DNA of 64,000 nt from Cymodocea nodosa (lineage: Eukaryota; Streptophyta; Magnoliopsida; Alismatales; Cymodoceaceae): the NCBI GenBank assembly GCA_036874045.1, contig CM072343.1, forward strand, positions 5,104,001-5,168,000. Direction: 5' to 3'. Shown piece by piece: positions 1 through 64,000 of this stretch. The position numbers and the translations under genes were made by a program. How positions within the stretch are numbered: the first letter of the stretch is position 1; the number at the start of each line of letters is the position of its first letter. Below the pieces are notes generated by a model. The model did no database searches and was not told the origin of the DNA. It was given only the letters and a program-made list of their open reading frames with translations.

Positions 1-795
1 TAATATCTATGAGGTAAACAACATCATCAACAATATTTATCTTTTGTGGAGTTTAAGCATTTTATACATCACATAGCCTACAAATACCTAAATTTAATCT
101 TATATTGCATAATGTATTTTCATCTAGAGGTTTTATAAATATATTAGCTAATTGATTTTTACTAGACACAAATCCTAATTTAATTTTTCCTTTAATTACG
201 TTATCTCTTTGAAAATGATGTCTAACCTTTATATGTTTTACTCTAGAACGTAATAGAGGATTTTTGGAAAGATTTATTGTAGAACTACTGTCATAATAAA
301 TCTCAGTTGTATCATAAGATAAACCAAAATCTTCTGAAGTTTGCCTTATCCATAGAATTTGAGTACAACATAGTGCAACAACAACATATTCAACCTCAAT
401 GGTTAAAAGTTCTATACAATTTTACTTTTTACTAAACCATGACACTAAATTATTTCTCAATAATCAACATGTGCCACTTGTACTCTTTCTATCAAATTTA
501 GATCCTATGTAATCAACATCAGTTTATCCTATAAGATCTATTGAACTATCCTTAGAATAATACAGTCTAAAATTTTTAGTTTCTTTTATATATCTAAATA
601 TTCTTTTAACAACAATTTAGTGTGATTCTTTAGGATTAGATTGAAATCTAGCACAAGCACACACAACAAACATAATATTAGGTCTACTAGCTGTTAAATA
701 AAGTAAAGAACCAATCATACTTCTATATTTTCTTTGATCTATTGATTTTCCTATGTTATTAATATCTAACTTTAAAGAAGTACTCATAGGAGTTT
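1..795 (-). pseudogene. copia RNase H region
   Basis: Six-frame reading on the minus strand shows the usual copia sequence after RT: a block like ARFQSNPKESH, then a stretch like KRIFRYIKETKNFRLYYSKD, then the RNase H start with a TDVDYIGS-like motif and KSTSGTC. RNase H removes the RNA strand during reverse transcription. This is the 3' part of the SIRE fossil and runs off the left edge of the window. It is broken in several places. Confidence 0.75.
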
Positions 796-796
796 C

Positions 797-1500
797 TCAA
801 ATCCTTGTATCATTAAAATTAAATTTCTTAAGCATTTCAACCGCATATTTTTCCTGATTTAAAAATATACCTTTATCCATTTGCTTAATTTGAAGTCCTA
901 GAAAATATGAAAGTTCCCCTATCATACTCATTTCAAATTGACTAGTCATTTCTTTAGAAAATATTTTTATTAGTTTATTAGAAGTTGCTCCAAAGATAAT
1001 ATCATCCACATATATTTGAACAACAATCTGATCTATATCATCTTTCTTGATAAAAAGAGTATGGTCTACTTTTCTCATGATATATCCTTGTTCTACAAGA
1101 AAAGTAGATAATCTTTTATACCACGATCTAAGTGTTTGCCTTAAACCATATAAGACTTTCTTCAATTTAAACATAATCAGGATTTTTAATGTCTTCAAAT
1201 TCAGGTGGTTGTTTTACATAAACTTCTTCATTAATTAAACCATTTAGAAATGCACTCTTTACATCCATTTGATATAGTTTAAAATTTATATAGCAAGCGT
1301 AGGCCAATAATATTCTAATTCTTTCTAACCTAGCCATTAGAGCAAATGTTTCATCATAATCAAGTCCTTCTTGTGTATACCATTGTGCAACTAATGTAGC
1401 TTTGTTTTTGATAACTTGACTAGTCTCATTAGTTTTGTTTCTAAAGATCCATTTTGTACCTATTATGGACTAATTTTCTAGTAGAGAAACTAATTCCTAA
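797..1500 (-). pseudogene. copia reverse transcriptase remnant
   Basis: The best-preserved stretch (797-1198) reads KVLYGLRQTLRSWYKRL, KVDHTLFIKK, then YVDDIIFGATS, whose YVDD holds the catalytic aspartates of copia RT. FEMSMIGELSYFLGLQIKQ and a KYAVEMLKKF tail follow. The 5' half to about 1500 is recognisable but interrupted. The family role is copying element RNA to DNA inside the virus-like particle. The motif set matches the Sirevirus branch better than Tork or Ale, judged from memory of the families. Confidence 0.88.
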
Positions 1501-1919
1501 ACATCATTTCCTATGAATTGATTTAGTTCATCTTACATTGCCACTATCAAATTTTCATCAAATAAGGCTTTCTCTATATTCTTTGGTTCAATCGTAGAAA
1601 CAAACATACATATACTATTCAAATTTATTGAAGCTTTGTTTTTAACTCCCTCATTAATATTACCAATGACTTGAGTGATGAGATGTGATGAAGAATAATG
1701 CTAATTTCTATGATTTTCCTCAATATTCTTATCAACATTTGAAAGTACATCACTTTGATCATTAGTTTGATCATTTAAGTTCATATTTTTTATTTTCTTA
1801 GATAAATCTTCATTTTCTCTATTAATCTCTAATTCTTTTGGGAAATTAATCATATCATCATTATCAACTTTAAATTTTGATTGTTTAAAAGAATTTTCAT
1901 TAAAGCTCACATGAAGGGT

Positions 1920-2955
1920 TTATTCAATGGTTCTAAAAGTCTTATTATAAACTCTATAGGCTTTACTTCTAGTAGAGTAACCTACAAAAATTCCTTCATC
2001 TACTTTGGCTTGAAATTTATCCCTTTTATCCTTAGTGTTAAGAATAAAATACTTACAGCCAAATGGTTTCATATAGAAAATTTTTGGAACTCTATTATAC
2101 ATAATTTCAAAAGGAGTTCTATTAACAAGAGGTCTTAAGTGACTTCTGTTAATAATATAACAACCTATATTAACTACTTCAACTCAAATATTTTGAGGTA
2201 AATTATGTTCATTTAGAATAGTTCTGGCCATTTCTTGAAGTAATCGATTCTTTCTCTCAATAACACCATTTTAAGAAGGTGCTTTAGGAAAAGAATATTT
2301 GTGATCAATGCCATGATCTTTACAATAGTTATCCATTTAATCATTTTCAAATTCAGTACCATGATCACTCCTAAGTTCTTGAACAAAGACACTTTGTTCA
2401 TTTTGAACAAGAGTGCGAAACATTTTAAACTTTTCAAAAACTTCTATCTTAGATGCTAGAAAATATACCCAAGTGTATCTAGAGAAGTTATCTACTAAAA
2501 CAAATAAATACCGTTTACCACCAAGACTCATGATTCTTGTTGGTCCAAATAGATCCATATGTATAAGTTCTAAGATTCTCTTGTTTTGATATATCATTTT
2601 TGGATTTAAAAGAGTTTTTATGAAGTTTACTTAACTCACATGCATCACACATGAAATCCTTTAAGTATTTAATATTTGGTAAACCTCTCACTAAATTTTT
2701 ACTAGATAATTTATGCAATAGTTTCATATTTATACGCCCGATCCTTCTATGCCAAAGATACGTGTCACTAGTTTTAGTTAGCAAACATGAATTTAAATCA
2801 ACTACACTAGAAGGTAAAGATAAAATACAAACAGAACCTTTTCTTTTAGTAATAAACTTAAGTTCATTTGTAATTTTATCAATAATTTTGTATACATTAT
2901 CTTTAAATAGTACATAATATCCATTATCAATTAGTTTTATAACACTTAGCAAATT
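1920..2955 (-). pseudogene. copia pre-integrase and integrase remnant
   Basis: Minus-strand remnant. The pre-integrase part (about 2600-2850) has LWHRRIGRINMKLLHKLSS and the CxxC of MCDACELSK, the zinc-binding N-terminal domain. The core has HMDLFGPT, YLFVLVDNFSRYTWVYFL and LRSDHGTEFEN, which carry the first two catalytic acids. A NGVIERKNR-like block near 2255 would carry the third. The C-terminal side (1920-2102) has KPFGCKYFILNTKDKRDKF and VGYSTRSKAYRVYN, usual for copia integrase. It is broken in several places. Confidence 0.87.
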
Positions 2956-2959
2956 AAAT

Positions 2960-3548
2960 CATAGGTCTTCTACATACAATACATTTGAAACGACACAAGT
3001 ACGAGTTATTTGAACATTGCCTATACCTATGATTTTATCATTGCTTTTGTTTCCAATTATTACACTTCTTTCTTAGTATTTGTAAAATTTTTCAATAGGC
3101 TTTTCTGTTTAGTCATGTGACTTGATGCTCTACTATCCAAAATCCATTTTGATGTTGTTTTCTTTTGTAAAACAAATTAAGAAGAACTGTTTCTTAGTAC
3201 CCAATGTCTTTGAGGACCAAGTTCATTAAAAGCATATTTCTTCTTTTTATTTAGAAATAATCTAACATTATCATTTATACTCTTAGTAGTTGTAAGTATT
3301 ACTGATTTATCATTAGCTTCATACTCACTTATAGAATTATTGTTCTTATTGACATTCTTTTTATTTTCAGATGTAGTATAACCAAGACCAAATTGAGTTT
3401 TATTAGGTGTTAATTTATTTTGGTTATGCTTATACATTTCAATAAGATTGTACCAAGATTTTGTACTTGTATTCAATTTTTCAATACATACAAAATCTTT
3501 TTTTGCACAAGCCTTTTGAGATAAAGAACATGGAGAACTAGTAATGGG
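2960..3548 (-). pseudogene. copia protease and gag-protease border
   Basis: Around 3120-3175 the minus strand shows KWILDSRASSHMT, matching the aspartic-protease start WILDSGCSxHMTG of copia elements. Upstream, 3177-3476 contains GLGYTTSENKK and ends with GPQRHWVL. That pair (GLGY, then GPKxxWVPK) marks the end of gag in Sireviruses and is also seen in the T element at 12415-12720. The protease releases gag, integrase and RT from the polyprotein. The solo LTR starting at 3549 cuts the upstream side. Confidence 0.75.
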
Positions 3549-4867
3549 TGTTAGGACTTGATGGCTTACCAGAGGCAGGTGAATGGTAATAATTTGTTTC
3601 TTAACAATTTAATGGCTGATTGATATGAAGAATTAGTAAGCACACGATAAAAGTAATACACACAAGATTTTTAGGTGGTTCACCACTAACGGCTAGTCCA
3701 CCCCCAAGGGATACTTGGGCTTCACTAAACTTTCACAAACTTACAATCACTTACTTTAAGGTTAAAGCAAGAACCAACCAATCTGATTGAGCTTTCAGGT
3801 CGTAGCTCCAACCAATCTTTCTCTGAAGTTTTTGATCCGTGTACTTTAGTAAAACACTTGCTTGAAAGTATCAGAGTTGAGTGCATGATGAGCTTCTAAA
3901 AATTGATTCTGTAGATGCTAAAGATGATTTGATCTCAAAGGCTTTCTTCTATTAAGCTTGGTGTAAATATTTGAATGAGCAAAAGCTATCTGATTCTATT
4001 GTCTGTTGCTTGTATATATACTAAACATGTGTAACGATCATATTTTTCTTCCAACGGATGTATTCTGCTATACTTGGTAAGATTTCAATCCCAAATACGG
4101 TAAGTTACTGTTCAGGGAGATATTTCAAGATACCCTTCCGATTTCCTAGGTTTTTCGGAGGCTTAGCCATGTAACTCTTCGAAAAATACATGTAACTTAC
4201 CGAAAAGTCACTGAAGTCTTTCTGCCATGTAGGATTTCAGATCGTACATAAGAGCTATCATTCAATCGGATACTTGCAGTTGTAACTTACCGAACTGTTA
4301 TTTAACTATCGGATAGTTAGCTACAGTAACCATCCGAAATCCTTCGTTAAGTTTCCGACTACTTTATTTAATTCAGCATGTGCATAATAGACTAACTTAA
4401 GTTTCGGATGGTTATACCTATAACTCATCGAAACTCTTCAAATTTCGGATAGTTAGCTCAAGTAACTCTCCAATTCTTCTTTTAAGCTTCTGTTTGGATT
4501 TCTGCACGTGGGAAATTCAATGACTTAAGTTTCGGATAGTTAGCTACAGTAACTTTCCAATTTTTCATACATCCATCTTTCTAACTCTTCGAAAGCCTTC
4601 TACTTTTGGATACTTAATCTTCTAATTGTCCGATAGTGTTGCTACTACTTTATGCTACCTTTCAGATACTTAGACTGGTAACTCACCGAAAATATATCTC
4701 TTCCAGATAGTTAAGCCTGGTAACCTTTCGAAATTCTTTTTATCACTTGCAGCACACTTTGAACTATCTATATCAACTTCTGCTCTCTTGCTGACTGTTA
4801 AGCCTAAGAAATACAATTTGATTCCTCACATTGATTTTTGCATTATCAAAATCTAGAGGTCCTTTCA
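3549..4867 (-). mobile_element. Solo LTR, T family (copia), with 5-bp target duplication
   Basis: Starts TGTTAGGACTTGATGG and ends GAGGTCCTTTCA, with ATGGG directly repeated on both sides (3544-3548 and 4868-4872). No internal sequence remains, so it is a solo LTR left by LTR-LTR recombination. Orientation follows the T element at 9204-15922 (element reads on minus). It has the family TATA on the minus strand (GTATATATACAAG near 4010) and an array of CACGTG, ACTTAAGT and TTTCGGA...CCGAAA repeats at about 4260-4740. It sits in the gag region of the SIRE fossil, so it is younger than that element. Confidence 0.93.
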
Positions 4868-4872
4868 ATGGG

Positions 4873-6163
4873 TCTAATACTACTATTTTGAATTTCATGC
4901 TTAGGTTTCTGAATTTCTAGTTTACTACAATTGTTTTAAATTTTAGAAACATTAGTAATTGAATTTCCAGAACAAGAAATAAGATTTTTAGAAACATTGA
5001 TAGTCATGTTAGAAGTACATTTAGATAAATCACTTTGATTTATATTATTACTACATGATTCATCCCTTGAAGTACCTACTTCTACATTTTTATTACATTG
5101 TTTCATAATAAAAGAAATTTTAGTCTTAGATTTACTTGAATTGCAACTAATAAATCCTTTGTTGGCTTAAGATTCAAGGTATTCAAGATAATCAAATCAT
5201 ATGCCAAATTTATATAACACTACAGGGGTACTAGTTAGCTTGTCTAACTTAGTTTAACTTTAATTCCATTTCTCAATGGTGGAATTTAACTCTAGCTCTC
5301 TCATTTTTAGTTTATCAATCTCTAACTCATGATCATTTATGTTGATTCTCAATTTTTCATTTTCAAATTCTATCTTTAATTTTTCAGCATTTATATTCTA
5401 TATTTGTTCATGCAAGACACATTCATTAAATCTAAATTCATGCAAATCTACAACATGATTTTCATTATCACATTTAAACTTTTCTAAAGTTGTAGTTAGA
5501 AAATACTTTTCTTCTTCCATAAGAGACAAAGAATTTCTAATATTCTTATTTTCCAATTTACAAGCTTTAAGTTTATGTAATAATGCATGATAAGCACATA
5601 ATAATTCATTAAAGTTAAAATCTGAATAACTTTCAGGATCAAATATTACCTTAAACTCATCTGCCACGAAGTATAAATGAGAAACGTCTTTTGACTCTTG
5701 TTATTCTTTTGAATGTGAAGATTTTGATGATGATTCTTCAAATTCAGACTCTTCTGACATGTCATCCCAAGTGAGCCTTTTTCTCATAAAACTTTTTCTA
5801 AGTTTTCTAAGCCTTATTCTTTTGATTTGTCCTACTTTATTTTTCATTTTTCCTTATAGGACAATCTGGAGAAAGATGTCCAAGTTTCTTGTAATTGTAA
5901 CATATATAATTTCTGGATGAAGAATTCTTTTCATTCAGAGACTTTGATGTTGAGGGTTTGTCATTTCTGTTTCTTTATTGTCTTCTAGCTTTCCATGCTT
6001 TCTTGAATTTCCTAGTCAGCAAAATCAAATCATTGTCAGAATCAATTAATATTTTAGAATCTGAATTAATTTTGAAGGCTATTTCTTTCTTCATTTTTAA
6101 TTTGTTGTGACTTAGTGAATCATTTAATTAAAGTTCATAAGTAGTTAAATTTCCTATAAGTTC
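4873..6163 (-). pseudogene. SIRE-lineage gag remnant
   Basis: Continuation of the SIRE fossil right of the solo LTR. From 6163 leftwards the minus strand shows a capsid end (ELIGNLTTYEL-like, then KEIAFK), a retroviral-type zinc knuckle near 5855-5905 (CYNYKKLGHLSPDCP), and a helical, charged region. 5398-5667 reads FDPESYSDFNFNELLCAYHALLHKLKACKLENKN, typical of the coiled-coil tail in Sirevirus gag. Gag forms the particle and its CCHC knuckle binds element RNA. The N-terminal capsid part is missing, replaced by the S LTR at 6164. Several breaks. Confidence 0.82.
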
Positions 6164-7771
6164 TGTTGAGTATTATGTTTTGATGATATGTGATAAATGA
6201 CTATAATCATATTTACTCAATTACTATTGTTTGTGAACGTAATTTAAGAACATCAATTAATATAGAAAAAGTTTACTGATATAAATACTTGTTTGTAATG
6301 GATCTGAATTTATACTAAGTTAAATAACTAGTCGTTACGTTATACTAACTTTTCATTTAACTAAATGTTAAGTTAATGTATGTTTTTATTGTAAAGCATG
6401 ATATGTTTTAAAGTTATATTTTCTGTATCATGAATAGTGCACGTTTAGACAACTTGTTGAGTTAGTGCATTATTTGTATAAAGGTCACGTGAGAACTCAT
6501 TGAGTTATAGGATTAAAGGTTAAAATAAGTCACGTGAGAACTCGTTAAGTTAGTGAGTAAAATAGCAGACGAACTTGTTAAGTTAGTATTGTACACGTAG
6601 TGAAATTAAAGTTTACGAATGTTATATTGTATCACATGAGTTGCACATGTTTAACTCGTTAAGTTAACATAACTGCATGTGTTGAGTTACTATATTGAAC
6701 ACTAAGGCAATACGTTAGGTTAGCGTTATAAACTTAAAGTTATTATTGCACGTGGTAAAATTCTTATTATAAAAACATTTGTTTATTACTAGTTCGTTGA
6801 GTTAGCGTAGCACCACGAAGCTGGTTTGTTGAGTTAGCATAACACCACAGACTTAATTTGTTGAGTTAGCTACAGTACTTGTCATGTGATTTGGCACATG
6901 ATGAACTTGTTGAGTTAGATACGTTAAGTTATAAATCTATTTGTATTACTTGTTTAGTTAACATTAACACAACGACTTGTTATAACATATGATGAAAAAT
7001 TTTGGACGAGAAAGTTTATTTTTCAGGAAATTTTTCAGAGATCCAAGATTGATGACTAAAGAAAATTCGAAAAGAAAATGTGGGTCAGAATGTGTGTATT
7101 TCGATGAAGGAAAAAGAGAAGACGTGAAGAGTGGAAAACTGATAGTGATTAAACGTGGAAGATATGCATGAAGTGAATATACGATATAAAAGGCATAGAA
7201 TTCTCATTGATTAATTATCCCTGCACACCAAAAGAAATATCTTTTCAAGGATCAAAAACAATTCTTCGAGGAAAAAGCTCTCAGATGGAAGAAAATTCAG
7301 TGAAGTAGAAAAAGTCAGATTTATGTTACTAAAGATCTGAAGTCTTAGATGGAAGAAAAATCAATGAAGCAGAAAAAGTTAGATTTATGTCACTGAAGAT
7401 CTGAAATATCAGAAGAAAGTAAACTCAGTGAAGTAAAGAAAATCAGATATTTGTCACAGAAGAATTGTAGAAGAAGAAGAAGAACAACAACAACAACAAA
7501 AATCTCAAATAGGGAGAAATGTTTTAAATTTCGTAAATTAGTTTTCTTTGTTTGTAGTTATGAAATTGATTAGATGAAACATGGTATCGTTATATAATTG
7601 CATTTACAATTTTAGAGGAAAATTGAATTGTATGTTGTAATTGAAACCTTGAATAAAATGATTTGATTAAAATAGTGTCTCGACTTGTTTTTATTTTTGA
7701 AGTTTCAATTATAATCGAAAATATTGAAAAACACAATTCACCCCCCTCTTGTGTAGCCATTCAATCCTACA
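6164..7771 (+). mobile_element. LTR of S family (copia), first of two
   Basis: Begins TGTTGAGTATT and ends CCATTCAATCCTACA, followed at once by a tRNA-Met type primer-binding site, so it is a 5' LTR reading on plus. The first 1.0 kb (U3) is packed with GTTGAGTTA/GTTAAGTTA motifs and CACGTGAG. The core promoter is TATATAAAAGGCATAG-like near 7184. After it come purine-rich R/U5 sequence, a GAA/CAA microsatellite near 7465-7500 and the C-rich CACCCCCCTCTTG block. A second LTR copy follows 45 bp later. It looks full length at 1608 bp. Confidence 0.88.
7184..7192 (+). promoter_or_regulatory. TATA box of S-family LTR
   Basis: ATATAAAAGGCATAGAATTC is nearly identical in the S LTR copies at 7184, 8854, 56449 (minus) and 61966. 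A TATA box kept unchanged among otherwise diverged copies is the likely core promoter for element RNA, which would start about 30 bp downstream. Confidence 0.7.
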
Positions 7772-7772
7772 A

Positions 7773-7786
7773 GTGGTATCAGAGCT
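7773..7786 (+). promoter_or_regulatory. Primer-binding site, tRNA-iMet type
   Basis: GTGGTATCAGAGCT lies directly after the LTR end. TGGTATCAGAGC is the standard plant copia primer-binding site complementary to initiator tRNA-Met. It fixes the strand and the 3' edge of the 6164-7771 LTR. Confidence 0.9.
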
Positions 7787-7816
7787 AGTTAATAATCTTT
7801 GATATAAAATCGATAC

Positions 7817-9138
7817 TGTTGAGTATTTCGTTTTGATGATGTGTGTTGAATGAAAAATAATCATATTTGCTCAATTACTATTGCTTGTGAAAAGAAATTA
7901 AAATCATCAATTAATACAAAAAAAGCTTATTGATATAAATACTTGTCTGTACTGGATCTGAAATTATACTAAGTTAATAACTAGTCGTTTCATTGCATTA
8001 ATTTCTCATTTAACTAAACGTTAAGTTAACGTGTGTTTTTATTAAAAAGCATGATATGTTTTAAAGTTATATTTTCTGTATCATGAATAGTGCACGTTGA
8101 GACAACTCATTAAGTTAGAGATCACGTGAGAACTCGTTAAGTTAGAGGCTTAAAGGTTAAAATAGGTCATGTGAGAACTCGTTGAGTTAGTGAGTAAAAC
8201 AAGAGACGAACTCGTTAAGTTAGTGTTGTACACATGGTGAAATTATAAGTTACGAATGTTATATTGTATCACGAGAGGTGCACATGTCTAACTTGTTAAG
8301 TTAACATAACTAAACACGTTGAGTTGCTATATTGAATACTAAGGCAACGCGTTAGGTTAGCATTATAAACTTAAGTTATTATTTTTGCACGTGGTAAAAT
8401 TCTTATAATAAAAATATTTGTTTATTACTGGTTCGTTGAGTTATCTATAACACAATGGAGATGGTTCGTTGAGTTATTGAAACACCACGGAGATGGTTCG
8501 TTGAGTTAGTGTAACACCACAAAGATAGTTTGCTGAGTTAGCTACAATACTTGTCACGTGAGTTGTCACATGAGGAACTCGTTAAGTTAGAAACGTTAAG
8601 TTATATATATACTTGTGTTACTCATTTAGTTAATATTAAAGTAATGACTTCTTATTACATTGATGAAAAATTTTGAAAGAGAGTTTATTTTGCAAGAAAT
8701 TTTTCAGAGATCCAGGATTGATAATCAAAGAAAATTTGAAATGTAAACGTGGGTCAGAACGTGTGTATTTCGATGAAGGAAAAAGAAAAGACGTGAAGAA
8801 GTGGAAGACTGATAGTAATTAAACATGGAGGATATGCATGAAATGAAGATACAATATAAAAGGCATAGAATTCTCGTTGATCAATTATCCCTGCACACTA
8901 AAAGAAAAATCTTTTCAGAGATCAAAAACACCTCTTCGAGGAAAAGCTCTCAGGTGAAAGAAAATTTAGTGAAGCATAAAAAGGTAAGATATATGTCACT
9001 GAAGATTTGAAGTATCAGGTGGAAGAAAATTCAGTGAAGTAGAAAAGGTAAAATTTATGTCATTAAAGATTTAAAGTATCAGAAGAAAGCAAATTCGGTG
9101 AAGTAGAGAAAGACAAGATATTCGTCATTGAAGAATTG
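7817..9138 (+). mobile_element. LTR of S family, second copy, right end missing
   Basis: Begins TGTTGAGTATTTCG and follows the first S LTR throughout at roughly 90% identity by eye: same motif arrays, same TATA at 8854, same purine-rich leader. It stops near 9138, before the C-rich terminus. There the sequence switches to a gypsy G LTR at a point inside a module that both LTR families share (CTAACGAGTTAAACATGTG). The missing end suggests recombination or deletion at that shared module. Confidence 0.82.
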
Positions 9139-9203
9139 CTAACGAGTTAAACATGTGTAGTTCACGTGACATAATAAAGCATTTAGATTCAACATATGCA
9201 TAA

Positions 9204-11128
9204 TGTTAGGATCGATAGGCTTCACTAGAGGGGGGTGAATGGAGAACAGTGTGAATTTAAGCCTATTTTTCACTTTACTAACTAATTTGATTAATCAGTT
9301 TGCACAAGTAATAATCAAATAACAATATCATGCACAGCGGAAATAAAGGTAAGAAACACAAGAGAATTTTAGGTGGTTCACCAACTCAGCTAGTCCACCC
9401 CCAAGGGTCACTTGGGCTTCACTAAGTATCTCAACACTTTTACACTTGCTTTCAGGTCGAAGTAAGAACCAACCACACAGAAGTTTTCAGGTACAAACTC
9501 CAGAAAACCAACACTCAGAAGTTTTCAGGTATAAACTCCAGAAAACCAACACTCAGAAGTTTTCAAGTATAAACTCTAAAAAACCAACCTCTTGAGTGTT
9601 CAGGTCGAAACTCAAACCAACAATTGAATGTAGCTTTTAGGTTGAAGCCACGAACAAAATAATCCTTCTTGGATCAGACTTTCAGCACATGGAGAGCTTT
9701 AAGAATCTTCTTGTAAATCCAGCTTTCAATTGATTCTTTGTTAAACTGAATTTGAGCTTTCTTCTATATCAGTAATTGATCTGCAATGTATATTGTATCT
9801 CTATACGTATATGAGCAAAAAGTTATCTAAATCCGTTGTCTGTATCTTGTATATATACCTGATATGTACAACGATCATATTTTCTTCCAACGGATGTATT
9901 CTACTGTACTTGATTAGGATCAAGTCCCAATACGGCAAGTGACCGTTCAGAAAATTGTTTCAAGATAACTTACCAATTTTCCTATTCTTTCGGATAGTTA
10001 GCTATGCAACTCTCCGAAGAGTAACTGTAACTCACCGAAAGATCACTTAATCTTTACTACTAGGTAGGATTCCAGAATATTTAAATATGAGTTGTCATCC
10101 AATCAGATACTTATAACTGTAACTCACCGAACAGTTAAATACTTGTCGGATAGTTTGACTCTGTCAACTTTTCGGTTGCTTTAATTTAGCACGTGCATAA
10201 ATGTTGACTTAAGTTTCGGATGGTTATCCCTGTAACTCACCGAAACGCTTTAGGATTTCGGATAGTTATCTTTCTAACTCTCTGAAAACTTATTTGCACT
10301 TCTTTCTAGAATTCTGCACATGGGAAATTCAATGACTTAAGTTTCGGATGGTTAACTTGTAACTCACCGAAACTCTTTTGAAATTTTAGATAGTTATCTT
10401 TCTAACTCTCCGAAAACCTATTTGAGCATCTGCCTAGAATTCTGCACGTGGGAAATTCAATGACTTAAGTTTCGGATGGTTAAACTGTAACTCACCGAAA
10501 CTCTCTTGAAATTTCGGATAGTTATCTTTCTAACTCTCTGATTTTCCCTTTTAAGCTTTCAACTACTAGCTTCTCCATTTTGCACGTGCGTAATAAAATG
10601 ACTTAAGTTCCAGAAAGTTATGCTTGTAACTTACCGAAAAACTCGAATAGTTATCTAACTCTCTAAAAAGAAAACTCAGATAGTTATCTAACTCTCCGAC
10701 AAGTCCTTTAAGCTTCTGTTCTGTATTTCTGCATGTGGTTTATTGAATGACTTAACTTTTGGATAGTTATACCTGTAACTCTCCGAAAAGTCCTTTAAGC
10801 TTCCGGATAGTTAACTCCTTAACTATCCGATCATTCAATCCCCTTAACTATTTGATAAAATAACTCTCCGAAAGCTTTACAATTTCGGATAGTTATTCTT
10901 CTAACTGTCCGATAGTATTGCTGCTGCTTTAAACTTACTCTTCGGACCTGTAACTGTCCGATTTTCCTATAACTTTAAGGCAGTATTATCTGAAAACTTC
11001 TCCATCTGTTCATCAGCATGGAATTTGTTCTATTTGCCTTCTGATCTAATGCTGCACTAACTTAACTGTGAAATACAATATGTTTCCTCACATAGGTTTT
11101 GCATTATCAAAATACTAGGGTCCTAACA
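9204..11128 (-). repeat. 3' LTR of T element
   Basis: Ends TGTTAGGA...TCCTAACA form an 8-bp inverted repeat. The left part on plus holds repeats of AAACTCCAGAAAACCAACACTC (about 50-bp period, 9480-9600). The family TATA is at 9849-9858 on minus. 10184-10900 is an array of 126-147 bp units, each starting with a CACGTG-like box and carrying GACTTAAGT and TTTCGGA...CCGAAA inverted repeats. Confidence 0.95.
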
Positions 11129-12414
11129 ATCTCCCCCTTTTGATAATGACAAAAACATTTACATTAAATTACATGTATTTCACTCCCTAGATTGTTGCTA
11201 TACATTCAATCACATAGAAACTAAGTAAAGCAAAGAATTACAATAAATACAATGAAGTTAATTTCTTGCCTTGTTTGTGTACTAGGAAAGCTCCCCCTAC
11301 CTTCTATGTAATTTTCTATATTCTTCTCCCCCTTTTTGTCATTAGATAAAAGGAGTTCCATAATTTTCTTTTACTGAATTTTCTTCTCCCCTTTTTGTCA
11401 TTAAATTTGTATTTGATTATATACCAATTTTCTGATTTCTGTAATCCCATCAGATATCAGTTGTTGACATTCTATCATCTGAGAAGTCAGTAATTGCTCT
11501 CCTGATTTATGATATTTCTTCCTTTGTTTTCGTGTAATTATTGCATCATCTATAAAAACTGAAATCAGTGAAATGCCAATAGTTAATGTAGCAATTTATA
11601 AATATGCAGTTAATATTTGTAATTTCTGCCACATGCTCTTCCCCTATTTGTATGGAGGTTCTCTGATTTATAATAGCAAGCTATAGGCTCTCCCCCTATA
11701 TGCATGCCCTCTTTATACACTTTTATTTTGTATTGAAGTAACATTCTGAATTCTCTTCATATAGTAGGTTCTCCCCCTACTTATATGTTTTTCCTTGAAG
11801 ACAAATTTGTTGCACCTGTTCTGCAAAATGAATGTCATATATGATACCAATTGAACTAAATACCAATTGTTAATCAAAAATATCATAAAAGATTTTCAAT
11901 CAATTTGCTTTTGACTCCAATTCGTTTATCTTCTCTTGGATCTTTGTTTCAAGTGGTTCTTCTATTTGCAGAAGATAATTTGAAGATTGTAATTTGTTTA
12001 CTGCAGATTTTGGTTGTCCTTTGATGAATCTGATTTCCCTGCATTTGTAGTCATTCAACTTGGCTCGTGCAAGCCTTGTTTCCTTTAAAGAACATGATTC
12101 AATCATTGATGCTACTTTTGATGCCAATTGTTAATTTCAGAATATCATAACTGATTCTTAACTGGTTATCAACTGTTTGGCTTCTAAAAAAAAATTTCTC
12201 TTCACGAGATTCTACTTATTCTAATAACACTTGTTTCTAATTGTTGCACATATTTCTCTCCTTGAGCATCAAGATTTTAGGCACAATTTTCACTTAGTCT
12301 AAGTGAGCACTTTCTACCAATTTATGGTGCCTCTTGTAATACCAAAATTTTACTGTGATAACTGGTTTGGAGCTATAGATCAATTACTCCCCCTAAGCCA
12401 TATAATCCTGCAAT
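11129..12414 (-). other. Non-coding part of T element with multiple polypurine tracts
   Basis: Between the gag end and the 3' LTR the minus strand carries at least seven G-rich purine tracts, seen on plus as CTCCCCC or CTCCCC near 11131, 11291, 11325, 11386, 11637, 11684, 11770 and 12385. The one at 11129-11142, directly beside the LTR, is the functional PPT position. Repeated PPTs before the 3' LTR are known from Sireviruses. A 75-codon frame at 11900-12127 (minus; MASKVASMIESCSLKETRLA, ending in a charged helix) has no recognised family and may be chance. Confidence 0.75.
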
Positions 12415-13944
12415 TTAAACAGAAATAGATTTTGGTACCCATACTTTCTTGGGTCCATAAGTGTTAGTCCTGACAATATTTAGTTTATTGCCTTTTGGCA
12501 GCCACATTGAACCAGATCTTCTTTTGATGGCAAACACTATTGTACCATCTCTATAAGATCGGATAACACCACCATAGTAGGGTATTTCATGTGGAGTAGC
12601 ATACCCTAGGCCAAGTTTATTAGAACTGTATCTTTGAGAACAAATGATTTGATCTAATCCTTTCTGTCCATTGGTAAATTTATGCATAGTATTTTTCAGA
12701 TCAGTGATTTCAGATTTCAATTTTTCATTTTCATTTATCAGTTCATCATTATAGCATTTCCTATCTTCAACATGAAGATTTTCAAGTTCAGTATGTGCTT
12801 CTTTTCAACATGCAGTTAAATGCTTAATTTCCTTTTTATACTTTTTGCATTTAACATATAAACTGTCAATAGTAGACAAAAGAATATTTACATCTAGATT
12901 ATCATTGTCTACATCAAAATCACTTTGAGATGAAGTGGAACATACCTCTTGTGCTATATAACACACGTTTACTGGTACCTCTTCATCTGAACTAGATGAG
13001 CTACTAGAAGAACTACTGTCATCCCAAGCAGCCTTCAATGCCTTTTTCTTTTTGTAGCTCCTCTTCTTCTTCTTCATTTCTTTTTCTTCTTCTTGTTGCA
13101 GTGGACAATCTGGTTGTATATGTCCCTGCTTCTTGCATTTAAAGCATATTGGTGCATTGCTTTTTGATGTGCTAGCATGATTCTTTTTCTTCATCCATTT
13201 TCTGAATTTTCTAGCCCATAGCACAACTTCATCATCATCCGAGCTTTGAAGTTCCTATGTTGATGGAAAGGCTAGTTCTTTCTTTGTTTCAGTTTTCTTT
13301 TTACCATTACCATCCTCAACTTTCCATTCCTTCATTTGAACTTCATGGGCCAGAAGGTTGCCCATTAGATCCTCTACTGAGTATTTGTTGAGGTCTTTGG
13401 AATCTTGTATCGATGTGGACTTTTGCTTCCATTCCATAGTTAAGCTTCTAAGGATTTTCTGTACCTGTTCACGGACAGAAAATTCCTTTCCCAAACCTCT
13501 TAAGCCATTAATAATCTTAGTGAATCTTGAAAACATATCAGTGATAGTTTCATCATCAAGCATTTTAAATAATTCAAGCTTTCTGAGTAAAATGCTTATT
13601 TTAGTGTCTTTCACTTGGCTGGTTCCTTCAAAGGTTATTTGAAGAGTGTTCCAAGCCTCGTGAGCAGATTTACAAGCTGAAACTTTATTATATTGTTCAG
13701 TAGATAAGGCACAGTAAATAATATTCAGCCCTCGAGCATCCATTTGGATGATTCTCTCATCCTCCTCAGTCTAGTCATCCTCATGACTAGGTGGAATAGG
13801 TGTTCCTAGAACAACCATTTTCCATAAACTCACATCTGAGCTTCTGAGGAAACATTCCATCCTGTTTTTCCAGTAATTATAATTAATACCATCAAACAGG
13901 GGAGGACGATGGATGTTCTAACCCTCTCTGTGAAAAGATGCCAT
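12415..13944 (-). pseudogene. gag of T element (Sirevirus-type)
   Basis: About 510 codons on minus. The start at 13944 was chosen because MASFHREG precedes HRPPLFDG and NYWKNRMECFL, the usual Sirevirus gag opening. The capsid part (13255-13743) has MDARGLNIIYCALS, EAWNTLQITFEGTSQVKDTKI and SRFTKIINGLRGLGK. A CCHC zinc knuckle (CFKCKKQGHIQPDCP) lies near 13100-13150, followed by Lys-rich and Ser-rich stretches and a coiled coil. It ends with LGLGYATP and GPKKVWVPKS, where protease would begin in a full element. It has about three breaks. Gag would package RNA; no polymerase is encoded, so mobilisation must have come from elsewhere. Confidence 0.9.
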
Positions 13945-13983
13945 GATCTCAAATGGTTAAATCTATAAAAAGAGATCAACCTG

Positions 13984-13996
13984 CTCTAATACCAAC
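13984..13996 (-). promoter_or_regulatory. Primer-binding site of T element
   Basis: On the minus strand TTGGTATTAGAGC directly follows the 5' LTR end, a close match to the initiator tRNA-Met site TGGTATCAGAGC. It shows that the right LTR is the 5' LTR. Confidence 0.85.
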
Positions 13997-15922
13997 TGTT
14001 AGGATCGATAGGCTTCCCTAGAGGGGGGGTGAATGGATAACAGTGTGAATTTAAGCCTATTTTTCACTTTACTAACTAATTTGATTAATCAGTTTGCACA
14101 AGTAATAATTAGATAATAATATCATGCACAGCGGAAATAAAGGTAAGAAACACAAGAGAATTTTAGGTGGTTCACCAACTCAGCTAGTCCACCCCCAATG
14201 GTCACTTGGGCTTCACTAAGTGTCTCAACACTTTTACACTTGCTTTCAGGTCGAAGCAAGAACCAACCACACAGAAGTTTTCAGGTACAAACTCCAAAAA
14301 ACCAACACTCAGAAGTTTTCAGGTATAAACTCCAGAAAACCAACACTCAGAAGTTTTCAGGTATAAACTCCAGAAAACCAACCTCTTGAGTTTTCAGGTC
14401 GAAACTCAAACCAACAACTGAATGTAGCTTTTAGGTTGAAGCCACGAACCAAATGATCCTTCTTGGATCAGACTTTCAGCACATGGAGAGCTTTAAGAAT
14501 CTTCTTGTAAATCCAGCTTTCAATTGATTCTTTGTTGAATTGAATTTGAGCTTTCTTCTATATCAGTAATTGATCTGCAATGTATACTGTATCTCTGTAT
14601 GTATATTAGCAAAAAGTTATCTAAATCAGTTGTCTGTATCTTGTATATATACCTGATATGTACAACGATCATATTTTCTTCCAACGGATGTATTCTACTA
14701 TACTTGATTAGGATTAAGTCCCAATACGGCAAGTGACCGTTCAGAAAATCATTTCAAGATAACTTACCAATTTTCCTGTTCTTTCGGATAGTTAGCTATG
14801 CAACTCTCCGAAGAGTAACTGTAACTCACCGAAAGATCACTTAACCTTTACTGCCAGGTAGGATTCCGAAATATTTAAATGTGAGCTGTCATCCAATCAG
14901 ATACTTATAACTCTAACTCACCGAACAATTAAATACTTGTCGGATAGTTTGACTCTGTCAACTTTTCGATTGCTTTAATTTAGCACGTGCATAAAGGCTA
15001 ACTTAAGTTTTGGATGGTTATCCCTGTAACTCACCGAAACGCTTTAGGATTTCGGATAGTTATCTTTCTAACTCTCCAAAAACTTATTTGCACTTCTTTC
15101 TGGAATTTTGTACTTGGGAAATTCAGTGACTTAAGTTTCGGATGGTTAACTTGTAACTCACCAAAACTCTTTTGAAATTTCGGATAGTTATCTTTCTAAC
15201 TCTCCAAAAGCCCATTTGAGCATCTGTTTGGAATTCTACACGTGGGAAATTCAATGACTTATGTTTCGGATAGTTAAACTGTAACTCACCGAAACTCTCT
15301 TGAAATTTCGGATAGTTATCTTTCTAACTCTTCGATATTCCCTTTTAAGCTTTCAATTGCCGGCTTCTCCATTTTGCACGTGCGTAATAAAATGACTTAA
15401 GTTCTGAAAAGTTATGCCTGTAACTTACCGAAAAACTCGAATAGTTATCTAACTCTCTTAAAAGAAAACTCGGATAGTTATCTAACTCTCCGACAAGTCC
15501 TTTAAGCTTCTGTTCTGTATTTCTGCACGTGGTTTATTGAATGACTTAACTTTCAGATAGTTATACCTGTAACTCTTTGAAAAGTCCTTTAAGCTTCCGG
15601 ATAGTTAACTCCTTAACTATCCGATCATTCAATCCCCTTAACTGTCTGATAAAATAACTCTCTAAAGGCTTTACAATTTCAGATAGTTATTCTTCTAACT
15701 ATCCGATAGTATTGCTGCTGCTTTAAACTTACTCTTCGGACCTGTAACTGTCCGATTTTCTTGTAACTTTAAGGTAGTATTATCTAGAAACTTCTCCATC
15801 TGTTCATCTGCATGGAATTTGTTCTATCTGCCTTCTGATCTAATGCAGCACTGACTTAAATATGAAATACAATATGTTTCCTCACATAGGTTTTGCATTA
15901 TCAAAATACTAGGGTCCTAACA
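13997..15922 (-). repeat. 5' LTR of T element
   Basis: Same structure as the 3' LTR, with the TATA (GTATATATACAAG on minus) at 14643-14652 and the CACGTG/ACTTAAGT/TTTCGGA array at 14970-15700. The array lies upstream of the TATA in transcription direction, so it sits in U3 where enhancers act. Confidence 0.93.
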
Positions 15923-16284
15923 CATAATTCTAACTTAACGAGTTCAGATGTACAACTTACAGTTTTTACTCACTAACTCAACGAGTTGTTATTGTGTACC
16001 TGAATATTCTTTTAGTGTTTAAAGCATAACTGTCGAGTACTTTAAATATAACTCACCGAAATAATAGAAAATTTAGATACTTAGGAATTAAAAACCTGCA
16101 ACTTACCGACAGTTTAGAAATATACTTAATTAACGTTAATTCCTTGAAATTATGCAGATTCTTTCATTAAAGCATATAACAATGCAATTATAACATAATG
16201 GCTTAATTCTCAGATGATAAGCTAAATATTATGCAATTAACCATCATTTAATCGTTAATATTATGCACTTTTTCATTCTAAACA

Positions 16285-18124
16285 CTTCCCCCTTACTTAA
16301 ATTTTGCTAGTCCGTTAGCAAGCTAAGATCTAACTAGTTGATCTTTCTAAAGTGCTAGAATTAATTCTTCATTTTGTTCTTCTTTAGAATACATAAATTA
16401 AATTACTATATAGATATTCTGTATTTTTCAATAATCTGTTTTAACATTATTTTCTCCTCTTCAACCTGCAAATATATTTAAAACATATGTAAATTATATA
16501 CAAACTATATTAGCATCACATAGGTAGTAATTATATTATCATTTTTTTCTTCTTTTCAACATCTATTATCTTGAATTTTCCAATATGATTTCCAGAATAA
16601 ATTTCAACTACATACGAATCAAAACACAATTCAATTCAATATGATTAAAATAAGGAGAATAATGAATTGTATCTCAAATAAACAACTTCAAAAGTTTATT
16701 CTAGATTTATACTTAGTAATCTTAGATAACAGAAAATATACTTGATTCAAAAGATATCTGTATTTCACAAAACACTTTTATCTTTTCAGAACAGTATATG
16801 CATATTTGTACTTTAAAGGTTAATTTGAAAAGCTTGAATCATACAAGAGCTTTCTAGTGTACCCATGTATCAAGCTTTCAGTCAACAATCCCAGATTTGA
16901 TCAGGATCTTAGGTTGCCAGATTTAAAGAATCCTTTTTTAGGTCAACAATCCTTACATACTTATCTGCTCAAGTACAAAAGGCTCGTGATCAAACAAGTC
17001 GATAAACTCAAAATTTTTCTCTTTTCTTCCTCTTTTTTTCTCTTTTTAACATAGTATATATACGTATTTCATTAATACAGATGCAATAAAACACAAATCT
17101 CATATAGTCCTACTTCTATTATTTACTGAAAATATGAATCCATATTAATAAGCTTATACTTTTTCTGTAGTTTAATAAGATTTACACATAAATCATTCTA
17201 CAAGTTTAATCAATCAAATTAAATGTATCTTTGATCATATGTATTTCATTTAATCTAAAAATCAACATTTCAGCTCTTTCAGGATTTCAGATAATTTACT
17301 GAATTTCAGTTGAGCATTCTGATTTCTTTTTAAAATCATGAAACTGTTAAATTTATAAAATTCAGCAAAAACATAAGATACTATATCTAGATTTATATGA
17401 ATATTAAAATTTTGTAGCATCTTATATAAGATTCTAAATATAATATTCAAGTAGTTACAATGCTTAAAAATTTGACAATTTCAATTATCGGATAGTTACA
17501 GCAAATTTGTAAAAAATTTTCAATTTCCACAGAACTTTGTAGTACCATTCTAATTCTTATAATTAACAAAATTACATGGCTGTTACTTTAATTACCTCCC
17601 CCCATACCTATATTTTGCATTGTCCTCAATGTAAAAGATTTTACAATAAATACAATAATTGTTAGTAGGCATGAATATTGTTTCATTGACTTAGCACCTA
17701 ACTCAATGAACTTAATTTGTTGAGTTAAGGAGTAACTCCACGAATTGAGTTTAAATGTAAATTCAGGGTAAGTTATCAATTGCATACCATATTCTTTTGT
17801 ATCTCCTTCAATATCTTCTAATTTTTTATTCTAAAAAACTTTTCATTCACAAATAAAAGTAGAATATATAACAAAATAACAACTTAACAACAAAACATAA
17901 ATTGTTAATCTAGTGTCTTGTGTGGAACCCAGACTTTTATGCCTTTGGTGGCTCATAAGCAAGCTAGTTGGTTTCCCAGAACAGATACCAACAAATTGGA
18001 TTGATATTTTATTTTTCTTTTCTTTTTCTTTTTATAAAATAAAACTAAAACTAAAATTTTTCTTTCTTCTCTTTTTCTAAAAATAAATGTAGAATACACA
18101 ACATTAAAAGTACAAAATCACTGT
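16285..18124 (-). other. 3' non-coding region of EF1 with two hairpin/PPT modules
   Basis: No coding frame was supported. Beside the LTR lies a polypurine tract (CTTCCCCC on plus, 16284-16292) with the hairpin TTGCTAGTCCGTTAGCAA (16304-16321). A second module follows 1.3 kb away: CCTCCCCCC at 17595-17603 with CATTGTCCTCAATG at 17618-17631. Between them is a conserved stretch shared with 29425-30715, 52276-53600 and 60720-61756, for example TGATCAGGATCTTAGGTTGC near 16900. A GTTGAGTTA-type cluster lies at 17690-17770. Confidence 0.75.
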
Positions 18125-19264
18125 TTAAGAACATGATTGAAAAGTAGTAACAAATGGAATAAACATGTTAGTCCAAGCAAACTTTTTAGGTATAATTCTT
18201 CTTGCTATTAATTCTATTTTAATACAGTCCGTTTTCCTTTTTAACTTGTAAACTTGCAGTATGTTGTCAATACTAAATATAAGTATATTTCCATTAATGA
18301 ATTGAAATGCAGAAAGGGATCCTTTTCTATTCCAAGATAATGTAGATGTTTCTATTTCTACATATATTTCAATATATTCTTCTTCCCACTTCCATTCATT
18401 TAGGTCTTTTATAATCCATATTTGAAATTTCCTTAATTCATCCCATCATCTTATCAAACATAAAGTAGGATCATCATATTCATTATACCACATTCCTAAT
18501 TAAATTTTATCATATTCTGAAGATGGTGGTTTAGCTATATCACTCGGTATAAGTAATATTTCTATAAAGTCATCATCAAAACTATCTATGCTTACTATGT
18601 ATAAATCAGATCTAAATGCAACTGATATATCTGACACTAAATATATATATCCATCTAGTATGACATGTATGTCGTTAATTAATGCTTTCTATCCTCGATA
18701 TATCATAGTATTTTCAGTCCAAGATTTATTTAGAAAATTATAAACACTTAAGCATAAATCTTCATCCCAATTTCCAGTTGGTCTCCAATAATACAATTTT
18801 TCAAGAATGGTCAAATTTTTATCAGAAAATGTTAAAGCTGACCCACAATTTTTAGTTGGTACTTCAAATCTATTAGGCATTCCTATATTCCATTCTTCTC
18901 TAGTGATAGGATTTCTAATCAAAATATCAGGTAACAGAATTGCATACCTTGGTTTGGTTCTATAAATAATTAATCATTCGTCTATCCCCATAATATGATC
19001 TATTCATTCTAATGTATTGAGTAGAATTCCAACAGTTTCTTCAATATTCAGATATTCATAGTTGATTGAACTACGATTAAATGACTTCCATAAAAATCCA
19101 TCTCTAATCTTAGTCATTTTTGCAGCTTGTAGTCCATGAAAATATTTTTCTCTAATACAATCTTTAATTTCTTTTGATACACAACACAATCTGCATAGAT
19201 CTTTAGCTAATAGGTTACTTAGTACTTCCCTAAGTGCATCTAGTGATAATTTCGTTAATTCCAT
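18125..19264 (-). pseudogene. F-box/F-box-associated protein gene captured in gypsy element (copy 1)
   Basis: About 380 codons on minus. Residues 6-40 read LSLDALREVLSNLLAKDLCRLCCVSKEIKDCI, a clear F-box (compare LPxDLLxxILxRLPxKDLxRLxxVSK). F-box proteins bind SKP1 and choose targets for SCF ubiquitin ligases. The C-terminal part fits an F-box-associated domain: NPITREEWNIG (compare NPxTRExxxLP), GYIYLVSD, LYIVSIDSFDD and FQIWIIKD (compare EIWVMKD). The start is the ATG at 19264, after a pyrimidine-rich run ending CACAACAG. A TAACTCAAC/GTTGAGTTA cluster (19330-19400) sits just upstream. It has a handful of breaks. The domain order is that of a host gene, not of Athila env. Confidence 0.88.
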
Positions 19265-19485
19265 CTGTTGTGATTCTATATAACATAAACAAAAATTTAA
19301 CAGAGATAAAATTAACATAGCTACTTACATACCCTCGTGAAGTTAGGTCATAACTCAACAGATTAAGTTCGTTGAGTTAAGTAATAACTCTATGATATTA
19401 CTAACTATAATTAAACTTACATTTTCTTTCTTTTTATATTTTTCTATATTACTATATTATACATAGTTACTTTAGTTATACTACT

Positions 19486-20678
19486 TCATTCAACTTCCCT
19501 CCCATAGGAGGTATCAATTTCATTAACAGTTCTATTGATAGGGTTAGGTACTGCTTGCATTGGCAATCCTCTAGTAGGTCTAACTTCTATTGATTCCTTC
19601 TATCTAGGGGGTATATTTCTATTCATATTTTGATTTTGAATGGCAGCATTTTCAAATACAAGATCTAGACGATTGTTTAATTGTTGAATTATCTTTTCTA
19701 TCTTCTCTATTCTAGATCCTTGTTCAATTAATGCTTCATAACTTATATTTTTTTTATTTATATTTTCTCCTCCTTGGAAATTATTATTTCTCCAAGATAG
19801 ATTCGGGTGATTTCTCCAATTAGGGTTATAAGAATTTCCAAAGTTATCTTTCTCGTTTCTAACATAAATAATATCTAAATCATTAATGTTTGCATTCTTT
19901 TCTGCTAGTTTTTGATTTAATGATAACTCTTCTATTTTATTTGTTAATTTAGTTAATTTAACTTTGAGCATAGTACTTGAATCTATTTCATGCATTCCCC
20001 TTGGCAATATTCTTTTATCTATAATAACTTCAGCCAAGTTTTCCCACTGTGCAGTTTTTTTTGCAAAGTTTTCTAAATATGCCCATGCTTCCTCACTACA
20101 CAATTTGAAAAATCCAATCTGACAAGTAGATTCTAATAAAGATTTAGTTGAAACATCTATGCCTTCATAAATTATACCTATTAATTGTACTTTACTCATT
20201 GCATGATGTGGACATTGAGTTAGTAAATCTTTAAATCTTTCAAAATATTTCCAAAATGATTCTCCCTATTTTTGGCTACACATTAATATTTCCTTTTTCT
20301 TTTTAATCATTTGATGTGTTGGATAATATTTTTCCAAAAAAACAGAGCAAAATTCAGTCCATGTAGAAATTGAATCAGGCGATAGAGTATATAACCATCT
20401 ATTAGCTATGTCTTTTAAGGAAAAATGGATATATCTAAGTTTAATGGTATCAATACTCATGTTCGGCATTTTCATCATTTGACAAAGTTCATTAAATTCT
20501 CTAAGGAAATAATAGGCATCTTCTCTTTCTAATCCATGAAAGTGTGGCAATTGACTATATAATTAGATTTCAGTTCAAACCTATCTCCCTCAAAGTTTGG
20601 CAATCGAATACATGAAGGTTCATCAACTAATTCAGGATACAGAATTTCCCCTAATGGTTTTTCTACTAGAGCAGCCAT
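19486..20678 (-). pseudogene. Athila-like gag (EF1)
   Basis: Minus-strand gag of about 400 codons. It opens MAALVEKPLGEILYPELVDEPS, matching Athila gag, then FELKS. The retrotransposon gag domain (20266-20550) has PHFHGLEREDAYYFLREFNELC, LRYIHFSLKDIANRWLYTLSP and TWTEFCSVFLEKYYP. Next come a YFERFKDLLTxCPHH block, MSKVQLIGIIYEGID and the Athila/Tat signature NPNWRNHPNLSWRNN near 19800. It ends at 19486, short of the zinc knuckle and protease that usually follow. About three breaks. Start chosen by family match. Confidence 0.88.
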
Positions 20679-20912
20679 ATCTACGTTCTCTTTTAAAGAA
20701 AGGTTAGCTACACCTTTAAGGATTTCGTTAAAGTCTAATTCAAAAAATATTTCAGTACACCTCTATGTTGAATAATCCTGTGTAAGTGTTCTTACTAATC
20801 ATTTAGTGCTAAGAGAACGAATCCATGTGCTTAGAAACTTTTAACATAAAGTAAAATAGTAGAAGATTAATTACATACCAGTCTGATGCTTTGTTTTCTG
20901 TAAATAGTTGTT

Positions 20913-22270
20913 TGTTAGGACCCTTGTATTTCGGTAATGCAAAAACCTATGTGAGGTAATAAATTGTATTTCATAGTATAGATAGTTCAGCAAAAGAGCA
21001 GAAGTCGATACAAATGGTTTAGAAATTGCTGCTATAGAGCCACAAGAAAATTGGACAATTACAGGTTTAAGTATCCGAAGAATTAGTTCAAAGCAGCCAA
21101 ATCACTATCGGATAGTTAAAAGAGTAACTATTCGGATATAAAAAGTCTTTGGAGAGTTTTAAAGGAAGTTGACTGAATGATCAAAGAGTTAAGGCGCTAA
21201 CTATCTGGAAGGTCAAGAATTTCGGAAGGTTAGGGAAGCCAACTATCCGAAACTTAAGTTAGTGAATTTCCCATGTGCAGAAATCCAAAACAGAAGTTTA
21301 AAAGACTTTTTGGAAAGTTAGAAAGCTAACTATCCGAAATTTGAAGAGTTTTGGTGAGTTACAGTTATAACCATTCGAAACTTAAGTTATTCTATTATGC
21401 ACGTGCTGAAATAAGAAAGCAGTCGGAAACTTAAAGAAGGACTTTGGAGGGTTACTATAGCTAACTATCCGACAGTCAAAGAATAGTTTGGTAAGTTACA
21501 GCTGTAAGTATCCAATCGAATGATAGCTCATATGTACGATCTGAAATCCTACATGGTAGAAAGACTTAAGTGACTTTTCGGTAGGTTACTATTGATTTTT
21601 GGAGAGTTACATGGTTTAGCCTCCGAAAAACCCAGGAAATCGGAAGGGTATCTTGAAATACCTCCCTGAACGGTAACTTACCATATTTAGGTTTGATTTC
21701 TTAGCAAGTATAGTAGAATACATCCATTGGAAGAAAATATGATCGTTATACCTCTTGGTATAAATATGAGAAGAAAAGGAAAATCTAAGATAACGATTAT
21801 CATATATTGTGAACTACAAACACATTCAGAGATACACTCAAGTCTACATCATTCAGAAACAATCTCAAGTCTTTTGCAGCACAAAAGCTCCCTGCGCTTA
21901 AACTCTATGTTAAAAGTTCAAAGTGTTGGTTCGTGAGTTTCAACATGAAAACTCTCTATTGGTTGAGAGCTTTAACCTGAAAGCTCAAAGAAAGGTTGGT
22001 TGTTGAGCTTATACCTGAAAGCTCTAAGTGTTGGTTCTTGCTTCAACCTAAAAGCAAGTGTTGTAAGTACTCGTATACTTAGTGAAGCCCAAGTGAATCT
22101 TGGGGGTAGACTAGCCAAGTTGGTGAACCATCTAAAAATCCTCTTGTGTGCATTTCTTTCTATTGTTTTGATTTCATTTTATACAATCAATCAATCAAGT
22201 TTATAAAGAAGTAAAATTTATATACTAGCACCATTCACCCCCCCCTCTGATAAGCCTATCGATCCTAACA
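20913..22270 (+). mobile_element. Solo LTR, T family, opposite orientation
   Basis: Begins TGTTAGGACCCTTG and ends GCCTATCGATCCTAACA, with perfect 5-bp duplication TTGTT (20908-20912 and 22271-22275). It is the reverse complement of the T LTRs at 9204 and 13997, so the lost element read on plus. Its TATA-like box is GGTATAAATATGAG near 21757. The TTTCGGA/ACTTAAGT/CACGTG array lies at about 21050-21600, and the 50-bp AAAGCTC/TTGGTT repeats at 21880-22050. It interrupts the leader of EF1 and is therefore younger than EF1. Confidence 0.93.
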
Positions 22271-22755
22271 TTGTTGACGAATGAAGTTGAATCAGCTGCT
22301 TCTCCTTCCAATTCCCCAACGAATTTTCTTTTCTCTCCTCAAGTGTTGGTAACTCGTAAATAACATTCTGTTCTATATTTGTAATGCGCGTCTATAAGGC
22401 AAATGAATCTCGTTGTAAGAACGTGTCTTGTAATGTGCAATATGGTTCCTATTTTTATGGATATGTGTTTCACTTCTAATTTCAAATTTCAGTGACCGCT
22501 AAACCCATGAAGTTTCGTTCGTGGCTAAAAGAATAACCGTTCAGCTTAATCCACGAACTAAACTCGTTGAGTTATAGTTAACTCAATGGACTAGCTTCAT
22601 CGCCTATTTGCTAACTTCACAAAATAACTTCGTTGAGTTATAGATAACTTAACGGAGTGACCTTATATTTTATTATTGACCTCATGGAGTTAAGGTTAAC
22701 TCAACAGATTTACTTTGTTGAGTTAACACTTAGCAAATTTTTCTAAAACTTACTC
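22271..22755. other. EF1 leader and unassigned LTR-like sequence with GTTGAGTTA cluster
   Basis: No coding frame. 22300-22335 on minus contains CGTTGGGGAATTGG, reminiscent of the Athila/Tat PBS region ending GTTGCCGGGGAATTGG. 22540-22740 holds at least four TAACTC/GAGTTA palindromes such as TCGTTGAGTTATAGTTAACT. A purine tract on minus (CTCCCCG on plus, near 22753) could be the PPT of the next element. A short LTR may occupy roughly 22340-22750, but its ends could not be fixed. Confidence 0.4.
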
Positions 22756-25440
22756 CCCGTATTAACTTCTATATTTTTTTTCTCTCTACATTTTGTCAAC
22801 TTAAATAAAGTTAAAGACATGTCATTAATGCAGTTTCTAATTTAACTCACTTAAATTTGAACATTGTATGCATATTTAACTTACAATTCATTTCCTATTG
22901 TGTAGAATTTACATTTTACTTTTCTACATGCAGATATATTCAGGCATTAACCAATTATCATGCATTTAACCATGTCATTCATAAAATTTGTAAATCTTTT
23001 AAACAGTCTTGCACATCTTTAAATAGTTATATAATATTCAATACAGTTCTCAATTATATCATTCATTCTCAAACACAAATTCCAAAACATTTGAAATTCA
23101 AACATTCATTTATATGAATAGTTACATTTACATATAGTCAGATATATATATATATTTTTTTCAATACAAATATAAGTAGACGAACAATATAATTAGTCAT
23201 TTTTCCTAAGTTCATCTACTTCCTTCTAGAGCTTTTCTAGTTGTTGTTCTGATTGATTTATCCTCTCAACAGCCCCTGTAATGCCTCTAGATGGTTCAAT
23301 AATCTCAGTAGCAGCATAATTTCTGTATTCTTTCATTGAAATGGTTCTTGATCTTATCCTTTTGAATGCCCATTTCATGAAATCGATACTATCCACCATC
23401 AGTAGTGGAATCAGATCTTCATAAAATAATTTCTTCTTTACTACTCTGAGTTTAAAGATAAATACTTTGTACCAATTAACTTGAATTTTGTTCACAACTA
23501 CATATGTGGCCCACTTGACAAATTGACTAAGTGCAATGTCATGGCCTTGTCTTTAATAAACAGTTTTTACTAGTATGGTTGCAACCATGTGTGCCTTTCC
23601 ATTTAAGTACTTCAGTCTGTTTAGTAATGGCACACTAGGGTCGATGGCTATGCACTATTTAATTTCCTGTTCAACCCATTCCACTACAGTTGTTTCTTCC
23701 AAAATTTCAATTCCTTCATTTCTAAAATATTGTGGAGAAGCTCTAGTGTTATCTGTACATCAGCTTGCTCTACGTTGGAAATTAATCCACTTTCTCCTTC
23801 TCTCAAATTGGCATAAAAGTAGGGCACTAGATTTTCGTATACTACATGCCCTCTCTATTGAGAAATAAATTGCAATAGACCCTATAACTCAAATAAGTCC
23901 TTAATTTCTTTCATACCGTCCTAGTTTACTGGCCTACTATAAATAATATCATATCCCTTCATCTCTTGATATTTATTATAAGCTTCCTAACTCCAAAAGT
24001 GTACTTCATTTAGAATGGTAGCTTCAATCGGGTCAGGAATTTGAATTTGTTGCTCTAAAGGGATTTATTCTTGAACTTCTTCTACATTGTGTTGAACTTG
24101 AATTTGCTGGAAATGCTTAGAAGATTCTTGCATTTTTGCTTCTGCTTCTGTTTGTGGTGGAGAGCCAGCAGAACTCTCCACTCTTCTTTCTTGAATTCTC
24201 TCTAAAATTTGTTGAAGAGTCTCTCCCTCTTCAATGGAATCTGTCGAGTCATTTTTTTCTTGATCAATATGTACTTGTTCAGCTTCTTGTTCAGTTTCTA
24301 CTCTTTCTTCTTCCTCTTGACTATCAATCTACATTGTCACTATTCTTTCTGATTCTATGGTAGATTGGGATGGAGTCACGAGAAAATCAGCTTCTGCCTT
24401 AATTTTAGTTTCTTCTCTTTGTAGAGGTTGTAGACTAGTTTTAGCTTGTTTTTCTTCTTCTCTTTGCTCATGTTGCTGCTGCTCTTACTCATCCTCAGAT
24501 TTGGATAGTAGGTCTACAAAAATGGGCTCTACAAACCCTTCTGATATTTTCAGCTCAGTTTTAATCTCTATAGGAGCTTCAGGCACTATCTCTTTTCCTT
24601 TCCTTCTTCTAATTAGTTGTGCTTGGTCTTCCTCTTCCTCTTTTGAGATTAAATCTACAAAAATGGGCTCTGTATGCCCTCAAGCCACAAGTACTTGCTT
24701 TTCCTATTTTACTTTTTCAATACTTACTGGTCTCGAAGGACCAATTCCATTTCTTTTGCAACCATTGATCTAGCTACTTCCTGATGCTGCTCTACTTTAA
24801 TTTTGTATTGGACCTTCAACTTATCTGTAGCCCTTTTCTTGCAGAGTGCATCATATAGCAAATGCGATTTTGCCACAGCCATATCCTTAGAATTTCCTTG
24901 GCTCTTGGAAACTTTGACAAGCTCTGCAAATTCTTTCCATTCCTCTAGCGTCGATGGCCCCAAAAATGCAGCTCTTTCTATCAGCCTTGGTAGTGGAATG
25001 GATGATTCTGGCTGCTGTTCCTTAGTAACTAGTCTTTCAGTTGCCGGCTCTGCAGCTGTAGGTTCTTAGCTGCTTTCCTTTGTTGCTCCTACATTGCCCA
25101 CTAAGCATGTCCACCAATATGTCGTACAAATCATAATTTGGACTTGTGCTAGATCAATTCTAGGGCAACTTCGTTGTTTGGCCTGATTCTTCTCTCTATT
25201 TATTGCAACTTCTGTTGCTACTTTTATCCTCATTTCCACAATCTGAGGTATGGTAATATCTAAATCTACTAAGACTTTCCTCTAGTAGAAAATGTTAGAT
25301 TCTACCTTTTGAAGTTCTTTTCCCTTGTCGTGTTCTTGATCATTTGTCTCGTATGCCATTCTTCTGATTCTTTGAGAAATCTCGTGGTGTCTATTTCCTC
25401 CTAGAACTCTAGTGTCATCTTGTCTTCGTAGTGTGACGGA
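22756..25440 (-). pseudogene. ORF-P copy 1: plant-transposon/env-like protein remnant
   Basis: Broken minus-strand frame family. The N-terminal half (25440-24700) is charged and helical, with LYDALCKKRATDKLKVQYK. The middle (24700-24130) is acidic and repeats a unit built on EPIFVD followed by acidic residues and an RRRKGKE-like basic patch. The C-terminal part (23560-23195) has NKIQVNWYKVFIFKL and KKLFYEDLIPLL, then a leucine-rich helix. The C-terminal block resembles ORF-Q (58097-58498), NKIQINWFDVFISQL, so the two are distant relatives. It may be the putative plant transposon protein family or the env-like third frame of Sireviruses; I cannot decide. Many breaks. 22756-23190 is non-coding. 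Confidence 0.6.
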
Positions 25441-26164
25441 ACGGAACAAAATTGCTCTGATTTCTACTATTCTAAGTTCTAATTGATTATGTGGATAATG
25501 CCCCCAAATCTTAAGTTTCAGTATAAATAAACTCTAAGTTTTTGGCTGGTAATCGAGTCATTTTCCCGCGCAAATTCTCGCTCTCTCACTCACTTCTCCA
25601 TAGAGTTACAGTTAACTCCATAGACTAAGTTCGTGGACTTAACTATAGTACTCCATTGAGTTATAGTTAACTCAATAGGGTAAGTTCGTTAACTTATCCT
25701 AGACTCAACAGAGTAAGTTCGTTGAGTTAAGCGTAACTCAATAGACTTTCTATAAAGTTATAACTAATAAAAATACTTATAATAATAATTTTTACTTCGG
25801 TCAAGACTGAAGAAGTTCTAGTCTAACCAACTCTTACTTTCTCAACATTTTAAAATTTAGATCAAACCATTATATTCCTTAGTTGAATCAAAATTAAATA
25901 CCCTTTTTTTCTTTCGGTTGAACCAATACTATGCTTCGGTAAAACTGACATTTTTACTTAATATAATATATAGATTTTTTTTTTATATATGTTTCAGTTA
26001 GACCGATGGATCTTGTCGATTGAACTACAACAATTTTTTTTTTTTTTAGTACATATAGATAATTTCTTACTAAGTAAAGCTCGAGTAGTCCTCTACTCTT
26101 ACTTCTTCTATAATTCCAAAGGAACCTTTTGCAATCTTTAAAATAGGTCTAAGTCTTTGTCCAT
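25441..26164. other. Upstream region of ORF-P and 3' flank of gypsy integrase, with two motif clusters
   Basis: No coding frame supported. 25600-25760 is a dense cluster of TAACTC/GAGTTA palindromes (for example CATTGAGTTATAGTTAACTC) just upstream of ORF-P, which reads leftwards; a minus-strand TATA-like TTATTTATACTG lies near 25520. 25790-26060 carries a different short motif, CTTCGGTCAAGACTGAAG and relatives such as TTCGGTTGAACCAA. Poly-T runs occur near 25978 and 26033. Confidence 0.5.
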
Positions 26165-27445
26165 TTACTTAAATATATTCTGATTTTTAGGATTTTCAAT
26201 TTCAATAGCTCCATAGGAATAAATATTTCGAATTATATAAGGTTCTGCCCATCTAGATCTTAATTTTCCTAGATGGTTATGGAGTCTATTCATGTAAAGA
26301 TATACTTGTCCTATTTCAAAGGTTTTTGAAATAATTTTCTTGTCATGCCAAAACTTCATTTTCTCTTTTTTTCTTACAATTTTCGAATAAGCTTCATTCC
26401 TAAATTCTTCTAATTCAATCAATTGTATTTTCCTATTTTCAGCAGCTTGATTTAAATTAGTGTTCAGAGTTTTTAATGCCCAATAAGCTTTATGTTCAAT
26501 TTCAACTGGTAAATGACAATCTTTTCCATATACTAGCTTAAAAGGTGACATACATAAACTTGTCTTATAAGCAGTTCTATAAGTCCAAAGTATATCTATT
26601 AATCTATTAGCCCAATCTTTTCTAGTCGGATTTACTACTTTTCCTAAGATTAACTTAATTTGTTTGTTTGCACTTTCTACTTGTCCACTTGTTTGTGGAT
26701 GATATGATGTTGCAATTTTCTGATTTACTCCATATTTCTTCATTAAGGCTTCAAAACTTCTATTACAAAAATGAGTTCCTCTATCATTGATAATAGCTTT
26801 AGGTATTTCAAATCTAGCAATTATATTAGTTCTTATGAAGTGTATTACCACTTTGTTGTCATTAGTTTTTGTAGGAATAGCTTCTATCCATTTAGATACA
26901 TAATCTACCCTCAACAATATATAATTAAATTGATTAGACATAGGAAATGTACCTATAAAATCTATTCCCCACACATCAAAGATTTCAACCTCAATAATAG
27001 GATTCAGAGGTATCATATTTCTCTTTGATATTCTTCCTATTTGTTGACATCTTAAACAACTTAAGCAATACTTATAAGCATCTTTGAATAGTGTTGGCCA
27101 ATAAAATCCACATTGCAGAAATTTGGCAGTAGTTTTCCCTGAACCAAAATGCCCTCCACATGCTTGGTCATGGTAGAAAGACAGTATGCTCTGATATTCA
27201 GTTTCTAGAACACACCTCCTTAAAATTAGATCAAGACATTTCTTAAATAAGTATGGGTCTTCCAATAGTAATATTTTACTCTTGAAAAGAACAATTTCTT
27301 ATTCTGTCTATTCCAATCCTTAGGTGTTAAACCAATAACTAATTAATTAACAATGTCTACATACCAAGGCATTGTGTTTATGGTCATTAATTGTTCATTA
27401 GGAAAATTATCCTTAATTTCAATATTTGATTTTTCTATTTGTAAT
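26165..27445 (-). pseudogene. Athila/Tat-like gypsy integrase of older element
   Basis: A 366-codon open stretch (26165-27265) on minus. It begins with the HHCC zinc domain (HDQACGGHFG ... CLSCLRCQQIGR). The catalytic core follows, with WGIDFIGTFP, NDRGTHFCNRSF and HPQTSGQVESANKQIK carrying D, D and E. The C-terminal part is YRTAYKTSLCMSPFKLVYGK and a RSRWAEPYIIRNIYSYGAIEI domain. Upstream, 27265-27445 shows the linker between RNase H and integrase, with FPNEQLMTI and PWYVDIVN, typical of Athila/Tat. The element is interrupted at 27445 by EF2; its RT-RNase H part lies at 36625-38345. About two or three breaks here. Confidence 0.92.
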
Positions 27446-29424
27446 TGTTTGGGTTAGCTTTAGGCGGCACTAGAGAACTTGTTTAGTTCACAGGTAACAT
27501 AGTTAGAAAACTTGCATTTGTTAACTTCTGTTTTTACTTGGTTAATTTATCCTTGTGCTTATATCAATAATTTTTTTTAGAAGTAAACAAATAACCTTTC
27601 ACATAAATTAGATATTAATTCCAATTTGTATTTTAACTACAAGTGCACAGTGTATATTGTATTTGTGTGCAAGTACAGGTCGATCCTATAGAGAATTGAT
27701 TGAGAATTGTGTACTGTTCCATTTTTTATTATACTTAATGTGTTTAGTAATCACTCCGTTGAGTCACAGTTAACACAACAGACTAATCTCGTGGACTTAA
27801 GTTAACTCCACGAGTCTATCTTTCCAGTTTAATACTACTATTTACAAAGGAATTCGGCCAACCATTGGGCGGTTCCATAGATTGTAAATAACATCAATTA
27901 AGCTCTTTAATGTTAGTGAACATTAGATTTATCATTAAGCCATACTAACATTCAGATATTTCAAACAGTAACCATTAAAATCTTTAAGTATTTTGAACGA
28001 ATCAATTTCAATAAACTGTAAAACTATTATCTATTTTCTGAATCAAACAAACATAAAACATTCACAATACTAACAATGATAACTTTAATCATGATACAAA
28101 ACAAACAATACAACACTTAAATACGAAATACAAACACAGATAAGTTGTTGTTTTCGGTATTTTTGTTTTGAGATGTTTATGAAAATGGGCAAAAGGTGAA
28201 ATGTAAAAATTCTCTATCGATAGTAAATACTTCCATCACTACATGTTACGCCATTACACCATTGAAAACTTAATCACTTACAATTCTGCCTCCTCTCCCT
28301 ATAGAATTGCGAGTCCAGAATTGCAAGATGATCTCCTCTTCAGCATACTGGCATCAACCCGAAACCAAGGCTAGAAGGTTTACAATCTCTTGAGATATGA
28401 GTCGGTGCTTGGTGAAAATGGCTTCCCTTCCCGCAACGCGATCACTCCTCATAGTGGTTGTCAGGCACCGTGTTTGGCTCGGAATCGACCCGACATCAAG
28501 AAAGTATCCTCACAGACCTCCGATGGTTGGTGTGGAACTTTCGACGTTGCCTGTAGATAGCTCGGTTTGTCCTCCTCCACACACACACCCTTCTTCGTCT
28601 TTTCTCCTTTTCTTGTATATTTCTTTAGTGGTAACTGCTTCTACTTAGTTGATCGGTTGGATTTCTTTCATTCATATCAACGATGGTGATTTCTTCTCCC
28701 TTCCACAAGTGAATTCCTATGTGATACGTGCAATTGTGGTTTTCCTTCGAATGTCCTATTCTTGTAACCACTACAGTGGCATATTAGAAAATAAATGGTC
28801 CGTGGAGTTACAGATAACTCAACGGACTTACTTCGTTGATTTAACTATAAAACATGTGCACTAAAGAAATAAGATGCTAACATAACGCATTACCTTAGTG
28901 TGTATTCATGTAACTCAACGCGTACAGTTATGCTAACTTAACGAGTTAAACATGTGCATCTCACGTAATATACTAAAGCATTTAAATTCAACATATGCAT
29001 AATTCTAACTTAATGATTACAAATATTTCGAATACTTAAAAACCTAACTATCTGATGCCCAGATGCATTTCAGATAGTTAATAGATAATTTACCGAAAAT
29101 CCACTTAAGTCATGCTTTTGGTTTCGACACGTGTACTTCAAGAAATAATAAAATATTCTTTAAAACATAATTGTCCGGTACATTACACATAACTCCAAAA
29201 TAATAGAAAATTCAGATACTTAAGAATTTCACAGCTTGCAATTTCTCGACAGTTCAGAAATGTACTAAATTAACATTAATTCCTTGAAATTATGCAGATT
29301 CTTTCATTAAAGCATATAATAGTGCAATTATAACATAATGGCTTAATTCTCATATGATAAGCTAAATATTATGCAATTAACCATTATTTAACCATTAATA
29401 TTATGCACTTTTTCATTCTAAACA
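27446..29424 (-). repeat. 3' LTR of EF2 (G family)
   Basis: Full-length G LTR, 1979 bp. On minus, U3 (29424 to about 28620) holds the module shared with S-family copia LTRs (28868-28975) and TTTCGGA/ACTTAAGT/CACGTG pieces. The TATA is near 28615-28621. The leader is a GC-richer block (28290-28560). U5 includes GTACAGGTCGATCCTATAG near 27673 and another TAACTC cluster at 27755-27830. Confidence 0.9.
28290..28560. other. GC-richer block in G LTR with conserved short frame
   Basis: In the G LTRs a GC-richer block just downstream of the TATA holds a frame on the strand opposite to the element: MSRCLVKMASLPATRSLL and VWLGIDPTSRKYPHRPP (28397-28648 plus). Equivalent frames start at 35557, 39287, 41170 (minus), 47650 and near 49060. 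The frame is antisense to gag, so it may be an accident of a conserved leader. I do not claim a product. Confidence 0.45.
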
Positions 29425-31192
29425 CTTCCCCCATACTTAAATTTTGCTAGTCTCTTAGCAAACTAAGACCTAATTAATTGGTCTTTCTAAAGTGCTAGAA
29501 TTAATTCTTCCTTTTGTTCTTCTTTTTAGCATAAGAACTTATATTATTATATAGATATTCTGTATGTTTCAGTAATCTGTTTTAACATTGTTTTCTCCTC
29601 TTCAACCTGCAAATATACTTAGAATATATGTAAATTACATACAAAATATATCAGCATCACATAGGTGTCAATTATATTATCATTTGTTCTTTTTTTCATC
29701 ATCTGTCATCCTAAATTTTCCAATAAGATTTCCAAAATAAATTTCAACAACATAGGAATCAAAACACAATCCAATTCAATATGATTAAGACAAGTAGAAT
29801 AAAGAATTGTATCTCAAATAAACAACTTCAAAAGTCTATTCTAGATTCATATTTTAGCAATTTTAGATAACAGAAAATATACTCGATTTAAAAGATATCT
29901 GTATTTCACAAAACACTTGTATCTTTTTAGAACAGTATATGTATATTTGTACTTTAAAAGTTAATTTGACAAGCTTGAATCATACAAGAGCTTTCTAGTG
30001 TACCCATGTATCGAGGTTTCAATCAATAATCCCAGATCTGATCAGGATCTTAGGTTGCCAGATTTAAAGAGTCCTATTTTAGGTCAACAATCCTTACATA
30101 CCTATCTGCTCAAGTACAAAAGGCTCGTGATTAAACAAGTCAATAAACTCTCAAAGTTTTTTTTTTTTTTTTTTTTCTTTTCAACACAGTATATGTACAT
30201 ATTTCACTAATACAGATGCAATAAAACACCAATCTCATATAGTCCTACTTCTATTATTTACTAAAAATATGAATTCATATCAATAAGCTCATACTTTTTT
30301 CTGTAGTTTAATAATATCTACACATAAATCATTCTACAAGTTTAATCAGTAAAATTAAATGTATCTTTGATCATATGTGTTTCATTTAATCTAAAAATCA
30401 ACATTTCAGCTCTTTCAGGACTTCAGATAATTTACTAAGTTTCAGTTAAGCATTCTGATTTCATTTTAAAATCGTGAAATTGTTAAACTCATAAAATTCA
30501 ACAACATAAGATATTATATCTAGATTTGCATAAATAGTAAATTCTATAGCATTCTAAATATAACATTCAAGTAGTTACAGTTCTTAAAAAAAATTTACAG
30601 TCTCAATTATTGGATAGTTACAGCAAATTCATAAAAATTTTCAATTTCCACAAAACTTGGCAGTACCATTCTAATTCCTTTAATTAACAAACTTTCATGG
30701 CTGTTACTTTAATTACCTCCCCCCCATACCTATTTTTTTACATTGTCCTCAATGTAAAAGATTTGACAATAAATACAATAATTGTAGTAGGCATGAATAT
30801 TGTTTCGTTGACTTAGCATCTAACTCAACAAACTTAATTCATTGAGTTAATGAATAACTCGACAAATTGAGTTTAAATCTAAATTCAGGATAAGTAATCA
30901 ATTACATACCTTGTTTCGTTTATATCTCCTTCTGTATATTCTGATTTTTGATTTTGAAAAACTTTTCATTCACAGATAAAAGCAGAATATATAACAAAAT
31001 AACATTTAACAGATATTGATAAATCAATGTCTTGTGTGGAACCCAGGCTCCTATGCCTTTGGTGGCTCACAAGCAATCTAGTTGGTTTCCCAAAATAGAT
31101 ACCAACAAACTAGATTGATATTTTGTTTGTTTTTTTTTTTTTCTAAAAATAAATGCAAAATACACACAACATTAAAAGCACGGAATTATAAT
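29425..31192 (-). other. 3' non-coding region of EF2 with two hairpin/PPT modules
   Basis: Same plan as EF1. PPT CTTCCCCCATACTTAA (29424-29440) with hairpin TTGCTAGTCTCTTAGCAA (29444-29461), and a second module with CCTCCCCCCATACC (30717-30730) and hairpin TTTTACATTGTCCTCAATG (from about 30735). The 1.3 kb between them is conserved with EF1 and EF3. A TAACTC/GAGTTA cluster lies at 30810-30870. No coding frame. Confidence 0.75.
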
Positions 31193-32329
31193 TTAAGAAC
31201 ATGATTGAAAAGTAGTAACAAATGGAATAAACGTGTCAGTCCAAGCAAACTTTTTAGGCATAATTCTTCTTGCTATTAATTTTGTTTTAATGCAGTTTGT
31301 GTTCCTTCTTAATTTGTAAACTTGTAGTATGTTATCAATACTAAATACAAGTGTATTACCATTAATGAAATGAAATGCAGAAAGGGATCCTTTTCGGTTC
31401 CAGGATAATGTAGCAGTTTCTATTTCTACATCTATTTCAATATATTCCTCTTTCCACTTCCATTCATTTATGTCTTTCATAATCCATATTTGAAATTTCA
31501 TCAATTCATCCCACCATCTTATCAGACATAAAGTAGGATCATCATATTCATTATACCACATCCCTATTTGAATTTTATCAAATTCTGCATATGGTGGTTT
31601 AGCTATTTTTCTCGGTATAGGCAAAATTTCTATATATTCATCATAACTATCTATGCTTACTATGTATAAATCAGATCTAAATGCAACTGATATATCTGTG
31701 ACTAGATATATATATCCATTAAGTATGACATGCATGCTGTTAATTAATGATTTCTGTCCTAGATATATCATAATGTTTTCAGTTCAAGATCTATTTAGAA
31801 AGTTATACACACTCAATCATAAATCTTCATCCCAATTTCCTATAGGTCTCCAATAATACAATTTTTCAGGAATGGTCAAATTTTTATCAGAAAATATTAA
31901 AGCTAACCCACAATTTTAAGTTGGTACTTCATATCTATTAGGCCTTCCTATATTCCATTCTTCTCTTGTGAGAGGATTTCTAATCAAAATATCAGGTAAC
32001 AGAATTGCATACCTTGGTTTGGTTCTATATATAATTAATCCTTCATCCATCCCCATAATATGATTTATTCCTTCTAATGTATTGGGTGGAATTCCAGCAG
32101 TTTCTTCCATATTCAGATATTCATAGCTAATTGAACTACGATTAAATGACTTCCATAAAAATCCATCTCTAATCTTAGTCATTTTTGCAACTTGTAGTCC
32201 ATGAAAATATTTTTCTCTAACACAATCTTTAATATCCTTTGATACACAACACAATCTACACAGATCTTTAGCTGACAAGTTACTCAACACTTCCCTTAGT
32301 GCATCCAGCGGTAATTTTATAAATTACAT
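31193..32329 (-). pseudogene. F-box/F-box-associated gene captured in gypsy element (copy 2)
   Basis: This copy has the longest open stretches. 31916-32290 holds the F-box end (LSAKDLCRLCCVSKDIKDCV), KMTKIRDGFLWKSFN, PPNTLEGINHIMGMDEGL and NPLTREEWNIGRPNR. 31193-31771 holds the associated domain: GYIYLVTDISVAFRSDLYI, GMWYNEYDDPTLCLIRWWD, FQIWIMKDINEWKWKEEY and the conserved end FIPFVTTFQSCS. F-box proteins are SCF ubiquitin-ligase receptors; whether this copy was ever active is unknown. The gene is in sense with gag. It has about two or three breaks. Identical layout in EF1 and EF3 shows capture preceded spread. Confidence 0.88.
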
Positions 32330-32536
32330 CTGTTGATTCTATATAACATAAACAAAAATTTAGTAGAGACAAAAATTAACATAACTACTTCACACCCTTG
32401 TGGAGTTAGGTCATAACTTAATGGATTAAGTTCATTGAGTTAAGTAATAACTCTACGATACTATTAACTATAAGTAAACTTACATATATTTTTTTTTTCT
32501 TACCATATTATACATAGTTACTTCAGTTATATTGCT

Positions 32537-33285
32537 TCATTCAACTACCCTCCTAGAGGAGGTATCAATTTCATTAATAGTTCTATTGATAGGGTTAGGT
32601 ATTGCTTGTATTAACAATCCTCTAGTAGGTCTAACTTCCATTGATTGCTTTTGTCTAAGTGGTATGTTTCTATTTTGATTTTGAATTGTAGCATTTCCAA
32701 ATACAAGATCCAGACGATTGTTTAATTGTTGGATTATCTTTTCTAATTTCTCTATTCTAGATCCTTGTTCAATTAATGCTTCATAACTTATATTCTTGTC
32801 ATTTATATTTTCTCCTCCCTCAAAATTGTTGTTTCTCCAAGATAAATTCGGGTGATTTCTCCAATTAGGGTTATAAGAATTCCCAAAGTTATCTTTTTGG
32901 TTTCTAGCATAAATAATATCTAGACCATTAATGTTTGCATTCTTTTCTGCTAGTTTTTGATTTAATGATAACTCTTCTATTTTCTTTGTTAATTCAGTTA
33001 ATTTCACTTCAAGCAAAGTGCTTGAATCTATTTCATACATTCCCCTTGCCAATATTCTTTTATCTATAATGGCTTCAGCCGAGTTTCCCATTGTGTAGTT
33101 CTTTTTGTAAAGTTTTCTAAATATGCCCATGCTTCTTCGCTACACAGTTTTAAAAATCCATTCTGACAAGTAGATTCTAATAAAGATTTCGTTGAAACAT
33201 CTATTCCTTCATAAATTATACCTATTAATTGTGCTTTACTCATTACATGATGTGGACATTAAGTTAGTAAATCTTTAAATCTTTC
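32537..33285 (-). pseudogene. gag remnant of EF2
   Basis: Minus-strand Athila-like gag part. It begins inside the KDLLTxCPHH block and MSKAQLIG, passes KKIEELSLNQKLAEKNANING and NFGNSYNPNWRNHPNLSWRN, and ends with RPTRGLLIQAIPNPINRTIN, as in EF1. The N-terminal gag domain found in EF1 is absent. At its upstream border it meets a protease-like remnant rather than more gag. About two breaks. Confidence 0.85.
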
Positions 33286-33289
33286 AAAA

Positions 33290-34480
33290 TATCACTTGGC
33301 ATAACATTTATACCTGCACCTAAGTCTATTAAGGTTCTTTCTAGAATGGTATTTCCTATGGTGCATGATATAATAGGGATTCCAGGATCAGATAACTTTT
33401 TAGGAATTCGTGGCAGAAATAGGGAACTACTTTGCTCAGCTAAAAAGACCTTCCTAAGAACTTTTCACTCTCGTTTCTTAGTACACCAATCCTTTAGAAA
33501 TTTAGCACAAGGTGGCATTTTATATAATAGATCTAACGAATGAATGTTAACTTGTACTCTTTCAAAAATTTCTCTAATTTTTTCTTATTTTTCAGGTATT
33601 GTTTGTTGTAATCTTTCTGGATAAGGTACTAATGATTGTGTTTAAAAGATTCTTTTTCTTTCATTTGATTTGTTTGATCATTTTTAGTCTCATTAGTAGA
33701 TTCAGATTGTTCTTCATTGATTTCTATATTTTTGGATATTACATTCTCATTGATTTTTGCTCTTATCCACCTTCATATTATTTTCATTTTGAATTCTTGG
33801 TGGTATATTAGTTCTAGATCTTAGTGTTATACATACATCTTCCAGATTTTTGTTACTCTCATGATGTTCTTGTATATTATTTTCGTGATTATGATCTTCA
33901 ATTGTTTTTAGTTTTAAAGTGCATTCTTTAAATTCTCTTGCATTAGTATTTTCTTTTGTCTGTATATCTTGCAAATTATGCAGATCTATAACATTATAAT
34001 TTTCATTGTCCTGTTGCATAACTTGTATTTTCATTGTATATTCGTCCAATACTTTTAGTTTTCTTTCCAAATCATCTAATCTCATTGCATTCAATTTTTG
34101 ATCAATTTTCATTATGGTTTTTTCAGTTTCATAAATGATATCCATTTTAGGTTCTAAATATGCTTCCTTATAGTTTAATTGGTTGACTTCTTGTTGCTGA
34201 CGCATAAAGTGTTCCAGTTTGTCCATGTTTTACTCTATACTACACTCCAGTCTGTCATACCTATCCCGAACTTCTGTGTCTCTCAACATATTACACATTC
34301 TATACTGACCATCAGTTGGGTAAACCATAGGATTCTCATACTCGACTCTATTATATTGAAGATAATTCATTTGTTATTCATGCGATCTAAACATCTACAA
34401 ACGTCTCAGTTTCAAACAATCAGAAATGTCGTGACCTTCAGAATTACAGAATTCACATATGCTAACTACAGGTTTTAGAA
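33290..34480 (-). pseudogene. gypsy zinc-knuckle, gag tail and protease remnant in EF2
   Basis: Read on minus from 34480: a zinc-knuckle-like block near 34400-34455 (CEFCNSEGHDISDCLKLRR), a helical region (33747-34226; MDKLEHFMRQQQEVNQLNY), CITLRSRTNIPP (compare the Athila motif before protease), then protease sequence near 33300-33450 with RTLIDLGAGINVMPSD, where DLGA is the aspartic-protease active site. These belong to a more complete gypsy gag-pro than the F-box elements otherwise show, supporting a mosaic origin. Several breaks. Confidence 0.8.
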
Positions 34481-34580
34481 ATCTTTGAGCATAAGCATAT
34501 GCCTTATTCTCAATTATAGAAGAAAACACACAACACTATTGCTATTAAAACAAAATAGCTCTTACAATTGCTTAGCTTCT

Positions 34581-34610
34581 CAATTCCCTAGCAATGATGC
34601 TAGAAAAACT
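34581..34610 (-). promoter_or_regulatory. Diverged primer-binding site of EF2
   Basis: Directly after the 5' LTR end the minus strand reads AGTTTTTCTAGCATCATTGC and then TAGGGAATTGAG. Its position and spacing match the Athila/Tat PBS region (TGGCGCCGTTGCCGGGGA type), with clear divergence, mostly transitions. Confidence 0.55.
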
Positions 34611-36624
34611 TGTTTGGGTTAGCTTTATGCAGCACTAGAGAACTTGTTCAGTTCACAGGTAACATCACTAGAAAACTTGTATTTGTTAACTTCTGTTTTT
34701 ACTTGGTTAATTTATCCTTGTGCTTATATCAATAATTTCTTTTTAGAAGTAAAGAAACAACCTTTCACACAAATTAGATATTAATTCCAATTTGTATTTT
34801 AACTATAAGTGCACAGTGTATATTGTATTTGTGTGCAAGTATAGGTCGATTTCATAGAGAATTGATTGAGAATTATGTACTGTTTCATTTTTTATTATAC
34901 TTAATATGTTCAGTAATCACTCCGTTGAGTCACAGTTAACACAACAGACTAATCTCGTGGACTTAATTTAACTCCATGAGCCTATCTTTCTAGTTTAATA
35001 TTGCTATTTACAGAGGAATTCGGCCAACCATTGGGCAGCTCCATAGATTGTAAATAACATCAATTAAGCTCTTTAATGTTTCTAAACATTAGATTTATCA
35101 TTAAGCCATACTAACATTCAGATATTTCAATTAGTAACCATTAAAATCTTTAAGTATTTACGAATCAATTTCAGTAAACTGTAAAACTATTATCTATTTT
35201 CTGAATCAAACAAACATAAAACATTCACAATACTGATAATGATAACTTTAATCACGATACAAAACAAATAATACAACACTTAAATACAAAATACAAACAT
35301 AGATAAGTTATTTTTGGTATTTTTGTTTTGAGATGTTCATGAAAATGGGTGAAAGGTGAAATGTAAAAATTCTCTATCGACAATAAATACTTCCGTCACT
35401 ATATGCTACGCGATTACACCACTGAAAACTTAATCACTTACAATTCTGCCTCCTCTCCCTGTAAAATCATGAGTCTAGAATTGCAAGATGATCTCCTCTT
35501 TAGCATACTGGCATCAACCTGAAACCAAGGCTAGAAGCTTTACGATCTTCTAAGATATGAGTCGGTGCTTGGTGAAAATGGCTTCCCCTCCCACGACGCG
35601 ATCACTCCTCACAATGGTTGTCAGGCATCATGTTTGGCTCAGAATTGACCCGACATCAGGAAAGTATCCTCATAGACCTTCGATAGTTGGTGATTATGGT
35701 GGTGATGGTGATGGTTGGTGTGGAACTTCAAGGAACTTCCGACGCTGCCTATAGATAGCTCGATTTGTCCTCCTCCGCACACACACCCTTCTTCGTCTTT
35801 TCTCCTTTTCTTTTATATTTCTTTAGTGGTAATTGCTTCTGCTTAGATGATTGGTTGGATTTCTTTCATTCATATCAACAATGGTGATTTCTTCTCCCTT
35901 CCACGAGTGAATTCTTGCGTGATACATGCAATCGTGGTTTTCCTTTGAATGTCCTATTTCTGTAACCGCTACAGTGGCATATTAGAAAATAAATGGTCCG
36001 TGGAGTTACAGATAACTCAACAGACTTACTTCATTGATTTAACTATAAAAGACGTGCAATAAAGAAATAAGCCGCTAACATAACGCGTCACCTTAGTGGG
36101 TATTCATGTAACTCAATGCGTATAGTTATGCTAACTTAACGAGTTAAACGTGTGCATCTCACGTAATATACTAAAGCATTTAAATTCAACACATGCATAA
36201 TTCTAACTTAACGATTACAAATATTTCGGATACTTAAAAACCTAACTATCCGGTGCCCAGATGCATTTTGGAAAGTTAACAGATAACTTACTGAAAATCC
36301 ACTTAAGTCATGCTTATGGTTTCGACACGTGTACTTCAAGAAATAATAAAATATTCTTTAAAACATAACTGTTCGGTACATTACAAATAACTCTCCGAAA
36401 TAATAAAAAATTTGGATACTTAAGAATTTCACAGCTTGCAATTTATCGACATTTCAGAAATGTTCTAAATTAACATTAATTCCTTGAAATTATGCAGATT
36501 CTTTCGTTAAAGCATATAACAGTGCAATTATAACATAATGGCTTAATTCTCATATGATAAGCTAAATATTATGCAATTAACTATCATTTAACCGTTAATA
36601 TTATGTACTTTTTCATTCTAAACA
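34611..36624 (-). repeat. 5' LTR of EF2 (G family)
   Basis: Full-length G LTR, 2014 bp, paired with 27446-29424. TATA on minus near 35811-35819 (AAATATAAAAG). U3 shared module at 36060-36165. It ends CATTCTAAACA and abuts the RNase H region of the older gypsy. Confidence 0.9.
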
Positions 36625-38345
36625 ATAATCTTGATAAATGATCTGCTACTACATTCTCACAACCTTTTTTATCTTTAATTTCTAGATCAAATTCTTGTAA
36701 TAATAATATCCATTGGATCAATCTTGGTTTAGTCTCTTTCTTTGCTATTAGGTGTTTTAAAGCTGAATGATCCGTGCATACTATCACTTTAGCTCTAATC
36801 AAATATGATCTAAACTTTTCTACGGCAAACACAACAGCTAACAACTCTTTTTCAATAGTTATATAATTAACTTGAGCATCATTTAATGTTTTGCTTGCAT
36901 AATGAATCACTCTAGGAGATTTTTCTATCTTGTGTCCCAACACTACTCCTACAACAAAATAAGATGTGTCGCACATTAATTCAAATGCATAGCTCCATTC
37001 AGGTGCTTGTATTATAGGAGTTGAAATTAAGCTAGTTTTAAGCTTGAAAAATGCTTCTTTGTAATTTTTATCAAAGTTGGATGAGACATCTTTTAATAGA
37101 TTAGTTAATGGTTTAGCTATTTTGCTAAAATCTTTAATAAATCTTCTATAAAATCCTACATGTCCTAGAAATGATCTAATATCTTTTACTAATTTAGATT
37201 CTAGTAGATTAGAAATTACTTCTATTTTAGCTTTATCTACTTCCAACCCTTTCTTTGAAACAACATGTCCCAAGACTATTCCTTGTTTAATCATGAAGTG
37301 ACATTTTTCCCAATTTAGAACTAGACTTTTTTCCACATAGCGTTTTAATACTTGGTCTAAATTATTTAAACACACTTCATATGAAGTTCCATATACAATA
37401 AAATCATCCATAAATATTTCTAAAAAATCTTTAGTCATTCTAGTGAATATGCCCTGTATATACCTTTGAAAGCTGGCTAGTGCATTGCATAATCTGAATG
37501 GCATTCTCTTAAAAGCATAAGTTTCATTAGGACAGGTGAAAGTTGTTTTCTCTTGATCCTCTAATGCTAATATCCTGAATACCCGTCTAGGAAACAAAAA
37601 TATTCTTGCCTTGCTAATTTCTCTAGCATTTGATCTATGAAAGGTAAGGAAAAATGATCTTTCCTAGTCACAACATTCAATTTTCTATAGTCTATACACA
37701 CTCTCCAGCTTGATTAAATTCTAGTAGGTATCAAGTCCTAACTTTCATTCTTAATAACTATTAATCATGATTTCTTAGGAACTACATGGATTGGACTAAC
37801 CCATGAGCTATCAGAAATCGGATAAATTATGTCATTAACTAACCATTTCACTATTTCCTTTCTGACTACTTCTTTGAGGTTTAGATTTAATCTCCTCTCA
37901 GGAATTCTAACTTGTTTAACATTCTCTTCTAAATATATGTGGTGACAGCATAAAGTTGCACTTAACCCTTTTATATTAGTCATAGTCTATCCTATTGCCT
38001 CTTTATAAGTTTTTACTACATCTTTTAATTTAGAAATTTGATCCTCTTTTAAATCTGAATCAATAATGATTGGACATGTTCATTTTTCTTCCAGAAATAT
38101 ATAGGTTAATTCAGGAGGTAAAAGTTTTAAATCTAAATGTTGACCATCAGATGCTAGAGCTCCTAATTGAACATTTTCTTTTTCTTTGTAAATCTCTTCT
38201 TGATCTCCTTCTACATTTATGCTTTCACTTTCTCCTAAAGTTTCAGAATTTAGTTGCCTATTTAGTTCTTCTTGAATCACATCATCTAGCATATCTCCTT
38301 CATCCTCTAAAAAGTCTATAGTATGTAAGGACATTTCTAACTCCT
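36625..38345 (-). pseudogene. Athila/Tat-like gypsy RT-RNase H of older element
   Basis: Minus strand. 38080-38334 is the linker before RT and contains LKLLPPELTYIFLEEK (compare LKPLPxHLKYAFL). 37765-37983 is the RT start with EIVKWLVNDIIYPISDSSWV and SPIHVVPKK. 36625-37597 holds [32 protein letters not shown] (catalytic FMDD near 37400), [16 protein letters not shown], the RNase H region and VVADHLSRL at its end. RT copies the RNA and RNase H degrades the template. It is bounded by EF2 at 36624 and by a G LTR at 38346. About four breaks. It is the likely type of autonomous partner for EF elements. Confidence 0.92.
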
Positions 38346-39440
38346 TGTTTGGATCTCCAGCACGGCACTAGAATACTTGATTGGTTACCCAGCAACGTGC
38401 TAGAAAAGCTTAGATTTTGTTAACTTCTGTTTTTACTTAGTTAATTTATCTTTATGCCTATTCCTTTTTAGAAGTAAACAAACAACCTTTCACAAAAATT
38501 AGATATTAATTCTAATTTGTATTTTAACTGCAAGTGCACAGTGTCTATTGTATTAGTGTGCAAGTACAGGTCGATCCCATAGGGAATTGCTTAAGAATTG
38601 CGAACTGTTCTATTTTTAACAATCAAATTTATATATTCAATAAGCTCTCCATTGAGTTACAGTTAACTCAACGGACAAAGTTGCTTTTGGTATTTTCTTC
38701 GTGGACTTAAGTTAACTACACGAGCCTACCTTTCCTATTTAATACTACTATTTACAGAGGAATTCGGCCAACCATTGGGTGGTTCCACAGATTGTAAATA
38801 ACATCAATTAAGCTCTTTAATGTTAGTAAACACTTGATTTATCATTAGGTAATACTAACATTTAGATAATTCAAACAATAACCATTAAAATCTTTAAGTC
38901 TTTTGAATGAACCAATTTTAGTAAATTGTAAAACTAAAACAAACATAAAACAATCACAACACTAACAAATATAACATTAATCACGATACAAAACAAACAA
39001 TACAACACTCAAATACAAAATATAAACACAAATAAGTTGCTTTTGGTATTTTTGTTTTGATATGGGCATGGAAATGGGCGAAAGGTGAAATGTAAAGTAA
39101 TCTCAGTCGACAATAAATAGTTCTGTCACTACATGCGACACGATTACACCACTGAAAATTAAACCACTTACAATTCTGTCTCCTCTCCTTATAGAATCAC
39201 GAGTCCAGAATTGTAAAATGATCTCCTCTTCAGCATACAGGCATCAACCCAAAGCCAAGGCTAGAAGCTTTACGATCTCCTAAGATATGAGTCAGCACTT
39301 GGTGAAAATGGCTTCCCTTCCCGCAACGCGATCACTCTTCACAATGGTTGTCAAGCACTATGTTTGGCTCGGAATCAACCTGACATCAGGAAAGTATCCT
39401 CACAAACCTCTGATGGTTGGTGATTATGGTGATGGTGATC
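38346..39440 (-). mobile_element. Partial G-family LTR at inversion boundary
   Basis: Begins TGTTTGGATCTCC and follows the G LTR for about 1.1 kb (GTACAGGTCGATCCCATAG near 38564, the CAACCATTGG block near 38770, the GC-richer block near 39200-39430). Near 39440 it switches to G-LTR sequence in the opposite orientation for about 50 bp, then to a plus-strand protease. Its left flank CTCCT (38341-38345) is the reverse complement of AGGAG at 40069-40073. Confidence 0.8.
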
Positions 39441-39494
39441 GATGGGTGTGGCTAGTGTGTGCAGAGGAGGATCACCGAGTTTTCTAAAGTACCG

Positions 39495-40073
39495 ACCTAG
39501 TGCTAACTTTGTTAAACTTATTGCAGAAAATGCCACCTAGTGCTAACTTTTTTAAGGATTGGTGTACTAAGAAAAGAGAGTGAAAAGTTTTAACGAAAGT
39601 CTTTTTAGTTGAGCAAAGTAGTTCCCTATTTCTACCACAAATTCCTAAAAGGTTATCTGATCCTGGAATCCCTGTTATATCATGCACCATAGGAAATACT
39701 ATTCTAGAAAGAACCTTAATAGACCTAGGTGCAGCTATAAATGTTATGCCGAGTGATATATTTGCATCCTTGGGATTAGAAGGCTTAATCTCTACTAGGA
39801 CTGTTTCAATTAGCTGATAAAAGTATAAGATACCCTAAAGGAAAAATAGAGGATGTCTTAATTAAAATCAAAAACTTCATATATCCAATTGATATTGTGA
39901 TTTTGGATTCCCAACAAATTAAGCATCAAAATCATGATACATTTTTAATTTTGGGAAGACCATTCTTAGCAACATTAGGGGTTGTTATAAATTGTAAAAC
40001 TGGAGTAATGAAGTTAGTATATGGTAATGAGGATACTCAATTAAACATTTTCAAACCAGAAAAGTTTGAGGAG
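39495..40073 (+). pseudogene. gypsy aspartic protease of older element, inverted
   Basis: Plus strand, opposite to the rest of the older gypsy. Shows IPVISCTIGNTILERTLIDL then GAAINVMPSDIFASLGLEGL, where DLGA is the active site. After that come SIRYPKGKIEDVLIKI, TFLILGRPFLATLGVVINCK and a tail ending KFEEYLE. It meets a full G LTR at 40074. The match of its edge AGGAG with the inverted CTCCT at 38341 indicates that it once lay next to the RT linker at 38345. About two breaks. Confidence 0.85.
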
Positions 40074-41676
40074 TATTTAGAATGAAAAAGTGCATAATAT
40101 TAACAGTTAAATGATGGATAATTGCATAATATTTAGCTTATCATATGAGAATTAAGCCATTATGTTATAATTGCATTATTATATGCTTTAATGAAAGAAT
40201 CTACATAATTCTAGGGAATTAATGTTAATTTAGTACATTTCTGAATTGTCAGTAAATTGCAGGCTGTGAAATTCTTAAGTATCTAAATTTTTTGTTATTT
40301 CGGAGAGTTATGTTTAAATTATCGAACAGTTATGTTTCAAAATAATATTTTATTATTTCTTGAAGTACACATGTCGAAACCATAATGCATGACTTAAGTG
40401 GATTTTCAGAAGATTATCTGTAACTATCCAAAATGCATCTGAGCATCAGATAGTTAAGTTCGTAAGTGTCTGAAATATTTGAACTTGTTAAGATAGAATT
40501 ATGCACGTGTTGAATTTAAATGCTTTAGTATATCACGTGAGATGCACATGTTTAACTTGTTAAGTTAGCATAACTATATGTGTTGAGTTACATGAATACA
40601 CACTAAGGTAACGCATTATGTTAGCGGCTTATTTCTTTATTGCACGTGTGTTTTATAGTTAAATCAACGAAGCAAGTCCGTTGAGTTATCTGTAACTCCA
40701 CGGACCATTTATTTTCTAATATGCCACTATAGCGGTTACAGAAACAAGACAGTTGGAAGAAAAAAACCACGATCGCAAGAATTCACTCGTCGAAGGGAGA
40801 AGAAATCTTCGTCGTTGATATGAACGAAGGAAATCCAACCAACCATTCAAGCAGGAGCAGTTACCATTGAAGAAATATAAAAGAAAAGAAAAAAGAAGAA
40901 GTAAAGGGTGTGGTCGATGGGTGTGGCCAAGGTGTGGCCAGTGTGTGTAGAGGAGGATCACTGAGCTTTCTGTAGGCAGCGTCGGCAATTCTCTGAAGTA
41001 CCACACCAACCATCACCACCACCACCACCATAATCACCAACCATCGGAGGTTTATGAGGATACTTTCCTAATGTCGGGTCGATTCTGAGCCAAACACAGT
41101 GCCTGACAACCACTGTGAGGAGTGATCGCGTCGCGGGAAGGGAAGCCATTTTCACCAAGCACCGACTCATATCTCAAGAGATCATAAAACTTCTAGCCTT
41201 GGCTTCGAGTTGATGCTTGTATGCTGAAGAGGAGATCATCTTGCAATTCTCGACTCGCGATTCTATAAGGAGAGGAGACAGAATTGTAAGTGGTTTAATT
41301 TTCAGTGGTGTAATCGCGTTGCATGTAGTGACGGAAGTATTTACTGTCGACTGAGATTACTTTACATTTCACCTTTCGCCCATTTTCATGCTCATATCAA
41401 AACAAAAATACCAAAAACAACTTATTTGCGTTTATATTTTGTATTTGAGTGTTGTATTGTTTGTTTTGTATCGTGATTAATGTTATCTTTGTTAGTGTTG
41501 TGATTGTTTTATGCTTTTTTCAGTTTTATAGTTTACTTAAATTGGTTCGTTCAAAAGACTTAAAAATTTTAATGGTTATTGTTTGAATTATCTGAATGTT
41601 AGTATTGCCTAATGATAAATCGAGTGTTTACTAACATTAAAGAGCTTAATTGATGTTATTTACAATCTATGGAACC

Positions 41677-44270
41677 TATTAGGACCTTAAGGCTTACTAG
41701 AGGGGGGGTGAATGGTAATAATTCGTTTCTTAACCTTTTAAAAGTAGTTTAATGTAAAGAGATAGCAAGCACACGATAAAAGAATTCACACAGAGATTTT
41801 TAGGTGGTTCACCACTAACGGCTAGTCCACCCCCAAGGGATACTTGGGCTTCACTAAACTCTTGCAAACTTACAATCACTTGCTTTAAGGTTTAAGCAAG
41901 AACCAACCAATCATTCACTTGAGCTTCCTTGTCGAAACTTCAATCAATCTTTTCTCTGAAGTTTTGATCCATGTACTTTAGTAAACACTAGCTTGTGAGC
42001 AATAGAGTTGAGTGCGTGATGAGCTTTTGAAATATAGTCTGTAAACGTTGAAGATGATTTGATCTCTAAAGTTTTTCTTCTATTGATCTTCTGTTGAGGG
42101 AAAAGCTAGTTCTTTCTTTTTCTCTGCTTTTCTTTCAGTGACTCCTTCTTCTTTCCATTCCTTCATTTGGACTTCATGGGCTAGAAGGTTCCCAACAGAT
42201 CTTCAACTGAATAGTTATTCAAATCCTTTGAATCCTGTATGGAAGTAGACTTCTGCTTCCATTCGACTGTCAGGCTCCTTAGGATCTTTTGTACCTATTC
42301 ATGATTAGAAAAACTCCTCCCAAGGCCTCTTAGTTCATTCACAATTTCTATGAATCTAGAAAACATTTCAGTGATACTTTCTTTTTCAAGCATTTTGAAT
42401 AATTCATATTTTCTTAACAAAATGCTGATTTTAGTATCTTTAACTTGGCCGACTCCTTCATATGTAATTTGAAGGATCTTCCAAGCTTCATGAGAGAATT
42501 TACAAGCAGATATTTTATTATAGTGTTCACTAGTTAGTGCACAATAAATGGAATTAAGCCCACGAGTATCCATCTAGATGATTCTTTCATCCTCCTCAGT
42601 CTAGTCACTTTCATGACTGATTGGAGTTGGTGTACCATGCACAACCATTCTCCAAAGTTTCACATCTGTACTCTTGAGAAAGCACTCCATCCGATTTTTC
42701 CAGTAGCTATAATTGCTACCATCAAAGAGGGGAGGTTGATGGATATTCTGACCCTCTATAGTGTGGAAAGTCATGATCTCAGATGGTTAAATCTATTAAC
42801 GTGATCAACCTTGCTCTGATATCAATTGTTAGGACCTTAAGGCTTACCAGAGGGGGGGTGAATGGTAATAATTCATTTCTTAACCTTTTAGAAGTTGTTT
42901 AATGTAAAGAGATAGCAAGCACACGATAAAAGAATTCACACAGAGATTTTTAGGTGGTTCACCACTAACGGCAAGTCCACCCCCAAGGGATACTTAGGCT
43001 TCACTAAACTCTTGCAAACTTACAATCACTTGCTTTAAGGTTTAAGCAAGAACCATCCAACCATTTACTTGAGCTTCCTTGTCGAAGCTTCAATTAATCC
43101 TTTCTCTGAAGTTTTGATCTATGTACTTCAGTAAACATTAGCTTGTGAGCAACAGAGTTGAGTGCGTGATGAGCTTCTGAAATTCAGTCTGTAAACGTTG
43201 AAGACGATTTGATCTCTAAAGCTTTTCTTCTGTTGAGCTTGATGTAAGTATGTATATGAGCAAAAGCTATCTAAATCTATTGTCTGTATCTTGTATATAT
43301 ACCAAACATGTGTAACAATCATATTTTCTTCCAACGGATGTATTCTACTGTACTTGATTAGACTTCAGTCCCAAATATGGTAAGTTACCATTTAGAAAGT
43401 TATTTCAAGATGTCCTTTCGATTTTCTTATCCTTTCGAATAGTTAGCTGTGTAACTCTCTAAAGAATATCTATAACTCATTGAAGGATCACTTAAACCTT
43501 TCTGCCATGTAGGATTCCAGAATATATACTGCGAACTGTCATTCAATCGGATACTTATAACTGTAACTTACCAAACAATTATTTAACTATCGGATAGTTG
43601 GCTACAGTAACCCTCTGTTAACTTTCCGAATGCTTTAATTCAGCACGTGCATAAAAGACTGACTTAAGTTTTGGATGGTTATCCCTGTAACTCACTAAAA
43701 CGCTTCAGGATTTCGAATAGTTATCTTTCTAACTCTCTGAAAACTTATTTGAGCTTCTCTCTGGAATTCTGCACGTGGGAAATTCAATGACTTAAGTTTC
43801 GGATAGTTAAACTGTAACTCATTGAAACTCTCTTGAATGTTCAGATAGTTATCTTTCTAACTCTCCGAAATCTTATATGAACTTCTATCTGGAATTATGC
43901 ACGTGGGAAATTTAGTGACTTAAGTTTCAGATAGTTTAACTGTAACTCACCGAAACTCTCTTTGAGATTTCAGATAGTTATCTAACTCTCCGATTTTTCC
44001 TTTAAGCTTTTGACTGCCGACTTCTCCATTCTGCACGTGCATAATAGGATGACTTAAGTTCCGGAAAGTTATACCTATAACTCACCGAAAAACTCGAATA
44101 GTTATCTAACTCTCCGAAAAGGAAACTCGGATAGTTATCTAACTCTCCGACAAGTCCTTTAAGCTTCTGTTCTGTATTTCTGATCTTTTTGCTGTATTGA
44201 CTAAACCTGATAAATACAATTCAAAACCTTACATTGATTTTTGCATTATCAAAATCTAGAGGTCCTTTCA
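41677..44270 (-). mobile_element. T-family gag-only element, broken
   Basis: Inserted in a G LTR with perfect TSD GAACC (41672-41676 and 44271-44275). The left LTR survives only as about 415 bp (41677-42093); the right LTR (42827-44270) is nearly full length. A PBS (TTGATATCAGAGC on minus, 42813-42825) shows the right LTR is the 5' LTR. The interior is only the 5' part of gag, so much of the interior and left LTR is gone. Same subfamily as the solo LTR at 3549 (ends GAGGTCCTTTCA). Confidence 0.9.
42095..42775 (-). pseudogene. gag remnant of T-family element
   Basis: Minus strand. Begins MTFHTIEGQNIHQPPLFDG and NYSYWKNRMECFL, then MDTRGLNSIYCALTSEHYN, EAWKILQITYEGVGQVKDT, LLRKYELFKMLEKESITEMF and a SLTVEWKQKSTSIQDSKDL-like block. 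It is collinear with the first 230 or so codons of gag at 13255-13944, about 75-80% alike by eye. No zinc knuckle remains. About three breaks. Confidence 0.88.
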
Positions 44271-44735
44271 GAACCGCCCAATGGTTAACTGAATTCCTCT
44301 GTAAATAGTAGTATTAAATAGGAAAGGCAGGCTCGTGGAGTTAACTTAAGTCCACGAGGTTAGTCCGTTGAGTTAGCCATAACTCAACGAACTTAGTCTA
44401 TTGAGTTAACTGTAACTCAATGGAGAGCTTATTGAATATATAAATTTGATTGTTAAAAACGGAACAGTTCACAATTCTTAAGCAATTCCCTATGGCATCG
44501 ACCTATACTTGCATAGTAATACAATAGATGCTATGCACTTGCAGTTAAAATACAAATTGAAATTAATATCTAATTTGTATGAAAGGTTGTTTGTTTACTT
44601 CTGAAAAGGAATTTAGTGATATAGGCATAAAGATAAATTAACTAAGTAAAAACAGAAGTTAACAAATCCAAGTTTTTCTAGCACGTTGCTAGGTAACCAA
44701 TCAAGTTTTCTAGTGCCGTGTTAGAGATCCAAACA

Positions 44736-46697
44736 CTAACCTAACGTGTTGCCTTAGTGTTCAATATAGCAACTCAACGCATTTAGTTATGTTAACTTAA
44801 CGAGTTAAACATGTGCACCTCATGTGATACAATATAACATTCGTAACCTTTAATTTCACCATGTGTACAACACTAACTTAACGAGTTTGTCTCTTCTTTT
44901 GCTCACTAACTTAACGAGTTCTCATGTGACCTATTTTAACCTTTAAGCCTCTAACTTAATGAGTTCTCATGTGACCTCTATACGAGTAAAACTCTAACTT
45001 AACGAGTTATTTAAATGTGCACTATTCATGATACAGAAAATATAACTTTAAAACATATCATGTTTTTCAATAAAAACACACGTTAACTGAACGTTTAGTT
45101 AAATGAGAAATTAATACAACGAAATGACTAGTTATTTAACTTATAATTTCAGATCCAATACAAATAAGTATTTATATCAATAAACTTTTTCTATATTAAT
45201 TGATGTTTTTAATTTCCTTTCACAAGCAATAGTAATTGAGCAAATATGATTACTTTCATTCAGCATACATCATCAAAACAAAATACTCAACAATCTCCCC
45301 CTTTTTGATAATGAAAAAACCATATTAAATCAATTATAAAATATATTTAACTCAACAAAGCACCTTCGTTAGGTTAACTTTTAATTCAACAAATAAGTTT
45401 GTTGACTTAAGTTCACTTAAGCTTATTTCTATTGTTTGTGTAAAATTCACCTCTCAAAAGTAAAACTTTCAGATGTCAATAATTACATAAGTATCTTTTA
45501 GATTTTAATAACCATATAATTATCTTTCAGATTACATTATCATTTGACAAATTACAATAACCACTTAAATATCATCTCCCTTTATAATATATGCGATTAA
45601 CATCATAATCATCTTCTTCTTTTGAATTTATAACATCTCTCCCCCTTGTTGTCATTAATCAAAAAGATGATATTTATAGTATATAAAGCGAGAGACATAT
45701 TTACAACAAAACTTTCTATAAACAATAATAAGAATTCTAAACATTTACAGAAAAAAATATATTGTTCAAATAATCAAACAATGAATACAAACATTACATT
45801 TTGTATCCAAATACAAGCAAACAGACATTTATCTATTTCTCCTAAGTATATCACTTATAGCATTACATATTTTATCGCCTAGATGCCTAATATCATTTCT
45901 AATGTCATTAAGCACATCATCTAGGGAAGGATGTAAATGAGGTTGTTGTTCTACTCTAACTGAATAACTAGCCTATTGTGGTTGAATCTGTTCTATACAT
46001 TCTAGTTGTTGTTGTTGTTGTTGTTGATGAGGTTGAGGTTGATGCATGGCCTAGAATCTTTGCAAATCTTTTATACTAAAAGCTCTCATGCCTTTACTTT
46101 CAAAGGGCCAATCGGATAAATTCAATTGGCTTGCAAGGAGTCTACATACTGTAAATAAGGAGTCATCACCAAAAAATAACTTTGAACTCATATACTGTAA
46201 TTAAGAAGTGAAAACATCAAACCAATTGATTTGAATTCTATTTAGCAGACCATAAGTTGCATATAGACAACTTCTATTGACTTCCATATTGTGTCCGACT
46301 CTTTGAAATAAATTGGCATGCAAGATATTTGCAATAAACCTTGCCTCTACATTCAGATTTTCCATTAACCTCATTTCAATATATACATCTGGAATCTTTG
46401 ATAACGAGTGAATGTCCCATTCCAATTGTTTGATCATGTCAAATCTATTTGTAACAACAACACCTTCATTTTTTAATTCCAAAATTTCAAAAATTAATTC
46501 AGGAGATAATGTGAACTCTTGTTGATTTATTTGAGTTGTTAGTATATTTTCATTCTTGACCAGATTGCTATAAAAAGTTGCAATAAGCTCTTTGTATTGC
46601 TTCCATTTCATTCCAACTGGCAAGAATTGAATTAGGACTTGAAACTCAAATAGATCTCTTATTTCCATCAAATTTTTGAATTTTATTAGACGAGCAT
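44736..46697 (-). mobile_element. S-family copia element, 3' part with ORF-Q
   Basis: A partial S LTR in minus orientation (44736-45292, ending ATACTCAACA) is followed by a PPT (ATCTCCCCCTTTTT on plus, 45293-45306). It is thus the 3' LTR of a minus-strand element whose body extends right to 46697, where a G LTR cuts it. 45307-45900 is non-coding, with further purine tracts near 45575 and 45635. The coding part is ORF-Q. No gag or pol is seen. Confidence 0.75.
45900..46690 (-). pseudogene. ORF-Q copy 1: plant-transposon/env-like protein, C-terminal part
   Basis: 156 open codons at 46201-46671 plus a tail to about 45930. Shows IRDLFEFQVLIQFLPVGMKW, YKELIATFYSNLVKN, QQEFTLSPELIFEILELKNE, EARFIANILHANLFQRVGHN and NRIQINWFDVF; the tail is a glutamine run (GTT repeats at 46008-46030). 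The layout (tryptophan start, LxxxFYxNL, SPELIFEIL) resembles the putative plant transposon protein family; this is judged from memory of the pattern. The same protein recurs at 58097-60268. About three breaks. Confidence 0.6.
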
Positions 46698-48492
46698 TGT
46701 TCAGGTTGCTTAGGTGGCACTAGAGAACTTGTATTGGTTCCCAGGCAACAACACTAAATAACATGTATTTGTTAACTTCTATTTTTAACTTAGTTAATTT
46801 GTCTTTATGCTTATCAGTAATTCCTTTTTAGAAGTAAACAAACAACCTTTCACACAAATTAGATATTAATTCCAATTTGTATTTTAACTGCAAGTGCATA
46901 GTGTATATTGTATTTATGTGCAAGTACAGGTCGATCCCATAGAGAAATTGAGTAAGAATTGCGTATTGTTTTATTTTTTTATAATATACTTAATGTGTTT
47001 AGTAATCCCTCTATTGAGTTACAGTTAACACAACGGACTGATCTCGTGGACTTAAGTTAACTCCATGAGCCTATCTTTTCAATTTAATACTGCTATTTAC
47101 AGAGGAATTTGGCCAACCATTGGGCGATTCCATAGATTGTAAATAACATCAATTGAGCACTTTAATGCTAGTGAATATTAGATTTATCATTAAGCAATAC
47201 TAACATTCAAATATTTCAAATAGTAACCATTAAAATCTTTATGTATCCAGAACAATCGATTTCAGTAAACTGTGATACTATTTTTTATTTTCTAAATCAA
47301 ACAAACACAAAACATTCACAATACTAACAATAACAACTTTAATCACAATACAAAACAAACAATACAACACTTGAATACTAAATATAAACTCAGATAAGTT
47401 GTTATTTTTGGTATTTTTGTTTTGAGATATTCATGAAAATAGGCGAAAGGTGAAATGTAAAAATCTCTATCGATAGTAAATACTTCTGTCACTACATGCT
47501 ACGCGATTACACCACTGAAAATTTAATCACTTACAATTCTGCCTCCTCTCCCTATAGAATTACGAGTCTAGAATTACAAGATGATCTCCTCTTCAGCATA
47601 TTGGCATCAACCTGAAACCAAGGCTAGAAGTTTTACGATCTCTTGAGATATGAGTTGGTGCTTAGTGAAAATGGCTTCCCTTCCCGTGATGCGATCACTT
47701 CTCATAGTGGTTGTCAAGCACCGTGTTTGGCTCGGAATCGACCCGACATCAAGAAAGTATCCTCACAGGCCTCCAATGGTTGATGATTATGGTAATTATG
47801 GTGATGTTGGTGAATTGTTGGTGTTGGTGTGGATGATTTAGTGAACTTTTGATGCTACCTGCAGTTAGCGTGGTCCTCCACCTTTACACACACTACCACA
47901 CACCTCCAACCACACCTTCTTCGTTTTTTCTCTTCTTCTTCTATACTTTTTCAGTAGTAACTGCTTCTGCTTTAAATGATTAGTTGGATTTTTTTCATTC
48001 AGATCAATGATGGTGATTTCTTCTCCCTTCCACGAGTGAATTCCTACGTGATATGTGCAATCGTGGATTTCCTTTGAATGTCCTGTTTCTATAACCACTA
48101 CAGTGGCATATTAGAAAATAAATGGTCTGTGGAGTTACAGATAACTCAACGGACTTACTTCGTTGATTTAACTATAAATTCAACACGTGCATAATTCTAA
48201 CTTAACAAGTTCAAATATTTCGGACACTTACGAACCTAACCATCCGATGCCCAGATGCATTTCAGATAGTTAATAGATAACTTACCGAAAATCCACTTAA
48301 GTCATGCATTATGGTTTCAACATGTGTACTTTAGGAAATAATAAAATATTCTTTAAAACATAACTATCCAGTACATTAAACATAACTCTTTGAAATAATA
48401 GAAAATTCGGATACTTAAGAATTTCATAGCCTGCAATTTACTAACAGTCCAGAAATGTACTAAATTAACATTAATTTCCTGGAATTATACAG
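46698..48492 (-). mobile_element. G-family LTR, right end missing
   Basis: Begins TGTTCAGGTTGCTTAGGTGG and follows the G LTR, with GTACAGGTCGATCCCATAG near 46924, CAACCATTGGGC near 47113, the conserved short frame at 47650 and a minus TATA-like site near 47940. It lacks part of the U3 shared module and stops near 48492, about 150 bp short of the normal terminus, where a second G LTR starts inside its own sequence. Confidence 0.82.
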
Positions 48493-51400
48493 TTAAATAC
48501 TACTATTCACAAAGGAATTCGGCCATCTATTGGGTGGTTCCACAGAATGTAAATAACATCAATTAAGCTTTTTAATATTAGTTAATCTAAGATTTGTCAT
48601 TAAGCAACACTAACATTCAAATTTTTCGAATAGTAACCATTAGGATTTTTAAGTATCCTCTACGAATCAATTTCAATAAACAATAAAACTATTTTCTATT
48701 TTCTGAATCAAACATAAAACATTCACACTACTAACAATGATAACATTAATCACGATTTAAAACAAACAATACAACATTTTAATTCTGAATGTAAACATAG
48801 ATAATTAGTTGTTTTTGGTATTTTTTTGTTTTGATATGTTCCTGAAGATGAACGAAAGGTGAAATGTAAAAATCTCTATCGACAGTAAAAACTTTCTTCA
48901 CTACATGTAACACGATTACACCACTAAAAACTTAATCACTTACAATTTTACCTCCTCTCCCTATAGAATCGTGAACCAAGACTTGTAAGTTGATCTACTC
49001 TTTAGTATACTAGTATCAACTCGAAACCAAGGCTAGAAGCTTTACAATCTCCTAAGATATGAGTCGGTGCTTGGTGAAAATGGCTTCCCTTCCTATGACG
49101 TGATCACTCCTCACAATGGTTATTAGTCACCGTGTTTGGCTTAGAATTGACTCGGCATCCAGAAAGTATCCTCACAAACCTCCGTTGGTTGGTGATTTTG
49201 GTGGTGTTGTGGAGCTTCAGGGAACTTTTGATGCTTCCTGTAGTTAGCACGGTCCTCCACTTCATCCACTTCTTCGTCTTTCTCCTCTTCTTTTATATTT
49301 CTTTTAGTAGTAACTACTTCTACTTAAATGATTGGTTGGATTTCCTTCATTCATATTAACAATGGTGATTTCTTCTTCATTCCACGAGTTAATTCCTATG
49401 TGATACATGCAATCGTGGTTTTCCTTCGAATTTACTATTTCTGCAACTACTATAGTGGCATGTTAGAAAATAAATAGTCTGTGGAGTTAGTGTAACTCAA
49501 CGGACTTACTTTGTTGACTTAACTATAAAATACATGTAATAAAGAAATAACTTAACGAGTTCAAATGTTTCAGATAGTTACAACTATAAGAATCTGTAAC
49601 GCTTTTATGTGTTGTTAAATTAACAGCAAAAGTGCAAATTTTACATTTATAACTGCAAGCACACGATGCCCATTGTAATAAGCATGTGCAAGTACGGGTC
49701 AAATCCATAAGGAGTTTGTCTTAAATAAATTTTATTAAAATGATTATCTGATTAAATATCCACATTGAACTAACTCATAATTAAACTCTAATTACTTAAT
49801 ATTAATATACAAAATTCGTAGCACAATTAAAGTTTATAAGATTACCCCAAAATCCAATTAATTCTTAAGTTATGATAAGATATTTAAGAAATCAATGAGT
49901 ACTAATCTAGATATCATAGAATTTATGCTTGACATTTAACTCCAATAACTTCCAACTTGAACGTTTAAAAATCCAGAATAAATAACGGTTGGAAAGATCC
50001 TCGGAATATCTTTAAAATGGCAATAATTTCGTGGATTAACTCAAATTAAAATGCTGGAAATATCTTATTAAAGAAAGGGGCATAGACGGTTATGGAAACT
50101 TTCCAAAAACTCACCTTTGGTGCAAAAATCAAATCTTCGTCAAATCTTCATGAAATGCTATGAAATAAGTGCACCTTGAAAGTAGATCCATTACACTAAC
50201 AAGGAATATTTACAAAACTGAATTCCACAAAATACACGATGCAAGCACAGCACAGGTGTCGAACTCAAAATTAGCACTCGATAGAGACTCAAAACCGCTG
50301 ATACCTTTACAAAATAAAATCAATAATCTTCTAAAAACATTCTAAAAAATTCTAAAACTTTGTAAACTTGTTCTACACTCATTATACTTACAAAATGAAA
50401 CAAAAAACGGAATTTAGAGATGATGAACAAGTGGATACAATTCGAAGAAAAACTACTAACAATCTAGCCATCTAAGAACGAAAAACTGCCTTCACAATTT
50501 ACACCATCACAATCATTCACACGATACATATAATATGAACTCAATCCTGATATCAATTAACATCAAAACAATATATGATCTTTAATTTAGAACATTTGAA
50601 ACAAAGATTTATGCATAGAATTTCGTTCTTCCACATACTCATACTATACTCATACATATGGAATTGTAAAACATGAAAACTAGTATGAGGATCTCTCCTT
50701 TCCATCATACCTTTTAATCTTCCACGTTTCTTTAAGCAATGACTCCCCAAAGTCCTTGAAATCGATGCTCCACATGGCTGTCACCACCTGTAGCATGTCC
50801 AAGTAAAGCTTCTAGGGTTGCCTTGAAGAAGAATGGTGCACGTCTTCAAGATCTTGCCTCCAAGACCCACAACTTTGGCTTCCACATCTAAGAATGGTGC
50901 TTCTGATGACTCAACTCTGAAGATCCTAACCTTTTGCTCCACTCCAAATCAGTCACACGAGCCTCCCATCCACCAAAATCAACGCCCAAGGAGATCCTAA
51001 CGTATGACCGTCTGAATTGAAGAGAAGGTGTCTTCTAGGAAGAGGGGAAGACGCCAAGGCTCACCATTCTTGAGGGGAGCTTGTTCAAGATCAAGGGGAA
51101 GATGGGACTTTCCGGATGGAGATGTTGGAATGGCTGGAACCGCTAGCTGTAATGTGTTGGAAGAGGAGGAGATAGTCTAGGATTGAGTGGTCAAACACTT
51201 TAAATAGTCTAGGCTTTTGTAGCTTGATCTCTAATAAGTTGCTTCCAATGGCCTACATTTTTTCCTCTTTAATCCATCTTGAATTCATGATTTAGTGACC
51301 TATAAAACTCAAAACCAAGTTGGATGCACATATACATTGAATATAAATCATATGATGTAAATATAGTATATATGCATGCATGAGTTACCATATATGGAAA

Positions 51401-52275
51401 GTTGCCAAATTAGGAAGGTTTTGGTCCACAACTTTTTCACATGTGCATACATGAATTACTTAAAGTTCTTTAGTTTAACATCATATTTAAGTGATTTGGC
51501 AATTATACAATGTATATAAAGTCATACATTGAAGAATTATAAGAATTATGTCTAATACAGGGTTATTGACTAGGTGTTTAATTGATAAAGGATAAATTTG
51601 TGCATTATTGACTATTTAACCAATAAAACATGCATAGTTCTAAAATATGATTTTCATGTAATCTTTCATAAGAACATATATAATGATGACTTATATTCGT
51701 TAATATGCATGAATTAACATATATAAAATGCATAAATTGATACTTTACAATATCCAAAACTTATATGCATTTCGGATAGTTAGCACCTAACCTTTTGAAA
51801 GATAACTTAAATCAAGTTTCTAGATCGCGACACATGTTCTCAATTAGTTTTATGATAAAAAGGTATTTTGGATACTTGCAAACCTAACTATCCGATGCTT
51901 AGATGCATTTTGGATAGTTAGCATCTAGCTTATCGAAAATCTACTTAAGTTATGTATTAAGGTTACAACACGTGTCCTTTAGGAATTAATAAAGTATTCT
52001 TTAAGCGTTTAAAACATAACTATCTGGTACATGAAATGTAACTCTTTGAAATAACAAAAAATTTGAAAACTTAGGAATTAAAAAGCTTGTAACTCACCGA
52101 TAGTGCAAAAATGTACTTAATTAACATTAATTCCCTGAAATTATGTAGATTCTTTCATTAAAGCATAAAAGAGTGCAATTATAACATAATGACTTAATTC
52201 TCATATGATAAGCTAAATATTATGTAATTAACCATTATTTAACTGTTAATATTATGCACTTTTTCATTCTAAACA
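48493..52275 (-). mobile_element. G-family LTR, left end missing, split by solo LTR X; 3' LTR of EF3
   Basis: Parts at 48493-49594 and 51750-52275. The first begins inside the LTR (TTAAATACTACTATTCAC), so about 380 bp are absent. The second continues with ATGCATTTCGGATAGTTAGC and ends CATTCTAAACA. PPT sequence at 52276 shows it is the 3' LTR of the F-box element EF3. Direct tandem placement with the G LTR at 46698 suggests unequal exchange between LTRs. Confidence 0.78.
49595..51749. mobile_element. Probable solo LTR of a further gypsy family (X)
   Basis: 2155 bp starting TGTAACGC and ending TACTTTACA, sharing terminal TGTAA/TTACA inverted repeats. It interrupts a G LTR that reads continuously on both sides. 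Flanks GAATC and ATATC are only partly alike, so the target duplication is uncertain. 49655-49720 has AACTGCAAGCACACGATGCC and GTGCAAGTACGGGTC, close to the block in G LTRs (GTACAGGTCGATCCC). 50700-51200 is GC-richer, exon-like sequence without a long frame. No gag or pol. Confidence 0.65.
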
Positions 52276-54123
52276 CTTCCCCCATACTTAACTTTTGCTA
52301 GTCCCTTAGAAAACTATTAAGATCTAACTAGTTGGTCTTTCTAAAGTGTTAGAACTAATTCTTCATTTTGTATCTTCAGAATTCATAAATTAGATTAATA
52401 TAGAGATATTCTATATTAATTTAGTAATCTAATTTAACATTGTTTTTTCCTCTCCATCTTGCAAATATATTTAAAACATATGTAAATTATATACAACATA
52501 TACTAGCATCACATAGGTGGTAGTTATATTATCAAATTTTTCTTTCCAAACATCTGTTATCCTGAATTTTCTAATATGATTTCCAGAATACATTTCAACT
52601 ACATATGAATCAAAACACAATTCAACTCAATATGATTAAAACAAGAAGAATAATGAATTGTATCTCAAATAAACAACTTCCAAAGTCTAATCTAGATTCA
52701 TACTTTAGTAATCATAGATAACAGAGAACATACTCGATTCAAAAGATATTTGTATTTTCACAAAAGACTTTTATCTTTTTAGAACAGTATATGCATATTT
52801 TTACTTTAAAAGTTAATTTGAAAAGCTTGAATCATACAAGAGCTTTCTAATATACCCATGTATTGAGCTTTTAGTCAACAATCCAAGATCTACTCAGGAT
52901 CTTAGGTTGCTAGATTTAAATAGTCCTTTTTCAGGTCAACAATCCTTACATACCTTTTTACTCAACTACAAAAGGCTCATGATCAAACAAATCAATAAAC
53001 TCTCAAAGTTTTTCTCTCTTTTCTTTCTCTTTTTCCTTTTCAACACAATATGTATACATATTTCATTAATATAGATGCAATAAAACACAAATCTCATATA
53101 ATCCTACATTTATAATTTATTAAAGACATGAATCCATATCAATAAGCTCATACTTTTTCTATAGTTTACTAAGATTTACATGTAAATCATTCTACAAGTT
53201 TAATCAATCAAATTAAATGTATCATTGATCATATGCATCTCATTTAATCCAAAAGTCAACATTTCATCTCTTTCAAGATTTAAGATCATTTCCTGAATTT
53301 CAGTTAAGCATTTTGATTTCTTGTTAAAATTGTGAAACTGTTAAACACATAAAATTCAGTAAAAACATAAGATACTATATCCAGATTTGTATTAATAATA
53401 AAATTTTAAGATTCTAAATATAACATTCAAGCAGTTACAGTGTTTTTTTTTTTTTACAGTTTCAATTATCGGATAGTTATAGGAAATTTCAGTTAATTAT
53501 AGCAAATTCATAAAAAATTTTCAACTTCCACAGAAATTTTGCAGCATAATCCTAATTCCTCTATTTAACAAAATTACTTGGATTTTAATCTAATTACCTC
53601 CCTCCCATACCTACATTTTGCATTGTCCTCAATGTAAAAGATTTTACAATAAATATAGTAAATGTTAGCAAGCATGAATATTATTTCGTTGACTTAACAC
53701 CTAACTCAACAAACTTAATTCATTGAGTTAATGAATAACTCCACGAATTGTTCTTGAATGTAAATTCAGGATAAGTAATCAATTACATACCTTGTTATTT
53801 TGTATCTCCTTCAACATCTTCCGACTTTTGATTCTGAAAAACTTTTCATTCACAAATAAAAGTAGAATATATAACAAAATAACAACTTTACAATTAAACA
53901 TAAATTGTTAAATTAGTGTTTTGTGTGGAACCTAGGCTCTTATGCCTTTGGTGGCTCACAAGTAAGATAGTTGGTTTCTTAGAACAAATACCAACAAACT
54001 AGATTGATATTTTGTTTTTCTTTTCTTTTCTTGTAAGATAAATAAAACAAAAACTAAATTTTTTTTTTCTTTCCTAAAAATAAATGTAGAGTACACACAA
54101 CATTAAAATTACAAAATTACAAT

Positions 54124-55263
54124 TTAAGAACATGATTGAAAAGTAGTGACAAATGGAATAAACATGTTAGTCCAAGCAAAACTTTTAGGCATAATTCTTC
54201 TTACTATTAATTCCATTTTAATGCAGTGTGCTTTCTTTTTTAACTTGTAAACTTGTAGTATGTTATCAATGCTAAATATAAGTGTATTACCATTAATGAA
54301 TTAAAATGCAAAAAGGGATCCTTTTCTGTTCCAATATAATGTAGTTGTTTCTATTGCTACATATATTTTAATATATTCCTCTTCCCACTTCCATTCATTT
54401 TAGTTTTTCATAATCCATATTTGAAATTTCATCAGTTCATCCCACCATCTTACTAAGCATAAAGTAGGATCATCATATTCATTATACCACATTCCTAATT
54501 GAATTTTATCATGTTCTACAGATGGTGGTTCAGCTATATCATTAGGTATAGGTAATATTTCTATAAAGTCATCATCATAACTGTCTATGCTTACTATATA
54601 TAAATCAAATCTAAATACAACTGATATATATGTGACTAGATATATATATCCATCAAGTATGACATGTATATTGTTAACTAATGCTTTCTTTCCTTGACAT
54701 ATCATAGTGCTTTCAGTCCAATATCTATTCAGAAAATTATATACACTTAAACATAGATCGTCATCCCAATTTCCTGTTGATCTCTAGTAATACAATTTTT
54801 TAGGAATGGTTGAATTTTTACTAGAAAATGTTAAAGTTGACCCACATTTCTCAATTGATACTTCAAATCTATTAGGCCTTCCTATATTCCATTCTTCTCT
54901 AGTAATAAGATTTCTAATCAAAATATTGGGTAACAAAATAGCATACCTTGGTTTGGTTCTATAAATAATCAATCCTTCATCTATCCTCATAATATGATCT
55001 ATTCCTTCTAATGTATTGGGTGGAATTTCAACAGTTTCTTCCATATTTAGATATTCATAGTTGATTGAACTATGATTAAATGACTTCCATAAAAATTCAT
55101 CTCTAATATTAGTCATCTTTGCAACTTGTAGTCCATGAAAATATTTTTCTCTGATACATTCTTCAATTTCTTTTGACACACAACATAATCAACATAGATC
55201 TTTAGCTGATAAGTTACTCAATACTTCCCTTAGTGCATCCAACATTAATTTCATCAATTCCAT
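54124..55263 (-). pseudogene. F-box/F-box-associated gene captured in gypsy element (copy 3)
   Basis: Collinear with 18125-19264 and 31193-32329. Minus-strand pieces include SKEIEECIREKYFHGLQVAK, PPNTLEGIDHIMRIDEGLII, PRYAILLPNILIRNLITREE, DGYIYLVTYISVVFRFDLYI, GMWYNEYDDPTLCLVRWWDE and FQIWIMKN. The F-box itself spans the first 40 or so codons. The spacer upstream (55330-55395) again carries GTTCGTTGAGTTAAG and ATGACTCAATGG motifs. About four breaks. Retention of the associated-domain motifs in all three copies supports one captured gene rather than chance similarity. Confidence 0.86.
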
Positions 55264-55484
55264 CCATTGCGATTCTATATAACATAAACAAAATTTAGTA
55301 GAGATAAAATTAACATAGCTACTTACATACTTCTATGGAGTTAGGCTATGACTCAATGGACAAAGTTCGTTGAGTTAAGTAATAACTCTACAATACTATT
55401 AAGTATAATTAAACTTTCATTTCTTTTCTTTTTATATTTTTCTACTTATTATATTATGCATAGTTACTTCAATTTTGCTGCCTC

Positions 55485-55946
55485 ATTCAGCTTCCCTCCC
55501 ATAGGAGGTATCAATTTCATTAATAGTTCTATTGACAGGGTTTTAAGCACTACTTGCATTGGCAATCCTCTAATAGGTCTAACTTCTATTGATTCCTTCT
55601 GTCTAGGGGGTATATTTCTATTCATATTATGATTCTGAATGGTAGCATTTCCAAATACATGGTTTAGACGATTATTTAATTGTTGAACTATCTTTTATAA
55701 CTTCTCTATTCTAGGTCATTGTTCAATTAATGCTTCATAACTTATATTTTTGTGATTTATATTTTCTCCTCCTTAGAAATTGTTAGTTCTCTAAGATAGG
55801 TTTGGGTGATTTCTCCAATTAGGGTTATAAGAATTTCCAAAGTTATCTTTCTAGTTTCTAGCATAAATAATATCTAAGTCATTAATATTTGTATTCTTTT
55901 TTGCTAGTTTTTGATTTAATGATAACTCAATTTTCTTTGTTAACTT
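55485..55946 (-). pseudogene. gag remnant of EF3
   Basis: Minus-strand remnant matching 19486-19960: a block near 55800-55830 corresponds to NPNWRNHPNLSWRN, and the end near 55500-55600 to RPTRGL and NPINRTVNEID. It is more decayed than the other two gag copies and is cut on the 5' side by the S LTR. Confidence 0.75.
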
Positions 55947-58900
55947 TGTAGGATCGAATGGCTACACAAGAGGGGAGTGAATTGTGTTTTTCAACATATT
56001 TGACTATAATTGAAACTTCAAAATTAAAAACAAGTCGAGACACTGTTTTAGTCAAATCATTTTATTCAAGGTTTCAATTACAATATACAATTCAATTCTC
56101 TTTAGAAATTGTAGATGCAATTATATAATGATACCATGTTCCATCTAATCAATTTCATAACTACAAATAGAGAAAACTAATTTGTGGAATTTAAAACATT
56201 TCTTCCTGTTTGAGATTTTTCTTCTTCTTCTTCTTTTGCAATTCTTTAGTGACAAATATTTGATTTTCTCTACTTCACCAAATTTACTTTCTTCTGATTC
56301 TTCAAATCTTTAGTGACATAAATTTGACTTTCTCTACTTCATTGAATTTTCTTCTATCTGAGAGCTTTTCCTCGAACAAGTGTTTTTGATCCCTAAAAAT
56401 ATTTTTCATTTGGTGTGTAGGGATAATTGATCTACGAGAATTCTATGCCTTTTATAGTGTATATTCAATTCATGCATATCCTCCACGTTTAATCACTATC
56501 AGTTTTCCACTCTTCACGTCTTCTCTTTTTCCTTCATCGAAATACACATGTTCTGACCCACATTATCCTTTCAAATTTTCTTTAATCATCAATCTTGGAT
56601 CTCTGAAAAATTTACTACAAAATAAACTTTCTTGTCCAAAATTTTTCATCAAGTGTAATAATAAGTCATTATGTTAATGTTAATTAAACGAGTAAAACAA
56701 GTATATTTATAACTTATCATATCTAACTCAATGAGTTCATCATGTGCCAAATCACGTGACAATAACTATAGCTAACTCAACAAACTAAATTTGTGATGTT
56801 ATGCTAACTCAATGAACTAGCTTCATGGTGTTATGCTAACTCAACGAACTAACTCCGTTGTGTTACTGATAACTCAGCGAACCAGTAATAATCAAATGTT
56901 TTTACAATAAGGTATTTATCACATGCAAGAATAATAACTTTAAGTTTATAACACTAACCTAACACATTGCATTAGTGTTCAATATAACAACTCAACGTGT
57001 GTAGTTAGTGTAGTAATATTAACTTAATGAGTTAAACATGTGCAACTCACGTAATACAATATAACATTCGTAAACTGTAATTTCACTAGGTGCACAATAC
57101 TAACTTAACGAGTTCGTCTCTTCCTTTTGCTCTTTTACTCACTAACTTAACGAGTTCTCACGTGATCTATTTTAAACTTTAAGCCTATAACTCAACGAGT
57201 TCTCATGTGACCATTTTACAAATAACACTCTAACTTAACGAGTTGTCTTTAACATGCACTGTACATGATATAGAAAATATAACTTTAAAACATATCATGC
57301 TCTACAATAAAAACACACGTTAACTTAACGTTTAGTTAAATGAAAAGTTAGTATAATGTAACAACTAGTTATTTAACTTAGTATAATCTCAAATCCATTA
57401 TAGATAATTATTTATATCAGTACACTTTTTCTATATTAATTGATGTTCTTAATTTACTTTCACAAACAATAGTAATTGAATAAATATGATTATATTCGTT
57501 TAGCACACATCATCAAAACAAACTACTCAACAATCTCCCCCTTTTTGATGATCACAAAACCATATTAAATCAATTATGAAATATGTTTAACTCAACGAAG
57601 CACCTCCATTGGGTTAAGTTTTAATTCAATAAACAATTTTGTTGACTTAAGTTCACTTAAGCTTATTTCTATTGTTTGTGTAAAATTCACCTCTCAAAAG
57701 TAAAACTTCTAGAAAGAAAAATTTCAACAACCACAAAATCATCTCCCATTTTTAATATATGTATTTAAACTTATAATCATCTTCCTCTTTTTGTCATTAA
57801 TCAAAAAGATGATTACACAGAATAAAAATCCGAGAGACACATTTACAGCTAAACTTTCTATAAACATTAATAAGAATGAAATCATTTACAGTAAAATGTA
57901 TTGTTCAAATAATCAAACAATAAATACAAACATTACATTTTGTTTTCAAAAACAAGTAAACAAACAAATGACAATACATTTATCTATTCCTCCTAATGAT
58001 ATTAGTAATAGCATTATAAATTTTATCCCCTAGATGCCTAAAATGATTTCTAATGTCATTCTACACTACATCTAAGTCAGGAAGTAGATCGTGTTGCTAT
58101 TGTACTTGATTTGAATAGTTTTGCTGTTGTGGTTGGTGTTTTGTAATGTTAAGTTGTTGTTGTTGTTGCTGTTGTGGTTGCATTGACTGGTATTTTTGCA
58201 AATCTTTGATACTGAATGCTCTCATGCCCTTAATTTCAAAGGGCCAATTAGATAAAGTTAATTGGTTTGCAAGAATTTGGCATACAGCATCACCAAAAAA
58301 TAACTTTGAACTCATATGTTGTAGTTGAGAAATGAAAACATCAAACCAATTGATTTGAATTTTGTTTAAGAGGCCATAAGTTGTATATAAACAACTTCTG
58401 CTGACTTCCAGATTATGTCTAACTCTTTGAAATAAATTGGCATGCAAAATATTTGCAATAAACCTTGTCTCTGCATTCAGATTTTCCATTAATCTCATTT
58501 TTGAATATACATCTGGAATTTATGATAAATACTGAATGTCTCATTCCAGTTGTCTAACAATGTCAAATCTATTAGTAACAACAACACCTTCATTCCTTAA
58601 TCCTAAAACTTCAAAAATCAATTCAGGAGATAAAGTAAACTCTTGTTGATGTATTTGAGTTGTCAACTTATTATCATTCTTGACCAGATTATTGTAAAGA
58701 GTTGCAATAAGCTCTTTATATTGCTTCCATTTTGTTCCAACTAGCAAGAATTGCATTAAGCCTTGAAACTCAAATAGATCTCTTATTTGTAGTAAACCTC
58801 TAAATTTTATTGGTTGAGCATGTAGAATCTGACATGAAATCAAATTATTGTATTTCTGCAATGCTTCCTCATATCGAAAATAAATTGAATTTCCTTGAAT

Positions 58901-60700
58901 GGGTAGTATTCTATACAAAGAAGGTGATACCTGTAGCCTTGATTCAGAATTTAATTCATTTTCAAGAACCTCTTCTTCAAAATGAATGTCATTGTGTTCC
59001 TCTATCAAAAGATTTTCTTGAAGCTGCCTAGGTAAGCTTGATTTTTTAGCTTCAATAGAGTGAGGAACATTTTCAATATTCGCCACATTCATAAGTTTAG
59101 TTTCTTTAGAAAATTCAGAGTTCAAATTTTTCAAAAATTCATCAGCTTGTGTATCTATTTGTAATTCTGCATTCTCTTCAACAGATATTTCCATTTGTAC
59201 ATGCTGTGAATTCTCAAACTCTGGTTCTATAGATTTTGAAATAGGGTGATCAACATTAAGCTCTTTTGGAGTCTTATCTTTTTCAATAGCTACCACTCCA
59301 GACAATCCAGCCTCTAAACTAGTTACTGCTTCAATATTTTCAAGCACATTTCCAATAACTTGTTCAATATTGTCTGCCTGATGCTCTGATTGTTCAATTT
59401 CCTTATCATTAGGGCTTGAAACTATAGAAAAACTTGAACTAATTTGTTGCTTTGATTTCTTTTCAAGTTTTCTAGAAAAAGAGAATAAAGTCTCATCATT
59501 ATCATTAGTTTCAATGTGTTCTGAACTGATGAGCTTGTCAGGTGCACTGTAAGGTACAATGTCTAGACATACATTGTCCTTTGGAATTAAATCATCATCT
59601 GATTTTTCTTTTTCAACAACTTTTGTTTCCTTAGAAATAATTTTTCTAACTCTTCGTCTCTTATAACAAGTTAGCGGTTATTCTACTATTGTTGCTATTT
59701 TCTTCTGAATCTGTTCCATAAAAGTTTTCTATTTTAATTCTTCAAAGGCATTTTCTATAGCTATTGCCTTTCGAACACTGTCAACTTTTCTCTTATCAAC
59801 AACAATATTTGTTTGTTTTTCCTTTAAAAACAAAGGTGTAGGTATTGCAAAGTCATGTTCTTCCTCAAATGATTATAGTCTTATTTCATTGATAGGAATT
59901 TGAGGAATTCTATTAGATGAACCTACTCCTTTTTCTAAGTATTGAGCATATTGTTCCAAAAATGCTATCTCCGCACATTTCATGTGATATTCTCTATCAA
60001 ATTTACTTCTTATACCCATATATTGTATATTGTCAACTGTATTGTGAAGTTCTTATCTAACTTCATCTAGTATTTCTTTAGAAAAGAAATATTCACTGTA
60101 GATTTGAGTTAACCTTTTGTCAACTTGAAAAATTTTCTTAAACCACGCATGTGGAACGTCATTTACATCTATTTCTTTGCCTTTGGCATTTCCTCTACCT
60201 CTTCCTTTTCCTCTACCACGCCCTTTGTTGAACTTGAAAAACATCGTCGTAGGTTGTAACAGGAACAAGCGGGAAAGATTTTTAGAAAGTTATTTATGAG
60301 ATAACCTAAGTTCCCATGTAATAAGTGTTTAAATAGTTATTTTGTAGAATAACTTAACGAATCTATTAGTCGGGTTTAGGTTTTAAATGAATATTGAATA
60401 AAGTTTATTCAATCGAGGTACCCAAAAAATTTAAGCATAACTCGTTGAGTTACCTAACCTAATGAGTAAAACACTATCTAGAGGTATTTTTACACGTTAC
60501 CTTACATAACATAACGTCTAATTAGTATACTTAAAAAAAAATTCAGATGTTTTCAACTGAAAGCTTTCGAAAACAACATACAAGCTATAAGTAACTTAAA
60601 TAAGCATTATCTTGAGAACATTGTAAACTATTCTAATATTCTTTTTATGAACTTAAAATAGTTTGTTTGTCTATTAAATTGTTTCATCAAGATTTTAAGA
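55947..60700 (-). mobile_element. S-family copia element with ORF-Q; 3' LTR complete
   Basis: 3' LTR 55947-57532 (1586 bp; on plus it starts TGTAGGATCGAATGGC and ends CTACTCAACA), then PPT ATCTCCCCCTTTTT (57533-57546). About 550 bp of non-coding DNA follows, with more purine tracts, then ORF-Q (58097-60268) and a leader-like region. No gag or pol and no 5' LTR seen, so it is non-autonomous or truncated. Minus TATA at 56449-56456; U3 shared module at 56945-57060. It was inserted into the gag of EF3 and is younger than it. Confidence 0.78.
58097..60268 (-). pseudogene. ORF-Q copy 2: plant-transposon/env-like protein
   Basis: Most complete copy, about 720 codons on minus. N-terminus: KFNKGRGRGKGRGRGNAKGK (RG-rich, possibly RNA-binding). 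Then a region with HAWFKKIFQVDKRL, a long acidic, low-complexity middle (about 59700-58950), and a folded part with YFRYEEALQKYNNLISCQIL, FRGLLQIRDLFEFQGLMQFL, YKELIATLYNNLVKN, SPELIFEVLGLRNEGVVV, NKIQINWFDVFISQL and KLFFGDAVCQILANQ. It ends in a polyglutamine tract (58150-58180). The folded part resembles the putative plant transposon protein family. No signal peptide or membrane segment was seen, which argues against a true envelope protein. About six breaks. Confidence 0.62.
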
Positions 60701-60719
60701 GGACTAAACTCAAATTAAC
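60269..60719. other. Leader-like sequence upstream of ORF-Q
   Basis: No coding frame. Contains a few GTTGAGTTA-type motifs (AACTCGTTGAGTTACC near 60440) and a poly-A run near 60532. It probably belongs to the S element. The junction with the gypsy non-coding segment to the right lies somewhere near 60700 and was not resolved. Confidence 0.4.
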
Positions 60720-61756
60720 TAAGATCTATATTCTGAATGATATTAATTTGTTTTTGACATTGTAATTCCTCTCCCTAGAAATATACTTCAAATATATTCA
60801 ATAGCATACAAGATATAATTGTATAAAAATAGATGTTACTTATAACTATACTTTAAATTTTCTTTTTAGAAATATTCTGTTATCCTGAATTCATCAAGAA
60901 TGATTTCCAGAATCAACTCCAACTGTATATAAATCAAAACATAACTTTAAACTTAATATGATTAACTCAAGGTGAATAAAGGAATGTATCTCAAATAAAC
61001 ATTTTCAAAAGTACTAATTTTGATTTAACAAATCAGCAATCATATTGGTAGAAACCATATTCGATTCAAAGATATTTGTAATTAATGAAACAACTTTTAT
61101 CTTTTCAAAACAGTAAATATTGATAAGTTTCTTTAAAAGTTAGTTTGAAGAGCTTAAATCATACAAGAGTTTTCTAATGTACCTGTGAAATGAGATTTTA
61201 GTCAACAATTCCAGGTCTGATCAGGACCTTAGGTTGCCAAATTTAAAGAATCCTTTTTCAAGACAACAATCCTTACATACCTATCTACTCAAGTACAAGA
61301 GGCTCGTGATCAAATTGATTAATAAACTCTCAAAGATTTTCACTTTGTAAGTACTTTTTATTTTAAGCACAGTATTTATGTATTTCATTAATACAAATGC
61401 AATAAAACACAAATCTCATACAATTTTTACGTCTATGATTTTACTAAAAATATGAATCAATTTCAATAAGCTTATACTTTTGAGTAGTAGTTTAATAGGA
61501 TTTACATATAAATTATTCAAGTTTAATCAATCAAGTCAAACTCATTCTTGATCAAATGCACTTTCATTAATCCATAGAAAACACTTAATCAAAATTTCAG
61601 GATTTTAGAGGAATTTAATGTTTTTCATTGACATTTCCAGTTAAGATTTTGAAAAACCATTAAACTTAGAAAAATAAGTAAAATCAATAAGATACTACAA
61701 TAATTTTATAGTAAATACATAGTATCTTATGTAGTAGTTTAGATATTACTTAGATA
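60720..61756 (-). mobile_element. Non-coding fragment of a fourth F-box-type gypsy element
   Basis: Collinear with 16430-17450, 29580-30560 and 52440-53400, for example GATTTCCAGAATCAACTCC near 60910 and TGATCAGGACCTTAGGTTGC near 61217. It is the stretch between the two hairpin/PPT modules. It has diverged further from the other copies than they have from each other, so it is probably older or a sister subfamily. It is cut on the right by an S LTR fragment. Confidence 0.7.
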
Positions 61757-62492
61757 TTTCTTATTACACTGATGAAAAATTTTGGATGAGAAAGTTTATT
61801 TTGTAGGAAATTTTTCAGAGATCCAAGACTGATGATTAAAGAAAATTCGAAATGTAAACATGGGTCAGAATGTGTGTATTTCGATGAAGGAAAAAGAAAA
61901 GATGTGAAGAAGTGGAAAACTGGTAGTGATTAAACGTAAAGGATATACATGAAATGAAGATACAGTATAAAAGGCATAGAATTCTCGTTGATCAAATTAT
62001 CCCTACACATCAAACGAAAAATCTTTTCAATGATCAAAAACACCTCTTCAAGGAAAATCTCTTAGGTGGAAGAAAATTCAGTGAAGCATAAAAAGGTAAG
62101 ATATATGTCACTGGAGATTTAAAGTATCAGAAGAAAGAAAATTCGGTGAAGCATAAAAAGACAAGATATTCGTCACTGAAGAATTACTGAAGAAGAAAGA
62201 GAAGAAGAAGAAGAAGAAAGATCTCAAACAGGAAGAAATGTTTTAAATTCCGTAAATTAGTTTTCTTTGTTTGTAGTTATGAAATTGTTTAGATGATACA
62301 TGGTATCGAGATATAATTGCATCTACAATTTTTGAGGAGAATTGAATTGTATATTGTAATTGAAAGCTTGAATAAAAATGATTTTATGAAAACAATTTCT
62401 TGACTTGTTTTTGAGTTTTAAAGTTTCAATTATATTCGAAAATATTGAAAAACACAATTCACCCCCCTCTTGTGTAGCCATACGATCCTACA
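61757..62492 (+). mobile_element. S-family LTR fragment (3' half)
   Basis: Starts inside the LTR (TTATTACACTGATGAAAAAT) and runs through TATA GTATAAAAGGCATAG (61966-61973), the purine-rich leader and a GAA microsatellite (62185-62220) to the normal end CACCCCCCTCTTGTGTAGCC, CTACA. U3 with its motif arrays is missing. ORF-P copy 2 follows directly, with no PBS. Confidence 0.8.
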
Positions 62493-64000
62493 AATACATT
62501 TAGTCTTTCTTCCTAAGTTCATCTACTTCCTTTTGAAGCTTCTCTAGTTGTCGCTCTAATTGATTTATACGTTCTACAACTCTTGTAAAGTCTCTAGAAG
62601 GTCTAGCAATAGAAGCAGCAGTAGCATTATAATTTCTATATTCCTTCATTGAAATGGCTTTGGATCTTATCCTCTTAGATGTCTATTTTGTGAAGTCAAT
62701 TCCTTCCACCATCAGTAGTGGAATTAAATCTCCATAAAATAAATTTTTCTTTACTGATTTGAGCTTGGAGATGAATATTTTAAACCAATTCACTTGTATT
62801 CTGTTAACAACTGCATATATGGCCTACTTGACAAATTGACTCAGGTCAATGTCATGGCCTTGTCTTTGATAAATAATCTTCACCAGTATAGTTGCCACCA
62901 TGTGTGCCTTTCCATCTAAGTACTTCATTTTGTTAAGTATTGGCACACAAGAGTCACTATCTATGCACTGCTTAATTTCTTGTTCAGTTCATTCTACTAT
63001 AGTTGTTTCTTCCAGAATTTCAATTTCTTCATTTTTCAATCCAAAAATGTTGTGGAGAAGCTCAGTTGTTATCTGAATATTAACTTCTACCACGTTTGCA
63101 ATTAAATTTCCTTCTTCCTCTCTTAAATTTGCATAAAAATAGGGTACTAAATTTTCATAAACTACATGCCCTTTTTACTTTGGAATAAATTCCAGTAGGC
63201 CCTAGAATTCAAATAATTCTTTAATCTCCTCCATTCTAGTCCAATCTACTGGCCTACTATAAATGATATCATACCTCTTTATTTCTTGATATTTGCTGTA
63301 TGCTTCCTAACTCCAAAAGTGAACTTCATTTAGAATAGTTTCCTCTGTTGGGTCAAGAATTTGGATTTGTTGCTCTAGAAGGGTTTGTTCTTCAAGTTGA
63401 ATTTCTTCTTCAAGTTGTTGAGCTTGTTGTTATACTTGTTGAAAATAATCTAGAGATTCCTATCTTTCAATTCTACATTGTGGTGGAGAGCCTGTAGAAT
63501 TTTCCACATTTTTATCTTGTATTCTCTCTATAAGTTGCTAAAGAGTTTCATTCTCTTTAAAGGAATCTATTGAATTCTTTTCTTCCTATTCAACTTCCTG
63601 CTTAGCTTCTTCTCTTTCTTCTTCCTCCTCACTACCAATCTACATTGTTACTGTTCTTTTTGATTTTGTGGTAGATTGGGATGGAGTCTCAGGCACAATA
63701 TATTCTACCCTAACTTCTTTTTCCAATTCTTTAGGCTGTAGATCTTCATTAGCCCATTTTTCTTCTCCTCTTTGCTCTTGTTGTTGATCTACTTCTTCTT
63801 CTGATAGAAAATTTACAAAAATGGGCTCTTTATGCCCTATTATATATATTATAGGCTCAGATTTAATTTCTTCTTGAACCTTAGGCACTTTTTCTTTTCT
63901 TTTTCTTCTTCTTAACAATTGTGCCTAATCTTCTTCTTCTTCTTCTTCTAACACTAAGTCAATAAAAATGGGCTCTTTAAGCCCTTGAGCCATAGGTACT
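62493..64000 (-). pseudogene. ORF-P copy 2: plant-transposon/env-like protein remnant
   Basis: Collinear with 23195-24700. The C-terminal end (62500-62860) mirrors NKIQVNWYKVF; 63640-63918 is an open stretch reading RRRKRKEKVPKVQEEIKSEP, GHKEPIFVNFLSEEEVDQQQ and VPETPSQSTTKSKRTVTM. A second EPIFxD-type unit lies at about 63920-63990, so the repeat unit is present at least twice. Runs off the right edge of the window. Several breaks. Same uncertainty as copy 1: env-like or plant transposon protein. Confidence 0.6.

What the first reader, a model, noticed from the sequence alone, without database searches (positions are those of the whole stretch)
18125..55263. An F-box gene rides inside a gypsy retrotransposon and has spread as three copies
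Seen: three minus-strand loci (18125-19264, 31193-32329, 54124-55263) hold the same F-box plus F-box-associated protein, always in sense, always about 220 bp after an Athila-like gag and always followed by the same 1.8-kb non-coding region and G LTR. EF2 has both LTRs and a near-perfect 5-bp target duplication. Known: F-box proteins are SCF ubiquitin-ligase receptors, and plant LTR elements can capture host genes (maize Bs1 is the classic case). Inference: the gene was captured once, took the place normally held by pol or env, and was mobilised in trans. An element-borne SCF receptor could act on host silencing or on its own gag, but nothing here proves that.
Basis: partly seen in the sequence, partly recalled or inferred. 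Interest (0 to 1): 0.88.

Follow-up and report, generated by a model that had tools for sequence, protein, structure and literature searches.

The report
Retrotransposon with F-box, moved capsid gene
A 17-kb plant retrotransposon family carries, behind its polymerase genes, its own capsid gene (normally at the front) plus an F-box gene whose protein sequence was conserved while the family spread, which suggests the element uses the host's protein-destruction machinery.

Summary
The three F-box loci are real: 378-379-codon frames with a clear F-box and a weak F-box-associated match. The F-box belongs to a high-copy Athila-like Ty3/gypsy family (108 scored matches on 20 of 28 contigs of a 375-Mb genome, a lower bound) whose full form has pol. 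A ~17-kb copy on C12, with paired LTRs and a 4-of-5-base target duplication, reads LTR, PBS, zinc knuckle, protease, RT, RNase H, integrase, region X, capsid gag, F-box, 1.8 kb, PPT, LTR. The capsid gene lies after integrase, not before protease. A second family (K, one copy seen) also has its capsid there, without X or F-box. Among the window copies F-box dN/dS is 0.29-0.42, below all 300 divergence-matched neutral runs in each of six sets, but stops are not depleted. Best reading: an SCF ubiquitin-ligase receptor kept by the element, comparable in use to plant-virus F-box proteins. Target, expression and host donor are unknown; genome searches for a donor were unanswered or uninformative. 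My open-access searches found neither feature in print.

The parts
18125..19264 (-). EF1 F-box ORF (379 codons, 5 internal stops)
16289..18124 (-). EF1 non-coding stretch between F-box and 3' LTR
16018..16284 (-). EF1 3' LTR, truncated
   Evidence: matches EF2 LTR 36357-36624
19603..20911 (-). EF1 capsid-type gag, lying after pol and X (bounds approximate)
   Evidence: Pfam match on relative L031
20912..22270 (.). later repeat insertion (about 1.36 kb) between X and gag of EF1
   Evidence: L032 and L033 are contiguous here with a 5-bp overlap
22271..25065 (-). EF1 region X (coiled-coil and Transposase_32-like ORF remnants)
   Evidence: Transposase_32 sub-threshold in relative L038
26165..27298 (-). 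EF1 integrase
   Evidence: rve 51.1 bits, H2C2 47 bits
36625..38134 (-). EF1 RT-RNase H, separated from its integrase by the EF2 insertion (outer bound is where the L036 match ends)
34611..36624 (-). EF2 5' LTR
34586..34602 (-). EF2 primer-binding site, decayed Athila type (type recalled)
   Evidence: less decayed forms in L052-L054
33750..34532 (-). EF2 5' ORF remnant: CX2CX4HX4C knuckle, coiled coil, TLRS motif; no capsid match
33293..33540 (-). EF2 protease remnant ending at the deletion junction (RT, RNase H, IN and X absent)
32540..33292 (-). EF2 gag, N-terminally cut
31193..32329 (-). EF2 F-box ORF (378 codons, 4 internal stops)
29425..31192 (-). EF2 1.8-kb non-coding stretch and polypurine tract
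27446..29424 (-). EF2 3' LTR
54124..55263 (-). EF3 F-box ORF (379 codons, 4 internal stops)
55470..55949 (-). EF3 gag remnant (bounds approximate)
51750..52275 (-). EF3 3' LTR, interrupted at 51749 by a K-type LTR (51749-49598)

Best explanation
The F-box gene is a resident accessory gene of a large (about 17 kb) Athila-like Ty3/gypsy LTR retrotransposon whose gene order is permuted: LTR, PBS, nucleocapsid-like knuckle plus protease, RT, RNase H, integrase, then region X, a separate capsid gag gene, the F-box gene, a non-coding stretch, PPT and LTR. Shown: this order in several copies, one bounded by an LTR pair; the F-box domain; amino-acid constraint on the F-box among the window copies; and a second family with its capsid in the same place. 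Inferred: the capsid and F-box ORFs, far from the 5' end, are made from spliced subgenomic RNA (an acceptor-like U-rich AG lies 11 nt before the F-box ATG). Inferred: the F-box protein docks on host SKP1-like proteins in an SCF ubiquitin ligase and directs a host restriction or silencing factor, or the element's own capsid, to degradation, helping the element replicate. EF2-like copies lacking pol would then depend on full-length ones.
For: F-box above the Pfam cut-off in 3 of 3. 108 scored matches of 7008 first-look candidates, on 20 of 28 contigs, 8 of 108 without a stop. Order: IN then X at the expected place in 4 of 12 sampled loci, RT then X in 1 of 12; also EF1, L036/L031 and L037/L032. 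LTR, PBS, knuckle-type ORF, PR, RT in 3 of 4 upstream stretches. C12 copy in order from LTR to LTR, flanks ACCCT/ACCCC, LTR K2P 0.076. No capsid match between PBS and PR in L052, L053, L054, EF2 or K's L055. K has IN, gag, 3' LTR. Selection: dN/dS 0.33, 0.29, 0.42 for the three window pairs; neutral runs matched for divergence average 0.84-0.91, and 0 of 300 reach the observed value in each of six sets. F-box pairs have 0-1 gap events in about 1140 sites, the 3' stretch 15-17 in about 1750-1810. ML omega 0.34 on 30 copies (28 of the 30 were picked by protein score). Plant-virus F-box precedents: PMC3588083, passages.
Against: No expression, SKP1-binding or target data. FBA match is sub-threshold. 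Stops are not depleted: 8-9 per pair of window copies against 6.8-8.9 in matched neutral runs; decay after insertion could supply them. One tryptophan column (160) reads as a stop in 14 of 30 distinct copies, 12 of them TAG, and the carriers are no closer to each other than random sets (1256 of 2000 as close): either recurrent change or an old truncated variant that spread. 7 of 12 sampled loci lacked IN and RT at the expected place. L001-L030 were picked by protein score, which favours intact frames. K rests on one copy whose matched 5' LTR lacks the first 250 bp or so.
Confidence: 0.64

Rival explanations
1. Passenger: a captured F-box gene amplified with the element but not used by it.
For: All three window copies carry 4-5 stops, at neutral frequency. 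100 of the 108 listed matches carry stops. A stop at column 160 is found in 14 of 30 distinct copies. Captured genes in rice LTR elements often decay (PMC3726574, passages).
Against: dN/dS 0.29-0.42 in the window copies, below 300 of 300 matched neutral runs in each of six sets. Few gap events in the F-box. Stops lie at different places in the three copies.
Confidence: 0.2
2. One reading: a non-autonomous gag plus F-box element in which the F-box replaced pol, moved by another element's enzymes (TR-GAG-like).
For: EF2 has paired LTRs, a near target duplication, gag and F-box and no pol.
Against: EF2's 5' part holds a knuckle ORF and a protease remnant that ends abruptly in gag, so it derives by deletion. 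Pol-bearing copies recur.
Confidence: 0.06
3. The pol-X-gag-F-box order is a chance product of nested or head-to-tail elements.
For: The region is heavily nested; 7 of 12 sampled loci lack pol at the expected place, and LTRs separate neighbouring F-box units in L034 and L051.
Against: No G LTR match lies between IN and F-box in the pieces of the C12 copy that were read, and the LTR pair and flanks bound the whole. IN ends 5.5-5.7 kb before the F-box on four different contigs. K shows capsid after integrase separately.
Confidence: 0.05
4. The F-box protein is functional but acts inside the element's cycle (for example turnover or timing of its own displaced capsid) rather than against host defence.
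For: The F-box lies directly after the capsid ORF, so the two may be co-expressed.
Confidence: 0.25

Closest known systems
Athila / Calypso / Diaspora lineage of plant Ty3/gypsy elements
   Same: Long LTRs, PBS of the type recalled for Athila, RT-RNase H-IN order, gag with a WRNHPNF motif (motif recalled), an extra region between pol and 3' LTR.
   Different: In the lineage as described, gag, knuckle, protease, RT and integrase form one ORF with gag first (Diaspora, PMC1142308, passages; PMC6317226 gives GAG-PROT-RT-RH-INT, passages). Here the capsid gag lies after integrase and X, and an F-box gene follows it.
Orchid Ty3/gypsy elements with an AlkB m6A demethylase ORF (PMC9289625)
   Same: A large gypsy family that acquired a host-type enzyme ORF and kept it through several rounds of replication (abstract and passages).
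   Different: Different domain (RNA demethylase); no F-box in the text (0 occurrences), and no displaced gag in the passages seen.
Maize Bs1 and other LTR elements with captured gene pieces
   Same: Host-type sequence inside an LTR element, in sense.
   Different: Captures of the transduction type are described as present in one or a few copies (PMC7264820, passages); here the gene is resident in a high-copy, pol-bearing family with a constrained protein.
TR-GAG non-autonomous elements
   Same: EF2 carries LTRs and gag but no pol.
   Different: The family's full form has pol, and it carries an F-box ORF.
Plant-virus F-box proteins (polerovirus P0, nanovirus CLINK; PMC3588083, passages)
   Same: A parasite-encoded F-box proposed to redirect the host SCF machinery.
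   Different: No homology was tested or is claimed; here the gene sits in a retrotransposon of the plant's own genome and the target is unknown.

Membership tests
F-box proteins (PF00646) | F-box domain above curated cut-off | tested here: met
   3 of 3 window copies, 28.4-41.2 bits against 20.5
F-box proteins (PF00646) | Binding to a SKP1-like protein | not testable with these tools
   needs experiment
FBA-type F-box proteins | FBA_1 PF07734 C-terminal domain | tested here: inconclusive
   15.0-18.3 bits against cut-off 21.1, not listed for EF1; structure model of the C-terminal stretch too poor, pLDDT 41.6
LTR retrotransposon, Ty3/gypsy | LTR pair, PBS, PPT, target duplication | tested here: met
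   EF2 and C12 copy; duplications match in 4 of 5 bases in both
LTR retrotransposon, Ty3/gypsy | RT-RNase H upstream of integrase | tested here: met
Athila lineage | gag domain at the front of one gag-pol ORF | tested here: not met
   no capsid match between PBS and PR in 5 of 5 stretches read (L052, L053, L054, EF2, K's L055); capsid found after IN
Athila lineage | Placement by RT phylogeny, absence of an additional RNase H | not tested
   no plant reference set at hand
Athila lineage | Athila ORF-1 / Transposase_32 extra ORF after pol | tested here: inconclusive
   PF20167 24.7 bits against 45 on the X of L038; 27 bits on an X-like ORF of another repeat, window 46201-46671
Athila lineage | PBS for tRNA-Asp | tested here: inconclusive
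   TGGCGCC(A/G)TTGCC-type site after the 5' LTR; match to tRNA-Asp recalled, not computed
TR-GAG non-autonomous elements | gag only, no pol in the family | tested here: not met
   pol-bearing copies
Host gene transduction (Bs1 type) | Identifiable host donor gene | tested here: inconclusive
   PF07734 search of the own genome returned 0 and its 14 controls were silent; the PF00646 searches did not complete

The most novel reading that the evidence does not exclude
A lineage of plant Ty3/gypsy elements has split and permuted its Gag: a knuckle stays fused to Pol at the 5' end, while the capsid is a separate 3' gene expressed from spliced subgenomic RNA. One branch then added a dedicated SCF receptor that degrades a host silencing factor, so a plant retrotransposon family encodes its own ubiquitin-ligase-based counter-defence.
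Probability: 0.28. Interest if true: 0.93.

Novelty: new variant of a known kind. Interest (0 to 1): 0.82.

Why it matters
LTR retrotransposons are described as gag first, pol second. A high-copy family that makes capsid from the far 3' end needs another way to set the Gag-to-Pol ratio, and that is testable by long-read RNA. A resident F-box under amino-acid constraint would be evidence that a plant transposable element uses the host ubiquitin system, and gives a concrete protein with which to look for the host factor it acts on.

Tried and rejected
Rejected: host F-box genes lying next to elements by chance. Of the 30 fetched loci, 29 have at least half of gag upstream or half of the 3' stretch downstream; the thirtieth (L022) has 0.49 of the 3' stretch. 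In the six loci with less than half of gag (L001, L011, L014, L021, L022, L027) a repeat or LTR stands where gag would be; L022's LTR has the same orientation, so it could be a deletion derivative. Rejected: the 'place of pol' model for the family.

Withdrawn on checking: my earlier argument that stops are fewer than neutral. One search's stop counts belonged to a larger divergence than the window pairs have; matched runs show no depletion.

Led nowhere: homologous-protein search with the three copies (none of 3719 candidates at E<=0.01; the collection seems to lack plants); PDB sequence search with EF2's open stretch (6 matches, best E 0.3); structure of that stretch (mean pLDDT 41.6, no fold search made); PF07734 in the own genome (0 matches, controls silent). 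The comparison of private with shared variants is not used as evidence: nonsynonymous/synonymous ratios fall with allele count in most of the non-coding and shifted-frame controls too. Gag counts are not used: several loci have insertions in gag and were forced into the alignment. L005 and L025 were dropped as duplicates before (all pairs), 97, 99 and the column-160 test; itself flags only L004/L005, while L025 was dropped on look. L027 was also dropped.

Papers: search listings and abstract starts, plus matched passages of PMC6317226, PMC9289625, PMC11963269, PMC7264820, PMC3726574, PMC8764390, PMC11728184, PMC1142308, PMC3588083; no whole text was read. That neither feature was found in print rests on searches.
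Full report
Observation. The three minus-strand loci read through in one frame of 378-379 codons. They carry 5, 4 and 4 internal stops at different places, and EF2 lacks one codon in frame. F-box PF00646 passes the cut-off in all three; FBA_1 is a weak match. Protein identity to EF3 is 81% (EF1) and 78% (EF2). EF2's LTRs are 1979 and 2014 bp with K2P 0.076 over 1973 sites, and the flanks read ATTAT and ATTAC. At recalled plant rates of 1.3e-8 to 7e-9 per site per year this is about 2.9 to 5.4 million years.

Copy number. A search of the window's own genome (375 Mb, 28 contigs) with the EF3 protein gave 108 scored matches out of 7008 first-look candidates. All 108 cover nearly the whole protein at 79% identity or more (EF3 itself 100%), on 20 contigs; 8 of 108 have no internal stop. 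EF2 itself is not in that list, so it is a lower bound.

Context. Of the 30 fetched loci (1.5 kb each side, picked by score), gag covers at least half its length in 24 and the 3' stretch in 27. In the six with less gag, a repeat or LTR stands in its place.

Pol is present. Upstream of F-box copies on C16 (L036/L031) and C18 (L037/L032), and upstream of EF1 in the window, integrase is followed by X, gag and F-box on the same strand. L037 also holds other insertions. In EF1, RT-RNase H (to 36625) and IN (from 27298) are parted only by EF2: L036 runs across this point with a 4-bp overlap and no gap. I then sampled twelve further F-box loci by a 2-kb slice 4.7-6.7 kb upstream. In 4 of 12, IN is followed by X, with IN ending 5.5-5.7 kb before the F-box; in 1 of 12, RT is followed by X; in 7 of 12 neither IN nor RT appears (one of these has X and an LTR in inverse orientation). 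Four stretches were fetched further upstream. Three (L052, L053, L054) show G LTR sequence (whole in L052, partial in the other two), PBS, the 5' ORF, protease, RT and RNase H. The CX2CX4HX4C knuckle is seen in L052 and EF2 and has one cysteine changed in L053; L054 matches that ORF at 79% but its knuckle letters were not looked at. The fourth (L051) holds the end of another F-box element.

A copy bounded by LTRs. On C12 the pieces lie in order from a 5' LTR starting at 11484297 through PR, RT, IN, X, gag and F-box to a 3' LTR starting at 11469209, about 17 kb in all. The flanks are ACCCT and ACCCC, and LTR K2P is 0.076 over 1933 sites. This argues against a nested or head-to-tail artefact.

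The capsid gene is displaced. Retrotrans_gag PF03732 is met downstream of X (61.8 bits). tblastn with gag found no capsid between PBS and protease in L052, L053, L054, EF2's 5' part or K's L055; a 60-base gag match in L055 lies before K's LTR. In K, a second family with about 68-72% DNA identity in pol and 49% capsid protein identity, the order is LTR, PBS, knuckle-PR-RT-RNase H-IN, gag with its own knuckle, non-coding stretch, PPT, LTR, with no X or F-box. K was seen once, and the first 250 bp or so of its 5' LTR were not matched. The described order of plant Ty3/gypsy domains is GAG-PROT-RT-RH-INT (PMC6317226, passages), and Diaspora, an Athila relative, has gag, knuckle, protease, RT and integrase in one ORF (PMC1142308, passages). 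PMC6317226 also reports 159 Ty3/gypsy elements in which GAG was not identified, and PMC11963269 seven Retand clusters that encode no GAG domain; such cases might include displaced capsids, which I could not check.

EF2. Its 5' part runs PBS, knuckle ORF, protease, and then jumps within the protease into gag at 33292. RT, RNase H, IN and X are missing. It is therefore a deletion derivative, and only copies of this kind could need help in trans.

Selection. For the three window copies, which were not chosen by score, NG86 dN/dS is 0.33, 0.29 and 0.42. Neutral runs with the non-coding substitution spectrum, matched to each pair's number of differences, average 0.84-0.91; 0 of 300 reach the observed value in each of six sets (unmatched runs average 0.82-0.86). 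Gap events are 0, 1 and 1 in the F-box against 15-17 in the 3' stretch and 4-6 in the end of gag. A codon model on 30 copies, 28 of them picked by score, gives omega 0.34. The tree is star-like, with internal branches 12% of its length. Against: stops are not depleted (8-9 per pair, matched neutral means 6.8-8.9). Column 160 reads as a stop in 14 of 30 distinct copies, without clustering of the carriers. Point differences per site in the F-box (0.094-0.120) are only a little below those of the 3' stretch (0.107-0.143). My reading is constraint while the lineage was moving, then neutral decay after insertion; a long-spread truncated variant is not excluded.

Expression. Eleven nucleotides before the F-box ATG lies a U-rich stretch ending in AG, kept in 24 of 27 aligned copies; a GGTAAGTA motif some 57 nt earlier is in 6 of 27. 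Conservation of this whole stretch is high (mean 0.89), so the site does not stand out and is suggestive only.

Mechanism and rivals. The commitment is to an element-encoded SCF receptor, by analogy with polerovirus P0 and nanovirus CLINK (PMC3588083, passages), which are precedents for use and not relatives. Whether the target is a silencing factor, another host protein or the element's capsid is open.

Limits. The genome-search machine did not answer most requests, so the host donor, total copy number and further K copies could not be examined. The plant is unnamed. Novelty is claimed only against the open-access searches listed.

Noticed in passing
L055:1285-6500 with L036:1-6323 (C16): A second, nearly complete Athila-like family (K) with capsid gag after integrase and no F-box; it sits inside the pol of a G element. 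K-type LTR sequence also at window 49598-51749 inside EF3's LTR.
   Followed up: partly
F-box codon column 160, L001-L030: A tryptophan codon reads as a stop in 14 of 30 distinct copies (12 TAG) and the carriers do not cluster: a mutation hot spot, an old variant, or conceivably a tolerated stop.
   Followed up: partly
L052:2998-3142 (reverse-complement coordinates): Three tandem PBS-like sites after the 5' LTR of the C12 copy, as if the LTR end plus PBS had been duplicated.
   Followed up: no
window 33270-33300: EF2's deletion junction joins protease to gag; template switching is one possible cause.
   Followed up: no
L004 and L005 (C15, 9.63 and 9.91 Mb): Near-identical loci (99.5%), a probable segmental duplication or assembly duplication.
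   Followed up: no
window 46204-46719 and 58100-59677, minus: X-like ORFs in other repeats (Transposase_32 sub-threshold for the first; similarity of the second seen by eye).
   Followed up: no
window 800-3600 and 12808-13770, minus: Copia-type remnants: gag by Pfam (Retrotran_gag_2, 102.6 bits), pol by eye only.
   Followed up: no
L031:6288 onward: An F-box copy without internal stops whose 3' LTR begins only about 250 bp after the ORF, so most of the 1.8-kb stretch is absent.
   Followed up: no
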